This document shows positions 1 through 64,000 of a stretch of DNA of 64,000 nt, in pieces. Below the pieces are notes generated by a model, which was given only the letters and a program-made list of their open reading frames with translations, ran no database searches and was not told where the DNA came from. A program made the translations under genes and the position numbers. Source of the DNA: a virus. Numbering within the stretch: position 1 is the stretch's first letter; the number at the start of each line of letters is the position of its first letter. The stretch covers positions 1 to 64,000 of the IMG/VR virus record IMGVR_UViG_3300007554_000005; one strand, 5' to 3'.

Positions 1-1353
1 GTTACAGACGGTGACAACGTACGTCTGTCAATGCCTTTTAGCAAGGTAGACAAAGAGAGACGCATCGTCTCAGGATTTGCTACGCTTGATAACGTAGATA
101 GACAAGATGACATTGTAACCACAGAGGCATCAATCAGTGCCTTCTCAAAGTTTCGTGGGAACATTCGTGAAATGCACCAGCCACTAGCAGTCGGCAAAAT
201 GGTAGCATTTAAAGAAGAGAAATACTTTGATCCAGAATCCAAGAAGTTCTTCTCTGGAGTATATGTATCTGCATATGTTTCAAAAGGTGCACAAGACACC
301 TGGGAAAAGGTTCTTGATGGAACCCTATCTGGCTTTTCTATTGGCGGTCGCATGAATGAGTGGGACGACGCTTATGACGAGAAGATGGAAAAGCAAATTA
401 GAGTTATTAAAGAATATGACCTAGTAGAGCTGTCCTTAGTAGACACTCCAGCTAATCAATTTGCAAACATTATGTCTATCGAAAAGGTGGACGGCGTTGA
501 CGTCGTAAAGGGCGATGCATTTGATGTAGAGATTGAAAATGTTTTTTGGGATAATGAGTCTGGCATGGTAATGGTATCGGCAGAAGACTCAGCCGTAAGT
601 CCAGTAAATGGCAATGCTATGAAGAACATAGGTTTCGTTGAAAAGAATGACAACGAGAAAACAGAAATGATAAAGTTCTTAGTTGATAGTGCTAAAGGCA
701 TTAATCTTTCTAAGATGAACAAGGAGGAAGATCCTATGACTGAAGAAAACACAAATGCAGCAGAAGACGCTGTAGTTGAGAAATCAGACGAGATCGCTCC
801 AGAGGCAGATGCCGTAGTTGAGGCTGCAGACTCCGCAATGGAGAAGGCAGACGACGCTGAGGTTGTCAAGACAGACGACATGGATGAAGACGACATGGAG
901 GAGAAGGCTGATGAAGCCGATGCCACTGAGAAGTCAGCTGATATGGAGGAAGAGGACAAGTCTTATGAAGACAAGAAGTCTGATTCTGTTGAGGCAGCTG
1001 AAGAGGTATCTAAGTCAGACGATGTTTCTGTCGCTGTTGCTGAATTGCAGAGCGGTATTACATCAGCCTTTAGCGATCTTTCAGCAGTTATTAAGTCTCT
1101 TAACGAGCAAGTTGCTGATCTTAAGAAGTCACTCGATGGTGCCAATGCAGAGATTAAGTCCGTAAAGGACGAGGTTACTGCATCCAAGAGTGAGTTTAAC
1201 GAATTTGGCAAGCGAGTAGATGCTGTTGAGGCAGACACCGCTTTCCGTAAATCTGGCGATCTAGGCGAGATTGTTCAGGAAACTGAATCAGATATGGTTC
1301 AGAAATCCCTATGGGGCGGTCGTTTCCTCAAAACTGCCGACTTATTTAATTAA
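1..1353 (+). CDS. Prohead protease fused to acidic scaffold region (5' end outside window)
   Basis: The frame is open from base 1, so the start probably lies upstream; the first ATG seen is at 31. Numbering from that ATG, residues 1-160 resemble HK97/XkdF-type prohead proteases: a conserved His in 'REMHQ' (about residue 49) and a Ser in 'VELSLVDTPAN' (about 134) are the likely catalytic pair. From about residue 236 the protein becomes extremely Asp/Glu/Lys-rich and then forms a coiled coil (about 340-400), as in capsid scaffolds. The major capsid gene follows after 29 bases. The protease would cut scaffold and itself during capsid maturation. An internal start at 736 can make the scaffold alone. 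Family assignment is by motif and position. Confidence 0.8.
   Translation, partial: VTDGDNVRLSMPFSKVDKERRIVSGFATLDNVDRQDDIVTTEASISAFSKFRGNIREMHQPLAVGKMVAFKEEKYFDPESKKFFSGVYVSAYVSKGAQDTWEKVLDGTLSGFSIGGRMNEWDDAYDEKMEKQIRVIKEYDLVELSLVDTPANQFANIMSIEKVDGVDVVKGDAFDVEIENVFWDNESGMVMVSAEDSAVSPVNGNAMKNIGFVEKNDNEKTEMIKFLVDSAKGINLSKMNKEEDPMTEENTNAAEDAVVEKSDEIAPEADAVVEAADSAMEKADDAEVVKTDDMDEDDMEEKADEADATEKSADMEEEDKSYEDKKSDSVEAAEEVSKSDDVSVAVAELQSGITSAFSDLSAVIKSLNEQVADLKKSLDGANAEIKSVKDEVTASKSEFNEFGKRVDAVEADTAFRKSGDLGEIVQETESDMVQKSLWGGRFLKTADLFN
736..1353 (+). CDS. Nested scaffold protein from internal start
   Basis: A perfect Shine-Dalgarno AAGGAGG at 721-727 lies 8 bases before an in-frame ATG at 736 inside the protease gene. 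Initiation here would yield a 205-residue protein that starts 'MTEENTNAAEDAV', is highly acidic for about 90 residues and ends in a coiled coil. That is the composition of a capsid scaffold. The arrangement matches the known lambda C/Nu3 design, in which scaffold is the C-terminal part of the protease gene made from its own start. The ribosome site is seen directly; its use in vivo is inferred. Confidence 0.6.
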   Translation: MTEENTNAAEDAVVEKSDEIAPEADAVVEAADSAMEKADDAEVVKTDDMDEDDMEEKADEADATEKSADMEEEDKSYEDKKSDSVEAAEEVSKSDDVSVAVAELQSGITSAFSDLSAVIKSLNEQVADLKKSLDGANAEIKSVKDEVTASKSEFNEFGKRVDAVEADTAFRKSGDLGEIVQETESDMVQKSLWGGRFLKTADLFN

Positions 1354-1382
1354 GACAAAACAATCACTTAGGAGGTGACAAT

Positions 1383-2516
1383 ATGTCGGAAGAGATTATC
1401 AAAAATCAGCCAGGTGAAACTGGTGAGCTAGGTGGAACAGCACCTGGTACATTCCAAGGTCAGGGTGCATTCGCATCTGGTGGTATTGGTGGTGTGACTG
1501 ACCCAGGTGCAAGCACATTGGGCAACATTCCAACAGCCGAGTATGGCCTAACATCTGGTGGTAACGCTGTAAACCCTTCTGGTGATGCAGGTAGTGGTAT
1601 CCTACGCCCTGAACAGGCACGTCGTTTTATTGACTACGTATGGGATGCAACTGTACTCGCCAAAGATGGTCGCAGAGTTACTATGCGTGCAAACACCATG
1701 GAGCTCGAGAAGGTCAATGTTGGAGAGAGGGTTATCCGTGCAGCTGCACAAGCTGTCGGTGACTACACCAACACTGGTGCTCAGTTTACCAAGGTTGAGC
1801 TAACAACAAAGAAGATCCGTTTGGACTGGGAGGTCTCAGCTGAGGCCCTAGAAGATGGCGTCGAGGGTGCAGCCCTTGAGGACCACCTAGTACGCTTGAT
1901 GACAAATGCTTTTGCAAATGACATCGAGGACCTAGCAATTAACGGTGATGGATCTACAGGAGACTTCCTGTCGATCATGGATGGATTTGTCAACAAGGCA
2001 AAGACTGGTGGAGCACACGAGTCAGTCGTAACTGTTGCAAACAATGCATGGACCCCAGAGGTTATGCAGAACATCATCCTAGCCATGCCACGTAAGTACC
2101 GTGCAATCAAGAACAACCTTAAGTTCTATGCAGGTACAGACGTATTCCAGGGCATCGTAAAGAACAACGGAACCCTTGCAGACGCTATTGCTGAGGCCTT
2201 TGGCTCTCACCCAGGTGCTGCAGGAACACCAGCAGGTCGTGAAGCCTACCTAGGCGGAAGCGGTCAGACATTCGGTGGTGCTCGCACTACCCGTGTTCTA
2301 GGTGTTGAGGTCCAGGAAGTTCCTTACTACCCAGCTGGCTACATCGACCTGACATTCCCACAGAACCGTGTATGGGGATTCCAGCGAGACATCACAGTAA
2401 ACCGTGAATACAAGGCCAAGAAGGACACCATTGAATACACCGTATTCGTCCGCTTCGGCATCCAGTGGGAAGAGGAAGACGCTATTGCATTTGCGGATGC
2501 AGCAGCTGACGCTTAA
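1383..2516 (+). CDS. Major capsid protein (HK97 fold)
   Basis: The 377-residue product follows the protease/scaffold gene, as is standard for HK97-like capsid operons, with a strong ribosome site (AGGAGG at 1371-1376). Residues 1-75 are Gly/Pro-rich and low in complexity; the body contains stretches typical of phage major capsid proteins ('RFIDYVWDATVLAKDG', 'KKIRLDWEVSAEALEDG', 'VWGFQRDITVNREY'). It would form the icosahedral shell and be processed by the upstream protease. Codons look more C-ending (GAC, AAC) than in neighbours, fitting a highly expressed protein. A strong terminator follows. Identification rests on sequence feel and position. Confidence 0.85.
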   Translation: MSEEIIKNQPGETGELGGTAPGTFQGQGAFASGGIGGVTDPGASTLGNIPTAEYGLTSGGNAVNPSGDAGSGILRPEQARRFIDYVWDATVLAKDGRRVTMRANTMELEKVNVGERVIRAAAQAVGDYTNTGAQFTKVELTTKKIRLDWEVSAEALEDGVEGAALEDHLVRLMTNAFANDIEDLAINGDGSTGDFLSIMDGFVNKAKTGGAHESVVTVANNAWTPEVMQNIILAMPRKYRAIKNNLKFYAGTDVFQGIVKNNGTLADAIAEAFGSHPGAAGTPAGREAYLGGSGQTFGGARTTRVLGVEVQEVPYYPAGYIDLTFPQNRVWGFQRDITVNREYKAKKDTIEYTVFVRFGIQWEEEDAIAFADAAADA

Positions 2517-2537
2517 TCCAACTGAATAACCTTGAGA

Positions 2538-2575
2538 GGGGCAGGGGCTATCTGGCCTCTGTCCCTTTCATTTTT
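2538..2575 (+). terminator. Intrinsic terminator after major capsid gene
   Basis: Bases 2538-2548 (GGGGCAGGGGC) pair with 2555-2565 (GCCTCTGTCCC) in an 11-bp stem with two G-U pairs and a 6-base loop. A T-rich tract interrupted by CA follows (2566-2575). It would end the capsid transcript. Confidence 0.85.
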
Positions 2576-2578
2576 ATC

Positions 2579-2587
2579 TGCTATAAT
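2579..2587 (+). promoter_or_regulatory. Extended -10 promoter TGCTATAAT
   Basis: TGC immediately precedes TATAAT (2582-2587), four bases after the T tract of the upstream terminator. No good -35 box is visible because that place is taken by the terminator hairpin. The expected start near 2594 gives a short leader containing TAGGAGGAG before the gene at 2612. Confidence 0.7.
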
Positions 2588-2611
2588 ATTAAAAGAACCT
2601 TAGGAGGAGAA

Positions 2612-3070
2612 ATGGCAGAGTTTAACCCAGAAGCCACAGATGGTGATGGAGACGGATTTGTCCAGGACGGAACAGAGTTTGAGCGTCCAGTGGAAGAAGT
2701 TTCTGTAGAGCCAGAAGTTGCAGAAGAGCCAGCTGTAGAGCTAGCTGAAGAAGTAAAGGGAGATGAAGTTATTTCATCCCCAGAGCGTCCAGTAGACGCA
2801 GAGCCAGTAGAGCAGGCCCTAGCACCAGTTGCTGACGGAGTCATCGGAACTGGCACAAAGAAGAAGCCAGCAAAGAAGAAGCCAGCTGCAAAGCAGGCAT
2901 CTGACAAGGAAGAGACTGTAGCACTATACTCAACACGTAATGTAACTTGGGTTGGTGTGGGTAGAGTCCTAACTGGACTTAATCTAGTTCCAAAGTCTCA
3001 GGCAGACAAGTGGATTGGACGAGACCACATTCGTGTAGCTGATGCTGCCGAGGTATCCAAGGAGCTTTAA
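2612..3070 (+). CDS. Structural protein with N-terminal Ca-binding-like motif
   Basis: This 152-residue protein starts with 'NPEATDGDGDGFVQDGTEFE', a Asp-rich DxDxDG loop like those of EF-hand or dockerin calcium sites and, from general knowledge, recurrent in actinophage proteins. An acidic Val/Glu/Pro-rich middle follows (25-85), then a Lys/Ala/Pro segment (about 90-103). A conserved-looking C-terminal domain spans 108-152 ('YSTRNVTWVGVGRVLTGLN'). It lies between capsid and connector genes, so it is probably a head protein such as a decoration or head-fibre component. No precise function can be assigned. Confidence 0.65.
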   Translation: MAEFNPEATDGDGDGFVQDGTEFERPVEEVSVEPEVAEEPAVELAEEVKGDEVISSPERPVDAEPVEQALAPVADGVIGTGTKKKPAKKKPAAKQASDKEETVALYSTRNVTWVGVGRVLTGLNLVPKSQADKWIGRDHIRVADAAEVSKEL

Positions 3071-3076
3071 GCTATA

Positions 3077-3958
3077 ATGGAAATACTGAGAGTTCCGCCA
3101 TATGATGTTGTAGAAGCAACACTTACTATACCGACTGGGTTTTCTAGTCAAACGTTTACTGCTTCAATTACAGATATGGCGGATCTTTCTGTATCCACTC
3201 AAGAGTTTTCTGGTGAGTCTGGAGAAGAGTTTTCTATTAGCTTGAGTGCTAAGTATGATAACAATTACTACATTGAGATCACCACTGCAGACGGAGCAAT
3301 TGTAATTCACGATACATATGAGGTAGTTAGGCCATACGTTCTTGCAGTCAATAAAGCAACAACAGCTTCTGAAATAGCTGCCTATGCTGCCAATGAGGAA
3401 TTAGCCAGGGCAGTTATTGACTCAGTCATTCCAGATGGATTCTATTACCAAAAAAAGACCCTAGAGGTTCCTGGTAATGGTACAGACTTTCTTCCAGTAT
3501 GGGATAGAGTCATCAAGGTTAACGAAGTTTATGAAAACAACGTTCTGGTAACTGACAGAACTTTTGCAATGTCAAAGGATAAAACAGCCATTGTGGTTGT
3601 TGTAGAGGGAACAGACAACAGATCAGAAGGTGCACCAATTATGTTGCCTGCAGCAGCCTCTGATAGCGGAGTTGTAGGATACACATATCTAGACTTTCCA
3701 AAGAGAAATGACTACAGGGTTGTAGTTGATCATGGATACCCAACGGTACCGTCCGATATCGTAAAGGCAACAGAGCTACTGATTAATGATATTGAGTGTG
3801 GAAAGCTAGAGTACTATAAGAGGTACGTAACAAGCTACAACACTGACCAGTTTAAGATTCAGTTCGACAAGGCTATTTTTGAAGGTACTGGAAACCTAAT
3901 TGTAGATAAGATTTTATCCAAGTACCACAAGTCAATCACCAAACTTGGAGTGTTATAA
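3077..3958 (+). CDS. Head-to-tail connector/adaptor protein with extra N-terminal domain
   Basis: The 293-residue product has a beta-rich N-terminal part (1-95, immunoglobulin-like in pattern) and a C-terminal part whose end ('PSDIVKATELLINDIECGKLEYYKRYVTSYNTD') resembles helical gp6/gp15-type head-tail adaptors. Its stop overlaps the start of the next gene (TAATG). A TATAAT at 3073-3078 overlaps the start codon and so cannot serve this ATG as a promoter. AAGGAG at 3059-3064 is 12 bases upstream, a rather long spacing. Function is inferred from position and helical pattern. Confidence 0.55.
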   Translation: MEILRVPPYDVVEATLTIPTGFSSQTFTASITDMADLSVSTQEFSGESGEEFSISLSAKYDNNYYIEITTADGAIVIHDTYEVVRPYVLAVNKATTASEIAAYAANEELARAVIDSVIPDGFYYQKKTLEVPGNGTDFLPVWDRVIKVNEVYENNVLVTDRTFAMSKDKTAIVVVVEGTDNRSEGAPIMLPAAASDSGVVGYTYLDFPKRNDYRVVVDHGYPTVPSDIVKATELLINDIECGKLEYYKRYVTSYNTDQFKIQFDKAIFEGTGNLIVDKILSKYHKSITKLGVL

Positions 3959-4407
3959 TGGCAGACTGCAATACGGGAGATTACCAATTTCCGCTATCGG
4001 CAGAAATATACCACCCAATAGTTGAGCAAGGCTCCTACGGTAACGTTAAAAAGCAATGGATGTTTGATAGGACAATAAGTCTAAGCCTGTCTACACCAGG
4101 AACTGCCATGAAAGAAGAGGTAGCTCCTAACGTCAACATAACACAGGAAAAGATACTTGTTGGCAGGTCCAAGGGAGACCTAAGAATATCATCTTCAGAT
4201 GGAAATAATGCCATTACAAATATTGTAGTCACAAACATCAAAGATAGCAACTGTAATCCAATCTATGTAGAAACTTCTGGGTCTAGAGTAAACAAGTCAA
4301 CTATCTTTGAGGTAGCAAGCCAGGAACCATTTGTAGGTCCATTTGGAAGCGTAGAGTATTACAAGATCGTATTGCGTAGGTCTGAGAACCAGGCGGTAGA
4401 TATTTAA
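3958..4407 (+). CDS. Putative head-closure (stopper) protein
   Basis: This 149-residue, beta-rich protein is translationally coupled to genes on both sides through TAATG overlaps. It sits between the putative adaptor and a gp10-like neck protein, the place usually held by the head-completion or stopper protein that closes the portal channel after packaging. No diagnostic motif was recognised, so the role is a positional inference. Confidence 0.5.
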   Translation: MADCNTGDYQFPLSAEIYHPIVEQGSYGNVKKQWMFDRTISLSLSTPGTAMKEEVAPNVNITQEKILVGRSKGDLRISSSDGNNAITNIVVTNIKDSNCNPIYVETSGSRVNKSTIFEVASQEPFVGPFGSVEYYKIVLRRSENQAVDI

Positions 4408-5075
4408 TGAAGGTAGTATTTAATGACAAGCAGCTGATGAAAGATATGAACTCTCTAGTTCAGTATACACAGGGCTTCCTTGAGGGCACAGAGCTTGCTA
4501 AGTCAGCAATACTAAATAAGCTAGGCAAAGATGTCATAGAGGCATTAAAGAATTTTGTAGACTCAAATGCTAGGGTAAACCCCTCAGCACTAAACCATAT
4601 ATACGAGTGGTCAATGACAGGCACACCAGCTGGAAGACTATTTGATATTGACTATTTGGTTACTGGTGCTGGCCTATCCTTTAACTCAACCTTTAGACAG
4701 TCAACGTCAATTCAAGATGGTTCAACAACGCCATTCTATGATAAGGCTAGGATTATGGAAGAAGGAATCCCAGTAACAATTAGACCCAAGGGCAGAGTCC
4801 TAGCATTTAATGATAATGGTGAGCAGGTCTTTACAAGCAAGCCAGTTGTTGTTACAAATCCTGGAGGGCAAGAAACCACTGGGTCATTTGATCGAGTAAT
4901 TAATTCCTTCTTTGAGAGCTACTTTACTCAGTCATACATTAGGTCCAGTGGAATATTCGACTACTTAAAGAACCCATTTCCTTATGCGAATAATATGCAG
5001 AGGGGCCTCCGTGGAGGAAAGTCCTACGGAAAGACCGTTGGATATAACTGGGCATCAGGAGGTGCAGCAGCATAA
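4407..5075 (+). CDS. HK97 gp10-like neck/tail-completion protein
   Basis: The 222-residue product has an alpha-helical N terminus, then a segment 'YDKARIMEEGIPVTIRPKGRVLAF' that resembles the HK97 gp10/minor tail completion family seen at this place in many siphoviruses. It ends in a Gly/Ala-rich tail. It overlaps both neighbours by the TAATG arrangement, which suggests stoichiometric translation of connector components. Family assignment is moderate; another minor structural role is possible. Confidence 0.5.
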   Translation: MKVVFNDKQLMKDMNSLVQYTQGFLEGTELAKSAILNKLGKDVIEALKNFVDSNARVNPSALNHIYEWSMTGTPAGRLFDIDYLVTGAGLSFNSTFRQSTSIQDGSTTPFYDKARIMEEGIPVTIRPKGRVLAFNDNGEQVFTSKPVVVTNPGGQETTGSFDRVINSFFESYFTQSYIRSSGIFDYLKNPFPYANNMQRGLRGGKSYGKTVGYNWASGGAAA

Positions 5076-5623
5076 TGTCAATTTACTACCCACCAGTTTT
5101 TCTTAATGCTTATATGCAAGAAAAGGTCTCCGAATACTTTTCCGACAACCCACTGAACGGCTTTGATGGAGATACGACACTTCCATTTTTTCCTACTAGC
5201 CCCACAGATATTGATACACTAACCGAAACCTTTCCAAATGGAAATGGTCAGTTTGCTGTATACGATAGAATGTTTAAAATGAGGAGAAGCCCATTCCCAC
5301 ACATAAAGTCAGAGCAGCTACTTTACTATTTTTACGCTACTGGTGAAAACCCCATTCCATTTATAATTGAGGTTGCCCAGCAAGTTCAAGACTTGCTAGA
5401 TAACGGTGATGAGTCTGCACAGGACTTGAATGACTGGATTCGTGCAAGGCAAAGCTCAGACAATCCTCTGGTAGATGAGGCAGGCACCCCATTTGAGTTT
5501 GTATACTTTCATGACATCAAGGTTTACCAGTTAGAAGAAACCAGGGACATTGTTGACTTTGGAACAGCCAGAACTTTTGCAGGTAACAAAATAATTATTG
5601 ACTATAATTGGCACAAATCGTAA
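5075..5623 (+). CDS. Tail terminator protein
   Basis: A 182-residue protein placed directly before the major tail protein gene, the usual place of the tail terminator that caps the tail tube and joins it to the head. The sequence holds an alpha/beta pattern ('EQLLYYFYATGENPIPFIIEVAQQVQDLLD') and a C-terminal beta strand ('RTFAGNKIIIDYNW') compatible with that fold. The assignment is mostly positional. Confidence 0.55.
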   Translation: MSIYYPPVFLNAYMQEKVSEYFSDNPLNGFDGDTTLPFFPTSPTDIDTLTETFPNGNGQFAVYDRMFKMRRSPFPHIKSEQLLYYFYATGENPIPFIIEVAQQVQDLLDNGDESAQDLNDWIRARQSSDNPLVDEAGTPFEFVYFHDIKVYQLEETRDIVDFGTARTFAGNKIIIDYNWHKS

Positions 5624-5642
5624 TTATATCATAATCGTCCTG

Positions 5643-5648
5643 TATAAT
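5643..5648 (+). promoter_or_regulatory. -10 box upstream of major tail protein
   Basis: TATAAT occurs in the 78-base gap before the major tail gene, which would give a leader of about 50 bases carrying GAGGTG at 5690-5695. No clear -35 box is seen. Confidence 0.5.
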
Positions 5649-5701
5649 TAGTAATGAGGAAACACGCCCAATTATTCTAACGAAAATGAGGTGAATAAAT
5701 T

Positions 5702-6340
5702 ATGGCATATACACGTGGTTCGAGTACCAACATTATCGTTGGTGCCGCATCTTTGTTTACGTACGGTACAACACTAACCGACGCAGACCTACCAGCCTAC
5801 ACTGCAGCTCAGTCATTCCGCGAGGATCTCTCGGACGACCTTGACTTCACAAACGTAGGTTACACCATGAACGGTTTGGAGCTTCAGTTCCAGCCAGACT
5901 TCGGTGAAGTACAGGTTGACCAGGTTCTTGACGTTGCTAAGCTGTACAAGCAGGGCATGCAGGTAAACATGAACACAACTTTTGCTGAGGCTACTCTAGA
6001 GAACTTGCTAGTTGCAATTGCTGCATCTGACAACGACCTATCTTCCCTTACAGGAACTGGCATCGGATCAAACTCTCAGGAGCTATTGATCAACGCTGGT
6101 AACTTGGGTGAGTGTCCAGTAGAGCGTGGACTTGTTGCTGTTGGTCCTGGTACAGGTGACTGTGCTCCAACAGAGCAGGTAGAGCGTGTCTACGTTGCAT
6201 ACCGTGCGTTGTCGATTGACAATGTTACAGTTTCTGCAAAGCGTGACGAGGCTTCTATGTTCGACGTATCATTCCGATTGCTACCAAACGACTCTGGTGC
6301 ATACGGTAAGATCGTTGACCGCACAATCCCAGCTAGCTAA
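5702..6340 (+). CDS. Major tail (tube) protein
   Basis: The 212-residue product begins 'MAYTRGSSTNIIVGAASLF' and is rich in beta-strand patterns and small residues. Its position between the tail terminator and tail-assembly chaperones is the standard one. The codon choice is unusually C-ending and CGT-rich relative to its neighbours, like the capsid gene, fitting very high expression. It has its own promoter and is followed at once by a strong terminator. It would polymerise into the tail tube around the tape measure. Confidence 0.85.
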   Translation: MAYTRGSSTNIIVGAASLFTYGTTLTDADLPAYTAAQSFREDLSDDLDFTNVGYTMNGLELQFQPDFGEVQVDQVLDVAKLYKQGMQVNMNTTFAEATLENLLVAIAASDNDLSSLTGTGIGSNSQELLINAGNLGECPVERGLVAVGPGTGDCAPTEQVERVYVAYRALSIDNVTVSAKRDEASMFDVSFRLLPNDSGAYGKIVDRTIPAS

Positions 6341-6363
6341 TAGCTGCAAATATAACTTAATAG

Positions 6364-6395
6364 AACTGCCCTGGCTACGGCTGGGGCAGTTTTTT
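6364..6395 (+). terminator. Strong intrinsic terminator after major tail gene
   Basis: Bases 6364-6375 (AACTGCCCTGGC) pair with 6380-6391 in a 12-bp stem with two G-U pairs, closed by the stable TACG tetraloop. An uninterrupted run of six T follows from 6390. Confidence 0.93.
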
Positions 6396-6403
6396 GCTAT
6401 AAT
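6395..6403 (+). promoter_or_regulatory. Extended -10 promoter for leaderless chaperone gene
   Basis: TGCTATAAT (TATAAT 6398-6403) begins as the terminator T run ends. The next gene's ATG lies only 5 bases after the box, where transcription should begin, so the mRNA is predicted to be leaderless. Confidence 0.75.
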
Positions 6404-6408
6404 GGAGT

Positions 6409-7089
6409 ATGGCCAATAAAGTGTATGAGAGCTCTACTGTAGAGTTAATTGACGGAACCCAGATTTATATTACCCCACTAAAGATATTTTACCTAAGAGA
6501 TTTTATGTCTAAGTTTTCAGAAATAGAAAATGCATCCACAGAAGATGAAAAGATAGATGTTCTCATTGAGTGCGTTGCCTTTGCTATGAATCAGTTTAGA
6601 CCAGAGATAGCATCCCCAGAATTAGTAGCTGATAGTATGGACATAAAAACGATGTATAAGGTTGTAGAAATTGCTGGAGGAATCTCCTTTTCAGAGAAAG
6701 CCGAGAGTGGCTCCAAGCCAGTTGGTGAAGGCTCTGGCTCTAGCTGGGAAGAACTAGATTTAGTTAAGCTAGAATCAAAAGCATTTTTGTTGGGAATCTG
6801 GAAAGACTTCTATGAGCTAGAGACCTCAATCTCCATGCCAGAGCTTATTGCAATATTGGAGTCTAAGAGCGAATCAGACTATGCTGATAAGAAGTTTCTT
6901 GCAGCTATCCAGGGGGTAGACTTGGAGAAGGATCAAGGTAGACAGGATGAGTGGACAAAGCTAAAGGAAAAGGTGTTCGGCCCAAAGAAGACAGAGGAGC
7001 AGGAAAACGATGTCACGTCACTGACAGGTAAGAAGGCTGCCGATGCTGGATTTGGCATTGGAATGGGGCTTTCCTACGAGAAACTCTAG
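6409..7089 (+). CDS. Tail-assembly chaperone, long form (G-T-like)
   Basis: This 226-residue protein precedes the tape-measure gene and resembles siphovirus tail-assembly chaperones. Residues 1-95 ('ELIDGTQIYITPLKIFYLRDFMS') are clearly homologous to the whole of the next gene product. A Gly/Ser linker (about 98-112) leads to a C-terminal domain ('SMPELIAILESKSESDYADKK') typical of the T domain that other phages append by ribosomal frameshift. Here the fusion is encoded in a single frame. Chaperones of this kind hold the tape measure until the tube polymerises. Predicted leaderless. Confidence 0.75.
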   Translation: MANKVYESSTVELIDGTQIYITPLKIFYLRDFMSKFSEIENASTEDEKIDVLIECVAFAMNQFRPEIASPELVADSMDIKTMYKVVEIAGGISFSEKAESGSKPVGEGSGSSWEELDLVKLESKAFLLGIWKDFYELETSISMPELIAILESKSESDYADKKFLAAIQGVDLEKDQGRQDEWTKLKEKVFGPKKTEEQENDVTSLTGKKAADAGFGIGMGLSYEKL

Positions 7090-7107
7090 TAAAAACAAGG
7101 CTCTGTA

Positions 7108-7116
7108 TGGTATAAT
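7108..7116 (+). promoter_or_regulatory. Extended -10 promoter TGGTATAAT
   Basis: TGG plus TATAAT (7111-7116) lies in the gap between the two chaperone genes. A start near 7123 would give a leader of about 30 bases that includes GGAAGAGGAG before the ATG at 7154. Confidence 0.7.
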
Positions 7117-7153
7117 TAGTAATCACAACAAGTGGTAAAAGGAAGAGGAGACA

Positions 7154-7480
7154 ATGGCTACAACCGTTAACGAAAACAAGGTTCTAAAGCTAATTGATGG
7201 GACAGAGATTAACGTTCGCCCGCTAAAGATCTCGTTGCTTCGTGACTTCACAAAGAAGTTCGAGGACATCGCAGATGTTGCAGACAACAATGAAAAGTCA
7301 ATGGATATTCTCATGGCTTGTGTCCAGATCGCAATGAAACAGTATAACGCTGATCTTGCAGGAGACATCAAAGCACTAGAGGATAATATAGATCTACCAA
7401 CCGTCTATAAGATCATTGAAGAAGCATCTGGCATTAATATGACAGAAGCTTTAGGTGGTAACTCTCTACCTAATAAGTAG
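7154..7480 (+). CDS. Tail-assembly chaperone, short form (G-like)
   Basis: The 108-residue product aligns over its full length with the N-terminal domain of the preceding gene ('KLIDGTEINVRPLKISLLRDFTKKF' against 'ELIDGTQIYITPLKIFYLRDFMSKF', in pieces) but lacks the C-terminal T-like domain. It is thus a tandem duplicate. It has its own promoter and a good ribosome site, so its amount can be set apart from the long form. No slippery heptamer leading to another frame was noticed at its end. It probably assists tape-measure folding and tube assembly. Confidence 0.75.
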   Translation: MATTVNENKVLKLIDGTEINVRPLKISLLRDFTKKFEDIADVADNNEKSMDILMACVQIAMKQYNADLAGDIKALEDNIDLPTVYKIIEEASGINMTEALGGNSLPNK

Positions 7481-7502
7481 AACAACACGAGGTGCTTAAT
7501 GA

Positions 7503-10500
7503 ATGGCTGATATCAGGTCTAATATACAGGTAAATATTGATACCGCTAATGCGTTATCAGCTATCAAAAATCTGCAAGCTCAGATATCAGCTTTTCATAC
7601 CAGCATCCGCAATTCTGGAAATGCTGCCAATAAAGCAGTCTCAGACAATCTTACAAAAAATCTTTTAAATTCAGTTAATGCCACAAAGCAGTTTTCTGGC
7701 AGCTTAACTACGATTAGTGACAGGGCCACTAGCTTCACAAATGCCCTTGAAAAGAACAAGTTTTCCCTAGGCCAATACTTCAAGTATGGTGCTGCTACAT
7801 CTAAGACTTTCAGCAGGGCATTTAGAAAAGAATTTGACACCATTGAGCTTGTGGCACGTGAGCGTGTCAAGACAATGCAGACACAATTTATCTCTCTTGG
7901 TAAAACTGCTAATGGTGCAATCGAGGCAATTAAGGTAAGACCTCTTACACTAGACATGGATAACCTTGGAACACAGGTTGCTATGACTGCACAGAAGCAG
8001 CAAATCTTTAATCAGCTACTTAAGCAGGGATCTACAAATCTTCTAAACTTTGGTAAGAATACACAGTGGGCTGGTCGCCAGCTCATGGTTGGTTTTACCC
8101 TACCACTAGCAGTTCTAGGTTCTTCAGCAATGAAGACATTCCAGGAGATGGAAGAACAGGCTATTAGGTTTAAGCGTGTGTACGGTGAGCTATTCACAAC
8201 TGAGGCTGAAACCGAAGCAATGACCAAGGAGCTTCAGAAGCTAGCATCTGAGTTCACAAAGTATGGAGTATCAATTGCCGATACCATGGGCCTTGCTGCT
8301 GACGCAGCTGCCATGGGTAAGATGGGTGCAGACCTAACTGCTCAGGTAGCAGAGGCAACTAGGCTAGCAGTTCTTGGTGGGGTAGAGCAGGCAGACGCAC
8401 TTGAGACGACTATCTCTATTACGAATGCCTTTGGTGTTGCTGCAGAAGATCTTGCTGGAAAGATTGACTTCCTAAACGCAGTAGAAAACCAGACTGTAAC
8501 TGCTATTGAAGATTTGACAATTGCAATTCCTAAGGCTGGACCAGTTATCCAGCAGCTAGGTGGAAGCGTAGAGGACTTGGCCTTCTTCCTAACAGCTATG
8601 AAGGAAGGTGGCATCAATGCTTCAGAGGGTGCTAACGCACTAAAGTCTGGTCTTGCAAAGATGATCAACCCTACTGCAAAAGCAACAGAGATGCTCGGTG
8701 GCCTTGGCATTAACATTAATGGTATCGTAGAGGGTAATGCAGGAGACATCAAGAGCACCGTAATTCAATTTGCTCAAGCTTTAGATACATTAGATCCCCT
8801 GAACAGGGCCAGAGCAATTGAGGAGCTATTCGGAAAGTTCCAGTTTGCACGTATTTCCACACTATTCCAAAACGTTGTAGCTGAGGGTAATCAAGCACAA
8901 AGAGTTCTACAGCTAACTCAGGCAACCTCACAAGAGCTAGCCATCCTGAGCGAGAGAGAGCTTCAGAGAGTAGAAGATTCTCCACTCTACAAGTTCCAGA
9001 AGTCAATCGAGGACTTGCAAAAAGCACTAGCTCCAATTGGACAACAGTTTGCCGAGCTTATTACTCCAATCGTAAAGTTTGCAACAGACCTTTTAGATAA
9101 GTTTAATAATCTAAGTAGTGGAGTCAAATCATTTATTACTGGAACTATAGCTACTCTAGGACTTCTTGCACCAGTTGCCCTAATGGTATTTGGTCTATTG
9201 GCCAACGGTGTTGCCAATATCATAAAGGGATTTGGCGTTGTAAGATCCTTGTTTATTGGTGTTTCTCAGGCTGGTACAGGGCTATCAGCCTCCATGGGAT
9301 ACATGACCCAAGAACACTTAGAGGCAGCAACCTCTGCAAACTCATTGGGTGCAGTACACAGTAACCTAATAAATATCTTTACTTCTGAGCAGGGTGCCAT
9401 ATCCAACCTCAGAGTAGCATATGAGCAGGCAACAACTGCCATAAATAGATTTAATGTTGCATCTGGAACCAGGGTAGGCAAGGCACCAAACGGAAAGGGC
9501 GGCCTGAAGCTTGCTAGCGGAATTGTATCAGTGCCAGGTCCAAAGGGTGCTGGAGACATTGTCCCTGCCATGCTTTCTCCAGGAGAAGCAGTTATTCCAG
9601 CAGACAAGGTACAGAAGTACAGCTCTCTAATCTCTGGCATGATTGCTGACAATATCCCAGGATTTGAAAGGTCTAACGTTCAGGTTAAGGGGGCTACTTT
9701 AGCTGTAGGCGGAGCAGAGTTCTCGTCCTCTTCGCCAAAAGCAGCAGCAGAGCTTGCAAGGACAATAGATAAATTAATTGAGGCCGCAAAGCTTCTGGGT
9801 CTAAGTGCTGAAGAGGCAGAGCAGGTAGTCGTTGCGTTAGCAAAACAGACCGAAGCAGAGTCAAAAAATAAGAAGATTACAAGCGAGTCTCTTCGTGCAC
9901 AAGAAGAGAAGCAGATGGGCGGCGGACTAGGCCTTGCAGGAAATAGAACGGTTGGTGTAAGAGAGGCTCTTGAAAAAGATAGACTAGTGATGGGCAATGA
10001 GGGCGTGACCCTTTCCCACGCAGGCACCCCAGTTCCACTAAGCAATGAGCAGCGTCAGAAGCTAGCTGCCCAGATGTCTCCAGGAACAAATAGGGATAGA
10101 GTTCTTAATATGGGTAAGGGACTTAACGCTTATAGCGAAGAGGTTTTCCCAACACCAGCAATCCTAAACGCCAAGGGTGGAATTCTTTCAAAGGGACAGG
10201 CCGCAGACATCATTAGAGAAAACCCAGCAGGGCTGGCAGCAGATGCTGCTCAAGCAGCAGGCTTAGATCCAAACTCCCCAGCCTTCAAGCAATTTGGACA
10301 AAATGTTGCTGACGAGCTAGCAGCAGATGCAAGTGCAGCCTTTAGCGATATGGACCTTACACCAGCGGTAAACAAGGCCATCGATAAGATGGAAGACAGT
10401 GCTGAAAAGAGAGTGCTGCAAGATCGTAAAAAGACATTCCGTACTCTCGGTGGTGGAAAGGGAGAAAAGAGGTTTGGTCTAGCAAAGGATGTGGCCCTAG

Positions 10501-13500
10501 ATATTGGAGATGGCAGAAAGATTGAGGGCGGACCTAACTACATAGATAGAAGAGATAAGAAATCCTCAGAGGCAAGGCTTGCAGAGCACAAGAAGGCAGA
10601 CAAGGCAGTTATTGCTCTTGCAAAAGCAAGGATTAAAGAAGCAGAAAAGCAAGGTAAAGCAGAGGGCACTGCAAATGGAAAGGCATTTGCTAAGGCAAGG
10701 AAGCAAGTCCTAAAGAAGGAAAAAGACAGCTACGTAGAAACAAGGGATAGAAAGAGCCCTCACCGATTAGCACCCAAAGACGGTGCCGACGACGGTAAGG
10801 CCTACGGTAAAGCACGCAATAAGGCCCTGTCAGCAGAAGACAAGAAGATAGCTAAACAAGCTGCTGCACAAAAGAGATCTGGCAGGGCAGGAAAAGCATT
10901 CGGTATTTTGGGAACTGCAACCATGGTCGCTGGCATGGCTACTCAGGTAGGTGGCCCAATAGGAGAGATTGCAGGCAAGGCTATGCAGATTCTCCCAGCC
11001 CTATCAGCAATTGTTCCTGCTCTACTAGCTTTGCCAGCACCGATTGCTATTGCCGTTGGTGCAATTGGACTTCTGGGATTCACACTATTTAAGCTACATG
11101 AGGGTCAGAAAAAAGCCTCAGAAGCAGGAAGAAAGCTTGCTGACTCGTTGGCTGCAGGTGCTGGTGCCATGGATGACTTCTCGAAGTTTGCTGGCACGGT
11201 AAACCCTACAGAGCTAATGGCCAGAACTAGAACATCACAGTTTGGAGATATTAATGTCAAGACTGGAAAGACAGAGTTTGGAGAGAACTATCTAGCCTCT
11301 GACCCTGGGAAAGAACTTGTAACAAGCGTAGAAGAGGGCATGCTAAAGCTTGGAAAGTCTCCTACAGTATCTAGGGTAGTAACTCAGCTAGGTCAGGCCG
11401 TCGCCAGCAATATTCTGACCAAGGAGCAGGCATCTAATATTGTTTATGCTTTGGGAAACCAGCTCGGAGATAGCACCTTTGCACTTAGTGTGAACGGCCA
11501 GCTTAACGAGCTACTAGGACCAGACGGAGAAAATATCCTGACCCAGGGCCTAGAAATTCAGGTAAGACTAAATGAAAGGTCTCTCAACTCAGTCATTGGC
11601 CCAACTGGTAGCCTAACGCAGCTATTCTCAGAAGGTGGCGGAGCAGAGAGGAACTGGCTTACTGGAATTATTGGTAACGTAGACTGGAAGAAGCTTGGAA
11701 ACCTGGAGGGTCAGGTAGCTGGAGAAATTAATGGTGTAGTTCAGCAAATCGCACTAGGCCTAGACACACTTGACGCAAGGTACTTAAAGCAAATTCAAGC
11801 ACTGAAGGATAGCGGAGATCTTACTGGTGCACTTTCAAAGCAGAAAGAGTATGAGGAGGCAAGGGCAAAGCTAATCGCTTCTAATGAACAGATGAGCAAC
11901 CAGCTTTTTGGAAGGATTACAGAAATTGAAGAGAGATATGATAAAGCTCTAAAGTCTGGTTACGCTGTAGATGCTGGTCTTATGACACAGTATCGATCAA
12001 TCGAAGCAGTCGTAAATCAATCAGAAGAGCTAGCAAAAGCCTTCTTTGACGGAAACGAAGAAGCAAAGAAGCTAATAGAGACTCTGTCAAACAGCCTTGT
12101 TCTCAGTAGTGAAACAAAGCTAGTATTTAATGCAGCCCTGGCTAGTGATACTCTAAGCATTGATGCCGCCAAGGCCATCCTTGAGGGTGATCTTAAGTCT
12201 ACAGAGATTGAGCTAGTAGCAGACATGATGATCAAGTATGGTGCAGGAACTGGTCAGCAGATGGCAAATATTTTGTCTATGTTTACTGGAGATGCAAATG
12301 CTGCACAAAAGAAATCAGACTTCTTGCTAATGATGGATTCTCAATCAACAGAAGAATTCAATAGGGTTCTCAATCTTCTAGATATGGTTACTGCATATGA
12401 GGGTGCCATCGGCAAGGACGGAAAACTAATCTTTGACGCCTATATGAAGGATCCAAAGAAATTAGAGGCATTGCTAGGCAAGCTAACAGAGCTTAATGAC
12501 CTAGCTGATGGAAACAAGCTAGAGTATGACGTAATTATTAACACAGATATTCTAGGGTCAGATGGACTGGCTGCCCTAAAACAAGATGCAGAATACTTCA
12601 AAACACTAGACCCAGTACAGAGATTCCTATACATACAGACCATGCTTACTGTAGAAGGAACCTATTCTAATTCAGATGTAGACTCATTCCTAGCATCTAA
12701 GGGGATAAAGCCAGGCGGCTCATCACTGAGCTATTCTCCAGGAGCTGATCGTGCTATTACTACTGGTAGATATACTGCAGCCCAGAGAACGCAGGGCATT
12801 CTAGATATGATGGCACGAGATGCTCAGAAGATAACGGAAGCAGCAACTACCAACATTGTTACTGGTGAGGAGACGGAGCCTACGGACACAGGCACTGGAT
12901 CAAAGAGTGACCCATTCGCAAACATCTTAACTAGGCTAAAGCAAGTTAGGAATGCTGCTATAAACGCTGCAGGTGGCGTCGCAGAGCTTATGAGAGTTCT
13001 TGGCAAGGGGAAAGAGCTAACACTATTTAAGGGAATAAGCCAACAGCTTACATTTGCTGGGTACGGAAAAGAGTTCTCTTCATACATCTCTGGACTAGAC
13101 GAAGAGACTAGATCTAAGTTTGTTTCAATTGAAAATGGAGTTGTCAAGGTAACTGCAGCAGGTAAAGCAATGAGCAGGGCCTTCTCAGAGGCAGCACTTG
13201 GAGACTACCAGCTATCACTTGTTCAGGGTGTGTCAGATATCAATAAGCAGATTCAGGCTGTAACCACCCTAACATCCAGAGGCCTATCCCTTAATGATTC
13301 TTATGAAATTGCTAGCGATGCAAACCTTGCCTATGCTATAGCCACAGCTGCTACCACAGAAGAGGTAGACGAGCTAATCTTTAGATTCCAAAAATTGCAA
13401 GAGGCACAAGAGAAGTGGGCAAACACAACACCAGAGGGAATTGAGCAAGGTCTTTCAAAAGCATTTGCATCTATCAAAGAATTCTTTGCAGCCCAGGAAG

Positions 13501-14849
13501 AGGCTGTCAACCTAGCTTTCCAGTCAGACACCTCATACCTGACGAATGCTACAGATGGTTTAATCACAAAAGCTGCTCAGGAGATAGAGGACTACCAGTA
13601 CCTACTCGACGATTTGAACTACGAGCTGGACGGCATAGCTAAGCAAGAAGATGCTATCAACAAGAAATATGACGAAAGAGTTGAAGCACTTAATAAGGTA
13701 TACGAGATCAATGCAGACCTAGCAAGCCAAGAAAAGGGTAAGCTAGATATTGCCTCTGCTTTGGCATCTGGTGACATTGCAGCTGCAGCCAGGGCAATTC
13801 AGGAGCAAAGAAGGCAGCAGGCAGAGCAGCAAAGAAAGAAGTCGGAAGCGATTCTTGAGGCATCTCGTCAGAAGGAGCTAACATCCGTTACCTCTTCAAA
13901 CAACAGAACCAGGCTTGATATTGAAAACGAGATTAAAGATATTACAGAGAAGATCGCAGTTATTGAAGAAGAAAGACTGGAACCAAACCAGAAGCTACTC
14001 AAGGATGCAGAACGACTCAGAGATGTAAACCTAGAAGCTATTGGTAACGATGGATACTTGAACAAGACCAAGGCCGAGTGGGCTCTAGTAGAGAATGGAA
14101 TCAGACTTGCCAAGGTAGAGTCAGAGGGATATTCTACATCGATTTTGGCAGCAATTAGCAACATTGAGAAGCTTAAAGCACTTTATAATGACCCAGCAAC
14201 ATTTACTGCAAAGTTGCCAGAAGACTTTAACCCAGTTTCCCAAAATCCAACAGCTACAGATTCTGGATCTTCTAGCACTTCTGGATCCAGCAGCTCCTCT
14301 GGTTCGTCTACAGACCCTGACCCAACTTCATCCAAGGATCCAGGCCCAATGCCTCCATATAATCCAGGTACTGGTAAATACTGGAAGCTTAAGAATAACA
14401 AATGGACTGCAGCAACTATACCACCAAAGCCAAGCTACACTCCTCTCAATACCTACTGGAAGTTTGACACAGCCAAGGGACAGTGGACATCGGTAAAGAA
14501 GACAACAACCACTACATCTGGCGGCGGCGGAGGAAGTGTAATGTACCGCTCCACTGGTGGAATGGTTCCAAAATACTTTGCAGCAGGTGGGTATGCTCGG
14601 GGAACAGACACAGTCCCAGCAATGCTGACCCCTGGAGAGTTTGTTGTGAGAAAATATGCTGTAGATAAGTTTGGAGCAGATAACCTCAAAGCAATTAATA
14701 GTGGTGCAAACCTAGGTGGAACCATGTATAATAGTTATGAAGTAAATGTCAACGTTAAGTCAGACTCTAACCCAGATCAAATTGCCAGGGCAGTCATGAA
14801 TCAGATTAAGCAAGTTGACTCACAAAGACTAAGGAGTAATAGGTTCTAA
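7503..14849 (+). CDS. Tape measure protein
   Basis: At 2448 residues it is by far the largest gene. The N-terminal 500 residues are helical with TP901/PhageMin-type features; hydrophobic segments lie at about 540-575 ('LGLLAPVALMVFGLLANG') and 1162-1199. Lys/Ala-rich coiled regions follow at about 1000-1120 and 2040-2200. Two copies of a 'VPAMLxPGE' motif, common in tape measures, occur at about 686 and 2368. Near the C terminus a Ser/Gly/Pro linker holds two 'YWKx' repeats (about 2260-2340). At the usual 0.15 nm per residue the tail would be about 370 nm. The stop overlaps the next start. Confidence 0.93.
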   Translation: MADIRSNIQVNIDTANALSAIKNLQAQISAFHTSIRNSGNAANKAVSDNLTKNLLNSVNATKQFSGSLTTISDRATSFTNALEKNKFSLGQYFKYGAATSKTFSRAFRKEFDTIELVARERVKTMQTQFISLGKTANGAIEAIKVRPLTLDMDNLGTQVAMTAQKQQIFNQLLKQGSTNLLNFGKNTQWAGRQLMVGFTLPLAVLGSSAMKTFQEMEEQAIRFKRVYGELFTTEAETEAMTKELQKLASEFTKYGVSIADTMGLAADAAAMGKMGADLTAQVAEATRLAVLGGVEQADALETTISITNAFGVAAEDLAGKIDFLNAVENQTVTAIEDLTIAIPKAGPVIQQLGGSVEDLAFFLTAMKEGGINASEGANALKSGLAKMINPTAKATEMLGGLGININGIVEGNAGDIKSTVIQFAQALDTLDPLNRARAIEELFGKFQFARISTLFQNVVAEGNQAQRVLQLTQATSQELAILSERELQRVEDSPLYKFQKSIEDLQKALAPIGQQFAELITPIVKFATDLLDKFNNLSSGVKSFITGTIATLGLLAPVALMVFGLLANGVANIIKGFGVVRSLFIGVSQAGTGLSASMGYMTQEHLEAATSANSLGAVHSNLINIFTSEQGAISNLRVAYEQATTAINRFNVASGTRVGKAPNGKGGLKLASGIVSVPGPKGAGDIVPAMLSPGEAVIPADKVQKYSSLISGMIADNIPGFERSNVQVKGATLAVGGAEFSSSSPKAAAELARTIDKLIEAAKLLGLSAEEAEQVVVALAKQTEAESKNKKITSESLRAQEEKQMGGGLGLAGNRTVGVREALEKDRLVMGNEGVTLSHAGTPVPLSNEQRQKLAAQMSPGTNRDRVLNMGKGLNAYSEEVFPTPAILNAKGGILSKGQAADIIRENPAGLAADAAQAAGLDPNSPAFKQFGQNVADELAADASAAFSDMDLTPAVNKAIDKMEDSAEKRVLQDRKKTFRTLGGGKGEKRFGLAKDVALDIGDGRKIEGGPNYIDRRDKKSSEARLAEHKKADKAVIALAKARIKEAEKQGKAEGTANGKAFAKARKQVLKKEKDSYVETRDRKSPHRLAPKDGADDGKAYGKARNKALSAEDKKIAKQAAAQKRSGRAGKAFGILGTATMVAGMATQVGGPIGEIAGKAMQILPALSAIVPALLALPAPIAIAVGAIGLLGFTLFKLHEGQKKASEAGRKLADSLAAGAGAMDDFSKFAGTVNPTELMARTRTSQFGDINVKTGKTEFGENYLASDPGKELVTSVEEGMLKLGKSPTVSRVVTQLGQAVASNILTKEQASNIVYALGNQLGDSTFALSVNGQLNELLGPDGENILTQGLEIQVRLNERSLNSVIGPTGSLTQLFSEGGGAERNWLTGIIGNVDWKKLGNLEGQVAGEINGVVQQIALGLDTLDARYLKQIQALKDSGDLTGALSKQKEYEEARAKLIASNEQMSNQLFGRITEIEERYDKALKSGYAVDAGLMTQYRSIEAVVNQSEELAKAFFDGNEEAKKLIETLSNSLVLSSETKLVFNAALASDTLSIDAAKAILEGDLKSTEIELVADMMIKYGAGTGQQMANILSMFTGDANAAQKKSDFLLMMDSQSTEEFNRVLNLLDMVTAYEGAIGKDGKLIFDAYMKDPKKLEALLGKLTELNDLADGNKLEYDVIINTDILGSDGLAALKQDAEYFKTLDPVQRFLYIQTMLTVEGTYSNSDVDSFLASKGIKPGGSSLSYSPGADRAITTGRYTAAQRTQGILDMMARDAQKITEAATTNIVTGEETEPTDTGTGSKSDPFANILTRLKQVRNAAINAAGGVAELMRVLGKGKELTLFKGISQQLTFAGYGKEFSSYISGLDEETRSKFVSIENGVVKVTAAGKAMSRAFSEAALGDYQLSLVQGVSDINKQIQAVTTLTSRGLSLNDSYEIASDANLAYAIATAATTEEVDELIFRFQKLQEAQEKWANTTPEGIEQGLSKAFASIKEFFAAQEEAVNLAFQSDTSYLTNATDGLITKAAQEIEDYQYLLDDLNYELDGIAKQEDAINKKYDERVEALNKVYEINADLASQEKGKLDIASALASGDIAAAARAIQEQRRQQAEQQRKKSEAILEASRQKELTSVTSSNNRTRLDIENEIKDITEKIAVIEEERLEPNQKLLKDAERLRDVNLEAIGNDGYLNKTKAEWALVENGIRLAKVESEGYSTSILAAISNIEKLKALYNDPATFTAKLPEDFNPVSQNPTATDSGSSSTSGSSSSSGSSTDPDPTSSKDPGPMPPYNPGTGKYWKLKNNKWTAATIPPKPSYTPLNTYWKFDTAKGQWTSVKKTTTTTSGGGGGSVMYRSTGGMVPKYFAAGGYARGTDTVPAMLTPGEFVVRKYAVDKFGADNLKAINSGANLGGTMYNSYEVNVNVKSDSNPDQIARAVMNQIKQVDSQRLRSNRF

Positions 14850-15508
14850 TGGCAACAGCACTATACATGAGCCAAAGGCAAAAATACTCACGCCCTCAAG
14901 CACTGCTATTCTCCGAAAATCCTGGAACAATTGATTTTGTAGACCAGGGTACTGAAAATGAGCAAGTCCTATATGCTCCAGAAGGATATGAGGTAGGAGC
15001 CTTATTGCCAGAGGGAGAAGACCTGTCCCTAGCCGACCAGTTTGTAATTTTATCCGATCACAATAGAAGTGGGTTGGATTTCTCAACTAATAGAATTGAA
15101 AGCCGTGAAAGAATGGTAAACGGCAGAATGCGTTCTTACCATATTGCAGACAAGCTGGAGCTATCAGTTTCTTGGGACATGCTTCCATCTAGATCCTTTC
15201 CTGGCAGACCAGACTTTGACACCCTTGGGATAGCCCCATACTCAAAAACTGAAGAGTACACAGCCGACAACGGTGCAGGTGGCGTAGAACTAATGGACTG
15301 GTATAATAAGCACACTGATCCATTCTGGGTGTTTATATCTTACGATAATTACAAGAGCTATGGATCAATTCCAGCTGCGTATAATCAGCTAGGAAGATAT
15401 AGTCAGGTAGTAGAGATGTTCATCTCTAGCTTTGACTATAGCGTGGTAAAGCGTGGAAACGGCACCTATGACTTCTGGAACATAAGCATGAGACTTGAAG
15501 AGGTCTAA
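14849..15508 (+). CDS. Distal tail protein (Dit-like)
   Basis: The 219-residue product lies directly after the tape measure, overlapping its stop (TAATG), and before the large tail-tip protein. This is the conserved place of the distal tail protein that forms the hexameric hub at the tube end. Beta-rich segments such as 'LELSVSWDMLPSRSF' and a terminal 'YDFWNISMRLEEV' fit. It is adjacent to the next gene with no gap, supporting a shared transcript. The assignment is mainly positional. Confidence 0.65.
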   Translation: MATALYMSQRQKYSRPQALLFSENPGTIDFVDQGTENEQVLYAPEGYEVGALLPEGEDLSLADQFVILSDHNRSGLDFSTNRIESRERMVNGRMRSYHIADKLELSVSWDMLPSRSFPGRPDFDTLGIAPYSKTEEYTADNGAGGVELMDWYNKHTDPFWVFISYDNYKSYGSIPAAYNQLGRYSQVVEMFISSFDYSVVKRGNGTYDFWNISMRLEEV

Positions 15509-18500
15509 ATGTTTCAAAATACAGATCTTGAGTCCTACCTAACAACATCATCAACTGTAAGCAGTGATAGTCTTGTGTCTGCAGAATGGAACATGAATAT
15601 TGCAGACAACATCCTGCAGGTTGGTAACTATAGATATAGGCCCTCGGAAAGAGCTTCCCTGCCAGCATCTGCACAGTCTATCTATGCCGTAGCCAACAAT
15701 ACTTTTGATAGCGATGACGTAGGGAATTACTATACTGATGCAACTTATTCAGACATAGTCATTGATGGCGGATTCGATGATGACGATACACCCACAACCT
15801 TTAAGTCTAGAAGGCAGAAGGAGCAGATGCTCTATTCTCTCGAAGACTGCTTGGGAAGATTTAGGCCACGTTCAGGTATCAATAAGATTAGATATTTTAA
15901 CAATAACTTTATTCACTTTGCTAATAGCAGTATGGCAACTCGGCCAAGATATTATATGGGGCACAGGGACGACAAGTTTAAATATTGGACATCCTATCGC
16001 ATAGATGATAACGTCGAACGTGGTATTGGAAATCAGTTAATAAACGGTTCATATTACATAGACGATGCAGCACCATTTGTTGTGTATAAAAATCCAATTC
16101 CTGCAAACAGGCTTGTAGTAAAAATGCAAACCAATGTTGGAGGATCAGACCTAGGACCCTTCTACAGCGGCTCAGGGGCCTTCTCAGACCCTTTCTACGG
16201 TGACCAGAACATGACAGTACCCTCTAAGTGGTCAGTACAATACCTAGATAATGATATTTGGATAGATGCCATATCGTTTAGTGAAAGCTCAACCAGAACA
16301 GATGGCTCAAGAATAATTAAATCAGACGGCTATGTTGAGCTACAATATGGCGTAATCATTCCAGAAAAATATAAGAATTCGTTTTTCCTTGTTGGAGAAA
16401 TCTTTTCTGAAAAAGTGTTGCCAGAAACAGCTGCAGATGGTCAGTCTTATCTAGTTAAAAGACCAACTGACGTCACTGGAACATTTTATATATGGCAAGA
16501 TTCGTCAGGCTCCTTCGAGTCATTTTCTCCAACTTTTGGCTGGAGCCTGGTAGAAGATGAGTCAGCTAATAATGTGTCAAATTTTGTTAACACTTTGGTA
16601 TCTCCACCAGAATACACTGACCCAGTAAGCGGACGTTCTGGTTATACAGAATTCCAAGAAATATCTGGAATAAGAATCCTGGTAGATACTATGAATAAGT
16701 CGGATGCAACCTTTGATCTAATTGAGATGTCTCCAAGACTAGTGGCAGACTTGACAGATATGACAAAGTCTTTTACAGTAAATAAAACTGCTTCAGATCT
16801 AGGGGTCACTGGATTGCCAGTAGGTCAGCTTCTAGCATCTACGGGTAGCCTAGAGCTGTTTGATACTGAACTAGCATTTAGCTCGGTAAATTCAGACAGC
16901 ATAATTCAAAGCTTTATATCACAAAACTTACAGATAAAGCTATATGATATTATTAAGAATTTGGATGGGTACAAGTACCACGTTCCACTAAAAACATTTT
17001 ACGTAGATGGCATGGCAGAGACAAATGTGCAGACAAGGTCTACAGACCTAGTTTTAAGAGATCTATTCTTTCACCTAGAGTCAATTTCAGCACCAGAGCT
17101 AATGATACCAGATACCTCTCTAAGCTATGCAATATCTACAATCTTGGACTATGTTGGTTTTTCAAACTACACAATTAAAATGCTTGATGGTCAAGCAGAG
17201 CCTATCATTCCATATTTCTTTGTAGATTCAAATCAGACCCTAGCCGAGGTCCTAGAAAGCCTGGCGGTTTCAACACAAAGTGCCATGTTCTTTGACGAAT
17301 ATAATAACTTTGTAGTGATGACAAAAGAGTATCTAATGGCAAGTGAGGGCGATCGGTCTACAGACATAACGCTGCTAGGCAGCCGAGACTCTCAGGCTGC
17401 AGGTGCTTACAAGAACCTGTCAAACGGATTATCTAAGGCAAACATTATAGAGATTGCCTCTAAAGAAAACCGTGTATACAATGATGGAATTGTTAGGTAT
17501 ACTCCAAGGTATATTCAGAAAAACTACAAGAACATTGGATCTGCAGACAAGTTACAAAGGGACATTAACTGGGTATACAAGGCATCAGAGCTTTGGGAGG
17601 TAGCCCCAGAAAGCAGTGTAACTTCACAGAATGAAACACTTGGAACGCAAGAGTCTTATACGCTAGGGGCATACCCAATCAATTCGGACATCCCATCCTC
17701 AGAGCCATCAGTATACAATGGTGCAGTAATCAATAACACAATTGACATTGGCGAAGCAGTCAACTTCATGGCTAGGTATAGCGGTTACCTGTATGCAAAT
17801 GGAGAAATTATTAAGTTTGACGCTGTTCAGTATAGCGTGCCAGGACTGTCGGAAATAGAGTCAACCGATGGGAATGTTTGGATTACAAGTGTAAAAGATT
17901 ACCAAAAGTATTTTGCAAAGATTCCATTTAACGGAAAGATGTACCCTACTGGTTTGGTTAGAATATTTACAGAGCCAGAGTACGAAGTCGTCGATGGAGT
18001 GACAAGGCTTAAGCCAGGTTCAATAGCTAGAAATGGAAGAGCCCAATTTGGTACACAGATTACAGAACACTCTGCAGGACTAGATTCATATTGGCATGAC
18101 AACGCTAATGTTAAAGGCTGTAAGATGCGTGCCAATCTCATATTCGGCATTGAGGATTCTAGCAATATAACTGCAGGCCTACGTGGCGTAACACTAGAAA
18201 GCGGAGCAGCTGGAACCGATAGAGCTGTCGGTGTTGCAAGCTCTAGGAATGGAATTATAAAGAATTATCTAGCATCTAACTTTCCAAAAGATGTAAATGT
18301 TGATAGGCTACTGTCAACACAGACAGGAACTGTCCAAGCATCAGCACTAGTAATGACTGGTGGAAACTTTGCCAGTACGCAAGACCCACTTAATTATATC
18401 TCCTATGTTCACAAGCCACTGTCTGATAACTTCAAACATTTTGGGACTAGGCTTAGGATTGTTGGCAAGAGTCAGAACAATGAGATAAACTTTCAGACGC

Positions 18501-19837
18501 CTTATGGAAGCACACCATATTACAATGGAGTTAGCGGCGGTAGTGCAGGCCTCGCATGCCTGATCAATCCAGAAACTAACAATGGATACTACTACGAAAT
18601 TATAGCACTAGACACTGTCGACACAAAGAGTATTGAAAATAAAGACTCAATGTTTAATATTGTATTCTACAAAATTATGAAAGATGCCACCACAGGCGAG
18701 GCAGTGCCAGTAATGCTTTGGGGAGGAATCACAAAGATAACGGTAGATAGCGGTGACTTCGTAGGTCAGTATAGAATGGTGGCAGAGGAAAATCCTAGCG
18801 TATATGATCTAGCGGTAGAGTATGAAGATATCGGCACGACAAGAACCTTTTACCTTTATCTAAATAATAAGCTTATCAGAACTGTAAATGATCTAAGTCC
18901 ACTGCCAGTATACAATAACATGGCACTATTTATACGTGGAGCATCTCGTGCAATGTTTGAAAATATATATGCTATCGGATCAAACTATTCTCAAAACCCA
19001 TCTTTAGCAGTTGATCTGCCAACGAGCACAGCTTTTAGCTCAGGAGAGATAAGCCTCAGCGAGTCATTCAGAAAGTACTCAATGAGCGGCATCGTGCAAT
19101 CTACAGTGCTGTCTGGTATAAGTCCAGCAGAAGATCCTAAGTACAACCTATACTTTGATGAGTTTGGAACAATTATGAGAGAGGCTGCTTACTTTAATGT
19201 GAGATATGAAAAGGCATATCCAGCACTATATGCAAGACTAGCACCAACATTTAATAGGATTAAGACATATACCGTCTCTGGCTTTATGGCAGGGGCATAT
19301 GGAGCAGAGTTCATGGTATTTAACGCAACTGACTCTACCATAGACCTAAGCGAAAATAGCGGAAACTATCTTAAGATTCAGGGAATTGCATTCACCCAAA
19401 AGTCATCTAATGAGTTAACCGTGGACTCACATTTTTCCAATAGAGGATCATTTTATGATTCGGCAGTATCCAATGATCCAGAGAGCATTTCTCCAATTGT
19501 CTCTAGAGAAGAATACAACAGAATTAAGAATAGTCGGATTAAGTATGGTAAGAATGAGTTTGTCTTAGATGCATCCTACATCCAAAGCCAGGACGCAGCC
19601 TCTGACATGATGGAATGGATTGTGTCAAAAATAATGAAGCCTAGAGCTTCCCTTGGAATAAAGGTCTTTCCTAATTCCATGATCCAGCTTGGAGACATCG
19701 TAAAGATTGAATACAAGTCAGACTCGGGAAAGGACCTTGCGATTGATTCCACTAAGCGTTTTGTAGTATATAATATAGAATATTCCAGAATGTCTTCTGG
19801 TCCAGAAATGACGTTGTATGTAAGCGAGGTGTCATAA
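15509..19837 (+). CDS. Large tail-tip / baseplate protein (Tal-like) with lectin-like domain
   Basis: This 1442-residue protein starts right after the Dit gene's stop. The region from about 430 to 830 ('KSFTVNKTASDLG...', 'DYVGFSNYTIKML', 'YFVDSNQTLAEVLESLA') matches the general pattern of siphovirus tail-tip hub proteins. Residues about 957-1157 look like a LamG/concanavalin-type jelly roll ('DNFKHFGTRLRIVGK', 'RTFYLYLNNKLIRTV', 'MALFIRGASRAMFENIYAIG'), which often binds carbohydrate. The C terminus ('IVKIEYKSDS') returns to hub-like strands. No cell-wall hydrolase motif was seen. It is likely to contact the host surface. Confidence 0.75.
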   Translation: MFQNTDLESYLTTSSTVSSDSLVSAEWNMNIADNILQVGNYRYRPSERASLPASAQSIYAVANNTFDSDDVGNYYTDATYSDIVIDGGFDDDDTPTTFKSRRQKEQMLYSLEDCLGRFRPRSGINKIRYFNNNFIHFANSSMATRPRYYMGHRDDKFKYWTSYRIDDNVERGIGNQLINGSYYIDDAAPFVVYKNPIPANRLVVKMQTNVGGSDLGPFYSGSGAFSDPFYGDQNMTVPSKWSVQYLDNDIWIDAISFSESSTRTDGSRIIKSDGYVELQYGVIIPEKYKNSFFLVGEIFSEKVLPETAADGQSYLVKRPTDVTGTFYIWQDSSGSFESFSPTFGWSLVEDESANNVSNFVNTLVSPPEYTDPVSGRSGYTEFQEISGIRILVDTMNKSDATFDLIEMSPRLVADLTDMTKSFTVNKTASDLGVTGLPVGQLLASTGSLELFDTELAFSSVNSDSIIQSFISQNLQIKLYDIIKNLDGYKYHVPLKTFYVDGMAETNVQTRSTDLVLRDLFFHLESISAPELMIPDTSLSYAISTILDYVGFSNYTIKMLDGQAEPIIPYFFVDSNQTLAEVLESLAVSTQSAMFFDEYNNFVVMTKEYLMASEGDRSTDITLLGSRDSQAAGAYKNLSNGLSKANIIEIASKENRVYNDGIVRYTPRYIQKNYKNIGSADKLQRDINWVYKASELWEVAPESSVTSQNETLGTQESYTLGAYPINSDIPSSEPSVYNGAVINNTIDIGEAVNFMARYSGYLYANGEIIKFDAVQYSVPGLSEIESTDGNVWITSVKDYQKYFAKIPFNGKMYPTGLVRIFTEPEYEVVDGVTRLKPGSIARNGRAQFGTQITEHSAGLDSYWHDNANVKGCKMRANLIFGIEDSSNITAGLRGVTLESGAAGTDRAVGVASSRNGIIKNYLASNFPKDVNVDRLLSTQTGTVQASALVMTGGNFASTQDPLNYISYVHKPLSDNFKHFGTRLRIVGKSQNNEINFQTPYGSTPYYNGVSGGSAGLACLINPETNNGYYYEIIALDTVDTKSIENKDSMFNIVFYKIMKDATTGEAVPVMLWGGITKITVDSGDFVGQYRMVAEENPSVYDLAVEYEDIGTTRTFYLYLNNKLIRTVNDLSPLPVYNNMALFIRGASRAMFENIYAIGSNYSQNPSLAVDLPTSTAFSSGEISLSESFRKYSMSGIVQSTVLSGISPAEDPKYNLYFDEFGTIMREAAYFNVRYEKAYPALYARLAPTFNRIKTYTVSGFMAGAYGAEFMVFNATDSTIDLSENSGNYLKIQGIAFTQKSSNELTVDSHFSNRGSFYDSAVSNDPESISPIVSREEYNRIKNSRIKYGKNEFVLDASYIQSQDAASDMMEWIVSKIMKPRASLGIKVFPNSMIQLGDIVKIEYKSDSGKDLAIDSTKRFVVYNIEYSRMSSGPEMTLYVSEVS

Positions 19838-19838
19838 T

Positions 19839-20312
19839 ATGGTTTCAGCTGAAGCAAACCTTCCAGAGTCTAGCTCTTCATCTTCTTCATCTGTGAAGGA
19901 AGCCACCCCAGACATTATTCTGGATGACCAGTCAATAGAGATAGATGAGGGTATCTTTAACATTGCCCTAGAGCAGTTGTCTGCTCAAGAGATCATAACC
20001 ATATCTAGACACGATACAATTAACGGCCAAACAGTTGCTTATCAGCCAATTAAGAATCTCGCACAACTTGCTGTCAAGTATGGACCCCAGACAATAATTC
20101 CAGTACAGAATTCATCACGGGCATTTTTTAACAATTTCTCTATCAAGCTAGAGGACTACCTTCCCAATGAGGGCAATGGCCTAGGTGGACTTTATGTCTA
20201 TATGAACTCAGAAAACTCTATTGTGATTGAGTTGGTTGGATTGGCAGAAGATGAGCAAGTTGAACTTCAGATACTAAGCTCAGGCCAGATTATTAATGAT
20301 ACAATATACTAG
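19839..20312 (+). CDS. Minor tail protein
   Basis: A 157-residue protein beginning with a Ser/Glu-rich low-complexity segment ('LPESSSSSSSSVKEA') and continuing with beta-rich sequence. It sits one base after the tip gene's stop and 8 bases before the next minor tail gene, which has AGAGGAAAA as ribosome site. Placement between the tail tip and fibre genes indicates a virion role, but no family was recognised. Confidence 0.5.
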   Translation: MVSAEANLPESSSSSSSSVKEATPDIILDDQSIEIDEGIFNIALEQLSAQEIITISRHDTINGQTVAYQPIKNLAQLAVKYGPQTIIPVQNSSRAFFNNFSIKLEDYLPNEGNGLGGLYVYMNSENSIVIELVGLAEDEQVELQILSSGQIINDTIY

Positions 20313-20320
20313 AGGAAAAA

Positions 20321-21532
20321 ATGATAACTAACACAGGAAAAGACATTCTAGCCAAGTACTTGATTGGCCACGTTCCGTCATACGCATCATATTTGGCTTT
20401 TGGCTGTGGTGCAGCACCGCTATCTACATCAGATAACTTTAACCTATCATCATACGAGCAGAAGGAAAGCCTAGACTTTGAGATGTTTAGGGCACCTATT
20501 ATCTCTAGAGGATATGTTACTCAAAATGTTTTAGACGAGAACGGTGACGTTACGGTTGACGGCGATGGAAACCCAGTACAGTATACCGAGATAGTTTTTA
20601 CATCAGAGCTACCAACTTCAGAAAGATATGAGATTACGGAGATTGGTCTATACTCTGCAGGAACAAACCCAGTAACAAGCTCTAATCAAAGTAGAAATAT
20701 TTATACATTTACTAACACAGAAAACTGGGAGTACCACACTAGCGTTTCTGCAACTGACATTCCTGTACACCCAGATACTCTCTATAACCTTGCAGACGGA
20801 ACTCCTGGAGGATTGGAGTCGAGTATCAATGTTGAAGAGAAAGTTTTCCAGGCAAATGCAGACGACATCGTGCTTGATGACACGGTAAGAACTCAAAGAA
20901 ACGAAAGACCAAGGTTTTTAAATAGCGTAATATTTATGCGTGGAGACACATCGTCAGTGCTTGGAACTGGAGATAATCTCTACGTAGAGTCAGATCCAGA
21001 AAGCGTTGACTACGATCCAACTCATATTCACTTAAATGGCATCCAGCTTGATCTGGATAAGTACTCTGCAAAGGATGAGCTCAGGCTCGCATTCTCAGTT
21101 ATTAATAAGAATGCAGACAGCACTGCCCCAACAGATATTAAAATTATAGTGGAGTTTGCTACGCCAGAAGGCAGCGGAACCCAGCAGTATGCCAGATTCA
21201 AGACTCACCTTCTATCTACTACAAGTGATTTTGCTAATAACAGATATTTTGTTGTAAGCAAAAGGCTGGAAGAGTTAGACAAAAGCTCAGAGTTTTCCTG
21301 GCAGGGAGCGAGCGTAGTTAAGATTTATGCATCTGCCATAAGCGGAGGAGACTTCTCATCAGACTACTACATAGCACTTGACGCTATGCGTGTAGAAAAC
21401 CTGAACTCCGTAAGCCCAGTCTATGGACTAACAGGGTACACAGTAACAAAGACAGACTCAGGACTCCCAATCTTAAAGGCACCAAACACTGCCAACCTTG
21501 TGGAATTTAGATTTGCAATGGATGTAGCGTAA
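20321..21532 (+). CDS. Minor tail / fibre protein
   Basis: The 403-residue product begins 'MITNTGKDILAKYLIGHVPSY', a beginning seen in actinophage minor tail proteins. A central part contains 'SERYEITEIGLYSAG', like receptor-binding or baseplate-wedge proteins. The rest (about 200-400) is beta-rich with a galactose-binding-like pattern. It overlaps the next gene at TAATGG. It is probably a fibre or adsorption component; a more exact role cannot be seen. Confidence 0.55.
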   Translation: MITNTGKDILAKYLIGHVPSYASYLAFGCGAAPLSTSDNFNLSSYEQKESLDFEMFRAPIISRGYVTQNVLDENGDVTVDGDGNPVQYTEIVFTSELPTSERYEITEIGLYSAGTNPVTSSNQSRNIYTFTNTENWEYHTSVSATDIPVHPDTLYNLADGTPGGLESSINVEEKVFQANADDIVLDDTVRTQRNERPRFLNSVIFMRGDTSSVLGTGDNLYVESDPESVDYDPTHIHLNGIQLDLDKYSAKDELRLAFSVINKNADSTAPTDIKIIVEFATPEGSGTQQYARFKTHLLSTTSDFANNRYFVVSKRLEELDKSSEFSWQGASVVKIYASAISGGDFSSDYYIALDAMRVENLNSVSPVYGLTGYTVTKTDSGLPILKAPNTANLVEFRFAMDVA

Positions 21533-21996
21533 TGGCCGATAGCAATATTAAAAAAATCATTATTCGTCAGTCAGAGCTGCCGCCTCTAAACACAGATGAA
21601 GAGAAGTATGTTGTAAGATTTAGGATAGTGTCGGAAGACAAGAACAGGGTTTCTCACTGGTCACCACAGCACCTTCTTGAGCCAAAGCCACTTGAGATTG
21701 CCGAGGACGACAGGATCTCTGTCACTAGTGGCAATGGACTATTGGCTATATCTTGGGAAGAGCTTGAGCCAGGATCAATCGCACCTTATGATGTGTGGGT
21801 TGCTTGGGGTACGCAGTCTGGAAGCACTGGCTTGTCAGAGTTTAAAGCTACTGTAGCTGGAAACTATGTCACTATACCAATCCCAGATGGAAAGGTTTCT
21901 GCACAAGTCTTTATTCAAAACATGACTGTGCCAAGAAAGCAGCTGCCGTCCTTAGTTGTTGCTCAGACTAGCGTGCTAGACTTGAATGTGGTATAA
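21532..21996 (+). CDS. Fibronectin-III-like minor tail protein
   Basis: A 154-residue beta protein. Residues 22-60 ('KYVVRFRIVSEDKNRVSHWSP') and 75-110 ('GLLAISWEELEPGSIAPYDVW') have the Trp/Tyr spacing of fibronectin type III modules, which are common on siphovirus tails and thought to give weak glycan contacts. It overlaps the upstream gene by one base, and the promoter of the following gene is embedded in its 3' end. Confidence 0.5.
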   Translation: MADSNIKKIIIRQSELPPLNTDEEKYVVRFRIVSEDKNRVSHWSPQHLLEPKPLEIAEDDRISVTSGNGLLAISWEELEPGSIAPYDVWVAWGTQSGSTGLSEFKATVAGNYVTIPIPDGKVSAQVFIQNMTVPRKQLPSLVVAQTSVLDLNVV

Positions 21997-21997
21997 T
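21989..21997 (+). promoter_or_regulatory. Extended -10 promoter overlapping stop of preceding gene
   Basis: TGGTATAAT (TATAAT 21992-21997) uses the TAA stop at 21994-21996. The ATG of the next gene is 6 bases after the box, predicting a leaderless mRNA. Confidence 0.65.
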
Positions 21998-22003
21998 TAA
22001 ACC

Positions 22004-22444
22004 ATGGCCATTATTCCACTACCAGAGCGAGGACAACCGCTAGACCTTGCATATGTCTATCAGCTAGCTAATGCTATCAATGATCTGTCTGCACAGGTAT
22101 CTCCATCTACTGCAAAGTATACAACAATTGATACTGCAGTTGGTAAACAGACCCTAAGGACAGCTGACTCAAAGGTTCTTGGCGGTATTATCCCAGTGAC
22201 CAACAACAGTATTGTTACAGCTGGTAACGAGCGATCATTCTTTTATGACTTTCCAGCAGACTTTAAATACGCACCGATTGCAACGGCAACGGCAGTAAAT
22301 ATCGGAGACACCCCAGCAGGTAAAAATGTTACAGTAATTCTTACTTCAGTAAGCAATGCCAGAATTGAGGGCATTGTTAGATTTGGAACATCTGGTGAGG
22401 TATCTATTTCTGTTAACTTAATCGCAATTGGTGTGCCTAACTAG
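22004..22444 (+). CDS. Putative tail fibre-associated protein
   Basis: The 146-residue product has a short helical N terminus ('GQPLDLAYVYQLANAINDL', coiled-coil like, apt for trimerisation) and a beta-rich C-terminal domain with 'RSFFYDFPADFKYAPIATATA'. Such short proteins at the end of tail operons often form the tip of fibres. It is predicted to be leaderless from the promoter at 21989-21997. No family could be named. Confidence 0.45.
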   Translation: MAIIPLPERGQPLDLAYVYQLANAINDLSAQVSPSTAKYTTIDTAVGKQTLRTADSKVLGGIIPVTNNSIVTAGNERSFFYDFPADFKYAPIATATAVNIGDTPAGKNVTVILTSVSNARIEGIVRFGTSGEVSISVNLIAIGVPN

Positions 22445-22453
22445 TAGGAACCC

Positions 22454-23002
22454 ATGGCTCCCAATCCAAAGCGTGGGTATAGGACTCGTGAAGAATATAA
22501 CGAGGCCCCAATAATTCCTGGAAATAAAAAGGTATGGTTTTTAAATGGAGATTTGGTACGGGTTCATCATCTTAACAGGTCTAATGGAATTATGTCTGTT
22601 TATAATATTATTCAAGATAGAATTGAAAGCTGTCTTATCTCGGACTTTAAAAAGAATAGAAAACGTGCGTACACTGTTGGTGAAACAGCAGACCTAGTAA
22701 ACAGACACAAGAAGTATATGCCAAGTCTAATGAAGCGTGGAGTTATTCCTCATCCAACTGGATCACAAAAGGGAGGACAGACGGCGTGGCAAGTAAGAAG
22801 TTATTATTCTGAGACACAGGTGAGAGAAATTCGTGATATACTAGCTACCTACCATATGGGAAGACCTCGCAAAGATGGACTTATCACTAATGATATAACA
22901 CCATCCAATCAGGAGTTGACAAGGCGTATGGGCGATGGTATACTGACTTATACGAGAACAGAAGATGGGAGATTCATTCCAGTTTGGTCTGAATCAATTT
23001 AA
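22454..23002 (+). CDS. DNA-binding protein with MerR/excisionase-like helix-turn-helix
   Basis: The 182-residue basic protein contains 'YTVGETADLVNRHKKYMPSLM' at about 76-96, the pattern of a MerR/excisionase-type winged helix-turn-helix, followed by 'GVIPHPTGSQKGGQTAW'. A second charged helix (about 120-135) precedes a short C-terminal region. It opens the DNA metabolism module, so it may regulate or assist replication. Its target is unknown. The start at 22454 has TAGGAACCC just upstream, a weak ribosome site. Confidence 0.6.
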   Translation: MAPNPKRGYRTREEYNEAPIIPGNKKVWFLNGDLVRVHHLNRSNGIMSVYNIIQDRIESCLISDFKKNRKRAYTVGETADLVNRHKKYMPSLMKRGVIPHPTGSQKGGQTAWQVRSYYSETQVREIRDILATYHMGRPRKDGLITNDITPSNQELTRRMGDGILTYTRTEDGRFIPVWSESI

Positions 23003-23017
23003 GAGAGAGAATCGGGT

Positions 23018-23227
23018 ATGAATAACGAAGACACCAGGGTAAGGGTAGCACTTGGCTACACCCTAAATCTAGGAAATTTTCAGTCATTGCGTATTGACCT
23101 AGAGATTACAGATAGCAAGCGTGAAGGCGAGAATACAGATCAGGCATTTACCAGAATCTACGAGTACGTAGAGACTAAACTGTCAGAGAAGGTACAAGAG
23201 GCCTCTGCGGAGCTAGAGAGTAAGTAA
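23018..23227 (+). CDS. Small conserved hypothetical protein
   Basis: This 69-residue, acidic protein is preceded by AAGAGAGAG and overlaps the next gene's start (TAATGG). It shows an N-terminal beta stretch ('VALGYTLNLGNFQSLRIDLEI') and a C-terminal helix. It lies in front of the helicase operon; nothing more can be inferred. Confidence 0.5.
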   Translation: MNNEDTRVRVALGYTLNLGNFQSLRIDLEITDSKREGENTDQAFTRIYEYVETKLSEKVQEASAELESK

Positions 23228-23535
23228 TGGCTGATCGCAAGGAACGTTTTGCCTTGCTGAGTCGCTACAGTAAACTTCATACTGCAAGGTATGAGGAAAG
23301 ACCGCAAGTCAATTTAAATGTTGAGCAATGGGCAGCAGATGCCTTAGTTGACTCATACGGTTTACAAGAATGCTACGATCTGCTAGAATATTATTTTAGT
23401 GTAGCACCAAGTCCCAACTGGAAATACTTTGCACATTATGCTCAGGATATTATTAATCGTCAGCAACAGTATAAGCAGGATCTAGAAGAGCGTAAACAAC
23501 GCAGACAACAAGCGAAGAAGTGGTTAAGTGAGTAA
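23227..23535 (+). CDS. Small basic protein preceding the helicase (possible helicase loader)
   Basis: The 102-residue, helical protein overlaps the DnaB-type helicase gene by 8 bases. Its C terminus is strongly charged ('KQDLEERKQRRQQAKKW'). Helicase loaders of phages are often small helical proteins next to the helicase gene, so that role is possible, but there is no specific motif and the idea is only positional. Confidence 0.45.
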   Translation: MADRKERFALLSRYSKLHTARYEERPQVNLNVEQWAADALVDSYGLQECYDLLEYYFSVAPSPNWKYFAHYAQDIINRQQQYKQDLEERKQRRQQAKKWLSE

Positions 23536-24748
23536 TACAGAATCCAAACTAATATCAGCTGTCCTTAAGGATAAGCAGGTCCACGTGCTGCTTCAGGCAA
23601 ACGTAGACAATCTGATGTCAAGCCACGGAGATATCTGGCAATTCATCAGAACATACTTTGAAAAAAATGGTGCTACCCCACCAGTAGATTTAGTCGTAGA
23701 CAAGTTTAGAGACTTTCACCCAGAAGAGGGTGTCGGAGCTACGAAGCACCACCTAGAAGAGCTTCAGTCAGAGTTTATGCATAACAGTCTTAAAGAGGTT
23801 CTAAGAACTGCTGCAGGCGACATTCAGGCTAATAAAACTACAGAAGCACTAGAAATGCTAATCTCTAAAACTGCAGAGCTCAAGAAAGGCTCAGCAGCAA
23901 TTCGAGATATTGATGCCACAGACCTAGAGTCTGCAGTTGCATATTACGAACAACAGAAAGAGCTTGCAGAACTTGGCATAACTGGAATTAAGACTGGCCT
24001 ACCAGGCTTTGATGACTACCTTCCAGCTGGCATTATGCCAGGACAGCTTGGAGTATTCCTAGCTTATCCAGGTATTGGTAAGTCGTGGCTATCCCTATAC
24101 TTTGCGGTACAGGCATGGAAACAGGGCAAGTCTCCAATGGTAGTAAGTCTTGAGATGAGCGAGACAGAAGTTCGTAACCGTGTATTTACGATTATGGGTG
24201 ATGGTCTATTCTCACACCGTAAGCTAAGCTCAGGTCAGGTAGATCTAGATATGCTTAAGAAGTGGCATAAGGAAAAGGTACAAGGAAAGCCAGAGTTTCA
24301 CATCATCTCAAATGACTCAGGTGGCGAGGTGACTCCTTCTGTTCTTCGTGGAAAGATTGACCAGTACAAGCCTGACTTTATTATCGTAGACTACCTACAG
24401 CTAATGTCTCCTAATCAAAAGGCAGATAGCGAAACTGTTAGGATGAAGAATCTTTCTCGTGAGCTTAAGCTTATGGCTATCTCAGAAGAGGTACCAATCA
24501 TAGCTATCTCCTCAGCGACTCCAGATGACGTTACAAAGCTAGATACCGTTCCAACCCTAGGTCAGACTGCCTGGAGCCGTCAGATAGCCTACGATGCCGA
24601 CTGGGTAATGGCTCTAGGGCGTGGACCTAACTCAGACGTTATTGAGTGTGTGTTTAGGAAGAACCGTAACGGATTTATGGGTGAGTTCTTTGTGCAGGCT
24701 GACTTTGATAAAGGTTACTATAAGTACAAAGATTTTGAAGATAACTAG
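23528..24748 (+). CDS. Replicative DnaB-like DNA helicase
   Basis: The 406-residue product has a helical N-terminal domain (1-125) and a RecA-like ATPase domain with Walker A 'YPGIGKS' at 180-186. A Walker B-like 'FIIVDYLQLM' occurs near 285-295, followed by 'SRELKLMA' and 'WSRQIAYDADWVMAL', as in DnaB C-terminal domains. It starts at GTG 23528, overlapping the preceding stop. It would unwind DNA 5'-3' at the phage fork with the primase and DnaE polymerase encoded downstream. It is a little shorter than bacterial DnaB (about 470). Confidence 0.92.
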   Translation: MSNTESKLISAVLKDKQVHVLLQANVDNLMSSHGDIWQFIRTYFEKNGATPPVDLVVDKFRDFHPEEGVGATKHHLEELQSEFMHNSLKEVLRTAAGDIQANKTTEALEMLISKTAELKKGSAAIRDIDATDLESAVAYYEQQKELAELGITGIKTGLPGFDDYLPAGIMPGQLGVFLAYPGIGKSWLSLYFAVQAWKQGKSPMVVSLEMSETEVRNRVFTIMGDGLFSHRKLSSGQVDLDMLKKWHKEKVQGKPEFHIISNDSGGEVTPSVLRGKIDQYKPDFIIVDYLQLMSPNQKADSETVRMKNLSRELKLMAISEEVPIIAISSATPDDVTKLDTVPTLGQTAWSRQIAYDADWVMALGRGPNSDVIECVFRKNRNGFMGEFFVQADFDKGYYKYKDFEDN

Positions 24749-24754
24749 TATAAT
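24749..24754 (+). promoter_or_regulatory. -10 box overlapping helicase stop; leaderless downstream gene
   Basis: TATAAT follows the helicase stop codon TAG (24746-24748) directly, and the next ATG (24761) is 6 bases beyond it. No TTGACA-like -35 box is evident. Confidence 0.5.
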
Positions 24755-24760
24755 GGTTGT

Positions 24761-25093
24761 ATGAGTTACGTACATCATAGGCCTATTAAAAGGTTTAGCC
24801 TAGAAGGAATCATCCATGATGATTCTCAGATCATGCGTCTGAAGGCTGAATACGTTAGGCTATTATGGACAAGCATGCGAATGTCTGGATATGTTCCAAG
24901 ATTGGATGTTGACTTAGACTTCACAACAAGCTATAATGAAAAAGCACAATATTTTGAATTTGAATTATCGGTATATGGAACTTATTTAGGGAAAAGAAAG
25001 AGCGAATGGATACTAGGACTAGACGGATCAAGAGCGATACATACTCACCAGATCAAATCAAGCGTGTACTCACAGGCAGCGGCCTCACAGTAG
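24761..25093 (+). CDS. Conserved hypothetical protein between helicase and primase
   Basis: A 110-residue protein with an N-terminal basic segment and a beta-rich C-terminal half ('RLDVDLDFTTSYNEKAQYFEF'). It is predicted to be leaderless. It overlaps the primase gene by 88 bases, a long overlap for this genome. The function is unknown; placement suggests an auxiliary replication factor. Confidence 0.5.
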   Translation: MSYVHHRPIKRFSLEGIIHDDSQIMRLKAEYVRLLWTSMRMSGYVPRLDVDLDFTTSYNEKAQYFEFELSVYGTYLGKRKSEWILGLDGSRAIHTHQIKSSVYSQAAASQ

Positions 25094-25950
25094 AGACAGA
25101 GATTGATACTGACTATATCCTGTTTTGCCCATTTCACCCAAACCACAGAACTCCAGCAGGAGAAGTAGATAAATTTAAAGGTACCTTCTTTTGCTTTTCT
25201 TGCCACCATGTGGCTAGCCTTACAGAGCTGGTTATGCATGCAACAGGCAGATCCTACTTCGAGTCAATTAGATTTATTAAGGCTAGAGAACAGCAGACCA
25301 ATATTCAAGAAGATGTCGCCAAAGCTTTGGTAGTAAAGCCAGACTATGTTCCATACGACAAGGAAGTTCTTCTTAGGTTAAACAATGAAGCCTTGTCTAG
25401 CCCTAGGGCTTTAGAATATTTTGCAGGTAGGAGTATAACCAAAGAGTCTATGTCTAAGTTTAAGCTAGGATACTCCTCCAAGCAAGACATGGTTACTGTA
25501 CCAGTCAGTGCACCTGACGGCATGCCAGTTGGTTTTGTGGGCAGGTCTGTAGAGGGCAAGGTTTTTAAAAATACTCCAGGACTACCAAAAGCAAAAGTAC
25601 TCTTTAACTTGCATAGAGTTAGAAACGAAGATACGATTTATGTGGTAGAATCTTCTTTCGATGCAATTAGGCTAGACCAGTGTGGGCTTCCTGCAGTCGC
25701 CACCCTGGGAGCTAACGTGTCAAACCTACAAATAGACTTGCTACAAAAATACTTCAATAACATTTATGTTGTTGCAGACAATGATGAAGCAGGCGGTAAC
25801 ATGAAGACCAGGATCTATGAAAAGCTTAGTTCTCGTGTAACCGTGATTCAACTAGACAAACAATACAAAGATATAGGCGAAATGAATGACGACGAAATAA
25901 AAAAGCTCAACATATCGTTTGACAAGTCAATATCCGCCATGCTACAATAA
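25006..25950 (+). CDS. Short DnaG-type primase
   Basis: The 314-residue product has a CHC2-type zinc finger: Cys41, His44, Cys63 and Cys66 ('CPFHPNH' and 'FCFSCH'). A TOPRIM fold follows, with the conserved Glu in 'VVESSFDAIRL' (Glu215) and the Asp pair in 'VADNDEAGG' (Asp258, Asp260). It lacks the large C-terminal helicase-binding domain of bacterial DnaG (about 600 residues), as usual for phage primases. The ATG at 25006 has GAAAGAG upstream and lies inside the preceding gene. It would make RNA primers at the fork. Confidence 0.9.
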   Translation: MDTRTRRIKSDTYSPDQIKRVLTGSGLTVETEIDTDYILFCPFHPNHRTPAGEVDKFKGTFFCFSCHHVASLTELVMHATGRSYFESIRFIKAREQQTNIQEDVAKALVVKPDYVPYDKEVLLRLNNEALSSPRALEYFAGRSITKESMSKFKLGYSSKQDMVTVPVSAPDGMPVGFVGRSVEGKVFKNTPGLPKAKVLFNLHRVRNEDTIYVVESSFDAIRLDQCGLPAVATLGANVSNLQIDLLQKYFNNIYVVADNDEAGGNMKTRIYEKLSSRVTVIQLDKQYKDIGEMNDDEIKKLNISFDKSISAMLQ

Positions 25951-25972
25951 ATAAACAAAACAAGGAGAAAAA

Positions 25973-26626
25973 ATGAGCGTAATTAAAGGGCTAAAAGATA
26001 TCAATGCACTGCTTGATAAGCCAAAGTATGACTCCAGCGGTCCAAAGGTTCGTTGGGTAAAGCTAGCAGACGGACAGTCCGCTAAGATTCGTTTTGCAGA
26101 AGAGCTAGATTCTGAGTCTGCTCACTATGCAGAAGAGCGTGGACTTTCTGTAGTCATTGCACAGCACACAAATCCCAAAGACTACAAGCGTATGGCAGCA
26201 TGTACTCAGGAGTCTGAGGGTCGCTGCTTTGCTTGCGAGATGGCCCGTAAGGAGCCAAAGGCTGGCTGGCGTTCAAAGCTACGCTTCTACTGCAACGTGC
26301 TAGTAGATGACGGGCTAGAGGATCCATATATTGCTGTATGGTCCCAGGGTGTAAGCAAGCAGTCTGCATTTAACACCATTCGTGAGTATGCACTAGAGAC
26401 TGGAAGCATTTCCAATCTTACGTGGAAGCTAAAGCGTAACGGTCAGGGAACAGAGACAAACTACACTCTTATCCCAACTGGACCAGACTCTGAGCCATAC
26501 GACTGGTCAACTCACGAGTTCCACAACCTAGAAAAGGTTGTAAGGGAGATCCCTTATCCAGAGCAGGAGTCCTTCTACTTTGGATTTGATGCTCCATCCG
26601 TAACCTCTACCAATATCGACTGGTAG
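25973..26626 (+). CDS. Single-stranded DNA-binding protein (gp32-like)
   Basis: The 217-residue product carries a possible zinc site (His65, Cys77, Cys85, Cys88, in 'MAACTQESEGRCFACEMARK') set inside a beta-rich core, as in T4 gp32-like proteins, and ends in an acidic/aromatic tail. Codons are again biased to C endings, which suggests a high expression level. A strong AAGGAG lies before the ATG. It sits between primase and DNA polymerase, in keeping with a role coating unwound strands. The precise family needs a profile search. Confidence 0.75.
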   Translation: MSVIKGLKDINALLDKPKYDSSGPKVRWVKLADGQSAKIRFAEELDSESAHYAEERGLSVVIAQHTNPKDYKRMAACTQESEGRCFACEMARKEPKAGWRSKLRFYCNVLVDDGLEDPYIAVWSQGVSKQSAFNTIREYALETGSISNLTWKLKRNGQGTETNYTLIPTGPDSEPYDWSTHEFHNLEKVVREIPYPEQESFYFGFDAPSVTSTNIDW

Positions 26627-26634
26627 GGGCTAGG

Positions 26635-29600
26635 TTGAGCTATAACGGACTTCACGTACATACACATTTCTCACTCTTCGACGGTATTGCAACTCCAGAA
26701 GAGTACCTAACACGTGCCAAAGAACTTGGCATGTCTTCCCTAGCAATTACAGATCACGGTTCGCTTTCTGGTCACAGAGAGTTCTACCGTATCGCTAAGG
26801 AAAAGGGCATCAAGCCAGTATTGGGTATTGAGGGGTATATTACTAACGATAGGAAGGACCAGCGTGCTACAGATGTACGTGACGGCCTACTAGACCTAGT
26901 GTATAACCACATTATTGTGCTTGCAAAGAATAGTGTTGGACTTGAAAACCTGAATAAGCTCAACGAAATTGCGTGGACTGAAGGATTCTTCAAGAAGCCA
27001 CGCTTTGACTATGAGGTTCTAGAGAGGCATTCGGAGGGACTAATTGTTCTTTCTGGGTGTCTCTCTGGTGCCCTAGCAAAAGCTATTGAGGCAGAAGAGC
27101 TTGCAGAAGCCAAGCGTATTATCGAGTGGCACAAGCGTGTGTTTAAAGATGACTTCTATATTGAGGTTATGCCTCACAATCCACCAGAAGTAAACAAGCA
27201 GTTACTAGAGTTAGCTGATAAGTATGATGTTACACCAATTGTGACACCAGACTGCCACCACGCACACACTGGTCAAAAAGAAATCCAAGAGCTTAAGCTA
27301 ATCCTGAACAGCTATTCAAACAAAGTTGAGAAGGATGCCACATACGAGAAGTCCAAGAAGTACGATAACCTTATGGATCGTCTAGACTATCTATATGGAG
27401 AAAGACAGATTAGCTTTTCTAAGTTCGACATTCACCTTCTATCTGATGAAGAGATGAGGGCTGCTATGCAGGCCCAGGGGATTGACCGTGAAGACATGTA
27501 TTCTGCAACCCAAGAGGTAGCGGACAAAGTAGAAGACTATAAGATTAAGGATCACCTAGATCTATTGCCAGTGCAGTATCAGGATCCAGACAAAGAGCTA
27601 TACGAGCTAGCTGTCGCAGGACTGAAAGATCGTGGGATACACACAGACGAATATCTTGCAAGGCTAGACGAAGAGCTTAAGGTAATTAGGGATAAGAACT
27701 TTGGTCCTTACTTTCTAGTAGTGCGAAGCATGATTGCCTGGGCAAAAAAAGAAGGAATCATGGTGGGGCCAGGACGTGGTTCTGCAGCAGGCTCTCTTCT
27801 TTGTTATGCACTTAGGATTACTGACATTGACCCCATTCAGCATGGTCTTCTGTTCTTTAGGTTCATTAACCCTGAGCGTAATGACTTTCCTGATATTGAT
27901 ACAGATATTCAGGACTCTAGACGTGATGAGGTAAAAGACTACCTAGTTAGACAGTACAAGCACGTAGCTTCTATTGCTACATTCCTGCAGTTCAAGGATA
28001 AGGGTGTTGTACGAGATATTGCACGTGTACTACATATACCACTGAGTGATGTCAACAAGGTTCTAAAGGTTATTGACACCTGGGACGATTACTGCTACTC
28101 AAAGCAAGCAACATGGTTTCGTGAAAAGTATCCAGAAATTGAGGCATATGGAGACCAACTCCGTGGTCGTATTCGTGGTACTGGAATTCACGCTGCTGGC
28201 GTTGTTACTTCTAAGCAGCCCATTTTTAAGTTTGCACCAATGGAGACCAGGACTGCACCAGGAACCAAGGAGCGTATTCCTGTTGTTGGGGTAGACATGG
28301 AGGAGGCAGAGCGTATTGGTCTAATTAAGATTGATGCACTAGGTCTAAAGACTTTGTCAGTTCTAAGAGATACCCTAGATATTATTGAGGATCGTCACGG
28401 CAAAAAACTAGACCTGCTATCAACAGACATGGAAGACCCAAAAGTCTATCAGATGCTCTCTGACGGCTTTACAAAGGGTGTTTTTCAGTGTGAGGCAACC
28501 CCATATACAAACCTTCTTGTAAAGATGGGCGTAAAGAATTTTGCAGAGCTAGCGGCGTCAAACGCCTTAGTACGTCCAGGTGCTGCTAATACTATTGGTA
28601 AAGACTACATTGCTCGTAAGCATGGTAAGCAGAACATTAGCTACCACCACCAGGTAATGAAGGCTTTTACAGCAGAGACCTATGGATGCATCCTATACCA
28701 GGAACAGGTTATGCAGGCTTGTACAGAGCTTGGTGGCATGTCCATGGCAGAGGCAGACAAGGTTCGTAAGATCATTGGAAAGAAGAAAGATGCCAAAGAG
28801 TTTGACGTATTTAAGGACCGCTTTGTTGCTGGTGCTTCAAAGTTTCTCAGCCCTAATGTGGCTCTTGACCTATGGCATGATTTTGAAGCCCACGCAGGGT
28901 ATTCGTTCAATAAGTCGCACGCTGTTGCGTACTCTACGCTATCGTACTGGACGGCATGGCTAAAGACTTACTATCCTCTAGAGTTTATGTATTCTATCCT
29001 TAAGAACGAGAAGGACAAGGATGCACGCACCGAGTACCTTATTGAGGCAAAGCGTATGGGGATTAGCATCAAGCTTCCACACATTAATGACTCAGATGCT
29101 GACTTTAAGATTGAGGGCAAGGGGATCAGATTCGGTCTCACTGGAATCAAGTATATCTCTGACAATATTGCAGAGAAGTTTATTGCACGTAGGCCATTCA
29201 CCTCTTATGCAGAGCTAGAGCAGTTTACAGTAGACAAGGGTAGCGGTGTCAACACCAGATCATTGTCATCCCTGAGACTCATTGGTGCAGCGACATTTTA
29301 TGATAATCCTAGAAACGAGGAAGAGGTTCGGGAAAACTTATACGAGTACCTGAACCTTCCAGAGTTTAATATTTCTGTTCCACAACACTTCTATGCATTT
29401 GTCAATGATGTAGAAGAGTTCGAGGAGAAGGGTGCCTTTGTACTTATGGGAATGGTAAAGTCAATCAAGCGTGGGAAGGGATGGTCTAGAGTTGAGGTAT
29501 TGGACAAGACGGGAAGCGTTGGAATCTTTGATGAAGAGCAGACAGCTATCGAGCCAGGCCGTACGTATCTTTTACTGGCTAGTGATAATAGGATTGTTAG

Positions 29601-29910
29601 TTATGTTCCTATAGATGAGCTAGGCAAGTCTGAGTCAGCTTTGGTTAGATACCTAAACTACAAACAACTTCCATATAAGGATGACCAGATGTACGTTGTG
29701 TCTTTTAACCCTAGGGTCACTAAGGCTGGAAAGAAGATGGCCTCAATGACTTTGGCTGACTCTTCTAGGGAGCTACACCCAGTAACAGTATTCCCAACTA
29801 CGTTTGCAAAGGCTTACATGAAGATCAAAGAAGGAAATGCATACACATTTTCTTTTGGAAAAACAAAAGATGGAACCGTTATATTGGAGGATATAATTGA
29901 CAACAATTGA
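26635..29910 (+). CDS. dnaE: DNA polymerase III alpha subunit (DnaE type)
   Basis: The 1091-residue product begins at TTG with an N-terminal PHP domain ('HVHTHFSLFDG', 'AITDHGSLSG'). The polymerase core shows 'GPGRGSAAGS' near 380 and the catalytic aspartates in 'PDIDTDI' (about 420-424). Helix-hairpin-helix and OB-like regions follow towards the end ('VLMGMVKSIKRGKGW'). The length is close to bacterial DnaE1 (about 1150). It would act as the phage's own replicase, working with the helicase, primase and DnaQ-like exonuclease of this module. Its end overlaps the recA start by 14 bases. Confidence 0.95.
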   Translation: MSYNGLHVHTHFSLFDGIATPEEYLTRAKELGMSSLAITDHGSLSGHREFYRIAKEKGIKPVLGIEGYITNDRKDQRATDVRDGLLDLVYNHIIVLAKNSVGLENLNKLNEIAWTEGFFKKPRFDYEVLERHSEGLIVLSGCLSGALAKAIEAEELAEAKRIIEWHKRVFKDDFYIEVMPHNPPEVNKQLLELADKYDVTPIVTPDCHHAHTGQKEIQELKLILNSYSNKVEKDATYEKSKKYDNLMDRLDYLYGERQISFSKFDIHLLSDEEMRAAMQAQGIDREDMYSATQEVADKVEDYKIKDHLDLLPVQYQDPDKELYELAVAGLKDRGIHTDEYLARLDEELKVIRDKNFGPYFLVVRSMIAWAKKEGIMVGPGRGSAAGSLLCYALRITDIDPIQHGLLFFRFINPERNDFPDIDTDIQDSRRDEVKDYLVRQYKHVASIATFLQFKDKGVVRDIARVLHIPLSDVNKVLKVIDTWDDYCYSKQATWFREKYPEIEAYGDQLRGRIRGTGIHAAGVVTSKQPIFKFAPMETRTAPGTKERIPVVGVDMEEAERIGLIKIDALGLKTLSVLRDTLDIIEDRHGKKLDLLSTDMEDPKVYQMLSDGFTKGVFQCEATPYTNLLVKMGVKNFAELAASNALVRPGAANTIGKDYIARKHGKQNISYHHQVMKAFTAETYGCILYQEQVMQACTELGGMSMAEADKVRKIIGKKKDAKEFDVFKDRFVAGASKFLSPNVALDLWHDFEAHAGYSFNKSHAVAYSTLSYWTAWLKTYYPLEFMYSILKNEKDKDARTEYLIEAKRMGISIKLPHINDSDADFKIEGKGIRFGLTGIKYISDNIAEKFIARRPFTSYAELEQFTVDKGSGVNTRSLSSLRLIGAATFYDNPRNEEEVRENLYEYLNLPEFNISVPQHFYAFVNDVEEFEEKGAFVLMGMVKSIKRGKGWSRVEVLDKTGSVGIFDEEQTAIEPGRTYLLLASDNRIVSYVPIDELGKSESALVRYLNYKQLPYKDDQMYVVSFNPRVTKAGKKMASMTLADSSRELHPVTVFPTTFAKAYMKIKEGNAYTFSFGKTKDGTVILEDIIDNN

Positions 29911-30904
29911 TGAAGCATTAGCACTACTAGATCCTAAGATTAGAAAGCGTCTAGGGCCCGCTGTGGGCATTAAAACAGAATTCCAGGCTACTCCTAGCCC
30001 AGGTCTTAATAAGGCCTTAGGAGGCGGTCTGCCGTACGGTAGACAGGTACTCCTGTGGGGCAGCAAGTCCAGTGCAAAGTCTTCCCTATGCCTACAGACA
30101 ATAGGTATGGCACAGAAAGATGGAAAGCTGTGTGCTTGGGTGGATGCAGAAATGTCCTACGATGAAGAGTGGGCAAAAAAGCTTGGAGTAGATACGAGCC
30201 AGCTAATTTACTCAGAGGCGAGAAGCATTAATGACATGGTTGATGTGACAGTCGCTCTATTGCATGCAGGAGTAGACCTAATTGTTATTGACTCAATTAG
30301 TTCACTACTACCAGCGGTATACTTTGAGAAGGACTCTACAGAGCTGAAGGATCTAGACAAGACTAAGCAGATTGGTGCAGAGTCTAAGGATCTAAAGCAT
30401 GCATGGATGATGATTAACTATGCAAACAACCAGGAGAAGCCATCGCTAATTATTGCTATCTCTCAGGCACGAAACAATATTACACCAACTTATACACAAG
30501 CTGTACCAACTGGAGGAAATGCTACGCAGTTCTTTTCGTCTACTATTGTAAAACTATTCTCGTCATCATCTGACGGACAGGCTATTAAAAAGAAGATTAA
30601 AGTTGGAGACAAGCTTATTGAGCAAAAGGTTGGCCGCAAGGTACGCTGGGACGTACTAAATTCAAAGACCTCTGCTCCTGGAGAGTCTGCAGAGTATGAT
30701 TTCTACTTTAGGGGCGACATGATTGGTATTGATGAGGTTGGAGATCTTGTAGACACAGCAGAGATGAATGGTTACGTAGAGAGAACTGGTGCTTGGTACC
30801 TGTTGCCAGACGGCAATAAGGTTCAAGGACGAGACGCTTTCGTTGACTATGTAAGAGAAAACGAATCGTTCCAAGAAGAACTGAGGGTAAAGCTTAATGG
30901 GTAG
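29897..30904 (+). CDS. recA: RecA-like recombinase
   Basis: The 335-residue product contains Walker A 'GSKSSAKSS' at 55-63 (an Ala replaces the usual Gly before Lys), a Walker B-like 'VDLIVIDSISSLLP' and 'LIIAISQARNNI', the pattern of RecA/UvsX recombinases. It begins at TTG within the polymerase 3' end, with GGAGG 6 bases upstream. It would catalyse strand exchange for recombination-dependent replication or repair, together with the Cas4-like nuclease and RuvC-like resolvase downstream. Confidence 0.9.
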   Translation: MTTIDEALALLDPKIRKRLGPAVGIKTEFQATPSPGLNKALGGGLPYGRQVLLWGSKSSAKSSLCLQTIGMAQKDGKLCAWVDAEMSYDEEWAKKLGVDTSQLIYSEARSINDMVDVTVALLHAGVDLIVIDSISSLLPAVYFEKDSTELKDLDKTKQIGAESKDLKHAWMMINYANNQEKPSLIIAISQARNNITPTYTQAVPTGGNATQFFSSTIVKLFSSSSDGQAIKKKIKVGDKLIEQKVGRKVRWDVLNSKTSAPGESAEYDFYFRGDMIGIDEVGDLVDTAEMNGYVERTGAWYLLPDGNKVQGRDAFVDYVRENESFQEELRVKLNG

Positions 30905-31073
30905 GTATTCTATTTATCATGGAGAATTCTTGTGTCAAGTTTGTAAGGCAGAGGTATCAACCCTCAGACATTATCAAGACGACAAGCTTCTGACATGGAT
31001 GTGCCCAGATAAGCATTTGTCAGAGGTTAGTCTAGATCCAAAGAGAAAGAAAGCCGACTTTATTAATGAGTGA
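30897..31073 (+). CDS. 58-residue zinc-finger-like protein
   Basis: A small gene begins 8 bases before the recA stop and overlaps the next gene by 8 bases. The product carries 'CQVC' (Cys13, Cys16) and, further on, 'MCPDKH' (Cys36, His40), a spacing that could bind one zinc ion. The C terminus is basic. The tight overlaps on both sides argue that it is real despite its size. Its function is unknown. Confidence 0.6.
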   Translation: MGRYSIYHGEFLCQVCKAEVSTLRHYQDDKLLTWMCPDKHLSEVSLDPKRKKADFINE

Positions 31074-31356
31074 GCGTGGAGAGACCAAGAGGCTAGGTGC
31101 CCAGGGCATCAAAAACTCTGGTAGAGGAAACAAAAAAGGTGATGCTACTTGGGAGAACTTTACTGTAGACTTTAAAGAATATCCAAAGGGCTTTACCGTT
31201 AATCAAGACAACTGGGCAAAGGCTGTAACTGATGCCTTGCGTAATGGCAACGATCCTGCTATAGTAGTAGTATTGGGTGAAACTAATCGTAAAACAAGAC
31301 TAGCAATAATTGAACTAGAATTACTAGAACAGCTAGTAGAAGAGAGTAAGAAGTAA
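31066..31356 (+). CDS. Conserved hypothetical protein in recombination module
   Basis: A 96-residue product with a basic Gly/Lys/Asn-rich N terminus (1-27) and an alpha/beta body ('FTVNQDNWAKAVTDALRNG', 'AIVVVLGETNRKTRLAIIELE'). It overlaps the exonuclease gene (TAATG). It may be a nucleic-acid-binding partner of recA or the exonuclease, but no family was recognised. Confidence 0.5.
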   Translation: MSERGETKRLGAQGIKNSGRGNKKGDATWENFTVDFKEYPKGFTVNQDNWAKAVTDALRNGNDPAIVVVLGETNRKTRLAIIELELLEQLVEESKK

Positions 31357-31964
31357 TGAAAACACTATATCTAGATATCGAGACAACACCAATTAAAGCT
31401 TATGTGTGGGGCCTATGGGACCAGAACGTAAGTATTGATCAGATCATTGAGCCAACCGAGATGCTATGCTTTGGTGCCAGGTGGGGCGGTACAAAGAAGG
31501 TCATCTTTAAGTCAGTACATCACGATGGCAAGAAGGCAATGCTACAGGAGCTACATGCCCTCATGGAGGAGGCCGATGTCCTAGTTGGGTGGAACTCAGC
31601 AGCATTTGACCATAAGCACATTAACCGTGAGTTCCTTGAGAATGGCATGGCACCACCATCAACAGTTAAAGACCTGGACCTTATGTCAATTGTTAAGGCT
31701 AACTTCCAGTTCCCATCCAACAAGCTAGACTATGTCGCACAAAAGCTTGGCGTTGGTGCAAAGGTAAAGCACTCAGGATTTAGCCTATGGATTAGGTGCA
31801 TGGAGGGAGATGCCAAGGCGTGGGTAGAGATGAAGAAGTATCAGATCCAGGATGTCAATCTCCTAGTGGATCTGTATGACATTCTTTTACCATGGTTTGT
31901 AGGCAAGGCAACCGTTACTAGTAAAGATAAGCAGAATATAGTGAACGGCGAATCTATGGTATAA
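31356..31964 (+). CDS. DnaQ-like (DEDDy) 3'-5' exonuclease
   Basis: The 202-residue product has ribonuclease H-like exonuclease motifs: 'YLDIETTP' (Asp7, Glu9), 'GWNSAAFDHKHINREF' (Asp85) and 'YQIQD' (Tyr162, Asp166), which together make a DEDDy active site. Many phage proofreading exonucleases have this form. Since the DnaE-type polymerase relies on a separate proofreading subunit, this is a good candidate for that role; recombination or repair is also possible. Confidence 0.8.
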   Translation: MKTLYLDIETTPIKAYVWGLWDQNVSIDQIIEPTEMLCFGARWGGTKKVIFKSVHHDGKKAMLQELHALMEEADVLVGWNSAAFDHKHINREFLENGMAPPSTVKDLDLMSIVKANFQFPSNKLDYVAQKLGVGAKVKHSGFSLWIRCMEGDAKAWVEMKKYQIQDVNLLVDLYDILLPWFVGKATVTSKDKQNIVNGESMV

Positions 31965-31965
31965 T
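31957..31965 (+). promoter_or_regulatory. Extended -10 promoter overlapping exonuclease stop
   Basis: TGGTATAAT (TATAAT 31960-31965) contains the exonuclease TAA stop. The next ATG (31972) is 6 bases past the box, so the oxygenase mRNA should be leaderless. Confidence 0.65.
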
Positions 31966-31971
31966 TCTACT

Positions 31972-32781
31972 ATGGAAAAATTTACAGCCCCAGAGATGTG
32001 GGACTACCTGTCTGACGATATGTCTAACTATTTGTCTGACTTGCCATTTTATGTAAATGATGCTTTATCTGATGATCAAGTTTTTAGAGTAACAAAAATT
32101 ATTGAAGATACTTTATCACAAAATAGTAATGCAGAGTACAATCTTGTTAATGGCGGACAGGAAGAGTATCGTGGAAATAGGTGGTACGACCCCAAAAAGG
32201 TTGTTCATATGTCTAGGGAAATGGTAGAGTATGATGTTCCAGAAGATATTGAAAATCTTATGGATAGCATCGTTAAACCACTTTATCGTGGTGAATTGAG
32301 GCTGGCACATTGGAACTATATAGATTATGATTTAAGGCACGGGGATGGGCGTTACGCCCCTTCCTTGCCTCCTCATATTGATAATAGCGAAGATCTTCTT
32401 ACGTTTAATTATATGTTAGACGGAAATATAGATTGGGACCTATATATTGACAACGAAAAATATCAGCTAAAGAAAGGCCAAGCTATTGTCTTTAGTGCAT
32501 TAAACCAGCCTCACTTTAGACCAAAGCGAAAATGGAAAAGGGGAGAGTTTGTAAAAATTCTAACATTTGACTACTCACCCCCATCCGACTTTAGATTTAC
32601 TGGAAAAGATTATGCACTGGATCCAGGAAAGTTTCCAGAAAGGCTTAAGCCATATTTGGATTCGGTGAACAAGCACCCAAAGATGCAGGCAGCCTGGATG
32701 CTTTACAACTCTCTTGGAAAAAAAGAAGGCATTTCGGACCCAGAGACACACGGTACTTGGGAGGAAACCGATGAACTTTGA
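31972..32781 (+). CDS. 2-oxoglutarate/Fe(II) oxygenase-like protein
   Basis: The 269-residue product carries the facial-triad pattern of this superfamily: 'PPHIDNS' (His135, Asp137) and a distal His181 in 'NQPHFRP', followed by a Lys/Arg cluster that could bind 2-oxoglutarate. Strands between these sites ('LTFNYMLDG', 'WDLYIDNEKYQLKKGQAIVFSAL') fit a double-stranded beta helix. It overlaps a second oxygenase-like gene by 11 bases, so the two are probably co-translated. The substrate is unknown; a protein, nucleotide or glycan are all possible. Confidence 0.65.
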   Translation: MEKFTAPEMWDYLSDDMSNYLSDLPFYVNDALSDDQVFRVTKIIEDTLSQNSNAEYNLVNGGQEEYRGNRWYDPKKVVHMSREMVEYDVPEDIENLMDSIVKPLYRGELRLAHWNYIDYDLRHGDGRYAPSLPPHIDNSEDLLTFNYMLDGNIDWDLYIDNEKYQLKKGQAIVFSALNQPHFRPKRKWKRGEFVKILTFDYSPPSDFRFTGKDYALDPGKFPERLKPYLDSVNKHPKMQAAWMLYNSLGKKEGISDPETHGTWEETDEL

Positions 32782-33382
32782 TCAACCAAATCTAATTGTC
32801 AAAGACATTTTTACAGATATAGAAATTGCTCAGATCTATGGGCATATTAACAATACTCCAGAAGACAGGAAGCAGGTTGTAGAAGTTTTTTCTCACCAAG
32901 CATATCATAGCTGGATGCCTCAAAATATTGTAGAGACAATCACCAGAGCAGCTCAATCAACGACCGACATTCCGATTGTTCTTAGAGAGCTATCGTTTGC
33001 TAGATACGCAAAGTTCGATGATGCACCGAAGATACAACTAACTCCACATACAGATCAGACTTTCAGGGAGCCTCGGCTGACATTTGATATTCAGCTAGAT
33101 TCAAATAGGACATGGCCCCTGGTTGTAGAGGGTCGTTCGTATACTTTGCAGAATAATGAGGCTCTTACATTCTCAGGCACTCATCAGGTTCACTGGAGAG
33201 AAAAGGTAGAGTTTCTAGAAGATGATTATATGGACATGGTCTTTGCTCACTTTAGTGCCGCAGACTATGTACCAGAAGAGCTCGGAAAATTTGATGTAAA
33301 TGACTTGTCAAATATGGCAGAACATGATAAGCTTATGACAGATAAGCGAGAATACTGGGAAAAAATTTATAACGAAAGTTAG
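32771..33382 (+). CDS. 2-oxoglutarate/Fe(II) oxygenase-like protein (second of pair)
   Basis: The start at 32771 was chosen because GAGGAAA precedes it and it overlaps the upstream stop. The 203-residue product has 'TPHTDQT' (His93, Asp95) and a distal histidine in 'THQVHWREK' (His138 or His141) with Arg143 nearby. The strand pattern 'LTFDIQLD' and 'LQNNEALTFSG' between them parallels that in the preceding gene product, suggesting an old duplication. The substrate is not evident. Confidence 0.65.
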   Translation: MNFDQPNLIVKDIFTDIEIAQIYGHINNTPEDRKQVVEVFSHQAYHSWMPQNIVETITRAAQSTTDIPIVLRELSFARYAKFDDAPKIQLTPHTDQTFREPRLTFDIQLDSNRTWPLVVEGRSYTLQNNEALTFSGTHQVHWREKVEFLEDDYMDMVFAHFSAADYVPEELGKFDVNDLSNMAEHDKLMTDKREYWEKIYNES

Positions 33383-33385
33383 GGT

Positions 33386-33688
33386 ATGACAGATAAAACA
33401 ACTTTAGAATCAGTTAATGGTTTGGCAGAAATCGCAGACTTCATGCAAGATGAAGAGCTAACGCAGGCACTAACAATGGTGGCTAAGTTAATTCTTAAAC
33501 CAGATATCCCCATTCAGGTAGCAACACTGGAGATCGTAAGGCTGCAAGCAATTGCTGCAAAGATGTCTCTTAAAGCAACATGGATGGTAAACGTAGATAA
33601 GGGAGATAGAGCAAAGAAGAATATATACTTCACAACTGCAGAGGCCGTAAATGACCTTGTGGCAGCACTCAAGTATATTGCTCGATAG
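33386..33688 (+). CDS. Conserved hypothetical helical protein
   Basis: This 100-residue protein is mostly alpha-helical, with a hydrophobic middle ('ELTQALTMVAKLILKPDIP') and 'TWMVNVDKGDRAKKNIYFT'. It starts 3 bases after the oxygenase stop and ends 5 bases before the Cas4-like gene. From its place it may be a small accessory protein of DNA metabolism; nothing specific is recognisable. Confidence 0.5.
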   Translation: MTDKTTLESVNGLAEIADFMQDEELTQALTMVAKLILKPDIPIQVATLEIVRLQAIAAKMSLKATWMVNVDKGDRAKKNIYFTTAEAVNDLVAALKYIAR

Positions 33689-33693
33689 AAAAT

Positions 33694-34497
33694 ATGGCAA
33701 AAAATTTATTAAACCAGGTAATGCTTAAAGCTGCACAACAAAAGTCATTCCTTAATACTAAAGATCTAGTAGATAGGATTAACTCTGGCTATACAGTTAA
33801 GAGAGTCTCTAAGCACACCCAGAAGAAGACATTCGCTCCTTCAACTATTGCTTATGGGCACGGAGAGTGCCCAAGGTATTGGTACATAGCTTTTGACGGC
33901 ACAGAGTTCCACGACAGTGCAGATGCCTACGGTGCTGCAAATATGACAGCTGGAACAAAGTCTCACGAGAGAATCCAGGAGGCAATGGGAAACGTAGACG
34001 ACTTCCTGATTGACTCTGAGTTTAAGATTACAGCGAATGACCCACCAATATTTGGCTTTGGGGATGTTATGCTAAAATGGGATGGCAAGGAGCTTCTTGG
34101 TGAAATCAAGACAATGCCACAAGAAGGGTTTGAATATCGCAAGGCAGCTGGTAAGCCAAAGCTAGGACACCTAGTTCAATTGCTTATCTATATGAAGATT
34201 CTAAATAAGACAGAAGCTGTTCTTATTTATGAAAACAAAAATAATCATGAGCTACTGATTCTACCAGTAGAGATTAGTGATTATTATATTAAGTGGGTAA
34301 ATGGCACATTTGACTGGTTGAGGTCAGTTCGTAAGGCTTGGGTTGACAGAACCCTTCCTGAAAAGAACTACCGATCTAACTCAAAGATTTGCAAGACATG
34401 TCCTGTAAAGGCAACTTGTGATGTGGCTGGTAAGGGAGACATTAAACTATTATCTCTGGAGCCGATAGATGAAAAGCAAGCACTGCCAGTGGTGTGA
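33694..34497 (+). CDS. Cas4-like PD-(D/E)XK exonuclease with Fe-S cluster cysteines
   Basis: The 267-residue product has the four-cysteine layout of Cas4/AddB-type nucleases: Cys59 in 'HGECPRYWY' and Cys233, Cys236, Cys242 in 'ICKTCPVKATC'. The nuclease core has 'SHERIQ' (His91), Asp124 and 'GEIKTM' (Glu137, Lys139). Such phage enzymes process DNA ends for recombination. There is no CRISPR array nearby, so a role with RecA and the RuvC-like resolvase is more likely than spacer acquisition. It overlaps the next gene by 29 bases. Confidence 0.85.
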   Translation: MAKNLLNQVMLKAAQQKSFLNTKDLVDRINSGYTVKRVSKHTQKKTFAPSTIAYGHGECPRYWYIAFDGTEFHDSADAYGAANMTAGTKSHERIQEAMGNVDDFLIDSEFKITANDPPIFGFGDVMLKWDGKELLGEIKTMPQEGFEYRKAAGKPKLGHLVQLLIYMKILNKTEAVLIYENKNNHELLILPVEISDYYIKWVNGTFDWLRSVRKAWVDRTLPEKNYRSNSKICKTCPVKATCDVAGKGDIKLLSLEPIDEKQALPVV

Positions 34498-34759
34498 CCA
34501 CGCCTTTGAGACTGAGATCTCTTACCAAATATATTGTTGTGCTGAATGCCGAGAGGCAGCCACAAAAGAAAAGATTGCAGCAAGGTATAACCAAACTCGT
34601 AGAACTAGGCGTAAGGGCAAAGATCGTCCATGCAAAAACTGTGGAAAACAGCTGTCCATCTACAATGACGGAGACCTTTGTGAAACTTGTGTGACTGACC
34701 CTAGAGATTTAAAGGGTGCACTAAAAGAAATAAAGAGGCTTATCAATGGTAAGGAATAA
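34469..34759 (+). CDS. Zinc-ribbon protein
   Basis: The 96-residue basic protein has two cysteine clusters: 'CQWC' plus 'CCAEC' near the N terminus, and 'CKNC' plus 'CETC' at about 55-77, each able to form a zinc ribbon. Between them is an Arg/Lys-rich stretch. It is wedged with overlaps between the Cas4-like and RuvC-like genes, so it is probably a nucleic-acid-binding accessory of recombination. GGAG lies 8 bases before its ATG. Confidence 0.6.
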   Translation: MKSKHCQWCDHAFETEISYQIYCCAECREAATKEKIAARYNQTRRTRRKGKDRPCKNCGKQLSIYNDGDLCETCVTDPRDLKGALKEIKRLINGKE

Positions 34760-35309
34760 ACTTTTTTCTGTAGACGCAAGCACAACTAGCATGGCTTTTG
34801 CAATCTTTGATGGAGAGGCTCTTGTATCATACGGTAAGATCAACTTTGAGGGTAAGTCTATATATGCAAGAGTGGCAGATGCAGGCAGAAAATGCAGAGC
34901 CTTTTTCGAAGAGTTTCCAGAGATAAAAAATCTTGTTATTGAGCACACTGTATTTATGAATAGCCCTAAGACAGCCGCAGACCTTGCCCTTGTGCAAGGA
35001 GCCTTGCTTGGTGCGGCAGCACAGTCTGGCATCACTCTTGCAGGAGCAGTTAACCCAATTGCTTGGCAGAGTTATTTGGGGAATAAGAAGATGACTAAAA
35101 CTGAACAGTTTGAGCTTACAAAAGAATTCCCAGGCAAGTCAAAGACATGGTATAAGAATAAAGAGCGTGAAATACGTAAACAAAGAACTATGAATATTAT
35201 TAAGATAAACTACGATAGAGATATACTAGACAATGATGTTGCAGATGCGGTTGGTGTTGGACATTACGCAATTGGAAACTGGGCAAAGGTGGTTGACAAA
35301 GATGGCTAA
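34746..35309 (+). CDS. RuvC-like Holliday junction resolvase
   Basis: The 187-residue product shows the RNase H-fold acidic residues of RuvC: Asp10 in 'FSVDASTTSMAFAIF', Glu66 in 'LVIEHTVF', and a C-terminal Asp cluster in 'DNDVADAVGVG' (Asp162-Asp167). The 'AWQSYLGNKK' segment is also typical. It would resolve recombination or replication junctions before packaging. It overlaps genes on both sides, so it belongs to the same operon as the Cas4-like nuclease. Confidence 0.85.
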   Translation: MVRNKLFSVDASTTSMAFAIFDGEALVSYGKINFEGKSIYARVADAGRKCRAFFEEFPEIKNLVIEHTVFMNSPKTAADLALVQGALLGAAAQSGITLAGAVNPIAWQSYLGNKKMTKTEQFELTKEFPGKSKTWYKNKEREIRKQRTMNIIKINYDRDILDNDVADAVGVGHYAIGNWAKVVDKDG

Positions 35310-35463
35310 ATCTGCTAAACTATATACAAATGAGTTGTGGTTAAAGAAACGTTTCCACATGGACAAGAAGACACCAGAGCAAATTGCCCAGGAATGCGGT
35401 GTAAGCGTAGAGACTGTTTACGTTTACCTGGCAAAGTTTGGGCTAAGAAAGTCGAGAAGGTAA
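35302..35463 (+). CDS. Small helix-turn-helix protein
   Basis: Starting at the ATG that overlaps the resolvase stop by 8 bases gives a 53-residue basic protein. 'KKTPEQIAQECGVSVETVYVYL' (in two pieces) is a clean helix-turn-helix. It overlaps the following gene (TAATGG). It may be a small transcription factor or part of terminase-site recognition; neither can be decided from sequence. Confidence 0.6.
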   Translation: MAKSAKLYTNELWLKKRFHMDKKTPEQIAQECGVSVETVYVYLAKFGLRKSRR

Positions 35464-35747
35464 TGGCACGTCGTAATAAAGCAGTAGTAGCCCCAAGTCA
35501 CTTTGTTACAGAGCCCTACATGGAGCTAGATGGTTTTCCAATTAACGCAGGAGACACCATCAAAGTAAAGGGTGAGTATGGCACCAAGTTTAAGTTTGTA
35601 GGAGTTACTACCAATGAGCTTACTGGATCGCAGTGGGTAGACTGCTTTGAGATTTTTAGAGGAAAGGCACAGCAGTTCCGTGCATTTAAGGAGGACCGTA
35701 TCAAGCGTGTGCCTCAGAGGGGAAAGAGGGCCAAGCGTGTCAATTGA
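35463..35747 (+). CDS. Small SH3-like conserved actinophage protein (DUF7246-like)
   Basis: The 94-residue product, from the ATG overlapping the preceding stop, is basic and beta-rich. 'AGDTIKVKGEYGTKFKFVG' and 'GSQWVDCFEIFRGKAQQFRAF' resemble a small actinophage family that I know as DUF7246; the match is from memory and not certain. It sits just before the terminase genes and may bind DNA. Confidence 0.5.
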   Translation: MARRNKAVVAPSHFVTEPYMELDGFPINAGDTIKVKGEYGTKFKFVGVTTNELTGSQWVDCFEIFRGKAQQFRAFKEDRIKRVPQRGKRAKRVN

Positions 35748-36270
35748 GGACCTAACAGTAGAGCACCTAGATCAAGTAAATAGAGTTGTTGAAAAGTACC
35801 TAGCAGGAACACCAGAAACACAGATCTCCAAAGAGCTTGCAATTCCTAGGCAGAAGGTTGTTGGCTATATCAATGAGTGGCGTGCAATGGCTTCCGACAA
35901 TGCTGCAATTAGAGCCAGAGCCAAAGAGGCTTTAGTAGGTGCAGACACACACTATAGCAAGCTAATCCAAAAAGCCTATGAGGTAATGGACGAAGCCACA
36001 ACAACTGCAGACCTAAGGTCTAAGAACTCTGCAATCAAGTTGGTCATGGACCTCGAGCGTACCAGGATTGATATGCTTCAAAAAGCTGGCCTTCTTGAGA
36101 ACAAGGAGTTGGCGGAAGAGATGATGCAGATTGAAGAGCGTCAGCAGGCCCTCATCCTAATCCTTAAAGAGATTGCTGCAGAGCACCCCGAGATTCGGGA
36201 TAAGATTATGAGAAGACTGTCTGATGCAACCAAGCCTGGAGAAACAATCACAGTAGTGAGCGGTGAGTAA
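35737..36270 (+). CDS. Terminase small subunit
   Basis: GTG 35737 is taken as start because it overlaps the previous stop and lies after AAAGAGG; an upstream ATG would run deep into the previous gene. The 177-residue protein has an N-terminal helix-turn-helix ('TPETQISKELAIPRQKVVGYI'), a long helical middle and a C-terminal coiled coil ('ELAEEMMQIEERQQALI'). It overlaps the large terminase gene (TAATG). Small terminases recognise the packaging site on phage DNA. No cos or pac signature was recognised around it. Confidence 0.7.
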   Translation: MSIEDLTVEHLDQVNRVVEKYLAGTPETQISKELAIPRQKVVGYINEWRAMASDNAAIRARAKEALVGADTHYSKLIQKAYEVMDEATTTADLRSKNSAIKLVMDLERTRIDMLQKAGLLENKELAEEMMQIEERQQALILILKEIAAEHPEIRDKIMRRLSDATKPGETITVVSGE

Positions 36271-38045
36271 TGTTTGATGATTTTCTAGATGCACTTAAGT
36301 CTGATGCTTTTGCAGAGATTCCTGTAGATGCAAAGACCTTTGTAGAGGGTGAAGACTACCTTGGACAGCCACCACTATCTCAGGTACAGTACGATATCGT
36401 TGAGGCAATGAGCCAGATCTACAAGCAAGAAGATCTAGAAGACATTATGGGTGCCGAGGAAGGTGCCAAGTACTACAAGAAGTATACTAAGAATGAAGTA
36501 ATTTTGCAGCTTGGCAAGGGTAGTGGTAAAGACTTTACATCTACTGTAGCATGTAGCTACATCGTATACAAGCTGCTATGCCTTAAAGACCCAGCGAGAT
36601 ACTTCGGAAAGCCTTCTGGTGACGCCATTGATATCATCAACGTTGCTATCAACGCACAGCAGGCAAAGAACGTTTTCTTTAAGGGCTTCAAGTCCAAGAT
36701 TGAAAGGTCTCCATGGTTTGCAGGCAAGTATTATGCCAAGGCAGACAGCATTGAGTTTGATCACGCTATCACAGTATACTCTGGTCACTCAGAGCGAGAA
36801 TCTCACGAGGGTCTAAACCTTATACTAGCAGTTCTAGACGAGATTTCTGGATTTGCTCAGGAGGTTGGCACTGGTAATGACCAGGGCAAAACAGCAGATA
36901 ACATCTACAAAGCTTTCCGTGCCTCTGTAGATTCTCGTTTCCCAGATCTCGGCAAGGTTGCATTGCTATCATTCCCACGTTTCCCTGGCGACTTTATTTC
37001 TCAGCGGTATGACGATGTTATTGCAGACAAAGAGGTGATAACCAAGACTCATAAGTTTGTTATGAATCCAGACCTACCAGAGGATGCAGATGGTAACAGT
37101 CTGGAAATTAGCTGGGATGAAGATACTATCGTAAACTATAAGTATCCAGGAGTGTTTGCACTAAAGAGGCCAACCTGGATTGTCAACCCTACAAGAAAGG
37201 TTGATGACTTTAAGCTAGCATTCTATACAGATATGGGCGATGCTATGCAACGCTTTGCCTGTGTGCCAACCTTCGCATCTGATGCATTCTTTAAGCAGCG
37301 TGACAAGGTAAGAGCGTGTATGACAGTAAGAAATCCTATTGATAGCTCTAAGAGGTTCGACGAAACATTCAAACCAGATCCAGACAAAGTTTACTATGTC
37401 CACGCAGACCTTGCTCAGAAGCATGACAAGTGTGCCGTAGCAATTGCCCACGTAGAGAAGTGGGTATCTGTTCAGGTAATGAAAGACTATGAGCAGGTAG
37501 TGCCAATGGTAGTCGTAGATGCCGTAGTATACTGGGAGCCAAGGGTTGAGGGGCCAGTTAACCTTTCAGAAGTTAAGCAGTGGATTCAGAATTTACGTCG
37601 CCAAGGATTTAACGTCGGAATGGTATCCTTCGACCGCTGGCAGTCATTCGATATTCAGAATGAGCTAAAGGCTGTGGGAATGAGAACTGAAACGGTATCG
37701 GTCGCCAAGAAGCACTACGAAGATATGGCTATGCTTGTTTACGAAGAGCGTCTAGCTATGCCAGCAATTGAGCTACTGTTTGAGGAGCTAACAGAGCTTA
37801 AGATTGTAAAGCAGAACCGTGTGGACCACCCCAGAAAGCTATCTAAGGACCTTGCAGATGCGGTGTGTGGTGCAGTCTTTGGAGCAATCTCTCATACTCC
37901 CAAAAACGTTAACCAGGAAGTAGAGATTCACACTTTCAGGGATAGGCCAAAAGATCCACTTGAAGATAATTCTAAAAACGTGATACAATATAAACCCAGT
38001 AAAGAAAAGATTGAGGATTATCTATCCCAATTTGAGGTCATATAG
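36270..38045 (+). CDS. Terminase large subunit
   Basis: The 591-residue product has an ATPase domain with a Walker A-like 'LGKGSGKD' (81-88) and Walker B plus catalytic Glu 'ILAVLDEISG' (Asp190, Glu191). The C-terminal part contains 'YYVHADLAQKHDKCAVAIAH' and 'LSKDLADAVCGAVFGA', fitting the RNase H-like headful/cos nuclease. It would pump DNA into the prohead. It lies about 34 kb downstream of the capsid gene instead of next to portal and capsid, an unusual order unless the genome is circularly permuted and portal lies upstream of the window. Confidence 0.92.
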   Translation: MFDDFLDALKSDAFAEIPVDAKTFVEGEDYLGQPPLSQVQYDIVEAMSQIYKQEDLEDIMGAEEGAKYYKKYTKNEVILQLGKGSGKDFTSTVACSYIVYKLLCLKDPARYFGKPSGDAIDIINVAINAQQAKNVFFKGFKSKIERSPWFAGKYYAKADSIEFDHAITVYSGHSERESHEGLNLILAVLDEISGFAQEVGTGNDQGKTADNIYKAFRASVDSRFPDLGKVALLSFPRFPGDFISQRYDDVIADKEVITKTHKFVMNPDLPEDADGNSLEISWDEDTIVNYKYPGVFALKRPTWIVNPTRKVDDFKLAFYTDMGDAMQRFACVPTFASDAFFKQRDKVRACMTVRNPIDSSKRFDETFKPDPDKVYYVHADLAQKHDKCAVAIAHVEKWVSVQVMKDYEQVVPMVVVDAVVYWEPRVEGPVNLSEVKQWIQNLRRQGFNVGMVSFDRWQSFDIQNELKAVGMRTETVSVAKKHYEDMAMLVYEERLAMPAIELLFEELTELKIVKQNRVDHPRKLSKDLADAVCGAVFGAISHTPKNVNQEVEIHTFRDRPKDPLEDNSKNVIQYKPSKEKIEDYLSQFEVI

Positions 38046-38059
38046 AAAGCGGTGTACTA

Positions 38060-38459
38060 ATGGTATTGCCAATTTCTATAGTCTACTTTTCCAATTACTC
38101 CGAGAACACTAAACGATTTGTAGAAAGGCTCACAGATGCAGGAATTCGTATTCCCACTCGTCCTAGCGACGCTCGGGGCTTCACTGTGGATGCTGAGTAT
38201 GTACTCGTTTTACCGACTTATGGTGGTGGCAATGAATCACCTGCTATCCCAAAGTCAGTAAAGGTATTTTTAAATAATCCTGCCAACAGGGATTTATTGC
38301 GTGGTGTCATAGGCACAGGCAACACAAACTTTGGCGAGCACTACTGTAAGGCAGCAGATATGATCTGCAATAAGACTGGTGTACCACTTATAGGACGTGT
38401 AGAAATTATGGGGACACCAGAAGACGTAGAAGAAATTACAAGGAGACTGGAGCTACTAT

Positions 38460-38473
<14 letters not shown>
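38060..38473 (+). CDS. nrdI: NrdI flavodoxin (class Ib ribonucleotide reductase activator)
   Basis: The 137-residue product begins '[17 protein letters not shown]', with the FMN-binding loop of NrdI, followed by '[11 protein letters not shown]' and '[19 protein letters not shown]', all typical of this family. NrdI supplies the oxidant that builds the dimanganese-tyrosyl cofactor in NrdF. Its gene overlaps nrdE by 14 bases, giving the classical nrdIEF order; nrdH is not in the window. Confidence 0.9.
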
Positions 38474-41524
<3,051 letters not shown>

Positions 41525-41542
41525 TTAAATAAGTTGGAATGG

Positions 41543-41571
41543 GGGGCATGGCTTAGGCTGTGCCCCTTTTT
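41543..41571 (+). terminator. Intrinsic terminator after nrdF
   Basis: GGGGCATGGC (41543-41552) pairs with GCTGTGCCCC (41557-41566) across a TTAG loop, a 10-bp stem with two G-U pairs. Five T follow. Confidence 0.92.
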
Positions 41572-41587
41572 CATTTATAAAGTCCAG

Positions 41588-41593
41588 TATAAT
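41588..41593 (+). promoter_or_regulatory. -10 box after nrdF terminator
   Basis: TATAAT occurs 17 bases after the terminator and about 40 bases before the next gene. No convincing -35 box is seen. Confidence 0.5.
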
Positions 41594-41633
41594 AGTATTA
41601 GAATACATTCCCCAGCTACCCCAAAACTAGGAG

Positions 41634-43094
41634 ATGAGGTTAATTAACAGATTATTTAAGCTTTCATTGTCAGCACTGTTAGCTCTTTTCGTAGTGCTTC
41701 TTTTTCCTATTTCAGCAAGTGCTAACCACCCCAACACGCCTACTAACCTATCCGCATCTGTATCTTCAGAGCGTAATATTACAATAACTTGGACCCAGGC
41801 AGCAGCTGTAGAAGGGCAATATAAACCAGAAAGATATGCCATTGGATTTGGCATGAACAGTAGCTGGCCATACGGAGTTGCAACAGGCAATGTTGGCGGA
41901 GCTAACTCTCTTAACACCACGTACACTTTTACCTGTAACTATCTTAAGCAGGTATTTCAATTGGATGATTGTGTGGGTAGTTTTAATTTTAAAGTTAGGG
42001 CTGACAATGACACTAACTCAGTCTACTCTGGTTGGTCTACAGCGGTATCCGTAACTTTAACCACACCAGTTGTATCACAAGCAGAGTACGATGCTCTTAA
42101 TGCTCAGTACCAAGCCTTACAGACTAATTACAATCAGCTTAAGTCAAGTTATGATAGCTTGCAGGCATCTTACGATGAGCTAAAAACAGCCTATATTAAT
42201 TATCAAGACAGTGCAAAGGCACAGATTGAACAAGATCAAATAACAATTGCTGGATATATCAAGAAGGTGGACTCGCTTACTGAGAGCCTTGCGACCAAGT
42301 CTGCAGAGCTAGAAGATAAAGTAAAGGAACTTGCTACAGCACAAGAATCAATTGCCACCCTTAAGGCTGACCTGGAAGATGCAAACTTTAAGCTGGGAAT
42401 TGCAGAAGATAATTTTGCTACAGTTAGCAAAGAGCTAAAAGACGCACTAACTAGTCTGGCTAAAAGCAAGTCTGACTACGAGCTAGAGAAGGCTAAGTCC
42501 GCTGATCTTGGCAAACAGCTTGCAGCATCTAAGGCTAGGGTAGAAGAGCTTGAGGCAAAGCTAGCAGATGTAACCAAGAGACTAGATGATATGACAGCTA
42601 AGCAAGGATCTACTCAAAAAGAGCTAGAGGCAGCGAGAGCGACCATAGAAAGCCTAAAGGCCCAGCTTACAGCTGCCAATGCAACCATAGACGAGCAGAA
42701 GAAAAAGATAGAAGATTTACAGGCTATTCTAAATAACCCAAAGGCTGAGCAAAATCTAGCTTTGGCAGAAGAGGTTAAAGAAATTGCAATGGCAAAATTT
42801 CAAACTTCAGAAAAAGATTCAGAAGAATACCTGGTGGCTCTGGAGCTGCTAGCAGTTGCAGCAGAAGCAGATGACCCAGACTTGGCAGAAGAAATTGCTG
42901 TGATACCAGTCGTGGGTGCAGTAGCTGAACAGGTGCTAGAGGTTATGAACAACCTGGGAAATATTGGTGCTGACATTGCACCAGAACAGCGAGAGCGAGC
43001 AGAAGAGATTGTTGTTGCATCTGTTATTGCAGGAAATGTTGCAGCATCGGCAGGAGCATCCGCAGCTAGTGGAGCAAGGAGGAAAGTAGAGTGA
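41634..43094 (+). CDS. Secreted fibronectin-III / coiled-coil protein
   Basis: The 486-residue product starts with a clear secretion signal: basic 'MRLINRLFKL', a hydrophobic core and a likely cut after 'PISASA' (about residue 30). Residues 33-142 look like a fibronectin type III domain ('TPTNLSASVSSERNITITW'). Residues about 145-360 are a long heptad coiled coil rich in Lys, Glu, Ala and Leu. A helical Ala/Glu-rich end follows ('VASVIAGNVAASAGASAAS'). AGGAG abuts the start codon, an unusually short spacing. A membrane protein gene overlaps its stop. It is probably exported by the host Sec path; a role in lysis or surface change is inference. Confidence 0.7.
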   Translation: MRLINRLFKLSLSALLALFVVLLFPISASANHPNTPTNLSASVSSERNITITWTQAAAVEGQYKPERYAIGFGMNSSWPYGVATGNVGGANSLNTTYTFTCNYLKQVFQLDDCVGSFNFKVRADNDTNSVYSGWSTAVSVTLTTPVVSQAEYDALNAQYQALQTNYNQLKSSYDSLQASYDELKTAYINYQDSAKAQIEQDQITIAGYIKKVDSLTESLATKSAELEDKVKELATAQESIATLKADLEDANFKLGIAEDNFATVSKELKDALTSLAKSKSDYELEKAKSADLGKQLAASKARVEELEAKLADVTKRLDDMTAKQGSTQKELEAARATIESLKAQLTAANATIDEQKKKIEDLQAILNNPKAEQNLALAEEVKEIAMAKFQTSEKDSEEYLVALELLAVAAEADDPDLAEEIAVIPVVGAVAEQVLEVMNNLGNIGADIAPEQRERAEEIVVASVIAGNVAASAGASAASGARRKVE

Positions 43095-43291
43095 AAAAGT
43101 TTATTAAAAAGATTTTCACAGGCATCAAAAATGTATTTGCTGACGTAGTAGCAGAGTCTTGGACCCTGGTAGGTATGTTTGTAGCTTGGATTGTTCTTGA
43201 AGGATCTGCCAGAGAAATGACTGGTTACGTAATCCTTGGAACTCTAGCACTGTGGATTATAACTTTTAGGCTTAGAAACCCTAAAGAATAA
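43091..43291 (+). CDS. Small membrane protein, holin-like
   Basis: This 66-residue product overlaps the preceding stop (GTGA). After a basic N terminus it has two hydrophobic segments, about 26-38 ('LVGMFVAWIVLEG') and 45-59 ('GYVILGTLALWIITF'), and ends with a basic tail. Size and topology suit a holin or an accessory lysis protein, as does the following membrane protein, but no family was recognised. Confidence 0.55.
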   Translation: MKKFIKKIFTGIKNVFADVVAESWTLVGMFVAWIVLEGSAREMTGYVILGTLALWIITFRLRNPKE

Positions 43292-43302
43292 AGGAGGAAA
43301 GT

Positions 43303-43569
43303 ATGAACGAAGGAATGGGAACCGACAAGTCTGCTATGGCAAAAAATATAGCAAAAAGGATTACCGCCGTTTTTGTTGCGTCTGGCCTTAGCGTTTTGGG
43401 TGCAGGAGCCATTGTAGGCGTTGACGTAATACAGGCCGTTCTAATGGCTGGTATTCTAGGAGTAGCAAGCGTAATTGAAAAACTTGCCAGGTCGTTTATT
43501 GATGACGGCAAGCTTACTATGGATGAAGTTGACGAGGCATTTTCAAAAGTAGATAAGAACCAGGAGTAA
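43303..43569 (+). CDS. Membrane protein with EF-hand-like tail (putative holin)
   Basis: The 88-residue product has hydrophobic segments at about 21-40 and 43-60, then 'FIDDGKLTMDEVDEAF', an EF-hand-like loop and helix in the C-terminal tail. Small two-helix membrane proteins with such a tail occur in actinophage lysis regions. AAGGAGG precedes the ATG by 7 bases. It may form the membrane lesion for lysis, though the endolysin gene is 10 kb away. Confidence 0.55.
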   Translation: MNEGMGTDKSAMAKNIAKRITAVFVASGLSVLGAGAIVGVDVIQAVLMAGILGVASVIEKLARSFIDDGKLTMDEVDEAFSKVDKNQE

Positions 43570-43597
43570 TCCTATAGACACGCATCTGTTTATGGTG

Positions 43598-43603
43598 TAT
43601 AAT
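43598..43603 (+). promoter_or_regulatory. -10 box TATAAT
   Basis: It lies in the 77-base gap before the oxygenase gene at 43647. No clear -35 partner is seen. Confidence 0.45.
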
Positions 43604-43646
43604 ATTCATTAGGATATTTTTTTGTACTTTAGAAAGAGAGCGTAAC

Positions 43647-44372
43647 TTGAAAGACAATGATGAAGATGGTGCCAATTTCCCAGAGAGCTGGGACTTTGAC
43701 AGGGACTCAAAGCCACAGAAGTTCTTTGAAAGATTCTTGGACAATGACCTTGATTACGTTTCGGATAGGCTAAAGCTAGAGTATTCTAGAATTGAAAAAC
43801 TAGAGATGCACGGAATACTTCCGCACGACGATGATAAGGATATCTTTACTTATTCTAAGTCATTGTCTACTCATAAGTCTAGGGAGTATAATGCGTTTCA
43901 GATGTACTACCCATTTATGCATGAGCTTTTCTCTGCAGTTGTAGATATGACACGTGAGGCTTGCGAGTACTACGAAATTGACTATAACTCTGAGCAGTGG
44001 ATGGCACAGGCATGGTTTAACATTAATAGCCGTGAAAAGGGTGCAAAGCTAGAGTGGCATGATCACCTAGACAAGAACATCAAGGTGCCAGCCTTCCATG
44101 GCTACTATTCAGTAAATGCTGAGCCCTCTACAACTCACTATGATGTAAATGGTGAGATGAAGGTTAATGACAACAAAAATAATCGTGCCGTAATGTCTAT
44201 GGTTGGCTACCAGCATGCTATGGGTCCATGGGAATGGGAAGGCGAAAGGATTACCATCGCCTATGACGTTATTCCTCTAAAGATTATGACCCAAGAAGCA
44301 TTCTTAGATGCAGACATGAAAGACGAGCCATTCTGGGAGCAGCACTACTTCCCACTTCCTAAAATCTATTGA
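43647..44372 (+). CDS. 2-oxoglutarate/Fe(II) oxygenase
   Basis: The 241-residue product starts at TTG after AAAGAGAG. It contains 'LEWHDHLDKN', giving His140-x-Asp142, a strand 'GYYSVNAEPSTTHY', and a distal His190 ('GYQHAMGPW') with Arg201 11 residues later, the full HxD...H...R set. The general pattern, with Trp before the metal site, resembles the putative oxygenases frequent in cyanophages. The final codons overlap the -35 box of the next gene's promoter. The substrate is unknown. Confidence 0.75.
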   Translation: MKDNDEDGANFPESWDFDRDSKPQKFFERFLDNDLDYVSDRLKLEYSRIEKLEMHGILPHDDDKDIFTYSKSLSTHKSREYNAFQMYYPFMHELFSAVVDMTREACEYYEIDYNSEQWMAQAWFNINSREKGAKLEWHDHLDKNIKVPAFHGYYSVNAEPSTTHYDVNGEMKVNDNKNNRAVMSMVGYQHAMGPWEWEGERITIAYDVIPLKIMTQEAFLDADMKDEPFWEQHYFPLPKIY

Positions 44373-44397
44373 CAAATACTTCAAGATTGGGTATAAT
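44369..44397 (+). promoter_or_regulatory. Consensus sigma-70-type promoter, leaderless gene
   Basis: TTGACA (44369-44374), a 17-base spacer and TATAAT (44392-44397) form a textbook promoter. The -35 box overlaps the oxygenase TGA stop and the next ATG (44404) is 6 bases after the -10 box. Confidence 0.9.
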
Positions 44398-44403
44398 TTT
44401 AAC

Positions 44404-44574
44404 ATGAGAGAAGAAATGAATATTGGTCAGTGGGTTGACTACGGCATTGAAAAGGGATGGGTATCAGAACCTTTCTGCCACACTCACGACGGCGATCCGT
44501 ATATGACAGAAGAAGAGTCACAAGAGTGGGAAGATGGTGGGGACCCATGCATGCACGTATTAAAAATATTGTAG
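44404..44574 (+). CDS. Small acidic conserved actinophage protein
   Basis: The 56-residue product reads 'IGQWVDYGIEKGWVSEPFC', then 'THDGDPYMTEEESQEWEDG' and 'GDPCMHVLKI'. I recognise this as a small acidic family recurrent in actinophages, with two conserved cysteines, but I know no function. It is predicted to be leaderless from the best promoter in the window and overlaps the next gene by 28 bases. Confidence 0.75.
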   Translation: MREEMNIGQWVDYGIEKGWVSEPFCHTHDGDPYMTEEESQEWEDGGDPCMHVLKIL

Positions 44575-45770
44575 TATATTCTTTAATGGCAAGCATTCTT
44601 GCTGGCTGTGTCTCTATCCCAGAAGCAACTTCTACTGCGAGTCAAGAAATAGCTATTGAAGATGAAATGTCGGAGCAAGAGTATTTAGAACTTTTGCAAC
44701 GGGTTGCAGAAAATGACGCCTTAGAAAAGGAACTTCTGCAAAATGTTAGAGAGTCTGAGGAGCGATCAAGCTCGGAAAGTGCAGTTGCAGAAGAGACATC
44801 CACTCCCATAGCCAAAGATTCAGTATCTCAGGGCACGTCTGCGATCACACCTGAAGCATCAGAATTAAAGGAACAGCCTTCTGAGCCAGATAGGTCCATA
44901 GCGTTAAGGGCATACCAGGAAGTTGTCGGCAGCCTTAATAACTCCGCATATCCCGAAGAGAGTCAGGTCGTCACATCCGAGTCCATTGGCGATAGCTACA
45001 GGAATGAGCTTTACTCAGTTTTCGCCTTGTCAGTAGACGCCTGGGATGAGTATGTGGGTAATAATCCAAATCAAATTGGTGTCTTCTTTACTAATAGCTT
45101 AGAGGACCTTTCTTGGGCTGACGAAATGGTAAAGACCTATGGAGGTTATGGACCTGAAGGGGGCTGGGCAAATTATATTCTTAAAAGTAAGTACTGGTCT
45201 GGACCAGATTGCGGACCAGGTGATGCAACACCACGGGCGTTCTACTTATGTGTATCCTCTAATCCCTCAAGGAGTCAGTTGGCGGCACAAAGGGAAACAA
45301 TAATCCACGAGTACTTTCACATAGTACACATGCAAGTTGCTAAGACTTGGCAGCTTCCGATGTGGATAACTGAAGGTTCCGCTACCTACTTTGGCACAAC
45401 ACTCGGAGTAGGTAAAACGATTGCTGACAGGGCCACAACAAGGGCCACAGACTGGCTGACTGTCAACTATGGGTTTGGCTGGAACAACGTCATTAAAAAT
45501 ATTTCAAAAGAAGAATTTGTGCAAATCTTCATCGAACTTGAGTCATTGTCGACAAACACGACGCGATCAAAAATTGAGAAATATAATGCTTATATAACTG
45601 GAGGCCTGGCAGTCGAATATTTGATCGGGGTGCATGGCTATCAGGAGTTTATGACTTTTCTTTCAGACATAGCCTCTGGTATTACATGGCAAGAATCTTT
45701 TTCTAGGCACTACGGAGGCAGAGAAGCTTTCTATGATACAATGTATACATATTTAAACGAAATTTATTAA
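44547..45770 (+). CDS. Lipoprotein metallopeptidase (HExxH, gluzincin-like)
   Basis: The ATG at 44547 is chosen because it gives a perfect lipoprotein signal: 'MHARIKNIVVYSLMASILAGC' in essence, with lipobox Leu-Ala-Gly-Cys21; an upstream start would add 30 Arg-rich residues. A Ser/Glu-rich spacer follows (22-120). The catalytic part has 'HEYFH' (His254, Glu255, His258) and 'WITEGSATYFG' with Glu276 18 residues on, a gluzincin-type zinc site as in peptidase MA-like enzymes. The 407-residue protein should be anchored outside the infected cell. No virion genes are close, so a role in host surface change or superinfection exclusion is possible. Confidence 0.75.
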   Translation: MHARIKNIVVYSLMASILAGCVSIPEATSTASQEIAIEDEMSEQEYLELLQRVAENDALEKELLQNVRESEERSSSESAVAEETSTPIAKDSVSQGTSAITPEASELKEQPSEPDRSIALRAYQEVVGSLNNSAYPEESQVVTSESIGDSYRNELYSVFALSVDAWDEYVGNNPNQIGVFFTNSLEDLSWADEMVKTYGGYGPEGGWANYILKSKYWSGPDCGPGDATPRAFYLCVSSNPSRSQLAAQRETIIHEYFHIVHMQVAKTWQLPMWITEGSATYFGTTLGVGKTIADRATTRATDWLTVNYGFGWNNVIKNISKEEFVQIFIELESLSTNTTRSKIEKYNAYITGGLAVEYLIGVHGYQEFMTFLSDIASGITWQESFSRHYGGREAFYDTMYTYLNEIY

Positions 45771-45781
45771 ATGATGTATGA

Positions 45782-45853
45782 TCTCCCTTAGCTCAATGGC
45801 AGAGCAGAGAGCTGTTAACTCTAAGGTTCGTGGTTCGAGTCCACGAGGGAGAG
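45782..45853 (+). tRNA. tRNA-Asn (GTT)
   Basis: The 7-bp acceptor TCTCCCT/AGGGAGA is perfect, the D stem is GCTC/GAGC and the T arm CGTGG-TTCGAGT-CCACG. The anticodon loop CTGTTAA gives GTT. The outermost anticodon-stem pair is G-A. The discriminator is G and CCA is not encoded. Confidence 0.93.
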
Positions 45854-45857
45854 CTCA

Positions 45858-45931
45858 GGTCTGTTAGCTCAGTTGGTTAGAGCACCACCCTGTCACGGTG
45901 GGGGTCGTGGGTTCAAGTCCCATACAGATCG
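45858..45931 (+). tRNA. tRNA-Asp (GTC)
   Basis: Acceptor GGTCTGT pairs with ACAGATC (one G-U), the anticodon stem CCACC/GGTGG encloses CTGTCAC, anticodon GTC. The T stem GTGGG/CCCAT has one mismatch-like G-T pair. CCA is not encoded. Confidence 0.93.
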
Positions 45932-45946
45932 CTGGTAGAAATACCT

Positions 45947-46018
45947 GCCCCGATAGCTCAGTGGTAGAGCAACGCACTTGTAATGCGTAGGTCGTCAGTT
46001 CAATCCTGACTTGGGGCT
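45947..46018 (+). tRNA. tRNA-Thr (TGT)
   Basis: Acceptor GCCCCGA pairs with TTGGGGC (one G-U). The anticodon stem ACGCA/TGCGT encloses CTTGTAA, anticodon TGT reading ACA, a codon that is very common in this genome. The T arm is GTCAG-TTCAATC-CTGAC. CCA is not encoded. Confidence 0.93.
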
Positions 46019-46021
46019 CTT

Positions 46022-46720
46022 ATGGAAAAAGAAATGGTTAGTGATTCGCAGGGTGCACTTGCAGATAAGAACATCTGGTATACAACAAAAGATCCAGACT
46101 TTGTAGAGATAAGCCTAAGGTCTCTTGTACGCCCAAGTTGGCTAGACTATAGGCCAGTGTTGCAGGGTAGATATTCAAGTAGTGTCCTTAAACCACTAAG
46201 TAACTATGTAGAGAACATAGGTACTGAGCCTTCGATTGTCAGCATTATAGGGAATACAGTAAGGTTTAGGTTTTATCTTTATGCAGACATCTACCTTTTG
46301 GGTGAGAATGATAGTTTTTATAATGTAGATAGGACCTGGATGAGGCAATACTATCTTACAGACAAGCACCTCAATGATCCAGACAACCAATGTTTCGATG
46401 GAACGTTTAAGTTCTTTGTACCATGGTTTATAGAAGACAACCTAGAGGTTAGATATGAACAATGCAGCGATGTGGAGTCTCCAGTTTTAGTAGAGGCCAC
46501 TAATGACTTCTGGCATAAACCAGTTATCAATTCGGAGTCTATATCCAGACCCATGTTCTTGTCACCGCACTTTGTTTCTTTTAAATTTAAGAAATACGGT
46601 AGTCACATGGAGGATGACATTTTTGGAATACCAAGAAGGGGGGCACCAATCTTTGACATGGTAGCTTCAGTTAGTGATATAATGTTAAAGAGAATAAAGG
46701 AGCAGTATGCCCACAATTAG
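46022..46720 (+). CDS. Hypothetical protein of accessory module
   Basis: The 232-residue product begins 4 bases after the tRNA-Thr gene with no ribosome site, so its mRNA may be made by tRNA processing. It is rich in aromatic residues and beta strands ('TVRFRFYLYADIYLLGENDSF', in part; 'FKFFVPWFIEDNLEVRYEQC'). It overlaps the next gene by 14 bases. The middle faintly recalls the two 'WYK' proteins that follow, but no firm relation can be claimed. Confidence 0.55.
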   Translation: MEKEMVSDSQGALADKNIWYTTKDPDFVEISLRSLVRPSWLDYRPVLQGRYSSSVLKPLSNYVENIGTEPSIVSIIGNTVRFRFYLYADIYLLGENDSFYNVDRTWMRQYYLTDKHLNDPDNQCFDGTFKFFVPWFIEDNLEVRYEQCSDVESPVLVEATNDFWHKPVINSESISRPMFLSPHFVSFKFKKYGSHMEDDIFGIPRRGAPIFDMVASVSDIMLKRIKEQYAHN

Positions 46721-47432
46721 GTTTTACCCATTTAGCGAAGTCTCTCAGGAATTCGCACCTTTGCCACAGCCTGGCATTAAGTTTATACCAGACTGGTACA
46801 AGGCTCAGCCAGGCAACAAGGGCGATAGCGAAATGATCCCAGCAATAGGAGTAGCAGCTTCCACAGTAAAGAGATGTATGCCTATCTTCGATGCTATTAC
46901 TGCTGGCTACATCATTGTTGCACCTTGCGATATACACTTAGACGCAACAAATCCAGAAAAGCTTGAGTGGTCCATCCCTGCCCAGTTGCAATCTTTAAAG
47001 GCGGACATGTTTGCCTTTCACTCTCCAGAACAATATGAGAATTATCCAGTAGATCCAGATCAGTATCATAAACAAATTTTTAGAATTCTGCCAACATGGG
47101 CAGTAGGAACTGATGAGGGGTACAGTACCCTGTATACTAATCCATACCATTCAGATGCCTCACCACTATGGGCCTTTACGGCAATCGTAGATACTGATAA
47201 GTTTGTCACAGACGGTCATCTTTCCTTTTTGGTAAAGAAGGGATTTAAGGGAACAATTAAGCAAGGAACTCCGATTGCACAGCTAATACCGTTTAAGAGA
47301 GAGGCCTGGACATCAGAAGCAATTGATCCAGACGAGGCAAGGTCGTTCTTTGATAAGCAAAGGTTTAATCTTAGAAGTACTTTTATTAATGGATACAAAA
47401 ATAAGTTTAGGTCAAAGAAAGAATACAAATGA
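46707..47432 (+). CDS. 'WYK' beta-fold protein, first paralogue (DUF6065-like)
   Basis: The 241-residue product shares a series of motifs with the next gene: 'IPDWYKA' near residue 30, 'AITAGYIIVAPCDIHLD', 'LVKKGFKGTIKQGTPIAQ' and 'LIPFKREAW'. The pattern resembles DUF6065-type proteins that I recall from cyanophage and bacterial genomes; their function is not known to me. A GGAG ribosome site precedes the ATG and a TATAAT lies at 46678-46683. Neighbouring glycosyltransferase and hydrolase genes suggest a role in surface polymer metabolism. Confidence 0.6.
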   Translation: MPTIRFYPFSEVSQEFAPLPQPGIKFIPDWYKAQPGNKGDSEMIPAIGVAASTVKRCMPIFDAITAGYIIVAPCDIHLDATNPEKLEWSIPAQLQSLKADMFAFHSPEQYENYPVDPDQYHKQIFRILPTWAVGTDEGYSTLYTNPYHSDASPLWAFTAIVDTDKFVTDGHLSFLVKKGFKGTIKQGTPIAQLIPFKREAWTSEAIDPDEARSFFDKQRFNLRSTFINGYKNKFRSKKEYK

Positions 47433-48184
47433 GTGATGAAGAAGATTTTTTAAAAATCACCTTTGTTCCAAGCACTCCAGACCATAGGCAAATCGGCCTT
47501 CTGCCACCAGAGCCATCTACTTGGCATGTTCCAGAATGGTACAAAAGCCTTGCAAAACATAATAGGTCTAATAGTGAAAAAACCTTATACCCTGTAAACT
47601 TTATTGGATCAGACGGTGCTACTGTTGCAACAAAGCAGTGTCCGCCATTTTTGGACGCCATGACTGCTGGCTATCAGTACGTTCTAAGCGGTGATCTTCA
47701 TGTCGATATTGACGATGACGGCAAGCCAATCTTGTGGTGGGATAGCGATATGATGCTTGTAGATCACAGGCCAACCATCGAGCTGCCAGTGCCAGAGGGT
47801 CATCACCCAATACACTATGGATTTAAGATGGCATGGTACTACGAAACGCCCCCAGGGCATTCTGTATTAATAACGCACCCAATGAATAGGTACGACCTAC
47901 CATTTACTGTTCAGTCTGGCATAGTTGAATCCGACATTTGGGGCTTGCCAGTATTCGTAGCTTTCTTTCTAAAGAGGGGGTTCCGTGGAATCATACCAAA
48001 GGGCACCCCACTATTTCAGATTATTCCATTTAAAAGAGACAACTGGCAAATGCAGATTTTAGATTCTCACGAAGAAATTGAGAAGCATACCTTTGCAGCC
48101 GAAAAAAGAAGAACAAGGGCTCACGGATACTATAAGTGGTTTGCTTGGAGAAAGAAAATATTTAGGGGCTTGGGCAAGTCATGA
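47429..48184 (+). CDS. 'WYK' beta-fold protein, second paralogue (DUF6065-like)
   Basis: The 251-residue product aligns with the preceding one: 'VPEWYKS', 'AMTAGYQYVLSGDLHVDI', 'FLKRGFRGIIPKGTPLFQ' and 'IIPFKRDNW' recur in the same order. It therefore arose by tandem duplication. The genes overlap by 4 bases, and this one overlaps the glycosyltransferase gene by 4 bases, so the set is translated as one unit. The fold looks like an all-beta barrel; the function is unknown. Confidence 0.6.
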   Translation: MSDEEDFLKITFVPSTPDHRQIGLLPPEPSTWHVPEWYKSLAKHNRSNSEKTLYPVNFIGSDGATVATKQCPPFLDAMTAGYQYVLSGDLHVDIDDDGKPILWWDSDMMLVDHRPTIELPVPEGHHPIHYGFKMAWYYETPPGHSVLITHPMNRYDLPFTVQSGIVESDIWGLPVFVAFFLKRGFRGIIPKGTPLFQIIPFKRDNWQMQILDSHEEIEKHTFAAEKRRTRAHGYYKWFAWRKKIFRGLGKS

Positions 48185-49011
48185 CAGATATTAGCATAGT
48201 AATTTACTCATACAAGGGGAAAAATCTAGCTGACGTGCTGGAAAGCCTACTTGAATCTGCATCTAGCGAGATCCACATTACCGTCTATGACCAGCATCCT
48301 ATGGATAGAAAAGAAAAGCTTTCTAAGCTTCACAATATTCAGTACAGGCATATTTTTTGGGATGAAATCTTAAGCCCAACATCTTACAAGGCAGGTGGAC
48401 TAAATGATGAAAACATTGTAGCACCATATTCCATGCTTATTTCTGATGACATACAGCTTGCTGATGGCTGGGATAAAACTTTAATTAGGTATATATCAGA
48501 AAATAATAAGATAGTGTCTGGCTTTAGTAGTGGCAAGCTCATGGTTCACGATAAGTATTTCCTTCGTCAGGAGGTCATAGCCTCGGATGGATTTGCGACC
48601 ACTAACTATATAAACACCAACTTTATATTCGCCAGGACTGAAACCCTTCGAAACCTGAAGTATCCAGATGATGTAAAGTATTTTGGCGAGGCAGAGAAGT
48701 TATCAATGGATGCATTTATAAAAAATGTTGATGTCGTCTGTGCACCATCCAACATTCTGAAGAAAGATTTTGGTGACAGGACAATGGAAAATCTTTACGT
48801 GCCATTCTCGACAGAGCACAACTATAATAGTTGCATAGACATGATGCTGTCAGAAGAGTATTCTGGCTGGGTAGAGTTTCACGGCTTATCTGATAGATTG
48901 CCCAAAAAGCTACCATACCAAATAGATGATGTTTTATACAACCCCTATGACCTTAAATTTAACGATGTGGAACAAGATAGGTTTATAGGTCTAGTAAAAG
49001 CTATCTATTAA
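48181..49011 (+). CDS. GT-A-fold glycosyltransferase
   Basis: The 276-residue product begins 'ISIVIYSYKGKNLADVLESL', the nucleotide-binding start of family 2-like glycosyltransferases, and has an acidic 'SDDIQL' (Asp89, Asp90) in the place of the DxD metal site, followed by 'INTNFIFARTETL'. It resembles GlcNAc/GalNAc-type protein glycosyltransferases as much as polysaccharide enzymes. It overlaps the preceding gene by 4 bases. It should add a sugar to a protein or glycan; the acceptor is not evident. Confidence 0.7.
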   Translation: MTDISIVIYSYKGKNLADVLESLLESASSEIHITVYDQHPMDRKEKLSKLHNIQYRHIFWDEILSPTSYKAGGLNDENIVAPYSMLISDDIQLADGWDKTLIRYISENNKIVSGFSSGKLMVHDKYFLRQEVIASDGFATTNYINTNFIFARTETLRNLKYPDDVKYFGEAEKLSMDAFIKNVDVVCAPSNILKKDFGDRTMENLYVPFSTEHNYNSCIDMMLSEEYSGWVEFHGLSDRLPKKLPYQIDDVLYNPYDLKFNDVEQDRFIGLVKAIY

Positions 49012-49020
49012 TGGTATAAT
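49012..49020 (+). promoter_or_regulatory. Extended -10 promoter TGGTATAAT
   Basis: The box follows the glycosyltransferase stop directly (TATAAT 49015-49020). A short leader with CAGGAGG (49028-49034) precedes the TTG start at 49042. Confidence 0.7.
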
Positions 49021-49041
49021 ATTATTACAGGAGGCAGAGCA

Positions 49042-49680
49042 TTGAGCCATAGAATACACGTAATAGAAAACTTTATTACTCCAGAAGATGCCGCAATAAT
49101 GATGCAAGAGCAGGACAGGCCATCAGAGGTGAACCCCTACCCACCATACTACGCCGATAGGTTTGGCGGCACAGCCTTTCCATACAATAAAAGAATTTTA
49201 GACCTTCAGATAAAGTATGGAGAAATGTCTAATGAGGTTCACAAAGAGGTAAACGGTTTTCTTAACCCTATATATGTATTCAAGTCATTTGGCTCCGTAT
49301 GGAATCCAGGGAGCATGGGAGGCCTGCATGAAGACGCACAGGATCCAGAACCCTTTATTGAATGGAGTACGATCATATATCTAAATGATGAGTACGAGGG
49401 GGGAACAATATATTTCCCCAATCAAGGTGTGGAAATTTCTCCCAATAAGTACTCTGCAGTTTTTTTCCCAAGTGCTGGATCCGAGTACATCCATGGAGTA
49501 TCGAAGGTAACCTCTGGCACTAGAAGGACATGCCTATATATGCATACGAGTAAGCCAGGCCATGCAGACCCAGACTTCATTGGCGGCAGAGTTTTGACAA
49601 ATGCAAATGACTGGGAGGCACACAGACATCCACACGCTATTGAGCAGGCAGAGAGCGGCGAACCTGGTTATGGGAATTGA
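49042..49680 (+). CDS. Prolyl-4-hydroxylase-like 2OG/Fe(II) oxygenase
   Basis: TTG 49042 has CAGGAGG upstream. The 212-residue product holds 'GLHEDAQ' (His96, Asp98), 'IIYLNDEYEGGTIYFP', and 'EYIHGVSKVTSGTRRT' (His151, Arg161), the complete P4H-type active site. It is close in architecture to the gene at 53094. Such enzymes hydroxylate proline or other side chains in proteins. It is grouped with SGNH hydrolases and a carbamoyltransferase, so hydroxyl groups made here may later be decorated; that is inference. Confidence 0.85.
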   Translation: MSHRIHVIENFITPEDAAIMMQEQDRPSEVNPYPPYYADRFGGTAFPYNKRILDLQIKYGEMSNEVHKEVNGFLNPIYVFKSFGSVWNPGSMGGLHEDAQDPEPFIEWSTIIYLNDEYEGGTIYFPNQGVEISPNKYSAVFFPSAGSEYIHGVSKVTSGTRRTCLYMHTSKPGHADPDFIGGRVLTNANDWEAHRHPHAIEQAESGEPGYGN

Positions 49681-50617
49681 TGCAGACGAAATACTCCTTG
49701 ATCCACCACTAGAAGTTACTGAGTTCTATAGTCAATTTGGTTTTTCATATGAAGAGTGGTACCCTTATAAAGAAGAGTTGACTGCGTATATTGCTAAAAA
49801 GTTCTCATTGGCCCATCAGCATAAGTCAGGGGTGAATGATCTAATGCTACTTCAACCAGCAACAGTTTCTCCGTTTAATGTATACTTTACTAATAAAAAT
49901 TTAGAGTCAGTGGGGAGATCTTATGACTCAGAGTTCTCTATTAATTCTTCTGGTCTCAGGTCAGACGAATTCTCTAGTAGTCACAATGGAATGCATATGT
50001 TGTTTGCTGGCTGCTCCGTAACTTTTGGTGATGGAATGATAGAAGAGCACACTTGGCCCAAAAAGGTTTATGATAGAATAGCCTCAGAACAAAGCGTATC
50101 TGGCTACTACAATATAGCTATTCCAGGTGCAAACCACTTAAACATTTATCACCAGATATTTAAATATATTGAGCTATACGGTGCTCCAGACGTTTTATTT
50201 ATTAACTTTCCAGACCTTCTAAGGACCCTCGATGCTGGCATAGAACTTAGTGTATTAGATCGTGTTGTCGCACCAATGCACCTCGCCCTAGAACTTCTCT
50301 GCGAGGAAAAAAATATAAAGCTTATAATGTTTTCCTGGGATAAGCATGTGTTTCTAGAGGGCAGTCCTAGCAGGGACGCTGACCCACATGATCTGATACA
50401 AGGCCATGTGAACGACCCAAGGCTAATCTGGCATAAAGGATTCTACAGATTTGCTGAAAATGATAGGCTACGGCATAAGATGCAGTTTGCCCAGGCAAAT
50501 AAGGGGCATGAGCTAGAAGAATATTTCTTTAATGCATTTGATGTAGTGCACCCAGGCATTGCGGAGCAAGACTTTTATGCTAACTTTGCATATGAAAAGT
50601 GGAAAGATTCAGAGTAG
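49670..50617 (+). CDS. SGNH-hydrolase-like protein, first paralogue
   Basis: The ATG at 49670 overlaps the preceding stop; its ribosome site is weak. The 315-residue product has a nucleophile motif 'FAGCSVTFGDG' (Ser116), 'YYNIAIPGANHLNIYHQ' and a C-terminal 'DVVHPGIAEQDFY' (Asp291, His294), the SGNH catalytic set. Such enzymes add or remove acetyl and similar esters on sugars. A paralogue lies directly downstream. No signal peptide is present, so it acts in the cytoplasm. Confidence 0.7.
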   Translation: MGIDADEILLDPPLEVTEFYSQFGFSYEEWYPYKEELTAYIAKKFSLAHQHKSGVNDLMLLQPATVSPFNVYFTNKNLESVGRSYDSEFSINSSGLRSDEFSSSHNGMHMLFAGCSVTFGDGMIEEHTWPKKVYDRIASEQSVSGYYNIAIPGANHLNIYHQIFKYIELYGAPDVLFINFPDLLRTLDAGIELSVLDRVVAPMHLALELLCEEKNIKLIMFSWDKHVFLEGSPSRDADPHDLIQGHVNDPRLIWHKGFYRFAENDRLRHKMQFAQANKGHELEEYFFNAFDVVHPGIAEQDFYANFAYEKWKDSE

Positions 50618-50622
50618 TTCTA

Positions 50623-51564
50623 ATGCTTCTTATACGGGACATGTTAAAAATTCCAGCACAAGAAGAGTACCACATGTACTCTTTTGACAAGTCTGCGATG
50701 GGCACCTACTGGAAACTACAAGATAAGATAAACAAAGAGATACTCTCTGAGATATTTTATAGCCCAGACCCCTGGCCAGAAGGTCTTAGGCCGATAATTC
50801 CACCACAAGACATGAGATCATTTTTTGTTGAAAGGGAGATGCTAAGATCGCAGGGTATGGAGCTTAGTGATATATATTCTTTAAATAGTTTGAACTATCG
50901 TTCAGACGAGTTTACTAAAGATCACGATGGTATGCATGTCCTATTTGTTGGCTGCAGTATAACCTTTGGACAAGGTCTGCCACTAGATGTTACGTGGCCT
51001 AAGATAGTATATGACCACCTAAGCAATGGCTCGAAGCTGAGCGGATTTTTTAATTTAGGCCACCCAGGAATAACGAGGCTTCAAATATTGTCTCAGATAT
51101 ATGAATATATAAATAGTTATGGAATACCAGACCTAATAGTAGCAAATCTTCCAGACACTTTTAGACAGTTTGCAAAAGATTCTATTAGTGAAAAAGTAAT
51201 CTTAGATGTTAAAGATGCATTTTCTGCATCGGCAAATATCCTTACAGACTTTCTGGATTTAGTAGGATCACGCATAGTCTATACTTCTTGGAGCAATGAA
51301 AACTTTTATGCACCAGTAGATAGTCAGACTGACAAAGAGGTTTACTTCTGGCCACTAGGTAATCCAGAATCTGAAATAAAAAACTTTAAAGAAATGCCCC
51401 ATGATGACATGCAGGAATACGTAGACAATTTTAGGATAGAAGATCAGTATAAGGATATTGGAATTCTAAAGTATAGGGCCTTAGATTTAGCACACCCTGG
51501 TATAGCAGAACAATCATTTTATGCATCAGAGTTGATAAAATATATTGATGATTATGGGGTATAA
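50623..51564 (+). CDS. SGNH-hydrolase-like protein, second paralogue
   Basis: The start is uncertain: ATG 50623 follows the previous stop by 5 bases, while GTG 50599 and ATG 50641 are possible. From 50623 the 313-residue product has 'FVGCSITFGQG' (Ser112), 'FFNLGHPGITRLQIL' and 'LDLAHPGIAEQSFY' (Asp288, His291). It matches its neighbour over most of the length ('LNYRSDEFTKDHDGMHVLF' against 'SGLRSDEFSSSHNGMHMLF'). The pair arose by duplication and has since diverged at the N terminus. Confidence 0.7.
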   Translation: MLLIRDMLKIPAQEEYHMYSFDKSAMGTYWKLQDKINKEILSEIFYSPDPWPEGLRPIIPPQDMRSFFVEREMLRSQGMELSDIYSLNSLNYRSDEFTKDHDGMHVLFVGCSITFGQGLPLDVTWPKIVYDHLSNGSKLSGFFNLGHPGITRLQILSQIYEYINSYGIPDLIVANLPDTFRQFAKDSISEKVILDVKDAFSASANILTDFLDLVGSRIVYTSWSNENFYAPVDSQTDKEVYFWPLGNPESEIKNFKEMPHDDMQEYVDNFRIEDQYKDIGILKYRALDLAHPGIAEQSFYASELIKYIDDYGV

Positions 51565-51565
51565 T
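51560..51565 (+). promoter_or_regulatory. -10 box for leaderless small gene
   Basis: TATAAT overlaps the preceding TAA stop (51562-51564), and the ATG of the small gene at 51572 lies 6 bases beyond. Confidence 0.6.
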
Positions 51566-51571
51566 TATATT

Positions 51572-51658
51572 ATGAAAAAAATTATAGAAACCATAAAATT
51601 CTTTATCTGGAAAAGAAAAAATCGAGACAAGCTAAAGCCTAGAAAGTATATATACTAA
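51572..51658 (+). CDS. 28-residue basic leader-like peptide
   Basis: A very short gene encodes 'MKKIIETIKFFIWKRKNRD' and a basic end. Its ATG stands at the leaderless distance from the -10 box and its TAA overlaps the carbamoyltransferase ATG (TAATG). It may serve mainly to couple translation to the carbamoyltransferase, which otherwise lacks a ribosome site, or be an amphipathic membrane peptide. Both are inference. Confidence 0.45.
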   Translation: MKKIIETIKFFIWKRKNRDKLKPRKYIY

Positions 51659-53097
51659 TGATCATCTTGGGGGTAAACGAGACTACCCACGACGCTTCAG
51701 TAACCCTGATAAAAGATAACATAATCTTATTTGCAGGGCATGCGGAGAGGTACAGTAAAGAAAAGAACGACTGGTTTGTCAATGACTCTTTAATTGATGA
51801 TGCACTTAAGTACGGCCAGCCTGACCTCATAGCATACTACGAGCACCCAATGCTAAAGAAAACCAGGATTGCAATCAGCGGTGGTCTTGGTGGGGGAAAA
51901 CCAAAGTTTAAAGACCACCCAGCCCTACAGAGTGTTCCAGTAAAATACTTTAGCCACCACTATTCACATGCTGCTGCTGGATACTATACAAGCAGGTTTA
52001 ATGACGCAGTAATCGTAGTTCTTGATGCTATAGGAGAGTGGAACACCTCCAGCATCTGGGTAGGAGAAGGTGATAAGATCAAGAGTGTCTATAAGAAAAA
52101 CTATCCCTTTAGCTTTGGACTATTTTACTCAGCTTTTACCCAGCTACTTGGCCTAAAGCCTAACGAAGAGGAATACATTATGATGGGCATGGCATCATAT
52201 GGAAAGCCAAAAAGGTTTTATAAGAAAGTATCTGAATACTTCAGCACAATCAATGGTCAAAAATATAATTTTCACAAGGGCATTGTAGACTGGGACATTG
52301 GGGTGACGGACGTTAACAAGTACGATATAGCAGCAGCTGTTCAAAAGGTATACGAGGATAGACTATATGAGTTTATGGAGTTTGCCAAGAAAAAGACTGG
52401 CAAGCATAACCTAGTTTTCATGGGCGGATGTGCTCTTAATGCTACGGCTAACACTTCTCTCTGGAGTCAGTTCGCAGACGTATGGATTATGCCAAACCCA
52501 GGAGATGCTGGTAGCTCACTTGGAGCAGCAGCAGCCGCTTATGGCAAACACCTTAACTGGAGAAATCCCTACTTGGGTTACAATCTAGGAGAGTCTAGGT
52601 ATCCAGCAGAGTCAGCCCTTAATGCAATTCTAAGCGATGGTGTTGCACCAGTTGTATACGGCAGGGCAGAGTATGGCCCAAGAGCTTTAGGAAATAGGAG
52701 CATCCTAGCTGATCCAAGAGATCCAGAGATAAAGGACAAGGTTAATAGAATTAAGAAGAGGGAGCTATTCCGACCCTTTGCACCAGTAGTTTTAGAAGAG
52801 CACGCATCTGAATGGTTTGACCTACCAGCCACTTCGCCATATATGCAGTATACGGTTAGGTGTAAGCAGCCAAACCTGATACCAAGCGTGGTTCATGTTG
52901 ATGGAACATCTAGGGTACAGACAGTAAATAGGCACCAGCACCCAGGATTACACAGGCTACTAACCTTATTCTATAAAGAGACTGGGGTCCCAGTCCTACT
53001 AAATACTAGCCTTAACATAAAAGGTCAGCCCCTTTTAAATGACGAACATGATATAATTGAATGGGAAAAGACCTACGGGCAGAAAGTGATAAGATGA
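51658..53097 (+). CDS. Carbamoyltransferase (NodU/CmcH/TobZ family)
   Basis: The 479-residue product has the Kae1-like N-terminal domain ('LGVNETTHDASVTLI', 'SHHYSHAAAGYY' with metal histidines near 100-104, 'MGMASYGKPKRFY', 'GGCALNATAN') and the C-terminal carbamoyltransferase domain ('EYGPRALGNRSILADPRD', 'FRPFAPVV', 'VPVLLNTSLNIKGQPL'). It would transfer a carbamoyl group from carbamoyl phosphate, via carbamoyl-AMP, to a hydroxyl on a sugar or similar group. The acceptor in this phage is unknown. It overlaps the next oxygenase gene (ATGA). Confidence 0.9.
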   Translation: MIILGVNETTHDASVTLIKDNIILFAGHAERYSKEKNDWFVNDSLIDDALKYGQPDLIAYYEHPMLKKTRIAISGGLGGGKPKFKDHPALQSVPVKYFSHHYSHAAAGYYTSRFNDAVIVVLDAIGEWNTSSIWVGEGDKIKSVYKKNYPFSFGLFYSAFTQLLGLKPNEEEYIMMGMASYGKPKRFYKKVSEYFSTINGQKYNFHKGIVDWDIGVTDVNKYDIAAAVQKVYEDRLYEFMEFAKKKTGKHNLVFMGGCALNATANTSLWSQFADVWIMPNPGDAGSSLGAAAAAYGKHLNWRNPYLGYNLGESRYPAESALNAILSDGVAPVVYGRAEYGPRALGNRSILADPRDPEIKDKVNRIKKRELFRPFAPVVLEEHASEWFDLPATSPYMQYTVRCKQPNLIPSVVHVDGTSRVQTVNRHQHPGLHRLLTLFYKETGVPVLLNTSLNIKGQPLLNDEHDIIEWEKTYGQKVIR

Positions 53098-53753
53098 GTT
53101 TAGAGTTTGAAGTGTTAGACCTAGGGCTAGTGTACTATAAGAATATCATACCAAGAACAGAGTATATTGTAGATCTTGTAAAGAAACTATCAGATAGGTA
53201 CGATAGCGGAGAGCATGGCGATAATTGGACAGCAGTACGCCCATGGGAGGCCTGGTGGGATCCGCACATGCCAAAGCCATTTAACCACAAGTTCTATATA
53301 TTCCGCCATAATGAGATTCAAAATGATGACTTCTATAGGGATGACCTAATTCAAATTGCAGATTCTCTATATGGCTCACTGGATGAGGCATTTAAGCACT
53401 ATTCCGAGTCGCTATATCCTTGGGCCAAAGCGGCTGTAAAGTCAGAAGAGCCACTTGATGGTATTCTTAGGTATGAGGACGATGGGGGTCACCTCCCAGC
53501 ACACCAGGATCTGGGGGTAAGCAGCAGGCTAATTTCTACTGTCAGCTATCTAAATGATAACTACGATGGTGGAGAGATTGAGTTTAGGCAGTCTGGTGTA
53601 AAGATTAAGCCAGAGGCTGGAAGTATTGTATTTTTCCCATCAAACTATCTTTATGTCCACGAGATTATGCCAATCACTAGTGGAACAAGGTACTCTATGC
53701 CTCATTGGTATCACCATCTAGAAAAACCTAGAATGTCAGATGGCACAGAATAA
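53094..53753 (+). CDS. Prolyl-4-hydroxylase-like 2OG/Fe(II) oxygenase
   Basis: The ATG at 53094 overlaps the carbamoyltransferase stop. The 219-residue product has 'LPAHQDLGV' (His137, Asp139), 'VSYLNDNYDGGEIEFRQSG', 'GSIVFFPSNYLYVHEIMP' (His189) and Arg199 in 'TSGTRYS', a complete P4H-type site. It shares architecture and some wording with the enzyme at 49042. Tight coupling to the carbamoyltransferase suggests that hydroxylation and carbamoylation act in one path. Confidence 0.85.
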   Translation: MSLEFEVLDLGLVYYKNIIPRTEYIVDLVKKLSDRYDSGEHGDNWTAVRPWEAWWDPHMPKPFNHKFYIFRHNEIQNDDFYRDDLIQIADSLYGSLDEAFKHYSESLYPWAKAAVKSEEPLDGILRYEDDGGHLPAHQDLGVSSRLISTVSYLNDNYDGGEIEFRQSGVKIKPEAGSIVFFPSNYLYVHEIMPITSGTRYSMPHWYHHLEKPRMSDGTE

Positions 53754-53784
53754 CGTTATAACATACAAACAATAAGGAGACAGC

Positions 53785-54576
53785 ATGTCAAAGTATCAAC
53801 AGCCCATTGACGGGGCATACGGAAAAACTTGGAAGATTACTTCTAAGATGGGTTGGAGAATTCACCCAGTCAAGAAGACACGAAAGCACCACAACGGAAC
53901 AGACATCTGTGGACTAGGCAGAGCCCCATGGTATGTCGAAGCCTTCGCTGGGGGTACAGTTCTAAAGGCTAGGGTTTCTGATGCAGCTGGTGGTGGATTT
54001 GGGCACTATGTTGTAATCCGCCATATGATTGACGGAGAGTACTACACATCTCTATACGCACATCTAGAGCCAGGGTCCATCCAGGTAAAGCCAGGACAAA
54101 AGGTTAAGCCTGGAACTGTCCTAGGAAAAATGGGGACATCTGGGATGTCAACTGGTATTCATCTTCACTGGGAAATTTGGAAGGGCAAGACTCACGGGTG
54201 GTCCGCAGACGGTAAGGGCTTTGTTGAGCCAATCAGCTTTGTAAAGGCACTGACCGCTGCAGAAAAAGCCAAGGCTTACGCAAACGTAGCAACAGATGAG
54301 AAGGAGCCAACGGCTCCTGCACCAGTGCATGAGCCAGCCAAGAAGAAAAAGATTAATCCTTATGGTGTTGCACGCAAGATGCCAGTAGGTGCTCCAAAAA
54401 AGCCAGCTGCAAAGAAGGTTGACAAGCCAGCACCTAAGGTGTATACTGTTAAGAGCGGAGATACCCTTGGTAAGATTGCTAGGGCAAATAAAACCACAAT
54501 CTCTGCACTATCAAAGCTTAATGGCATTAAGAATCCTAACCTGATTAGAGTTGGCCAAAAGATTAAGCTTTCTTAA
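53785..54576 (+). CDS. Endolysin: M23 endopeptidase with LysM domain
   Basis: The 263-residue product has an M23 (lysostaphin-type) peptidase domain at about 10-150 with 'HHNGTD' (His36, Asp40), 'YAHLEPG' (His93) and 'GIHLHWEIW' (His126, His128). A Lys/Ala/Pro linker (about 165-218) leads to a LysM module at 219-263 ('[17 protein letters not shown]'). It should cut peptidoglycan cross-bridges, and LysM binds the glycan. There is no signal peptide, so it needs a holin. AAGGAG lies 7 bases before the ATG. Confidence 0.92.
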
Positions 54577-54590
54577 AGAGAGGTATTCAT

Positions 54591-54791
54591 TTGGAGTCTA
54601 AGCGTAAAAGTCTGGTAAAGACTGCAAGCTGGGAGACTTTTCATCTTGTCGGTGTAGCTGGTGTAATATACCTGTTTACTGGTGAGTGGGAGTATGCCAG
54701 CCTAGGTGCATTGATCTATATAGCGTGGGAGGCAATAGGATATTTTCTACACGAACGCCTCTGGGCCAAATGGGGTAGGGGGCTAAAATAA
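54591..54791 (+). CDS. DUF2061-like small membrane protein
   Basis: It starts at TTG after AAGAGAGG. The 66-residue product has 'KRKSLVKTASWETFHLVG', a hydrophobic hairpin (about 20-55) and 'GYFLHERLWAKWG' at the end. This matches my memory of DUF2061, a predicted inner-membrane family. It directly follows the endolysin, so a link to lysis is possible though not shown. Confidence 0.65.
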   Translation: MESKRKSLVKTASWETFHLVGVAGVIYLFTGEWEYASLGALIYIAWEAIGYFLHERLWAKWGRGLK

Positions 54792-54974
54792 ATGCCGCTT
54801 TATGAGTATGAGTGCCTAAAGTGCGGAGTCTCTTCTCCGATTTTTCGTGGCATTAATGAGGAAGATCCTGGGTACCAATGTAAAGATTGCAGCGAGCCCT
54901 TGTCTAGAAAATTTGCAGTGGGGGGTGTTCAGTTTAATGGTGGAGGATTCTACAGTACCGACAACAAGCGATAG
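54792..54974 (+). CDS. FmdB-like zinc-ribbon protein
   Basis: The 60-residue product begins 'MPLYEYECLKCG' and has a second pair in 'YQCKDC', the zinc-ribbon layout of FmdB-type putative regulators, which are frequent in actinobacteria and their phages. It follows the DUF2061-like gene without a gap and overlaps the next gene by 38 bases. It probably binds nucleic acid or a partner protein; the exact role is unknown. Confidence 0.75.
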   Translation: MPLYEYECLKCGVSSPIFRGINEEDPGYQCKDCSEPLSRKFAVGGVQFNGGGFYSTDNKR

Positions 54975-55191
54975 CCCCATTCTTTCACAGCAAGATAGGT
55001 GCGATCTATGCGGTGCTCAGGCATACGTCCTGGTGCGAGGGATGAGTGGAGAGCTAATGTTCTGCTCCCATGATTATAACGATATAGTGATGTCAGATTC
55101 GGGCAAACAAAAGATAGAGGCATTCTCCTTTGAGACGATAGACGAGAGAGATAAACTAATAGAGAACCGCCTGATAGGAGACAACGTATAA
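54937..55191 (+). CDS. DUF7455-like zinc-finger protein
   Basis: ATG 54937 was chosen because GGGGGG stands before it and a longer form would cover most of the FmdB-like gene. The 84-residue product has 'RCDLCGAQAYVLV' and 'GELMFCSHDYNDI', the Cys2/Cys-His pattern of small actinobacterial DUF7455 proteins as I recall them. It overlaps the nuclease gene (TAATG). Confidence 0.6.
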   Translation: MVEDSTVPTTSDSPILSQQDRCDLCGAQAYVLVRGMSGELMFCSHDYNDIVMSDSGKQKIEAFSFETIDERDKLIENRLIGDNV

Positions 55192-55595
55192 TGTATGAGT
55201 ATTACGTAAAAGAAGTTACAAAAATTGTAGATGGCGATACTATTGACGTAATCATGGACTTAGGGTTTGACATTCACTTCAAGTCTAGGGTTAGGTTGGC
55301 TGGTATTGACACACCAGAGTCAAGGACCAGGGATCTTAATGAGAAGAGGCTTGGCCTAGAAGCTAAGCACTATCTAGAAACAAAGATTAAAGAAGCAGAG
55401 ACTGTGACTATTCGTACAGAGAAGAGTAATAGTGCTGGTAAATATGGTCGTGTTCTTGGCTGGATCCATCTAGACCACAATGATAAGTCTGTGAATATGG
55501 AGATGGTGGAGAAGGGCTATGCTTGGGGATATCTAGGTGACACGAAAGTTAAAAACTTTGACGAACTACTAGCCAAGAGAAAGTCTAATGGCTAG
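55191..55595 (+). CDS. Thermonuclease-family (SNase) nuclease
   Basis: The 134-residue product carries the staphylococcal nuclease motifs 'IVDGDTIDV' (residues 12-20), 'RLAGIDTPESR' (Arg35, Asp40, Glu43) and 'KYGRVLGWI' (Arg87). It has no signal peptide, so it acts inside the cell, perhaps on host DNA or RNA. The length is near a bare catalytic domain. It overlaps the next gene by 8 bases. Confidence 0.9.
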   Translation: MYEYYVKEVTKIVDGDTIDVIMDLGFDIHFKSRVRLAGIDTPESRTRDLNEKRLGLEAKHYLETKIKEAETVTIRTEKSNSAGKYGRVLGWIHLDHNDKSVNMEMVEKGYAWGYLGDTKVKNFDELLAKRKSNG

Positions 55596-55917
55596 CTCTG
55601 CAGATGACTACATAGAAAAGCTAATCCTTGCTGGTGCCATCGAAGTAGCTGGAATAGACTCTGAAACGGGAGAGTTTATGTACTCGTTTACAGAAAAAAT
55701 CAAGGAGATAGACGAAGAGCTTAAGCAAAGAATGGATGATCTATTTCTTGACGAGGTTAATCAACTTTGGGAGAGGGGCTTCTTGGATATGAATGTGACA
55801 GAATCTAACCCAGTCGTTAGGCTATCTAGCAGGGCCCTGTCTCAGAATGATAGAGATTGCTTGCCTCAAAACTTAAAAGAAACTTTAGAATACATTATAC
55901 GACTATTAAAACTATAA
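55588..55917 (+). CDS. Conserved hypothetical acidic protein
   Basis: The 109-residue product is helical and acidic ('YIEKLILAGAIEVAGIDSETG', in part; 'EIDEELKQRMDDLFLDEVNQ'). It resembles small phage proteins seen beside structural or regulatory genes, but no function is known. It overlaps the nuclease gene, and TATAAT of the next promoter begins 3 bases after its stop. Confidence 0.5.
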   Translation: MASSADDYIEKLILAGAIEVAGIDSETGEFMYSFTEKIKEIDEELKQRMDDLFLDEVNQLWERGFLDMNVTESNPVVRLSSRALSQNDRDCLPQNLKETLEYIIRLLKL

Positions 55918-55919
55918 AG

Positions 55920-55925
55920 TATAAT
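55920..55925 (+). promoter_or_regulatory. -10 box TATAAT
   Basis: It lies just before a GGGAGG ribosome site (55931-55936) and the ATG at 55943. No -35 box is apparent. Confidence 0.5.
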
Positions 55926-55942
55926 AATATGGGAGGCTATTA

Positions 55943-56362
55943 ATGGAGTACGTTATTGGAGCACTTACAGCATTGTCTGCTGTGCTAATCACGTATAACT
56001 TTTTTAAGTTTAACATAGATAGTATAAAGAGAATTGATGTTCAGTATACGCAAAGCTATAACTTTGATGTACTAAAACCCTGGGGAGTCATGCCAGCCAA
56101 GATACAAAAGAAGCCAGTAGGCCAGTCCTTTGACTACCTAGAGAAGCATTCTACTAAGGTTGTTCTAACCGAAGACACGGCATATTGGATAAAGAACGAT
56201 GCTCTTCTAGCAGCAGAGATCGTTAACGGAAAAATAATTGAAGAAACTACAAAAACAGTTGACACAATGTCCATGAGTAATGTAGAATTAGATACTATAG
56301 CATTTATTGTTGAGACACTAACGAAAGGCCAAGACAATGAAAATCCTTATTCAGGGAACTAA
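55943..56362 (+). CDS. Hypothetical protein with N-terminal membrane segment
   Basis: The 139-residue product starts with one hydrophobic segment (3-20, 'YVIGALTALSAVLITYNFF'), then has a soluble part of mixed structure. It overlaps the next gene by 26 bases. Single-pass proteins of this size are frequent in phage early regions. Function unknown. Confidence 0.5.
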   Translation: MEYVIGALTALSAVLITYNFFKFNIDSIKRIDVQYTQSYNFDVLKPWGVMPAKIQKKPVGQSFDYLEKHSTKVVLTEDTAYWIKNDALLAAEIVNGKIIEETTKTVDTMSMSNVELDTIAFIVETLTKGQDNENPYSGN

Positions 56363-56690
56363 GGCTTTTAGCCACTACGAAATATTTATTAATGCACTTG
56401 GCAGGTCTATAAGATCTATGGATAGCGAAGACCATGAGCTAACCTTGTTTTCTCTAGGTCCAGCTAATATTAACTCGATGGCCTACGAGTTCACCAATAT
56501 TTCAGAGAACACTCTGAAGGCTAATGGAATTAAGGGCAAGGTCGTAAAGGTGACCAGGTCCTGGGTACGAGACAATCTCGACGAGTTAGATGAATTCATC
56601 TACCTATGTAACCCAAAAGAAGCACTATCTGACATGGCAACCCTAGTAGATAAAAAGGGTAGACCAGACCTGAACGTGTTTCGATACTAG
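56337..56690 (+). CDS. Conserved phage protein with Rossmann-like start
   Basis: The 117-residue product begins 'MKILIQGTKAFSHYEIFINAL' and ends with 'KKGRPDLNVFRY', wording I associate with a small conserved family in several phages. The alternating strands and helices suggest a Rossmann or SLOG-like fold that may bind a nucleotide. The role is unknown. AAAGG precedes the ATG. Confidence 0.55.
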   Translation: MKILIQGTKAFSHYEIFINALGRSIRSMDSEDHELTLFSLGPANINSMAYEFTNISENTLKANGIKGKVVKVTRSWVRDNLDELDEFIYLCNPKEALSDMATLVDKKGRPDLNVFRY

Positions 56691-56704
56691 ACGGAGAGAA
56701 AGAA

Positions 56705-56914
56705 ATGAACATCACTTCACTAGAGCAAATGGAAAAAATTGTTTCAAGAAATAAGATGCTATCATGGCGTGGTTGGGACGTAGTCTTTTCAAAGGCATAT
56801 CCTGGTGCATGGTCTAACAAGAATGGTGCATTTGTAAAGGGCGTATGGTACTCTCAAGACATCTTTGAGGTTGGGTCAAACGGCTGGGAGATTCCGAATA
56901 AGCTTGTGAGGTAG
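56705..56914 (+). CDS. Small Trp-rich hypothetical protein
   Basis: The 69-residue product has 'MLSWRGWDVVFSKAYPGAW' and 'FEVGSNGWEIPNKLV', with five tryptophans. AGAGAAAGAA stands before its ATG. It lies directly before whiB and is probably co-transcribed. Not recognised. Confidence 0.5.
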   Translation: MNITSLEQMEKIVSRNKMLSWRGWDVVFSKAYPGAWSNKNGAFVKGVWYSQDIFEVGSNGWEIPNKLVR

Positions 56915-56917
56915 CTC

Positions 56918-57205
56918 ATGAGTAAGGAAGCGTGGAAGCAGGATGCGTCTTGCCTAAACTACGATGTAAACATATTCTTTGAAACCTATGAGGAAAATGA
57001 GCAGCTCCGTCCTGCAGTAGAGCAGCTTTGTGGTGGATGTCCAGTTGCAAGAGAATGTTTTGCAGTTGGAGTTTCTCAAAAGGAATACGGTGTCTGGGGT
57101 GGTGTCTATCTGGAGCATGGAAAAGTTTCCAGGGAATTTGGTCGGCACAAGACCAAGAAGCAATGGGCAGAAACATGGAAGAGGCTTACACAAAATGTAC
57201 ACTGA
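56918..57205 (+). CDS. whiB: WhiB-family Fe-S regulator
   Basis: The 95-residue product has the four WhiB cysteines Cys12, Cys38, Cys41 and Cys47 ('CGGCPVARECF') and the 'YGVWGGVYLE' turn at 57-66, followed by a basic C terminus for DNA binding. WhiB proteins are confined to Actinobacteria and their phages and act with the host main sigma factor, so this is the best host marker in the window. Phage copies can repress host whiB genes and affect superinfection; whether this one does is unknown. Confidence 0.92.
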   Translation: MSKEAWKQDASCLNYDVNIFFETYEENEQLRPAVEQLCGGCPVARECFAVGVSQKEYGVWGGVYLEHGKVSREFGRHKTKKQWAETWKRLTQNVH

Positions 57206-57443
57206 TCCAATGAGAAGGGCAGTTCAATCACTGTCTAGCTATGCACCAAAAGGCTTCTACCTAGATATCATTGACGAGGACCACTTCCTTGTAGTGAGAG
57301 CAAGCGAGAGGGTATTCATGTCTTTGCCAAATGTGGAGACAAAGAGAATGGCCGTAGACTACATGATTAGGATCAAGAAAGCACTGGAAGACAATGGTGC
57401 TATCGTAATGTTAACTAGAGAAGGAGGTAAGGAAGATGTCTGA
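57195..57443 (+). CDS. Small conserved hypothetical protein
   Basis: From the ATG that overlaps the whiB stop by 11 bases the product has 82 residues, with 'FYLDIIDEDHFLVVRASE' and a C-terminal helix ('AVDYMIRIKKALEDNG'). An alternative start upstream would lie fully inside whiB and is less likely. It is followed by another overlapping small gene. Function unknown. Confidence 0.5.
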   Translation: MYTDPMRRAVQSLSSYAPKGFYLDIIDEDHFLVVRASERVFMSLPNVETKRMAVDYMIRIKKALEDNGAIVMLTREGGKEDV

Positions 57444-57597
57444 AACTAAACTAACAGAAGAGCAACACAAACTTGTTAATTATATTCTCGCACAGGGTGT
57501 GCTAGGAGAAAGAGATAGGATCTTGAGCTTGATTAATGCTGAAGAATCTGATACAATTTCTAAGGAGAATATCATTAAGCTAATTAGTGAGGAGTAG
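57436..57597 (+). CDS. 53-residue helical protein
   Basis: The ATG lies in the end of the previous gene with AAGGAGG (57421-57427) 8 bases upstream, an ideal ribosome site. The acidic product ('LTEEQHKLVNYILAQG', 'ENIIKLISEE') should be all alpha. The strong site supports that it is real; its function is unknown. Confidence 0.6.
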   Translation: MSETKLTEEQHKLVNYILAQGVLGERDRILSLINAEESDTISKENIIKLISEE

Positions 57598-57598
57598 C

Positions 57599-57961
57599 AT
57601 GGAGCTAGGACTGTTTATAGCTACAATAGTATCTATTGTTTCTGGTGCTGCTATATCTATTAATAGGCATCTTAAGTATCGCAAAGCAATAGAGCGTGTA
57701 ACACAGCTTGAGATAGATAAGCTTACAGTATCAAATGCCTTGTTGGATGCTCATCAGGAGCTTGAGAACTTCAGACTTGGAGAGACAGAGGAGTTTGTTA
57801 AATTCTTGTCTACATCTAGACAGTGGGCATTTGACTTCATAGATGAAATCCAGGTAACACTTAAAGATCTTTTCGAAATGCTTAATAAGCCAGGGCAGGA
57901 TACCCAAGAACTTTTAACCAAGTTTAGAGAGCTTAAAAGATTTCTTCCGAAAGATAATTAG
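57599..57961 (+). CDS. Single-pass membrane protein with coiled coil
   Basis: ATG 57599 (after GAGGAG) is preferred to the GTG at 57587. The 120-residue product has a membrane segment at about 2-22 ('LGLFIATIVSIVSGAAISI'), a basic patch, then a long helical, coiled-coil-like body. This looks like a small inner-membrane protein with a cytoplasmic stalk; its role is unknown, although Rz-like or superinfection functions are conceivable. Confidence 0.5.
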   Translation: MELGLFIATIVSIVSGAAISINRHLKYRKAIERVTQLEIDKLTVSNALLDAHQELENFRLGETEEFVKFLSTSRQWAFDFIDEIQVTLKDLFEMLNKPGQDTQELLTKFRELKRFLPKDN

Positions 57962-57967
57962 TATGAT
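57962..57967 (+). promoter_or_regulatory. Possible -10 box TATGAT
   Basis: TATGAT follows the previous stop and lies 29 bases before the next ATG, which has TTGGAGG. It differs from the usual box at one base, so confidence is low. Confidence 0.3.
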
Positions 57968-57996
57968 ACACTGTATATCTAATTTGGAGGAACACA

Positions 57997-58164
57997 ATGT
58001 TAGCACTAAAAGATGCTATACAAAAACGCAAGTATCTGTATGATGTTTGTGAGGAGTCTACTTGCTTTAATAGACAAGAAGAAACCTATACTACAACTGA
58101 AAATAGAAGCATACAATTATGCAATACACACTATCACCAAATAGCTGATGAAGTTCTTTGGTAA
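57997..58164 (+). CDS. 55-residue Cys/His-rich protein
   Basis: TTGGAGG lies 6 bases before the ATG. The product carries Cys18, Cys23, Cys42 and His45 ('DVCEESTCF', 'QLCNTHYHQ'), a possible zinc site in which the C-terminal pair resembles the end of DUF7455-like proteins. The next gene follows after 12 bases. Function unknown. Confidence 0.55.
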   Translation: MLALKDAIQKRKYLYDVCEESTCFNRQEETYTTTENRSIQLCNTHYHQIADEVLW

Positions 58165-58176
58165 AAGGAGAGAAAC

Positions 58177-58533
58177 ATGAATAAGGCTATGATTGATTCA
58201 TATCTACGTAACCTGCTGGGTGTAGTCCTAGCACTAGTAACCACTGCAATGGCATCTGCTGGCGTCTCATCGCCACTAGATCTAGGCACTGGAGAATGGC
58301 TAGGAGTTCTTAATGGTGTTTGGGCAGCTGCAGTACCAACTGTCATTCGCTACCTAAATACTAAGGACCCAGCTTTTGGTCGTATCGCTGACTCAGTGGC
58401 TGGAGAAATTGCAGCTAAGATTGATGAGGCAGCAACAAAGGCCAAGTCGTCTGCACCAAAGGCTCCAGCTAAGAAGCCTGCAGCCAAGAAGCCATCTGCT
58501 GGTGGCGGAGGAACTGCAAAGAAAGTTCAGTAG
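58177..58533 (+). CDS. Actinophage holin-like protein with Lys/Ala/Pro tail
   Basis: The 118-residue product has two hydrophobic stretches (about 11-32 and 43-61; 'LLGVVLALVTTAMASAGV', 'VWAAAVPTVIRYL'), then 'NTKDPAFGRIADSVAGEIA', a pattern found in actinophage proteins usually called holins. The C-terminal 40 residues are an AKKPAAKK-type repeat, highly basic and flexible, like histone H1 tails. It may make membrane holes for the endolysin 4 kb upstream, or bind membrane and DNA. A strong terminator follows. Confidence 0.6.
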   Translation: MNKAMIDSYLRNLLGVVLALVTTAMASAGVSSPLDLGTGEWLGVLNGVWAAAVPTVIRYLNTKDPAFGRIADSVAGEIAAKIDEAATKAKSSAPKAPAKKPAAKKPSAGGGGTAKKVQ

Positions 58534-58545
58534 ACAATATAAAGG

Positions 58546-58578
58546 ATAGCCCTTGGATATTTCCAGGGGCTATTTTTT
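58546..58578 (+). terminator. Intrinsic terminator after holin-like gene
   Basis: ATAGCCCTTGG (58546-58556) pairs with CCAGGGGCTAT (58563-58573), 11 bp with one G-U and an ATATTT loop. A run of six T (58573-58578) follows. Confidence 0.93.
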
Positions 58579-58579
58579 A

Positions 58580-58588
58580 TGCTATAAT
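58580..58588 (+). promoter_or_regulatory. Extended -10 promoter for hsp20
   Basis: TGCTATAAT (TATAAT 58583-58588) follows the terminator within two bases. The leader of about 45 bases holds a small GCTTGCCC...GGGGAGC hairpin and then AAGGAGG (58628-58634). Confidence 0.75.
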
Positions 58589-58640
58589 ATATTTGCTTGC
58601 CCATTCGGGGAGCAACAGTCGCTTTATAAGGAGGACAAAA

Positions 58641-59042
58641 ATGATGGCATCGCTATACATGAAGGATCCATTTGCAACATTCAGTCAGGACATTGACAGA
58701 ATGTTTAATGCACCACTACAGAAAACCAACTACCCACCCTACAATGTTCGTAAACTAGATAACGAACGATTCGTTATGGAATTTGCGGTAGCTGGATTTA
58801 AAAAGGAAGACATTGACATCTCTGTCGAGAAGTCTATCCTAACCGTAAAGGGCGAACTAGCCGAGTCTGATGATAGTGATTACCTGTATAAGGGAATTGC
58901 TGGACGAAAGTTTGTTCGCTCGTTCTCACTGCCAGAATACTTTGAGGTGGGGAGAGCAGGTATGTCAGACGGCATTCTTTACATTGACTTGTACAAGGAT
59001 GTTCCAGAAGAGAAGAAGCCAAAAACTATCGCTATCGATTAG
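58641..59042 (+). CDS. Small heat-shock protein (Hsp20/alpha-crystallin)
   Basis: ATG 58641 is chosen for its AAGGAGG site; an in-frame TTG at 58593 lies at the expected transcript start and has none. The 133-residue product has the alpha-crystallin domain: 'FVMEFAVAGFKKEDIDISVE', 'SILTVKGELAE', 'FVRSFSLPEYFEV' and the closing 'GILYIDLYKDVPEEKKPKTI'. It would hold unfolded proteins, perhaps virion subunits in a stressed host. It has its own terminator-flanked promoter, so it is expressed alone. Confidence 0.93.
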   Translation: MMASLYMKDPFATFSQDIDRMFNAPLQKTNYPPYNVRKLDNERFVMEFAVAGFKKEDIDISVEKSILTVKGELAESDDSDYLYKGIAGRKFVRSFSLPEYFEVGRAGMSDGILYIDLYKDVPEEKKPKTIAID

Positions 59043-59046
59043 TTAG

Positions 59047-59055
59047 TGGTATAAT
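59047..59055 (+). promoter_or_regulatory. Extended -10 promoter for structured RNA / glycosyltransferase
   Basis: TGGTATAAT (TATAAT 59050-59055) lies right after the hsp20 stop. Transcription should begin near 59061-59063, at the base of the hairpin element. Confidence 0.7.
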
Positions 59056-59060
59056 TAAAA

Positions 59061-59148
59061 GGTCCCCACACAGGGCAAGGGTTTGCTAACCTTAGGATGA
59101 TTAGTTACCATTTTCTGGGCCAATCCAGGGTCGCTGTGTGGGGGCTTT
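59061..59148 (+). ncRNA. Candidate structured RNA or leader element
   Basis: CCCCACACAG (59064-59073) pairs perfectly with CTGTGTGGGG (59134-59143), enclosing two further hairpins: AAGG-GTT/AACCTT at 59077-59093 (one bulged G) and CTGG/CCAG at 59115-59128 with loop GCCAAT. A promoter directly upstream would start the RNA at this stem. The short CTTT after the stem is a poor terminator, so it may be a leader of the gene at 59168 or a processed small RNA. I recognise no known riboswitch or tRNA in it. Confidence 0.55.
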
Positions 59149-59167
59149 AACTAAGTAAGGTACTGCA

Positions 59168-60166
59168 TTGCTATATAATAATTCTAAAGATTCTATAAAC
59201 AATCCTCTATACGACTTTCTTACTTTCCGTAAAGAAGACTACATAATTCATGCCCATGCAGGAATTAATGGTCTAGAGCTTATAGTTGATCAAAGCAGTA
59301 CAGATCCTTTAGATGCTGCATCGGACTTAAGGTCCGAAACAGAAAAGCTTGTTGTTGTAATTATGCCATCTATTGCACATACCATATTAGACGGTATAGC
59401 CCTTATGGCAGAGTGGTTTGACGCATACCCAGAAGCAGAGATTATCATTTTAGAAGATCTATATATTCATAACCCCAAAGACCCTAGGTCGGTTAAGTAT
59501 GACACAGACGTTCTTGATGTATGCATAGCTATACTCCAGGAACGTGGTGCAAAAATTACAAGGATAACTGGGAAAATATTGATAAATAACTTTTATGAAG
59601 TTTCATCACCAGGATTTTCCATACCTAAGACCGTACATACCTACAGGGCTCTAGGCTCATTGGCAGATGGTCTTGCTACCTCCGAGAAGCCATATAGAAA
59701 AGTATACATCTCTAGATCTAAAATTAACGGCAGGGGCTTTTCAGATGAACACTATACAAATAATTCTATGCTTACAGACGACTGCCGAGTGTATAATGAA
59801 GAGCACCTTGAGCAGCTTTTTGTAGAGATGGGATTCGAGATTGTTTACTTTGAAGAGATGGGAAGCTTTGTTGAGCAGATGTCCATAATGAAAGAATCTA
59901 AAATTGTTGCTGGTGTAAGTGGTGCTGGATTAACCAGCTCAGTATTCATGAGACCAGGAACCACGGTAGTTGAGATTTCTACACTAATTCTTGCTCCAGA
60001 CTCAGCACGCCGACTTCGTCCTAGCTGGCACCACCACCTATCGGATCTAGCCTTTTCAGTCAACCTAAATAAGGTTTCAGTACCAGTTGTTGAATACAGA
60101 GATGGAATTGATGTGGCAAGTAGAATTAGATCTACCCCAATGTTTGACTATCTAAAGAATTATTAA
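59168..60166 (+). CDS. Family GT61-like glycosyltransferase
   Basis: It starts at TTG with AAGG 7 bases upstream. The 332-residue product contains 'KVYISRSKINGRGFSDE', 'LEQLFVEMGFEIVYFEEM', 'IMKESKIVAGVSGAGLTSSVF' and 'MRPGTTVVEIS', the C-terminal signature of GT61 (DUF563) enzymes. Those transfer xylose or other sugars to glycans or proteins. Its stop overlaps that of the convergent oxygenase gene (TTAA), with no terminator between. Confidence 0.8.
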   Translation: MLYNNSKDSINNPLYDFLTFRKEDYIIHAHAGINGLELIVDQSSTDPLDAASDLRSETEKLVVVIMPSIAHTILDGIALMAEWFDAYPEAEIIILEDLYIHNPKDPRSVKYDTDVLDVCIAILQERGAKITRITGKILINNFYEVSSPGFSIPKTVHTYRALGSLADGLATSEKPYRKVYISRSKINGRGFSDEHYTNNSMLTDDCRVYNEEHLEQLFVEMGFEIVYFEEMGSFVEQMSIMKESKIVAGVSGAGLTSSVFMRPGTTVVEISTLILAPDSARRLRPSWHHHLSDLAFSVNLNKVSVPVVEYRDGIDVASRIRSTPMFDYLKNY

Positions 60167-60735
60167 GCAAAGTCAATATTTAGAATACACCTGAACTCAT
60201 TATTTACTGGGGATGATGATGCATGGTATACGTTGCCATTAAAAACTACTCCTCTGCCTGCTACAGGGTTAACCCTAACATCTTCGCTAAATGATTCTGG
60301 CACCTGTTCGGACAGCGTTTCATTAAAAAATACAGTGTCTCCGTCAGAGTTATTTATATAATACAGGAATACTTTATGTTCAGAGTCAAAGTCAACGTGG
60401 GGGGTGTGATACCCAGAAGAAGAAAAAGATCTGGGCAACCAGTTTAGCTTAACTCTGATAATTTTATTAACCTCTATCCTATGCTTCAGTGTGAAGGCCC
60501 TAAAGACCTGCATAAAATATTCATAGGCCTGAGTACCCTCTCTAAGTCCTGCTGCAAACTGATAGCTCTGGGTAACATTTTGGTCATCAACTGCATATGG
60601 CCCATTTGGGGTATCTGTTCGATATGCAAGGGTCCATGGAATGTCTAAACCATTTATAATTACCCTATCAGATATGTCCCTGACGGCGGCATCTGGCAAA
60701 AAGTTATCGTCTATTAGCACGTTGCTCTCTTTCAT
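60163..60735 (-). CDS. 2-oxoglutarate/Fe(II) oxygenase, minus strand
   Basis: ATG at 60735 is taken as start; it overlaps the upstream HNH gene by 32 bases, and a longer form would cover more of it. The 190-residue product has 'YHTPHVDFDSEH' (His113, Asp115), 'FLYYINNSDGDTVFF', 'GRGVVFNGNVYHASSSP' (His171) and Arg182, a complete HxD...H...R site. It resembles the two enzymes at 32 kb in size and layout. It is one of only two minus-strand genes. Confidence 0.8.
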   Translation of the reverse strand: MKESNVLIDDNFLPDAAVRDISDRVIINGLDIPWTLAYRTDTPNGPYAVDDQNVTQSYQFAAGLREGTQAYEYFMQVFRAFTLKHRIEVNKIIRVKLNWLPRSFSSSGYHTPHVDFDSEHKVFLYYINNSDGDTVFFNETLSEQVPESFSEDVRVNPVAGRGVVFNGNVYHASSSPVNNEFRCILNIDFA

Positions 60736-60955
60736 ATGTTCTTTTCTTATGGCAGTTGGAGCAAACAACGTCACACTTACTTACTTCCTGCCAAGCAGCT
60801 TCCCGACCATATTTTTTCAAAACACGATAGACTATGTCCACCTTCTTTTTCTCTGGGCGGTGATCAAATTCAAGGATATAGTGGGGGTATCTGACCTCAC
60901 AGTCATGGCAACCCTTACTCTCCTTATAAGCTTGAAACTCTGCAAATATTGACAT
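60704..60955 (-). CDS. Small HNH-type zinc endonuclease-like protein
   Basis: ATG at 60955 lies 8 bases after a minus-strand TATAAT, so it is preferred to the TTG at 60961. The 83-residue product has 'CHDC' (Cys16, Cys19), 'LEFDHRPEKKK' (His32) and 'CSNCHKKRTYER' (Cys65, Asn67, Cys68, His69), the pattern of HNH nucleases with a zinc core. It is small and lacks other domains. It may be a homing-type or packaging nuclease, or a regulator. Confidence 0.75.
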   Translation of the reverse strand: MSIFAEFQAYKESKGCHDCEVRYPHYILEFDHRPEKKKVDIVYRVLKKYGREAAWQEVSKCDVVCSNCHKKRTYEREQRANRR

Positions 60956-60963
60956 GTACAAAT

Positions 60964-60969
60964 ATTATA
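60964..60969 (-). promoter_or_regulatory. Minus-strand -10 box, divergent pair
   Basis: Read on the minus strand, TATAAT lies 8 bases before the ATG of the HNH gene. It faces away from the plus-strand box at 60984-60989 with only 14 bases between them. Confidence 0.65.
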
Positions 60970-60980
60970 CACCATTATCC

Positions 60981-60989
60981 TGGTATAAT
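60981..60989 (+). promoter_or_regulatory. Plus-strand extended -10 promoter, divergent pair
   Basis: TGGTATAAT (TATAAT 60984-60989) precedes the ATG at 61000 by 10 bases, allowing at most a few bases of leader. Its -35 region would overlap the minus-strand -10 box. Confidence 0.7.
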
Positions 60990-60999
60990 TGTTTTCATA

Positions 61000-61851
61000 A
61001 TGAATAAACTTAATTTAGATTATGGAAGCTTTATATCCAGAAGCTTTAACTCTGTTACTGTATCTGGAGATGAAGTTATAAAGTCTTCCAGAAATTTAGA
61101 AAAGATTATTAATGAGCACGCATACTTTTATAGTATATCTGACGATTTAAAGCATTTCATGGTTCAGCCCTATCAGTTGTCTATCTCAGAAGGTAGGGCA
61201 AGCTATAGGATGAAGTTCTGGAGATCTCCAGACGCAGGAGGTCTTTATTCATCTAAAAGCCTGGAGATGTCTGACTTTGTAAAGATTGTGGACTCTGTAG
61301 ATTCATTTAAGAAAGCAGCTAAGAGAAATACAAGGACGACAGCTAATTCCTGGAACAGTATGCTTCAGTCAACAACAATAAAAGCAAGGTCAAGGGTGAC
61401 TGACTTTGTTAGCGATCGTGCCATCCCACTTTGTGACAGGCTTGAAGAGCACATTCTTAATATCACACCCTATAGTATAGACAGCATAGAGTCACACGGT
61501 GACCTTTGCCTGTCAAATATAATTCTTTGTGAAGACGGTATGGTTAGATTTATAGATCCAAGGGGCAGTGACAGCATCTGGATGGATGAGTATTATGACA
61601 TGGCTAAGCTGAGCCAGTGCATCTTGGGTGGATATGACTTTATAGTTAATGATGTCCCAGAGAATCATAGCAGAGATATACAGGAATATTTCTTGCAATA
61701 CATAAAGTCTGTTGGACTTTCATACGAGATGCTACGTATATATGAGGCATCTTTGTTTATATCGATGTGCCCACTACACTCGGATAGACCAGACCATGTA
61801 GAAAAGTTTTTAGATGCTGCTGAAAAGATTTTGATGGAGCTGGGGGCATAG
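61000..61851 (+). CDS. APH/LicA-like small-molecule kinase
   Basis: ATG 61000 fits the promoter; an in-frame upstream start would lie before it. The 283-residue product has the kinase motifs 'SHGDLCLSNIIL' (His166, Asp168, Asn173) and 'RFIDPRGSD' (Asp186), typical of aminoglycoside-phosphotransferase and choline-kinase folds. It overlaps a sugar-nucleotidyltransferase gene by one base. The pair would phosphorylate a small alcohol or sugar and then load it onto a nucleotide, like LicA-LicC for choline. The substrate is not known. Confidence 0.75.
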   Translation: MNKLNLDYGSFISRSFNSVTVSGDEVIKSSRNLEKIINEHAYFYSISDDLKHFMVQPYQLSISEGRASYRMKFWRSPDAGGLYSSKSLEMSDFVKIVDSVDSFKKAAKRNTRTTANSWNSMLQSTTIKARSRVTDFVSDRAIPLCDRLEEHILNITPYSIDSIESHGDLCLSNIILCEDGMVRFIDPRGSDSIWMDEYYDMAKLSQCILGGYDFIVNDVPENHSRDIQEYFLQYIKSVGLSYEMLRIYEASLFISMCPLHSDRPDHVEKFLDAAEKILMELGA

Positions 61852-62513
61852 TGAATATTCTACTGCTTATGGCAGGAGCAGGAAGCAGGTTCGCTGGCAG
61901 TAGATACAGCCTACCAAAACCACTGATAGAAATTAATGGCAAGCCAATGTACGAGCATGCCATAGAATCACTTGGGCTAGATGGAATGGTAATAGCAGTC
62001 TCACGCTTCCAGCTGGAAAGAAATAACTACTTCGTAATAAATGTTGACAGAGTTTTAGATGGCCCAGCTGTTAGTGCACTATTAGCTAGAGATTATATAA
62101 ACAATGATGAAGAGCTTGTAATAATGAATTCTGATCAGATGATAGAGTGGAACCCCTCAGACCTGAGCCTAGCTCAAGCACACGACGGTGGACTTATGCT
62201 ATTCAAGGCAGGCGGTAATAGATGGTCCTTTGCAAGAGTGATAGATAACAGGGTGGTTGAAGTGGCAGAGAAAGATCCTATTAGTGAGGATGCTTTGGTG
62301 GGAATACACTACTGGAAGCGTGGAAAAGATTTTGTTAAATATGCTGAACAAATGATTTCTAGGAATGACAGGGTAAACGGAGAGTTTTATATTGCACCAG
62401 TTTACAACTATGCTATTAGTGATGGCTTAAGCATTGTTCCTATCTACGTTAGCAAGATGCACGACCTAGGTACGCCACAAGCCCTTGACAGGTATCTAGC
62501 AGATAGGATATAA
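61851..62513 (+). CDS. Nucleotidyltransferase (sugar/choline phosphate type)
   Basis: It begins at GTG overlapping the kinase stop. The 220-residue product starts 'ILLLMAGAGSRFAGSRYSLPKPLIEI', here in two parts: the GAGSRF nucleotide loop (9-14) and Pro-Lys-Pro-Leu (22-25). A metal-binding Asp lies in 'VIMNSDQMIEW' (about 95). These are the marks of NTP-transferases such as LicC or RmlA. It would make an NDP- or CDP-activated group from the product of the adjacent kinase. Confidence 0.8.
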   Translation: MNILLLMAGAGSRFAGSRYSLPKPLIEINGKPMYEHAIESLGLDGMVIAVSRFQLERNNYFVINVDRVLDGPAVSALLARDYINNDEELVIMNSDQMIEWNPSDLSLAQAHDGGLMLFKAGGNRWSFARVIDNRVVEVAEKDPISEDALVGIHYWKRGKDFVKYAEQMISRNDRVNGEFYIAPVYNYAISDGLSIVPIYVSKMHDLGTPQALDRYLADRI

Positions 62514-62514
62514 T
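62485..62514 (+). promoter_or_regulatory. Consensus promoter inside nucleotidyltransferase 3' end
   Basis: TTGACA (62485-62490), an 18-base spacer and TATAAT (62509-62514) overlap the last codons of the gene. The next ATG (62521) is 6 bases after the box, so the message should be leaderless. Confidence 0.8.
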
Positions 62515-62520
62515 TTAAGC

Positions 62521-63105
62521 ATGAAGAATATTCTAATTATTTCTGCACACCCAGATGACTTAGAGATGTCATGTGGTGGATCTGTTGCCAAATGGGTGTC
62601 AGAGGGGCACAATGTTGTAAACTTAATTCTTGTTTCCGATGTTAAGCAGATAGACTCCCTTGGCTTTGCTAGGGAGCACCTGGGCTACGAAGCAATCCTC
62701 TGGCCAGGAGATAGGGGTAGCCTCTCCGTAAACTCTGATATGATTGCAGACATCGAGGCACACTTCGTAGACGTAGACTTTGATAGAATAGTTACTCATT
62801 GGAGAGAGGATTGGCATCAGGATCATCAGGTTTGTCATAACCTAGGAAGAGTGTTGGCCCGTAAGCAGCCCACTGAGCTTTGGTATATGTCTTCTCACCC
62901 ATATCATCTTAAGTACAGGGAATTTAGCCCAGACATATATGTTGACGTAAGCGAGCACGCTCACCTAAAGTATAAGGCTATTACTGAGTACGACAACTTG
63001 CCAGGTTACTGGGAGACTGGCGTTAGGTCACACGATAGCTGGCGTGGAACATTTATTCATGCTAAAAAGGCAGAGGTATTCATGGCAGGCAATCTTCTAG
63101 GATGA
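62521..63105 (+). CDS. PIG-L/LmbE-family deacetylase
   Basis: The 194-residue product has the zinc motif 'SAHPDDLEMSCGG' (about 8-20) and 'HWREDWHQDHQVCHNLGR' near 93-110, typical of GlcNAc-PI/LmbE deacetylases. It would remove an acetyl group from an N-acetylated sugar. It is predicted to be leaderless from its own consensus promoter, and its stop overlaps the start of a carbamoyltransferase gene (ATGA), so the two are coupled. Confidence 0.88.
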   Translation: MKNILIISAHPDDLEMSCGGSVAKWVSEGHNVVNLILVSDVKQIDSLGFAREHLGYEAILWPGDRGSLSVNSDMIADIEAHFVDVDFDRIVTHWREDWHQDHQVCHNLGRVLARKQPTELWYMSSHPYHLKYREFSPDIYVDVSEHAHLKYKAITEYDNLPGYWETGVRSHDSWRGTFIHAKKAEVFMAGNLLG

Positions 63106-64000
63106 AGGTCCTTGGCGTAAACATGTCGCATGACGGTAGCGTATGCGTTATCGAGGATGGTTCAGTAATCTTTTACCAAGAAGAGGAAAGGATTACACAC
63201 GAGAAGCATACTACTGGTTTCATAAATAGCTTTGCCAAGGCCATGAGACTCCATGACCCACGGCATATTGTTTTTGTTGGTGCCTTCCCATATGAGCTAA
63301 ATGCCAGAGACCTGCTTTCATACCTACTTGTATCAATTGGTAAGACTAAGCATCTTAGTAACAATGAGAAGTACCAGGCATACTGGCTCAGAGACCATCA
63401 CTTGGCACATGCAAACGTTGCATTTTATAACTCAGGCTTTGGGGATGCTGGGATCTTGGTGGCAGATGGAGCAGGCCAAGCATTCTATGACGGAGAGAAT
63501 CTTTACAGGGAATCCGAAACTATCTACCATGCCTCTAAAGATATTGAGACTCTTCATAAAAACTTGATTACTCAGCATTCATCCTGGAGATACGGGGAGC
63601 TTGCGATTGAGCTAAGCAGCATGCCACACTTCACCAAATGCTCTGAGAGGCTGCCACTAAATTACCCCTATACAATATACCCCTCCAATTTGAGTTTAGG
63701 TAAAATGTTCAGTGCAGCAGGCATTAAAATATTTAATTCTTATCATAATGCAGGAAAAGTTATGGGCCTATCTGCCTATGGCGTTGATAATCCATCAGAT
63801 CCCAGGGCATTTGTTGATGGAGTTGCCAACCCAGAAATTTTGAATAGCGATATCTCGGATGAGAATTTGGCATATAGGGTACAGAATGATTCTTTGGATG
63901 TATCTATTAGCCTTATTAAGAAAACTATAGAGATGTCTGGCAGCAAAAATATTTGCCTTAGCGGTGGGTACTTTCTTAACTGTGTCAATAACTACAAGTA
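63102..64000 (+). CDS. Second carbamoyltransferase (3' end outside window)
   Basis: The frame opens at ATG 63102 and stays open to the window end, about 299 residues. It reads 'VLGVNMSHDGSVCVIEDG', 'RDHHLAHANVAFYNSGF', 'ILVADGAGQAFY', 'LGKMFSAAGIKI', 'KVMGLSAYG' and 'ICLSGGYFLNCVNNY', the Kae1-like N-terminal domain of NodU/CmcH carbamoyltransferases. It differs strongly from the copy at 51658 and so has a separate origin. The C-terminal domain must lie downstream. Confidence 0.88.
   Translation, partial: MKVLGVNMSHDGSVCVIEDGSVIFYQEEERITHEKHTTGFINSFAKAMRLHDPRHIVFVGAFPYELNARDLLSYLLVSIGKTKHLSNNEKYQAYWLRDHHLAHANVAFYNSGFGDAGILVADGAGQAFYDGENLYRESETIYHASKDIETLHKNLITQHSSWRYGELAIELSSMPHFTKCSERLPLNYPYTIYPSNLSLGKMFSAAGIKIFNSYHNAGKVMGLSAYGVDNPSDPRAFVDGVANPEILNSDISDENLAYRVQNDSLDVSISLIKKTIEMSGSKNICLSGGYFLNCVNNYK

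Follow-up and report, generated by a model that had tools for sequence, protein, structure and literature searches.

A conserved gene block of freshwater phages and its possible part in hydroxylation-coupled protein glycosylation

The window analysed here, which covers positions 1 to 64,000 of a 69,378-base IMG/VR record, carries a conserved gene block in which a prolyl-hydroxylase-like 2OG-Fe(II) oxygenase lies beside a predicted GT60-type glycosyltransferase (Table 1). The block may belong to a soluble, cytoplasmic pathway of hydroxylation-coupled protein O-glycosylation in which the sugar is trimmed with carbamoyl and acyl groups, a reading to which we give a probability of roughly 0.37. 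Its observed basis is the conservation of the block, the family and fold assignments, the intact active sites and the repeated adjacency of 2OG and GT60 genes. The original prediction, a two-part module that builds and carbamoylates a glycan, had missed this recurring 2OG and GT60-type pair, the most telling feature. The viruses carrying the enzyme set are a freshwater group, probably with actinobacterial hosts.

Table 1. Predicted genes of the two clusters, with coordinates in the window
Feature	Position	Strand	Basis or remark
First gene of conserved block (46022)	46022..46720	+	232 aa; no assigned family
WYK1, DUF6065/phrog_7084 family	46707..47432	+	phrog_7084 3e-42
WYK2, WYK1 paralogue	47429..48184	+	phrog_7084 1.1e-34; 29% identical to WYK1
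GT, predicted GT-A glycosyltransferase, divergent PF11397/GT60 (GlcNAc) group member	48181..49011	+	homologue profiles, model
2OG1, prolyl-hydroxylase-like 2OG-Fe(II) oxygenase	49042..49680	+	PF13640 3.2e-8
SGNH1, GDSL/SGNH-like acyl hydrolase or acyltransferase	49601..50617	+	residues, weak profiles; true start probably about 49670
SGNH2, second SGNH-like protein	50599..51564	+	homologous to SGNH1, 26% identical
CT1, NodU/TobZ-type O-carbamoyltransferase	51658..53097	+	PF16861 4.9e-54, PF02543 7.2e-40
2OG2, 2OG-Fe(II) oxygenase	53061..53753	+	PF13640 1.2e-16; true start probably 53094
GT61-type glycosyltransferase	59168..60166	+	PF04577 2.5e-17
2OG3, 2OG-Fe(II) oxygenase, cluster 2	60163..60774	-	phrog_274 7.5e-34; PF13640 below cut-off
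APH-fold small-molecule (sugar) kinase	60949..61851	+	phrog_21938 1.3e-22, phrog_24015 6.3e-18
Sugar-phosphate nucleotidyltransferase	61851..62513	+	PF12804 (NTP_transf_3) over cut-off
PIG-L-type N-deacetylase	62521..63105	+	PF02585 3.5e-12
CT2, second NodU-type carbamoyltransferase	63102..64000 (in the record to 64724)	+	540 aa, cut by window end

Cluster 1 (46.0-53.8 kb) opens with the five genes 46022, WYK1, WYK2, GT and 2OG1, whose exact order is kept in 41 of 44 distinct relatives. The first of them, which had gone unnamed before, holds the same position in 43/44, and CT1 lies near the block in 35/36. The flanks vary among relatives, with several different flanking contexts, and cluster 1 is a genuine unit, more than chance. 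Its genes strongly co-occur, as the original prediction had expected, rather than turning up independently in related phages. Upstream lie ribonucleotide reductase genes at 38460 and 40559 and, at 36270, a terminase-like gene; in these phages the cluster comes after ribonucleotide reductase or terminase genes, not tail-fibre genes. Adjacency to tail fibres, a candidate argument for virion decoration, was ruled out by these neighbours, and virion proteins, one target offered in the original prediction, are not supported as such. A promoter and terminator scan gave counts at background, and the best nucleotide matches in the phage collection were tRNA-like only.

The oxygenase of the block, 2OG1, carries the iron triad His-x-Asp...His with a basic 2OG-binding residue about 10 positions past the second His, and His96, Asp98, His151 and Arg161 are invariant among 29 sequences. 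In the PDB its profile matches prolyl 3-hydroxylase 1 at 1.2e-7 and prolyl 4-hydroxylases from bacteria at 2e-4. Judged by its sequence, 2OG1 is a prolyl-hydroxylase-like enzyme with an intact active site. In 2OG2, His148, Asp150 and His200 are invariant (36 sequences). The three 2OG enzymes counted earlier are present, and the full record holds four clear ones (49042, 53061, 60163 and, beyond the window, 65854), with a doubtful additional one at 43647. PF13640 enzymes act on small molecules too, a point against a protein substrate.

The cluster-1 GT itself falls below the PF11397 cut-off, matching only Glycos_transf_2 at E 0.01, and the DSH motif is absent from it. PF11397 is matched by 18 of its 35 homologues (best 3.7e-10); two of these, L104 and L111, scanned singly, pass the cut-off of 21 bits with 26.2 and 33.9, and hhalign of the cluster-1 GT to bona fide GT60 gives 95%. 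On these profiles the enzyme is assigned, as a divergent member, to PF11397/GT60, the family of the Skp1 hydroxyproline-GlcNAc-transferase. A fold search with its model (pLDDT 90.5) is led by polypeptide GalNAc-transferases, with the collagen enzymes LH3 and COLGALT1 and the polysaccharide GlcNAc-transferases KfiA and TarP also among the matches; protein O-glycosyltransferases are the best matches of the model.

The pairing of the two enzymes recurs elsewhere. A 2OG gene is directly adjacent at 15 of 61 distinct GT60 loci, against 6 of 293 distant ORFs (p about 5e-5, ignoring relatedness). A further GT60 gene of cluster 2 lies beyond the end of the record and was seen in contig L168 (= G031), which is near-identical, as well as in sister records. 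In L168 the cluster ends with a 2OG gene and, 2 bp further on, this GT60 gene, which carries the DSH motif, and G031 exceeds the PF11397 cut-off at two places. In the sister records L327, L328 and L329 the family scores PF11397 E values of 1e-18 to 2e-24, and the gene adjoins a 2OG in two of the three. Gene fusions joining 2OG to GT or GT to CT number 0 among 5,097 ORFs. Several observations speak against a protein acceptor: the sub-threshold GT without DSH, its KfiA and TarP fold matches, and the 46 of 61 GT60 loci without an adjacent 2OG.

The remaining enzymes of cluster 1 would act on acyl and carbamoyl groups. In SGNH1 the catalytic Ser of block I and the Asp-x-x-His of block V are present; Ser139 and His317 are invariant and Asp314 invariant or nearly so (24-31 sequences). 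The SGNH pair named earlier is borne out by this Ser/Asp/His set, invariant or near-invariant in 31 homologues, with weak profile support: matches are sub-threshold (GDSL lipase 4rw0, E 0.0015), and no invariant block III Asn was recognised. The number of SGNH genes differs among relatives. CT1 has both Carbam_trans_N and Carbam_trans_C domains, its catalytic-region residues are invariant, and the GPRALGNR and RPFAP motifs are kept (53 sequences). Neither CT1 nor CT2 has lost the Gly or the Arg of GNR, two residues that by offset would match TobZ G421 and R423. TobZ W408, G421 and R423 were set aside as a marker of DNA-type carbamoyltransferases, since their positions come from the offset and the published text does not name the residues of that type.

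Cluster 2 begins at 59.2 kb, runs over the end of the window and continues beyond CT2 with the 2OG at 65854, a UDP-sugar dehydrogenase and an epimerase. Its nucleotidyltransferase matches the nucleoside-diphosphate-sugar pyrophosphorylase 4evw (4.5e-20), and the kinase is APH-like by NCBIfam (about 2e-5) and by phmmer against aminoglycoside 3'-phosphotransferase (E 0.003). CT2 has both carbamoyltransferase domains, with RPFAG in place of RPFAP. The families named in the original prediction were found where it had placed them by Pfam, PHROG, NCBIfam and conserved residues; the 2OG enzymes at 49042 and 53061, the two carbamoyltransferases (CT2 via its C-terminal domain), nucleotidyltransferase, PIG-L and GT61 score above their Pfam cut-offs. 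A glycan-building and carbamoylating role of the enzymes is well supported. The two-part module holds in one sub-lineage and fails as a general description: of 31 CT1-bearing records 4 have CT2, and it is these 4 that have PIG-L. Clusters 1 and 2 occur largely independently of each other, and their forming one system is not supported.

These sugar genes could instead decorate the host surface or free glycans, with an actinobacterial surface polysaccharide or nucleotide-sugar precursors being acylated, carbamoylated and given an amino sugar. The phage would then alter its receptor and block superinfection, a role that has also been supposed for sugar clusters in the large cyanophages. This reading, which we consider somewhat unlikely, fits the small sugar-containing acceptors of NodU-type carbamoyltransferases, whose nearest solved structures in the PDB are NovN, GdmN and TobZ, as well as the KfiA and TarP matches of the GT and the resemblance of cluster 2 to nucleotide-sugar synthesis. 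In P-SSM2, moreover, the carbamoyltransferase adjoins heptose kinase, isomerase, epimerase, 2OG and tail-fibre genes. Against it, no flippase, polymerase or lipid-carrier transferase was recognised, membrane segments are absent from the module proteins save one weakly hydrophobic stretch in the GT61 protein, and the constant prolyl-hydroxylase-like and GT60-type pairing is left unexplained.

The WYK proteins had been listed in the original prediction without their dUTPase-like fold. The AlphaFold2 model of WYK1 (pLDDT 92.5) matches dUTPases with a Foldseek probability of 1.0 and a VIA Z of about 10, and its predicted fold is dUTPase/dCTP-deaminase-like. DUF6065 (PF19541) is matched by 22 of 51 family members (best 9.1e-10), with none for the window's WYK1 at E 0.1. 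Of the five dUTPase motifs, among them motif 2 with Arg-Ser and motif 5, only residues like motifs 3/4 are kept, the catalytic motifs being missing. The hhalign probability between the WYK profile and two phage dUTPases is just 4.7%; the link to dUTPases therefore rests on the fold. The window's record has no PF00692 (dUTPase) match. The 46022 protein, without a match in Pfam, PHROG or NCBIfam, is weakly like the WYK family in its C-terminal half (hhalign P 2e-5, probability 77%, 77 columns). The WYK fold hints at nucleotides, not proteins, and this too speaks against a protein acceptor.

It is improbable that WYK and its neighbours are nucleotide-metabolism genes merely lying beside unrelated sugar genes, with no single pathway. 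Such an arrangement would suit the presence of WYK in 31/31 CT1-query records, at times far from CT1, and the distribution of canonical dUTPase, found in 0/22 records with the WYK1-WYK2 block and 4/9 without it. It sits poorly with the exact order of the block amid changing flanks, with the lack of dUTPase catalytic motifs, and with the repeated finding of WYK copies next to GT60, NTPT and CT1 genes of other phages. Replacement of a phage dUTPase by WYK was rejected: the counts are merely suggestive, all nine records without the block still have a WYK, and the catalytic motifs are missing. DUF6065/phrog_7084 also occurs in haloviruses and many alphaproteobacterial chromosomes. No adjoining 2OG, CT, SGNH or GT relatives were found beside 80 bacterial WYK matches, which therefore give no functional hint.

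DNA base hypermodification was also weighed: the substrate would be thymine, as towards base J, or else a methylated base, which a 2OG would oxidise, the GT would glycosylate and a carbamoyltransferase would cap. Carbamoyltransferases of the same Pfam families as here are known from phages, where they act on 5-hydroxymethylcytosine (PMC8670742). The WYK fold, the position of WYK genes beside ribonucleotide reductase in halovirus HF2 and in L247 (its reductase recognised by eye), and the DUF1599 'nucleotide modification associated' gene closing the record lean the same way, and a base-J-like route needs no methyltransferase. However, profile searches with positive controls found neither a C5-methyltransferase (PF00145) nor a ThyA-type PF00303 dCMP-hydroxymethylase/thymidylate-synthase homologue in any of 31 records, and TET/JBP (PF12851) stays under its curated cut-off in all 32 searched; 2OG2 scores 18.1 bits against 34.9. 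The sub-threshold matches are largely PF13640 genes, which score far higher as PF13640. The published DNA-acting carbamoyltransferases accompany PF00303-type enzymes (PMC8670742), the very companion missing from all 31 records. On the genes present, classical DNA hypermodification is disfavoured, though a base-J-like route may still operate, and the idea is given only a small chance; the earlier preference for a glycan stands.

In the Skp1 pathway of Dictyostelium and Toxoplasma, the prolyl hydroxylase PhyA is followed by Gnt1 of family GT60. The phage set likewise pairs a prolyl-hydroxylase-like 2OG enzyme with a PF11397/GT60 transferase, and its enzymes too have no membrane anchors. It differs in lacking Skp1, in that its genes lie side by side in phage genomes, and in having dUTPase-fold proteins as well as enzymes that handle carbamoyl and acyl groups. 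Under protein O-glycosylation, 2OG1 would hydroxylate a side chain in some protein of the phage or its host, and 2OG2 perhaps another site. By its family and fold, the GT60-type transferase would then transfer a GlcNAc-like residue from a nucleotide sugar, either to the 2OG-made hydroxyl, as with PhyA and Gnt1 on Skp1 in protists, or to a nearby Ser/Thr. The SGNH enzymes would attach or cleave O-acyl groups, and carbamoylation of a sugar hydroxyl would fall to CT1. In the sub-lineage with cluster 2, the kinase, nucleotidyltransferase, UDP-sugar dehydrogenase, epimerase and PIG-L would make and trim an extra activated amino sugar, to be used with GT61, a second 2OG and GT60 pair and the second carbamoyltransferase. 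The constant partners, WYK and 46022 proteins, may form a nucleotide- or nucleotide-sugar-binding complex. The likeliest benefit would be that virion or host proteins are shielded and escape recognition. The narrower version, a Skp1-type hydroxyproline glycosylation in widespread freshwater actinophages with a carbamoylated/acylated glycan and the 46022-WYK1-WYK2 dUTPase-fold paralogues as nucleotide-sugar or substrate-binding core, is improbable. Among the record's proteins, proline-dense stretches lie only in the tape-measure and the M23/LysM protein; a collagen-like Gly-X-Y acceptor was rejected, with no such repeats in any of them.

Hydroxylate-glycosylate-cap chemistry is known from amoebae and parasites, and we found none of the described phages to have it. 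In a tblastn search of the phage collection the cluster-1 GT had no match; for the cluster-2 GT60 only jumbo phage XacN1 gave one, which was partial and lay next to a carbamoyl transferase. The large T4-like cyanophages P-SSM2, S-SSM7 and S-SM2 share a NodU-type carbamoyltransferase, 2OG, sugar kinase, nucleotidyltransferase and epimerase; in P-SSM2, a cyanobacterial virus, the sugar genes unlike those here adjoin tail fibres and heptose genes. The F1 mycobacteriophage Maravista, also an actinobacterial phage with its own glycosyltransferases, has a proposed capsid glycosylation, whereas its abstract mentions no 2OG, carbamoyltransferase or GT60 pairing (PMC11256854).

Should the proposed pathway be real, abundant freshwater bacteria would have viruses that hydroxylate, glycosylate and carbamoylate proteins by a modification so far tied to protists, and DUF6065 and phrog_7084 would gain a function. 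Cluster 1 supplies a small five-gene set suited to expression and assay. A common role would also be suggested for the numerous 2OG oxygenases and carbamoyltransferases that aquatic phages encode, for which DNA repair, LPS and 'stuffer DNA' have so far been guesses (PMC3037559).

The genes of cluster 1 (46.0-53.8 kb) are tightly packed, most of them overlapping or lying close together. Three queries were used to retrieve 240 IMG/VR loci, and the record's proteins were then mapped onto all of them. This gave 54 distinct WYK1 loci, 44 of them with sufficient flank for comparison of gene order. The exact order 46022 gene - WYK1 - WYK2 - GT (glycosyltransferase) - 2OG1 (2OG-Fe(II) oxygenase), hereafter the block, was found in 41 of these 44, and the NodU-type carbamoyltransferase CT1 in 35 of the 36 WYK1 loci having 7 kb downstream. 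The flanks of the block vary, with CT1 immediately upstream in nine loci, terminase in four and other genes elsewhere; CT1 also occurs without the block, accompanied by SGNH and 2OG genes. Cluster 1 is thus a unit. Median identity to the window is 70% for CT1, 63% for WYK2, 62% for 2OG1 and 56% for WYK1, against 35% for the 46022 protein and 33% for the GT, indicating that the last two change quickly and that the genes around them are under constraint.

The source record is linear, with 69,378 bases, of which the window covers the first 64,000, and a G+C content of 42.7%. Genes upstream encode a head protease, major head protein, tape measure, DNA polymerase III alpha, a RecA/UvsX-like recombinase, a terminase-like protein and class I ribonucleotide reductase. 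An actinobacterial host is suggested by a WhiB-like protein, identified by reading the sequence: whiB is confined to actinobacteria and serves as a marker for calling actinophages (PMC6802176). A fast-evolving putative lipoprotein metallopeptidase, Peptidase_MA-like below cut-off, immediately precedes the tRNAs and cluster 1. Another protein, present in the closest relatives only, combines a His-rich WHDH motif with a 2OG-like C-terminus, has no Pfam match and is a possible fifth 2OG-type enzyme.

An initial Pfam scan of the window's cluster-1 GT gave no match. PF11397, the GT60 group, is matched by 18 of the 35 members of its family (best 3.7e-10), and two of those scanned singly pass the cut-off. 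Sister records contain strong PF11397 members with a DSH motif, to which the family is related with an hhalign probability of 95%. The top fold matches of the AlphaFold2 model (pLDDT 90.5) are polypeptide GalNAc-transferases, others being the lysyl hydroxylase/glycosyltransferase LH3, COLGALT1, KfiA and TarP. Characterised GT60 enzymes attach GlcNAc either to Thr, as in Trypanosoma mucins, or to hydroxyproline, as in Skp1. Only 30 bases separate the GT gene from 2OG1, whose iron- and 2OG-binding residues are invariant and whose profile retrieves prolyl hydroxylases. In L168, a contig near-identical to the record, the genes of a second 2OG-GT60 pair are separated by 2 bases. A functional pair is supported by a 2OG adjoining GT60 in 15 of 61 distinct GT60 loci versus 6 of 293 ORFs farther away, counts that are not corrected for relatedness and leave most GT60 loci with no neighbouring 2OG. 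In several phages GT60 is placed directly after CT1.

GT61 has one weakly hydrophobic stretch, and the module proteins otherwise carry no membrane segments. Neither a flippase nor a polymerase nor a lipid-carrier enzyme was recognised either, and these results speak against synthesis of a surface polysaccharide de novo. Known carbamoyl-type DNA modification requires a hydroxymethylated base. PF00145 and PF00303 genes were found in none of 31 records, with positive controls, and TET/JBP gave no match over cut-off in the records searched; these absences speak against such modification and are not proof, because many records may be fragments. DNA modification by a thymine-oxidising, base-J-like route is conceivable. 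Protein hydroxylation-glycosylation fits best, given the family and fold of the GT, the 2OG family and the cytoplasmic character of the proteins; no acceptor protein was found for it.

At least one WYK protein (phrog_7084; 22 of 51 members match DUF6065) occurs in each of the 31 records. The WYK1 model (pLDDT 92.5) has a dUTPase/dCTP deaminase fold (Foldseek probability 1.0; VIA Z ~10, 115-130 residues aligned). Residues like dUTPase motifs 3 and 4 are retained, the motif 2 Arg-Ser and motif 5 are absent, and no sequence relationship to dUTPase was detectable. From its sequence, the product of the 46022 gene could be a diverged third member of the family, and it can be speculated that the three paralogues form a hetero-trimer. 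WYK relatives are known from many alphaproteobacterial chromosomes and from haloviruses such as HF2, where they adjoin ribonucleotide reductase, as does a homologue in a phage-like contig of estuarine origin that was binned as Chitinophagaceae (the reductase there was recognised by eye). Canonical dUTPase was found in 4 of 9 CT1-bearing phages without the WYK1-WYK2 block versus 0 of 22 with it; three of these four genes sit 2-4 kb from CT1.

Coordinates of features in the window, the full record and related loci
Feature	Window or record	Related loci
WHDH-motif protein	43647-44372	
Putative metallopeptidase	44457-45770	
Cluster 1 genes	46022 to 53753	
WhiB-like protein	56918	
Hsp20-like gene	58593-59042	
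TTGACA-18-TATAAT	62485-62514	
CT2 end	64724 (record)	
U64978 family	64978-65847 (record)	L002:5979-6848
Further 2OG	65854 (record)	
Alpha/beta-hydrolase-like gene		L168:19777-20463 (-); L327:13383-14066; L328:1864-2568; L329:4976-5662
WYK homologues beside reductase		L003:8863-9747 (Halorubrum phage HF2); L247:1911-2645
Canonical dUTPase		L330:5135-5563, L331:4918-5340 (records G026, G030); also G027, G029

Cluster 2 runs from 59.2 kb past the window end, which CT2 crosses, followed in the record by a further 2OG, a UDP-sugar dehydrogenase, an epimerase and a DUF1599 gene. L168 extends the series beyond the record end with a ThyX-like gene, 2OG, GT60 and an opposite-strand alpha/beta-hydrolase-like gene (ThyX and hydrolase-like calls by Pfam on homologues in the related locus L327). 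This last gene, small and conserved, recurs in four related phages, each time inverted relative to the cluster-2 2OG/GT60 genes next to it, and possibly encodes a deacylase of the module. Two carbamoyltransferases occur in 4 of 31 records and PIG-L in exactly those four; a random identical four-record set has a chance of 1 in 31,465, though these phages are related to one another. Kinase, nucleotidyltransferase and GT61 are variably present among relatives. All families named in the original prediction were recovered by profile and homology searches. Of the two-part module proposed there, cluster 1 holds as a conserved unit, while cluster 2 is accessory, not a constant partner; the pairing of the two is therefore a lineage feature and not a rule. 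A perfect promoter-like motif lies just 5' of PIG-L/CT2, with counts of such motifs at background across the region. In related phages the U64978 family (phrog_2859 domain), located just beyond the window end in the record, often gives two or three tandem matches (repeat copies in L153, L155 and L161). An Hsp20-like small heat-shock gene adjoins the cluster and recurs close to 2OG genes in relatives.

With the homologue L111 of the cluster-1 GT as query, tblastn revealed no relatives among 50,697 phage records; for the cluster-2 GT60 the same collection yielded a single partial match, in jumbo phage XacN1 beside a carbamoyl transferase. No paper in the literature searched connects phage prolyl-hydroxylase-like enzymes with GT60-type transferases. 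Carbamoyltransferase and 2OG genes are already known together from sugar clusters of cyanophages, which the present clusters resemble.
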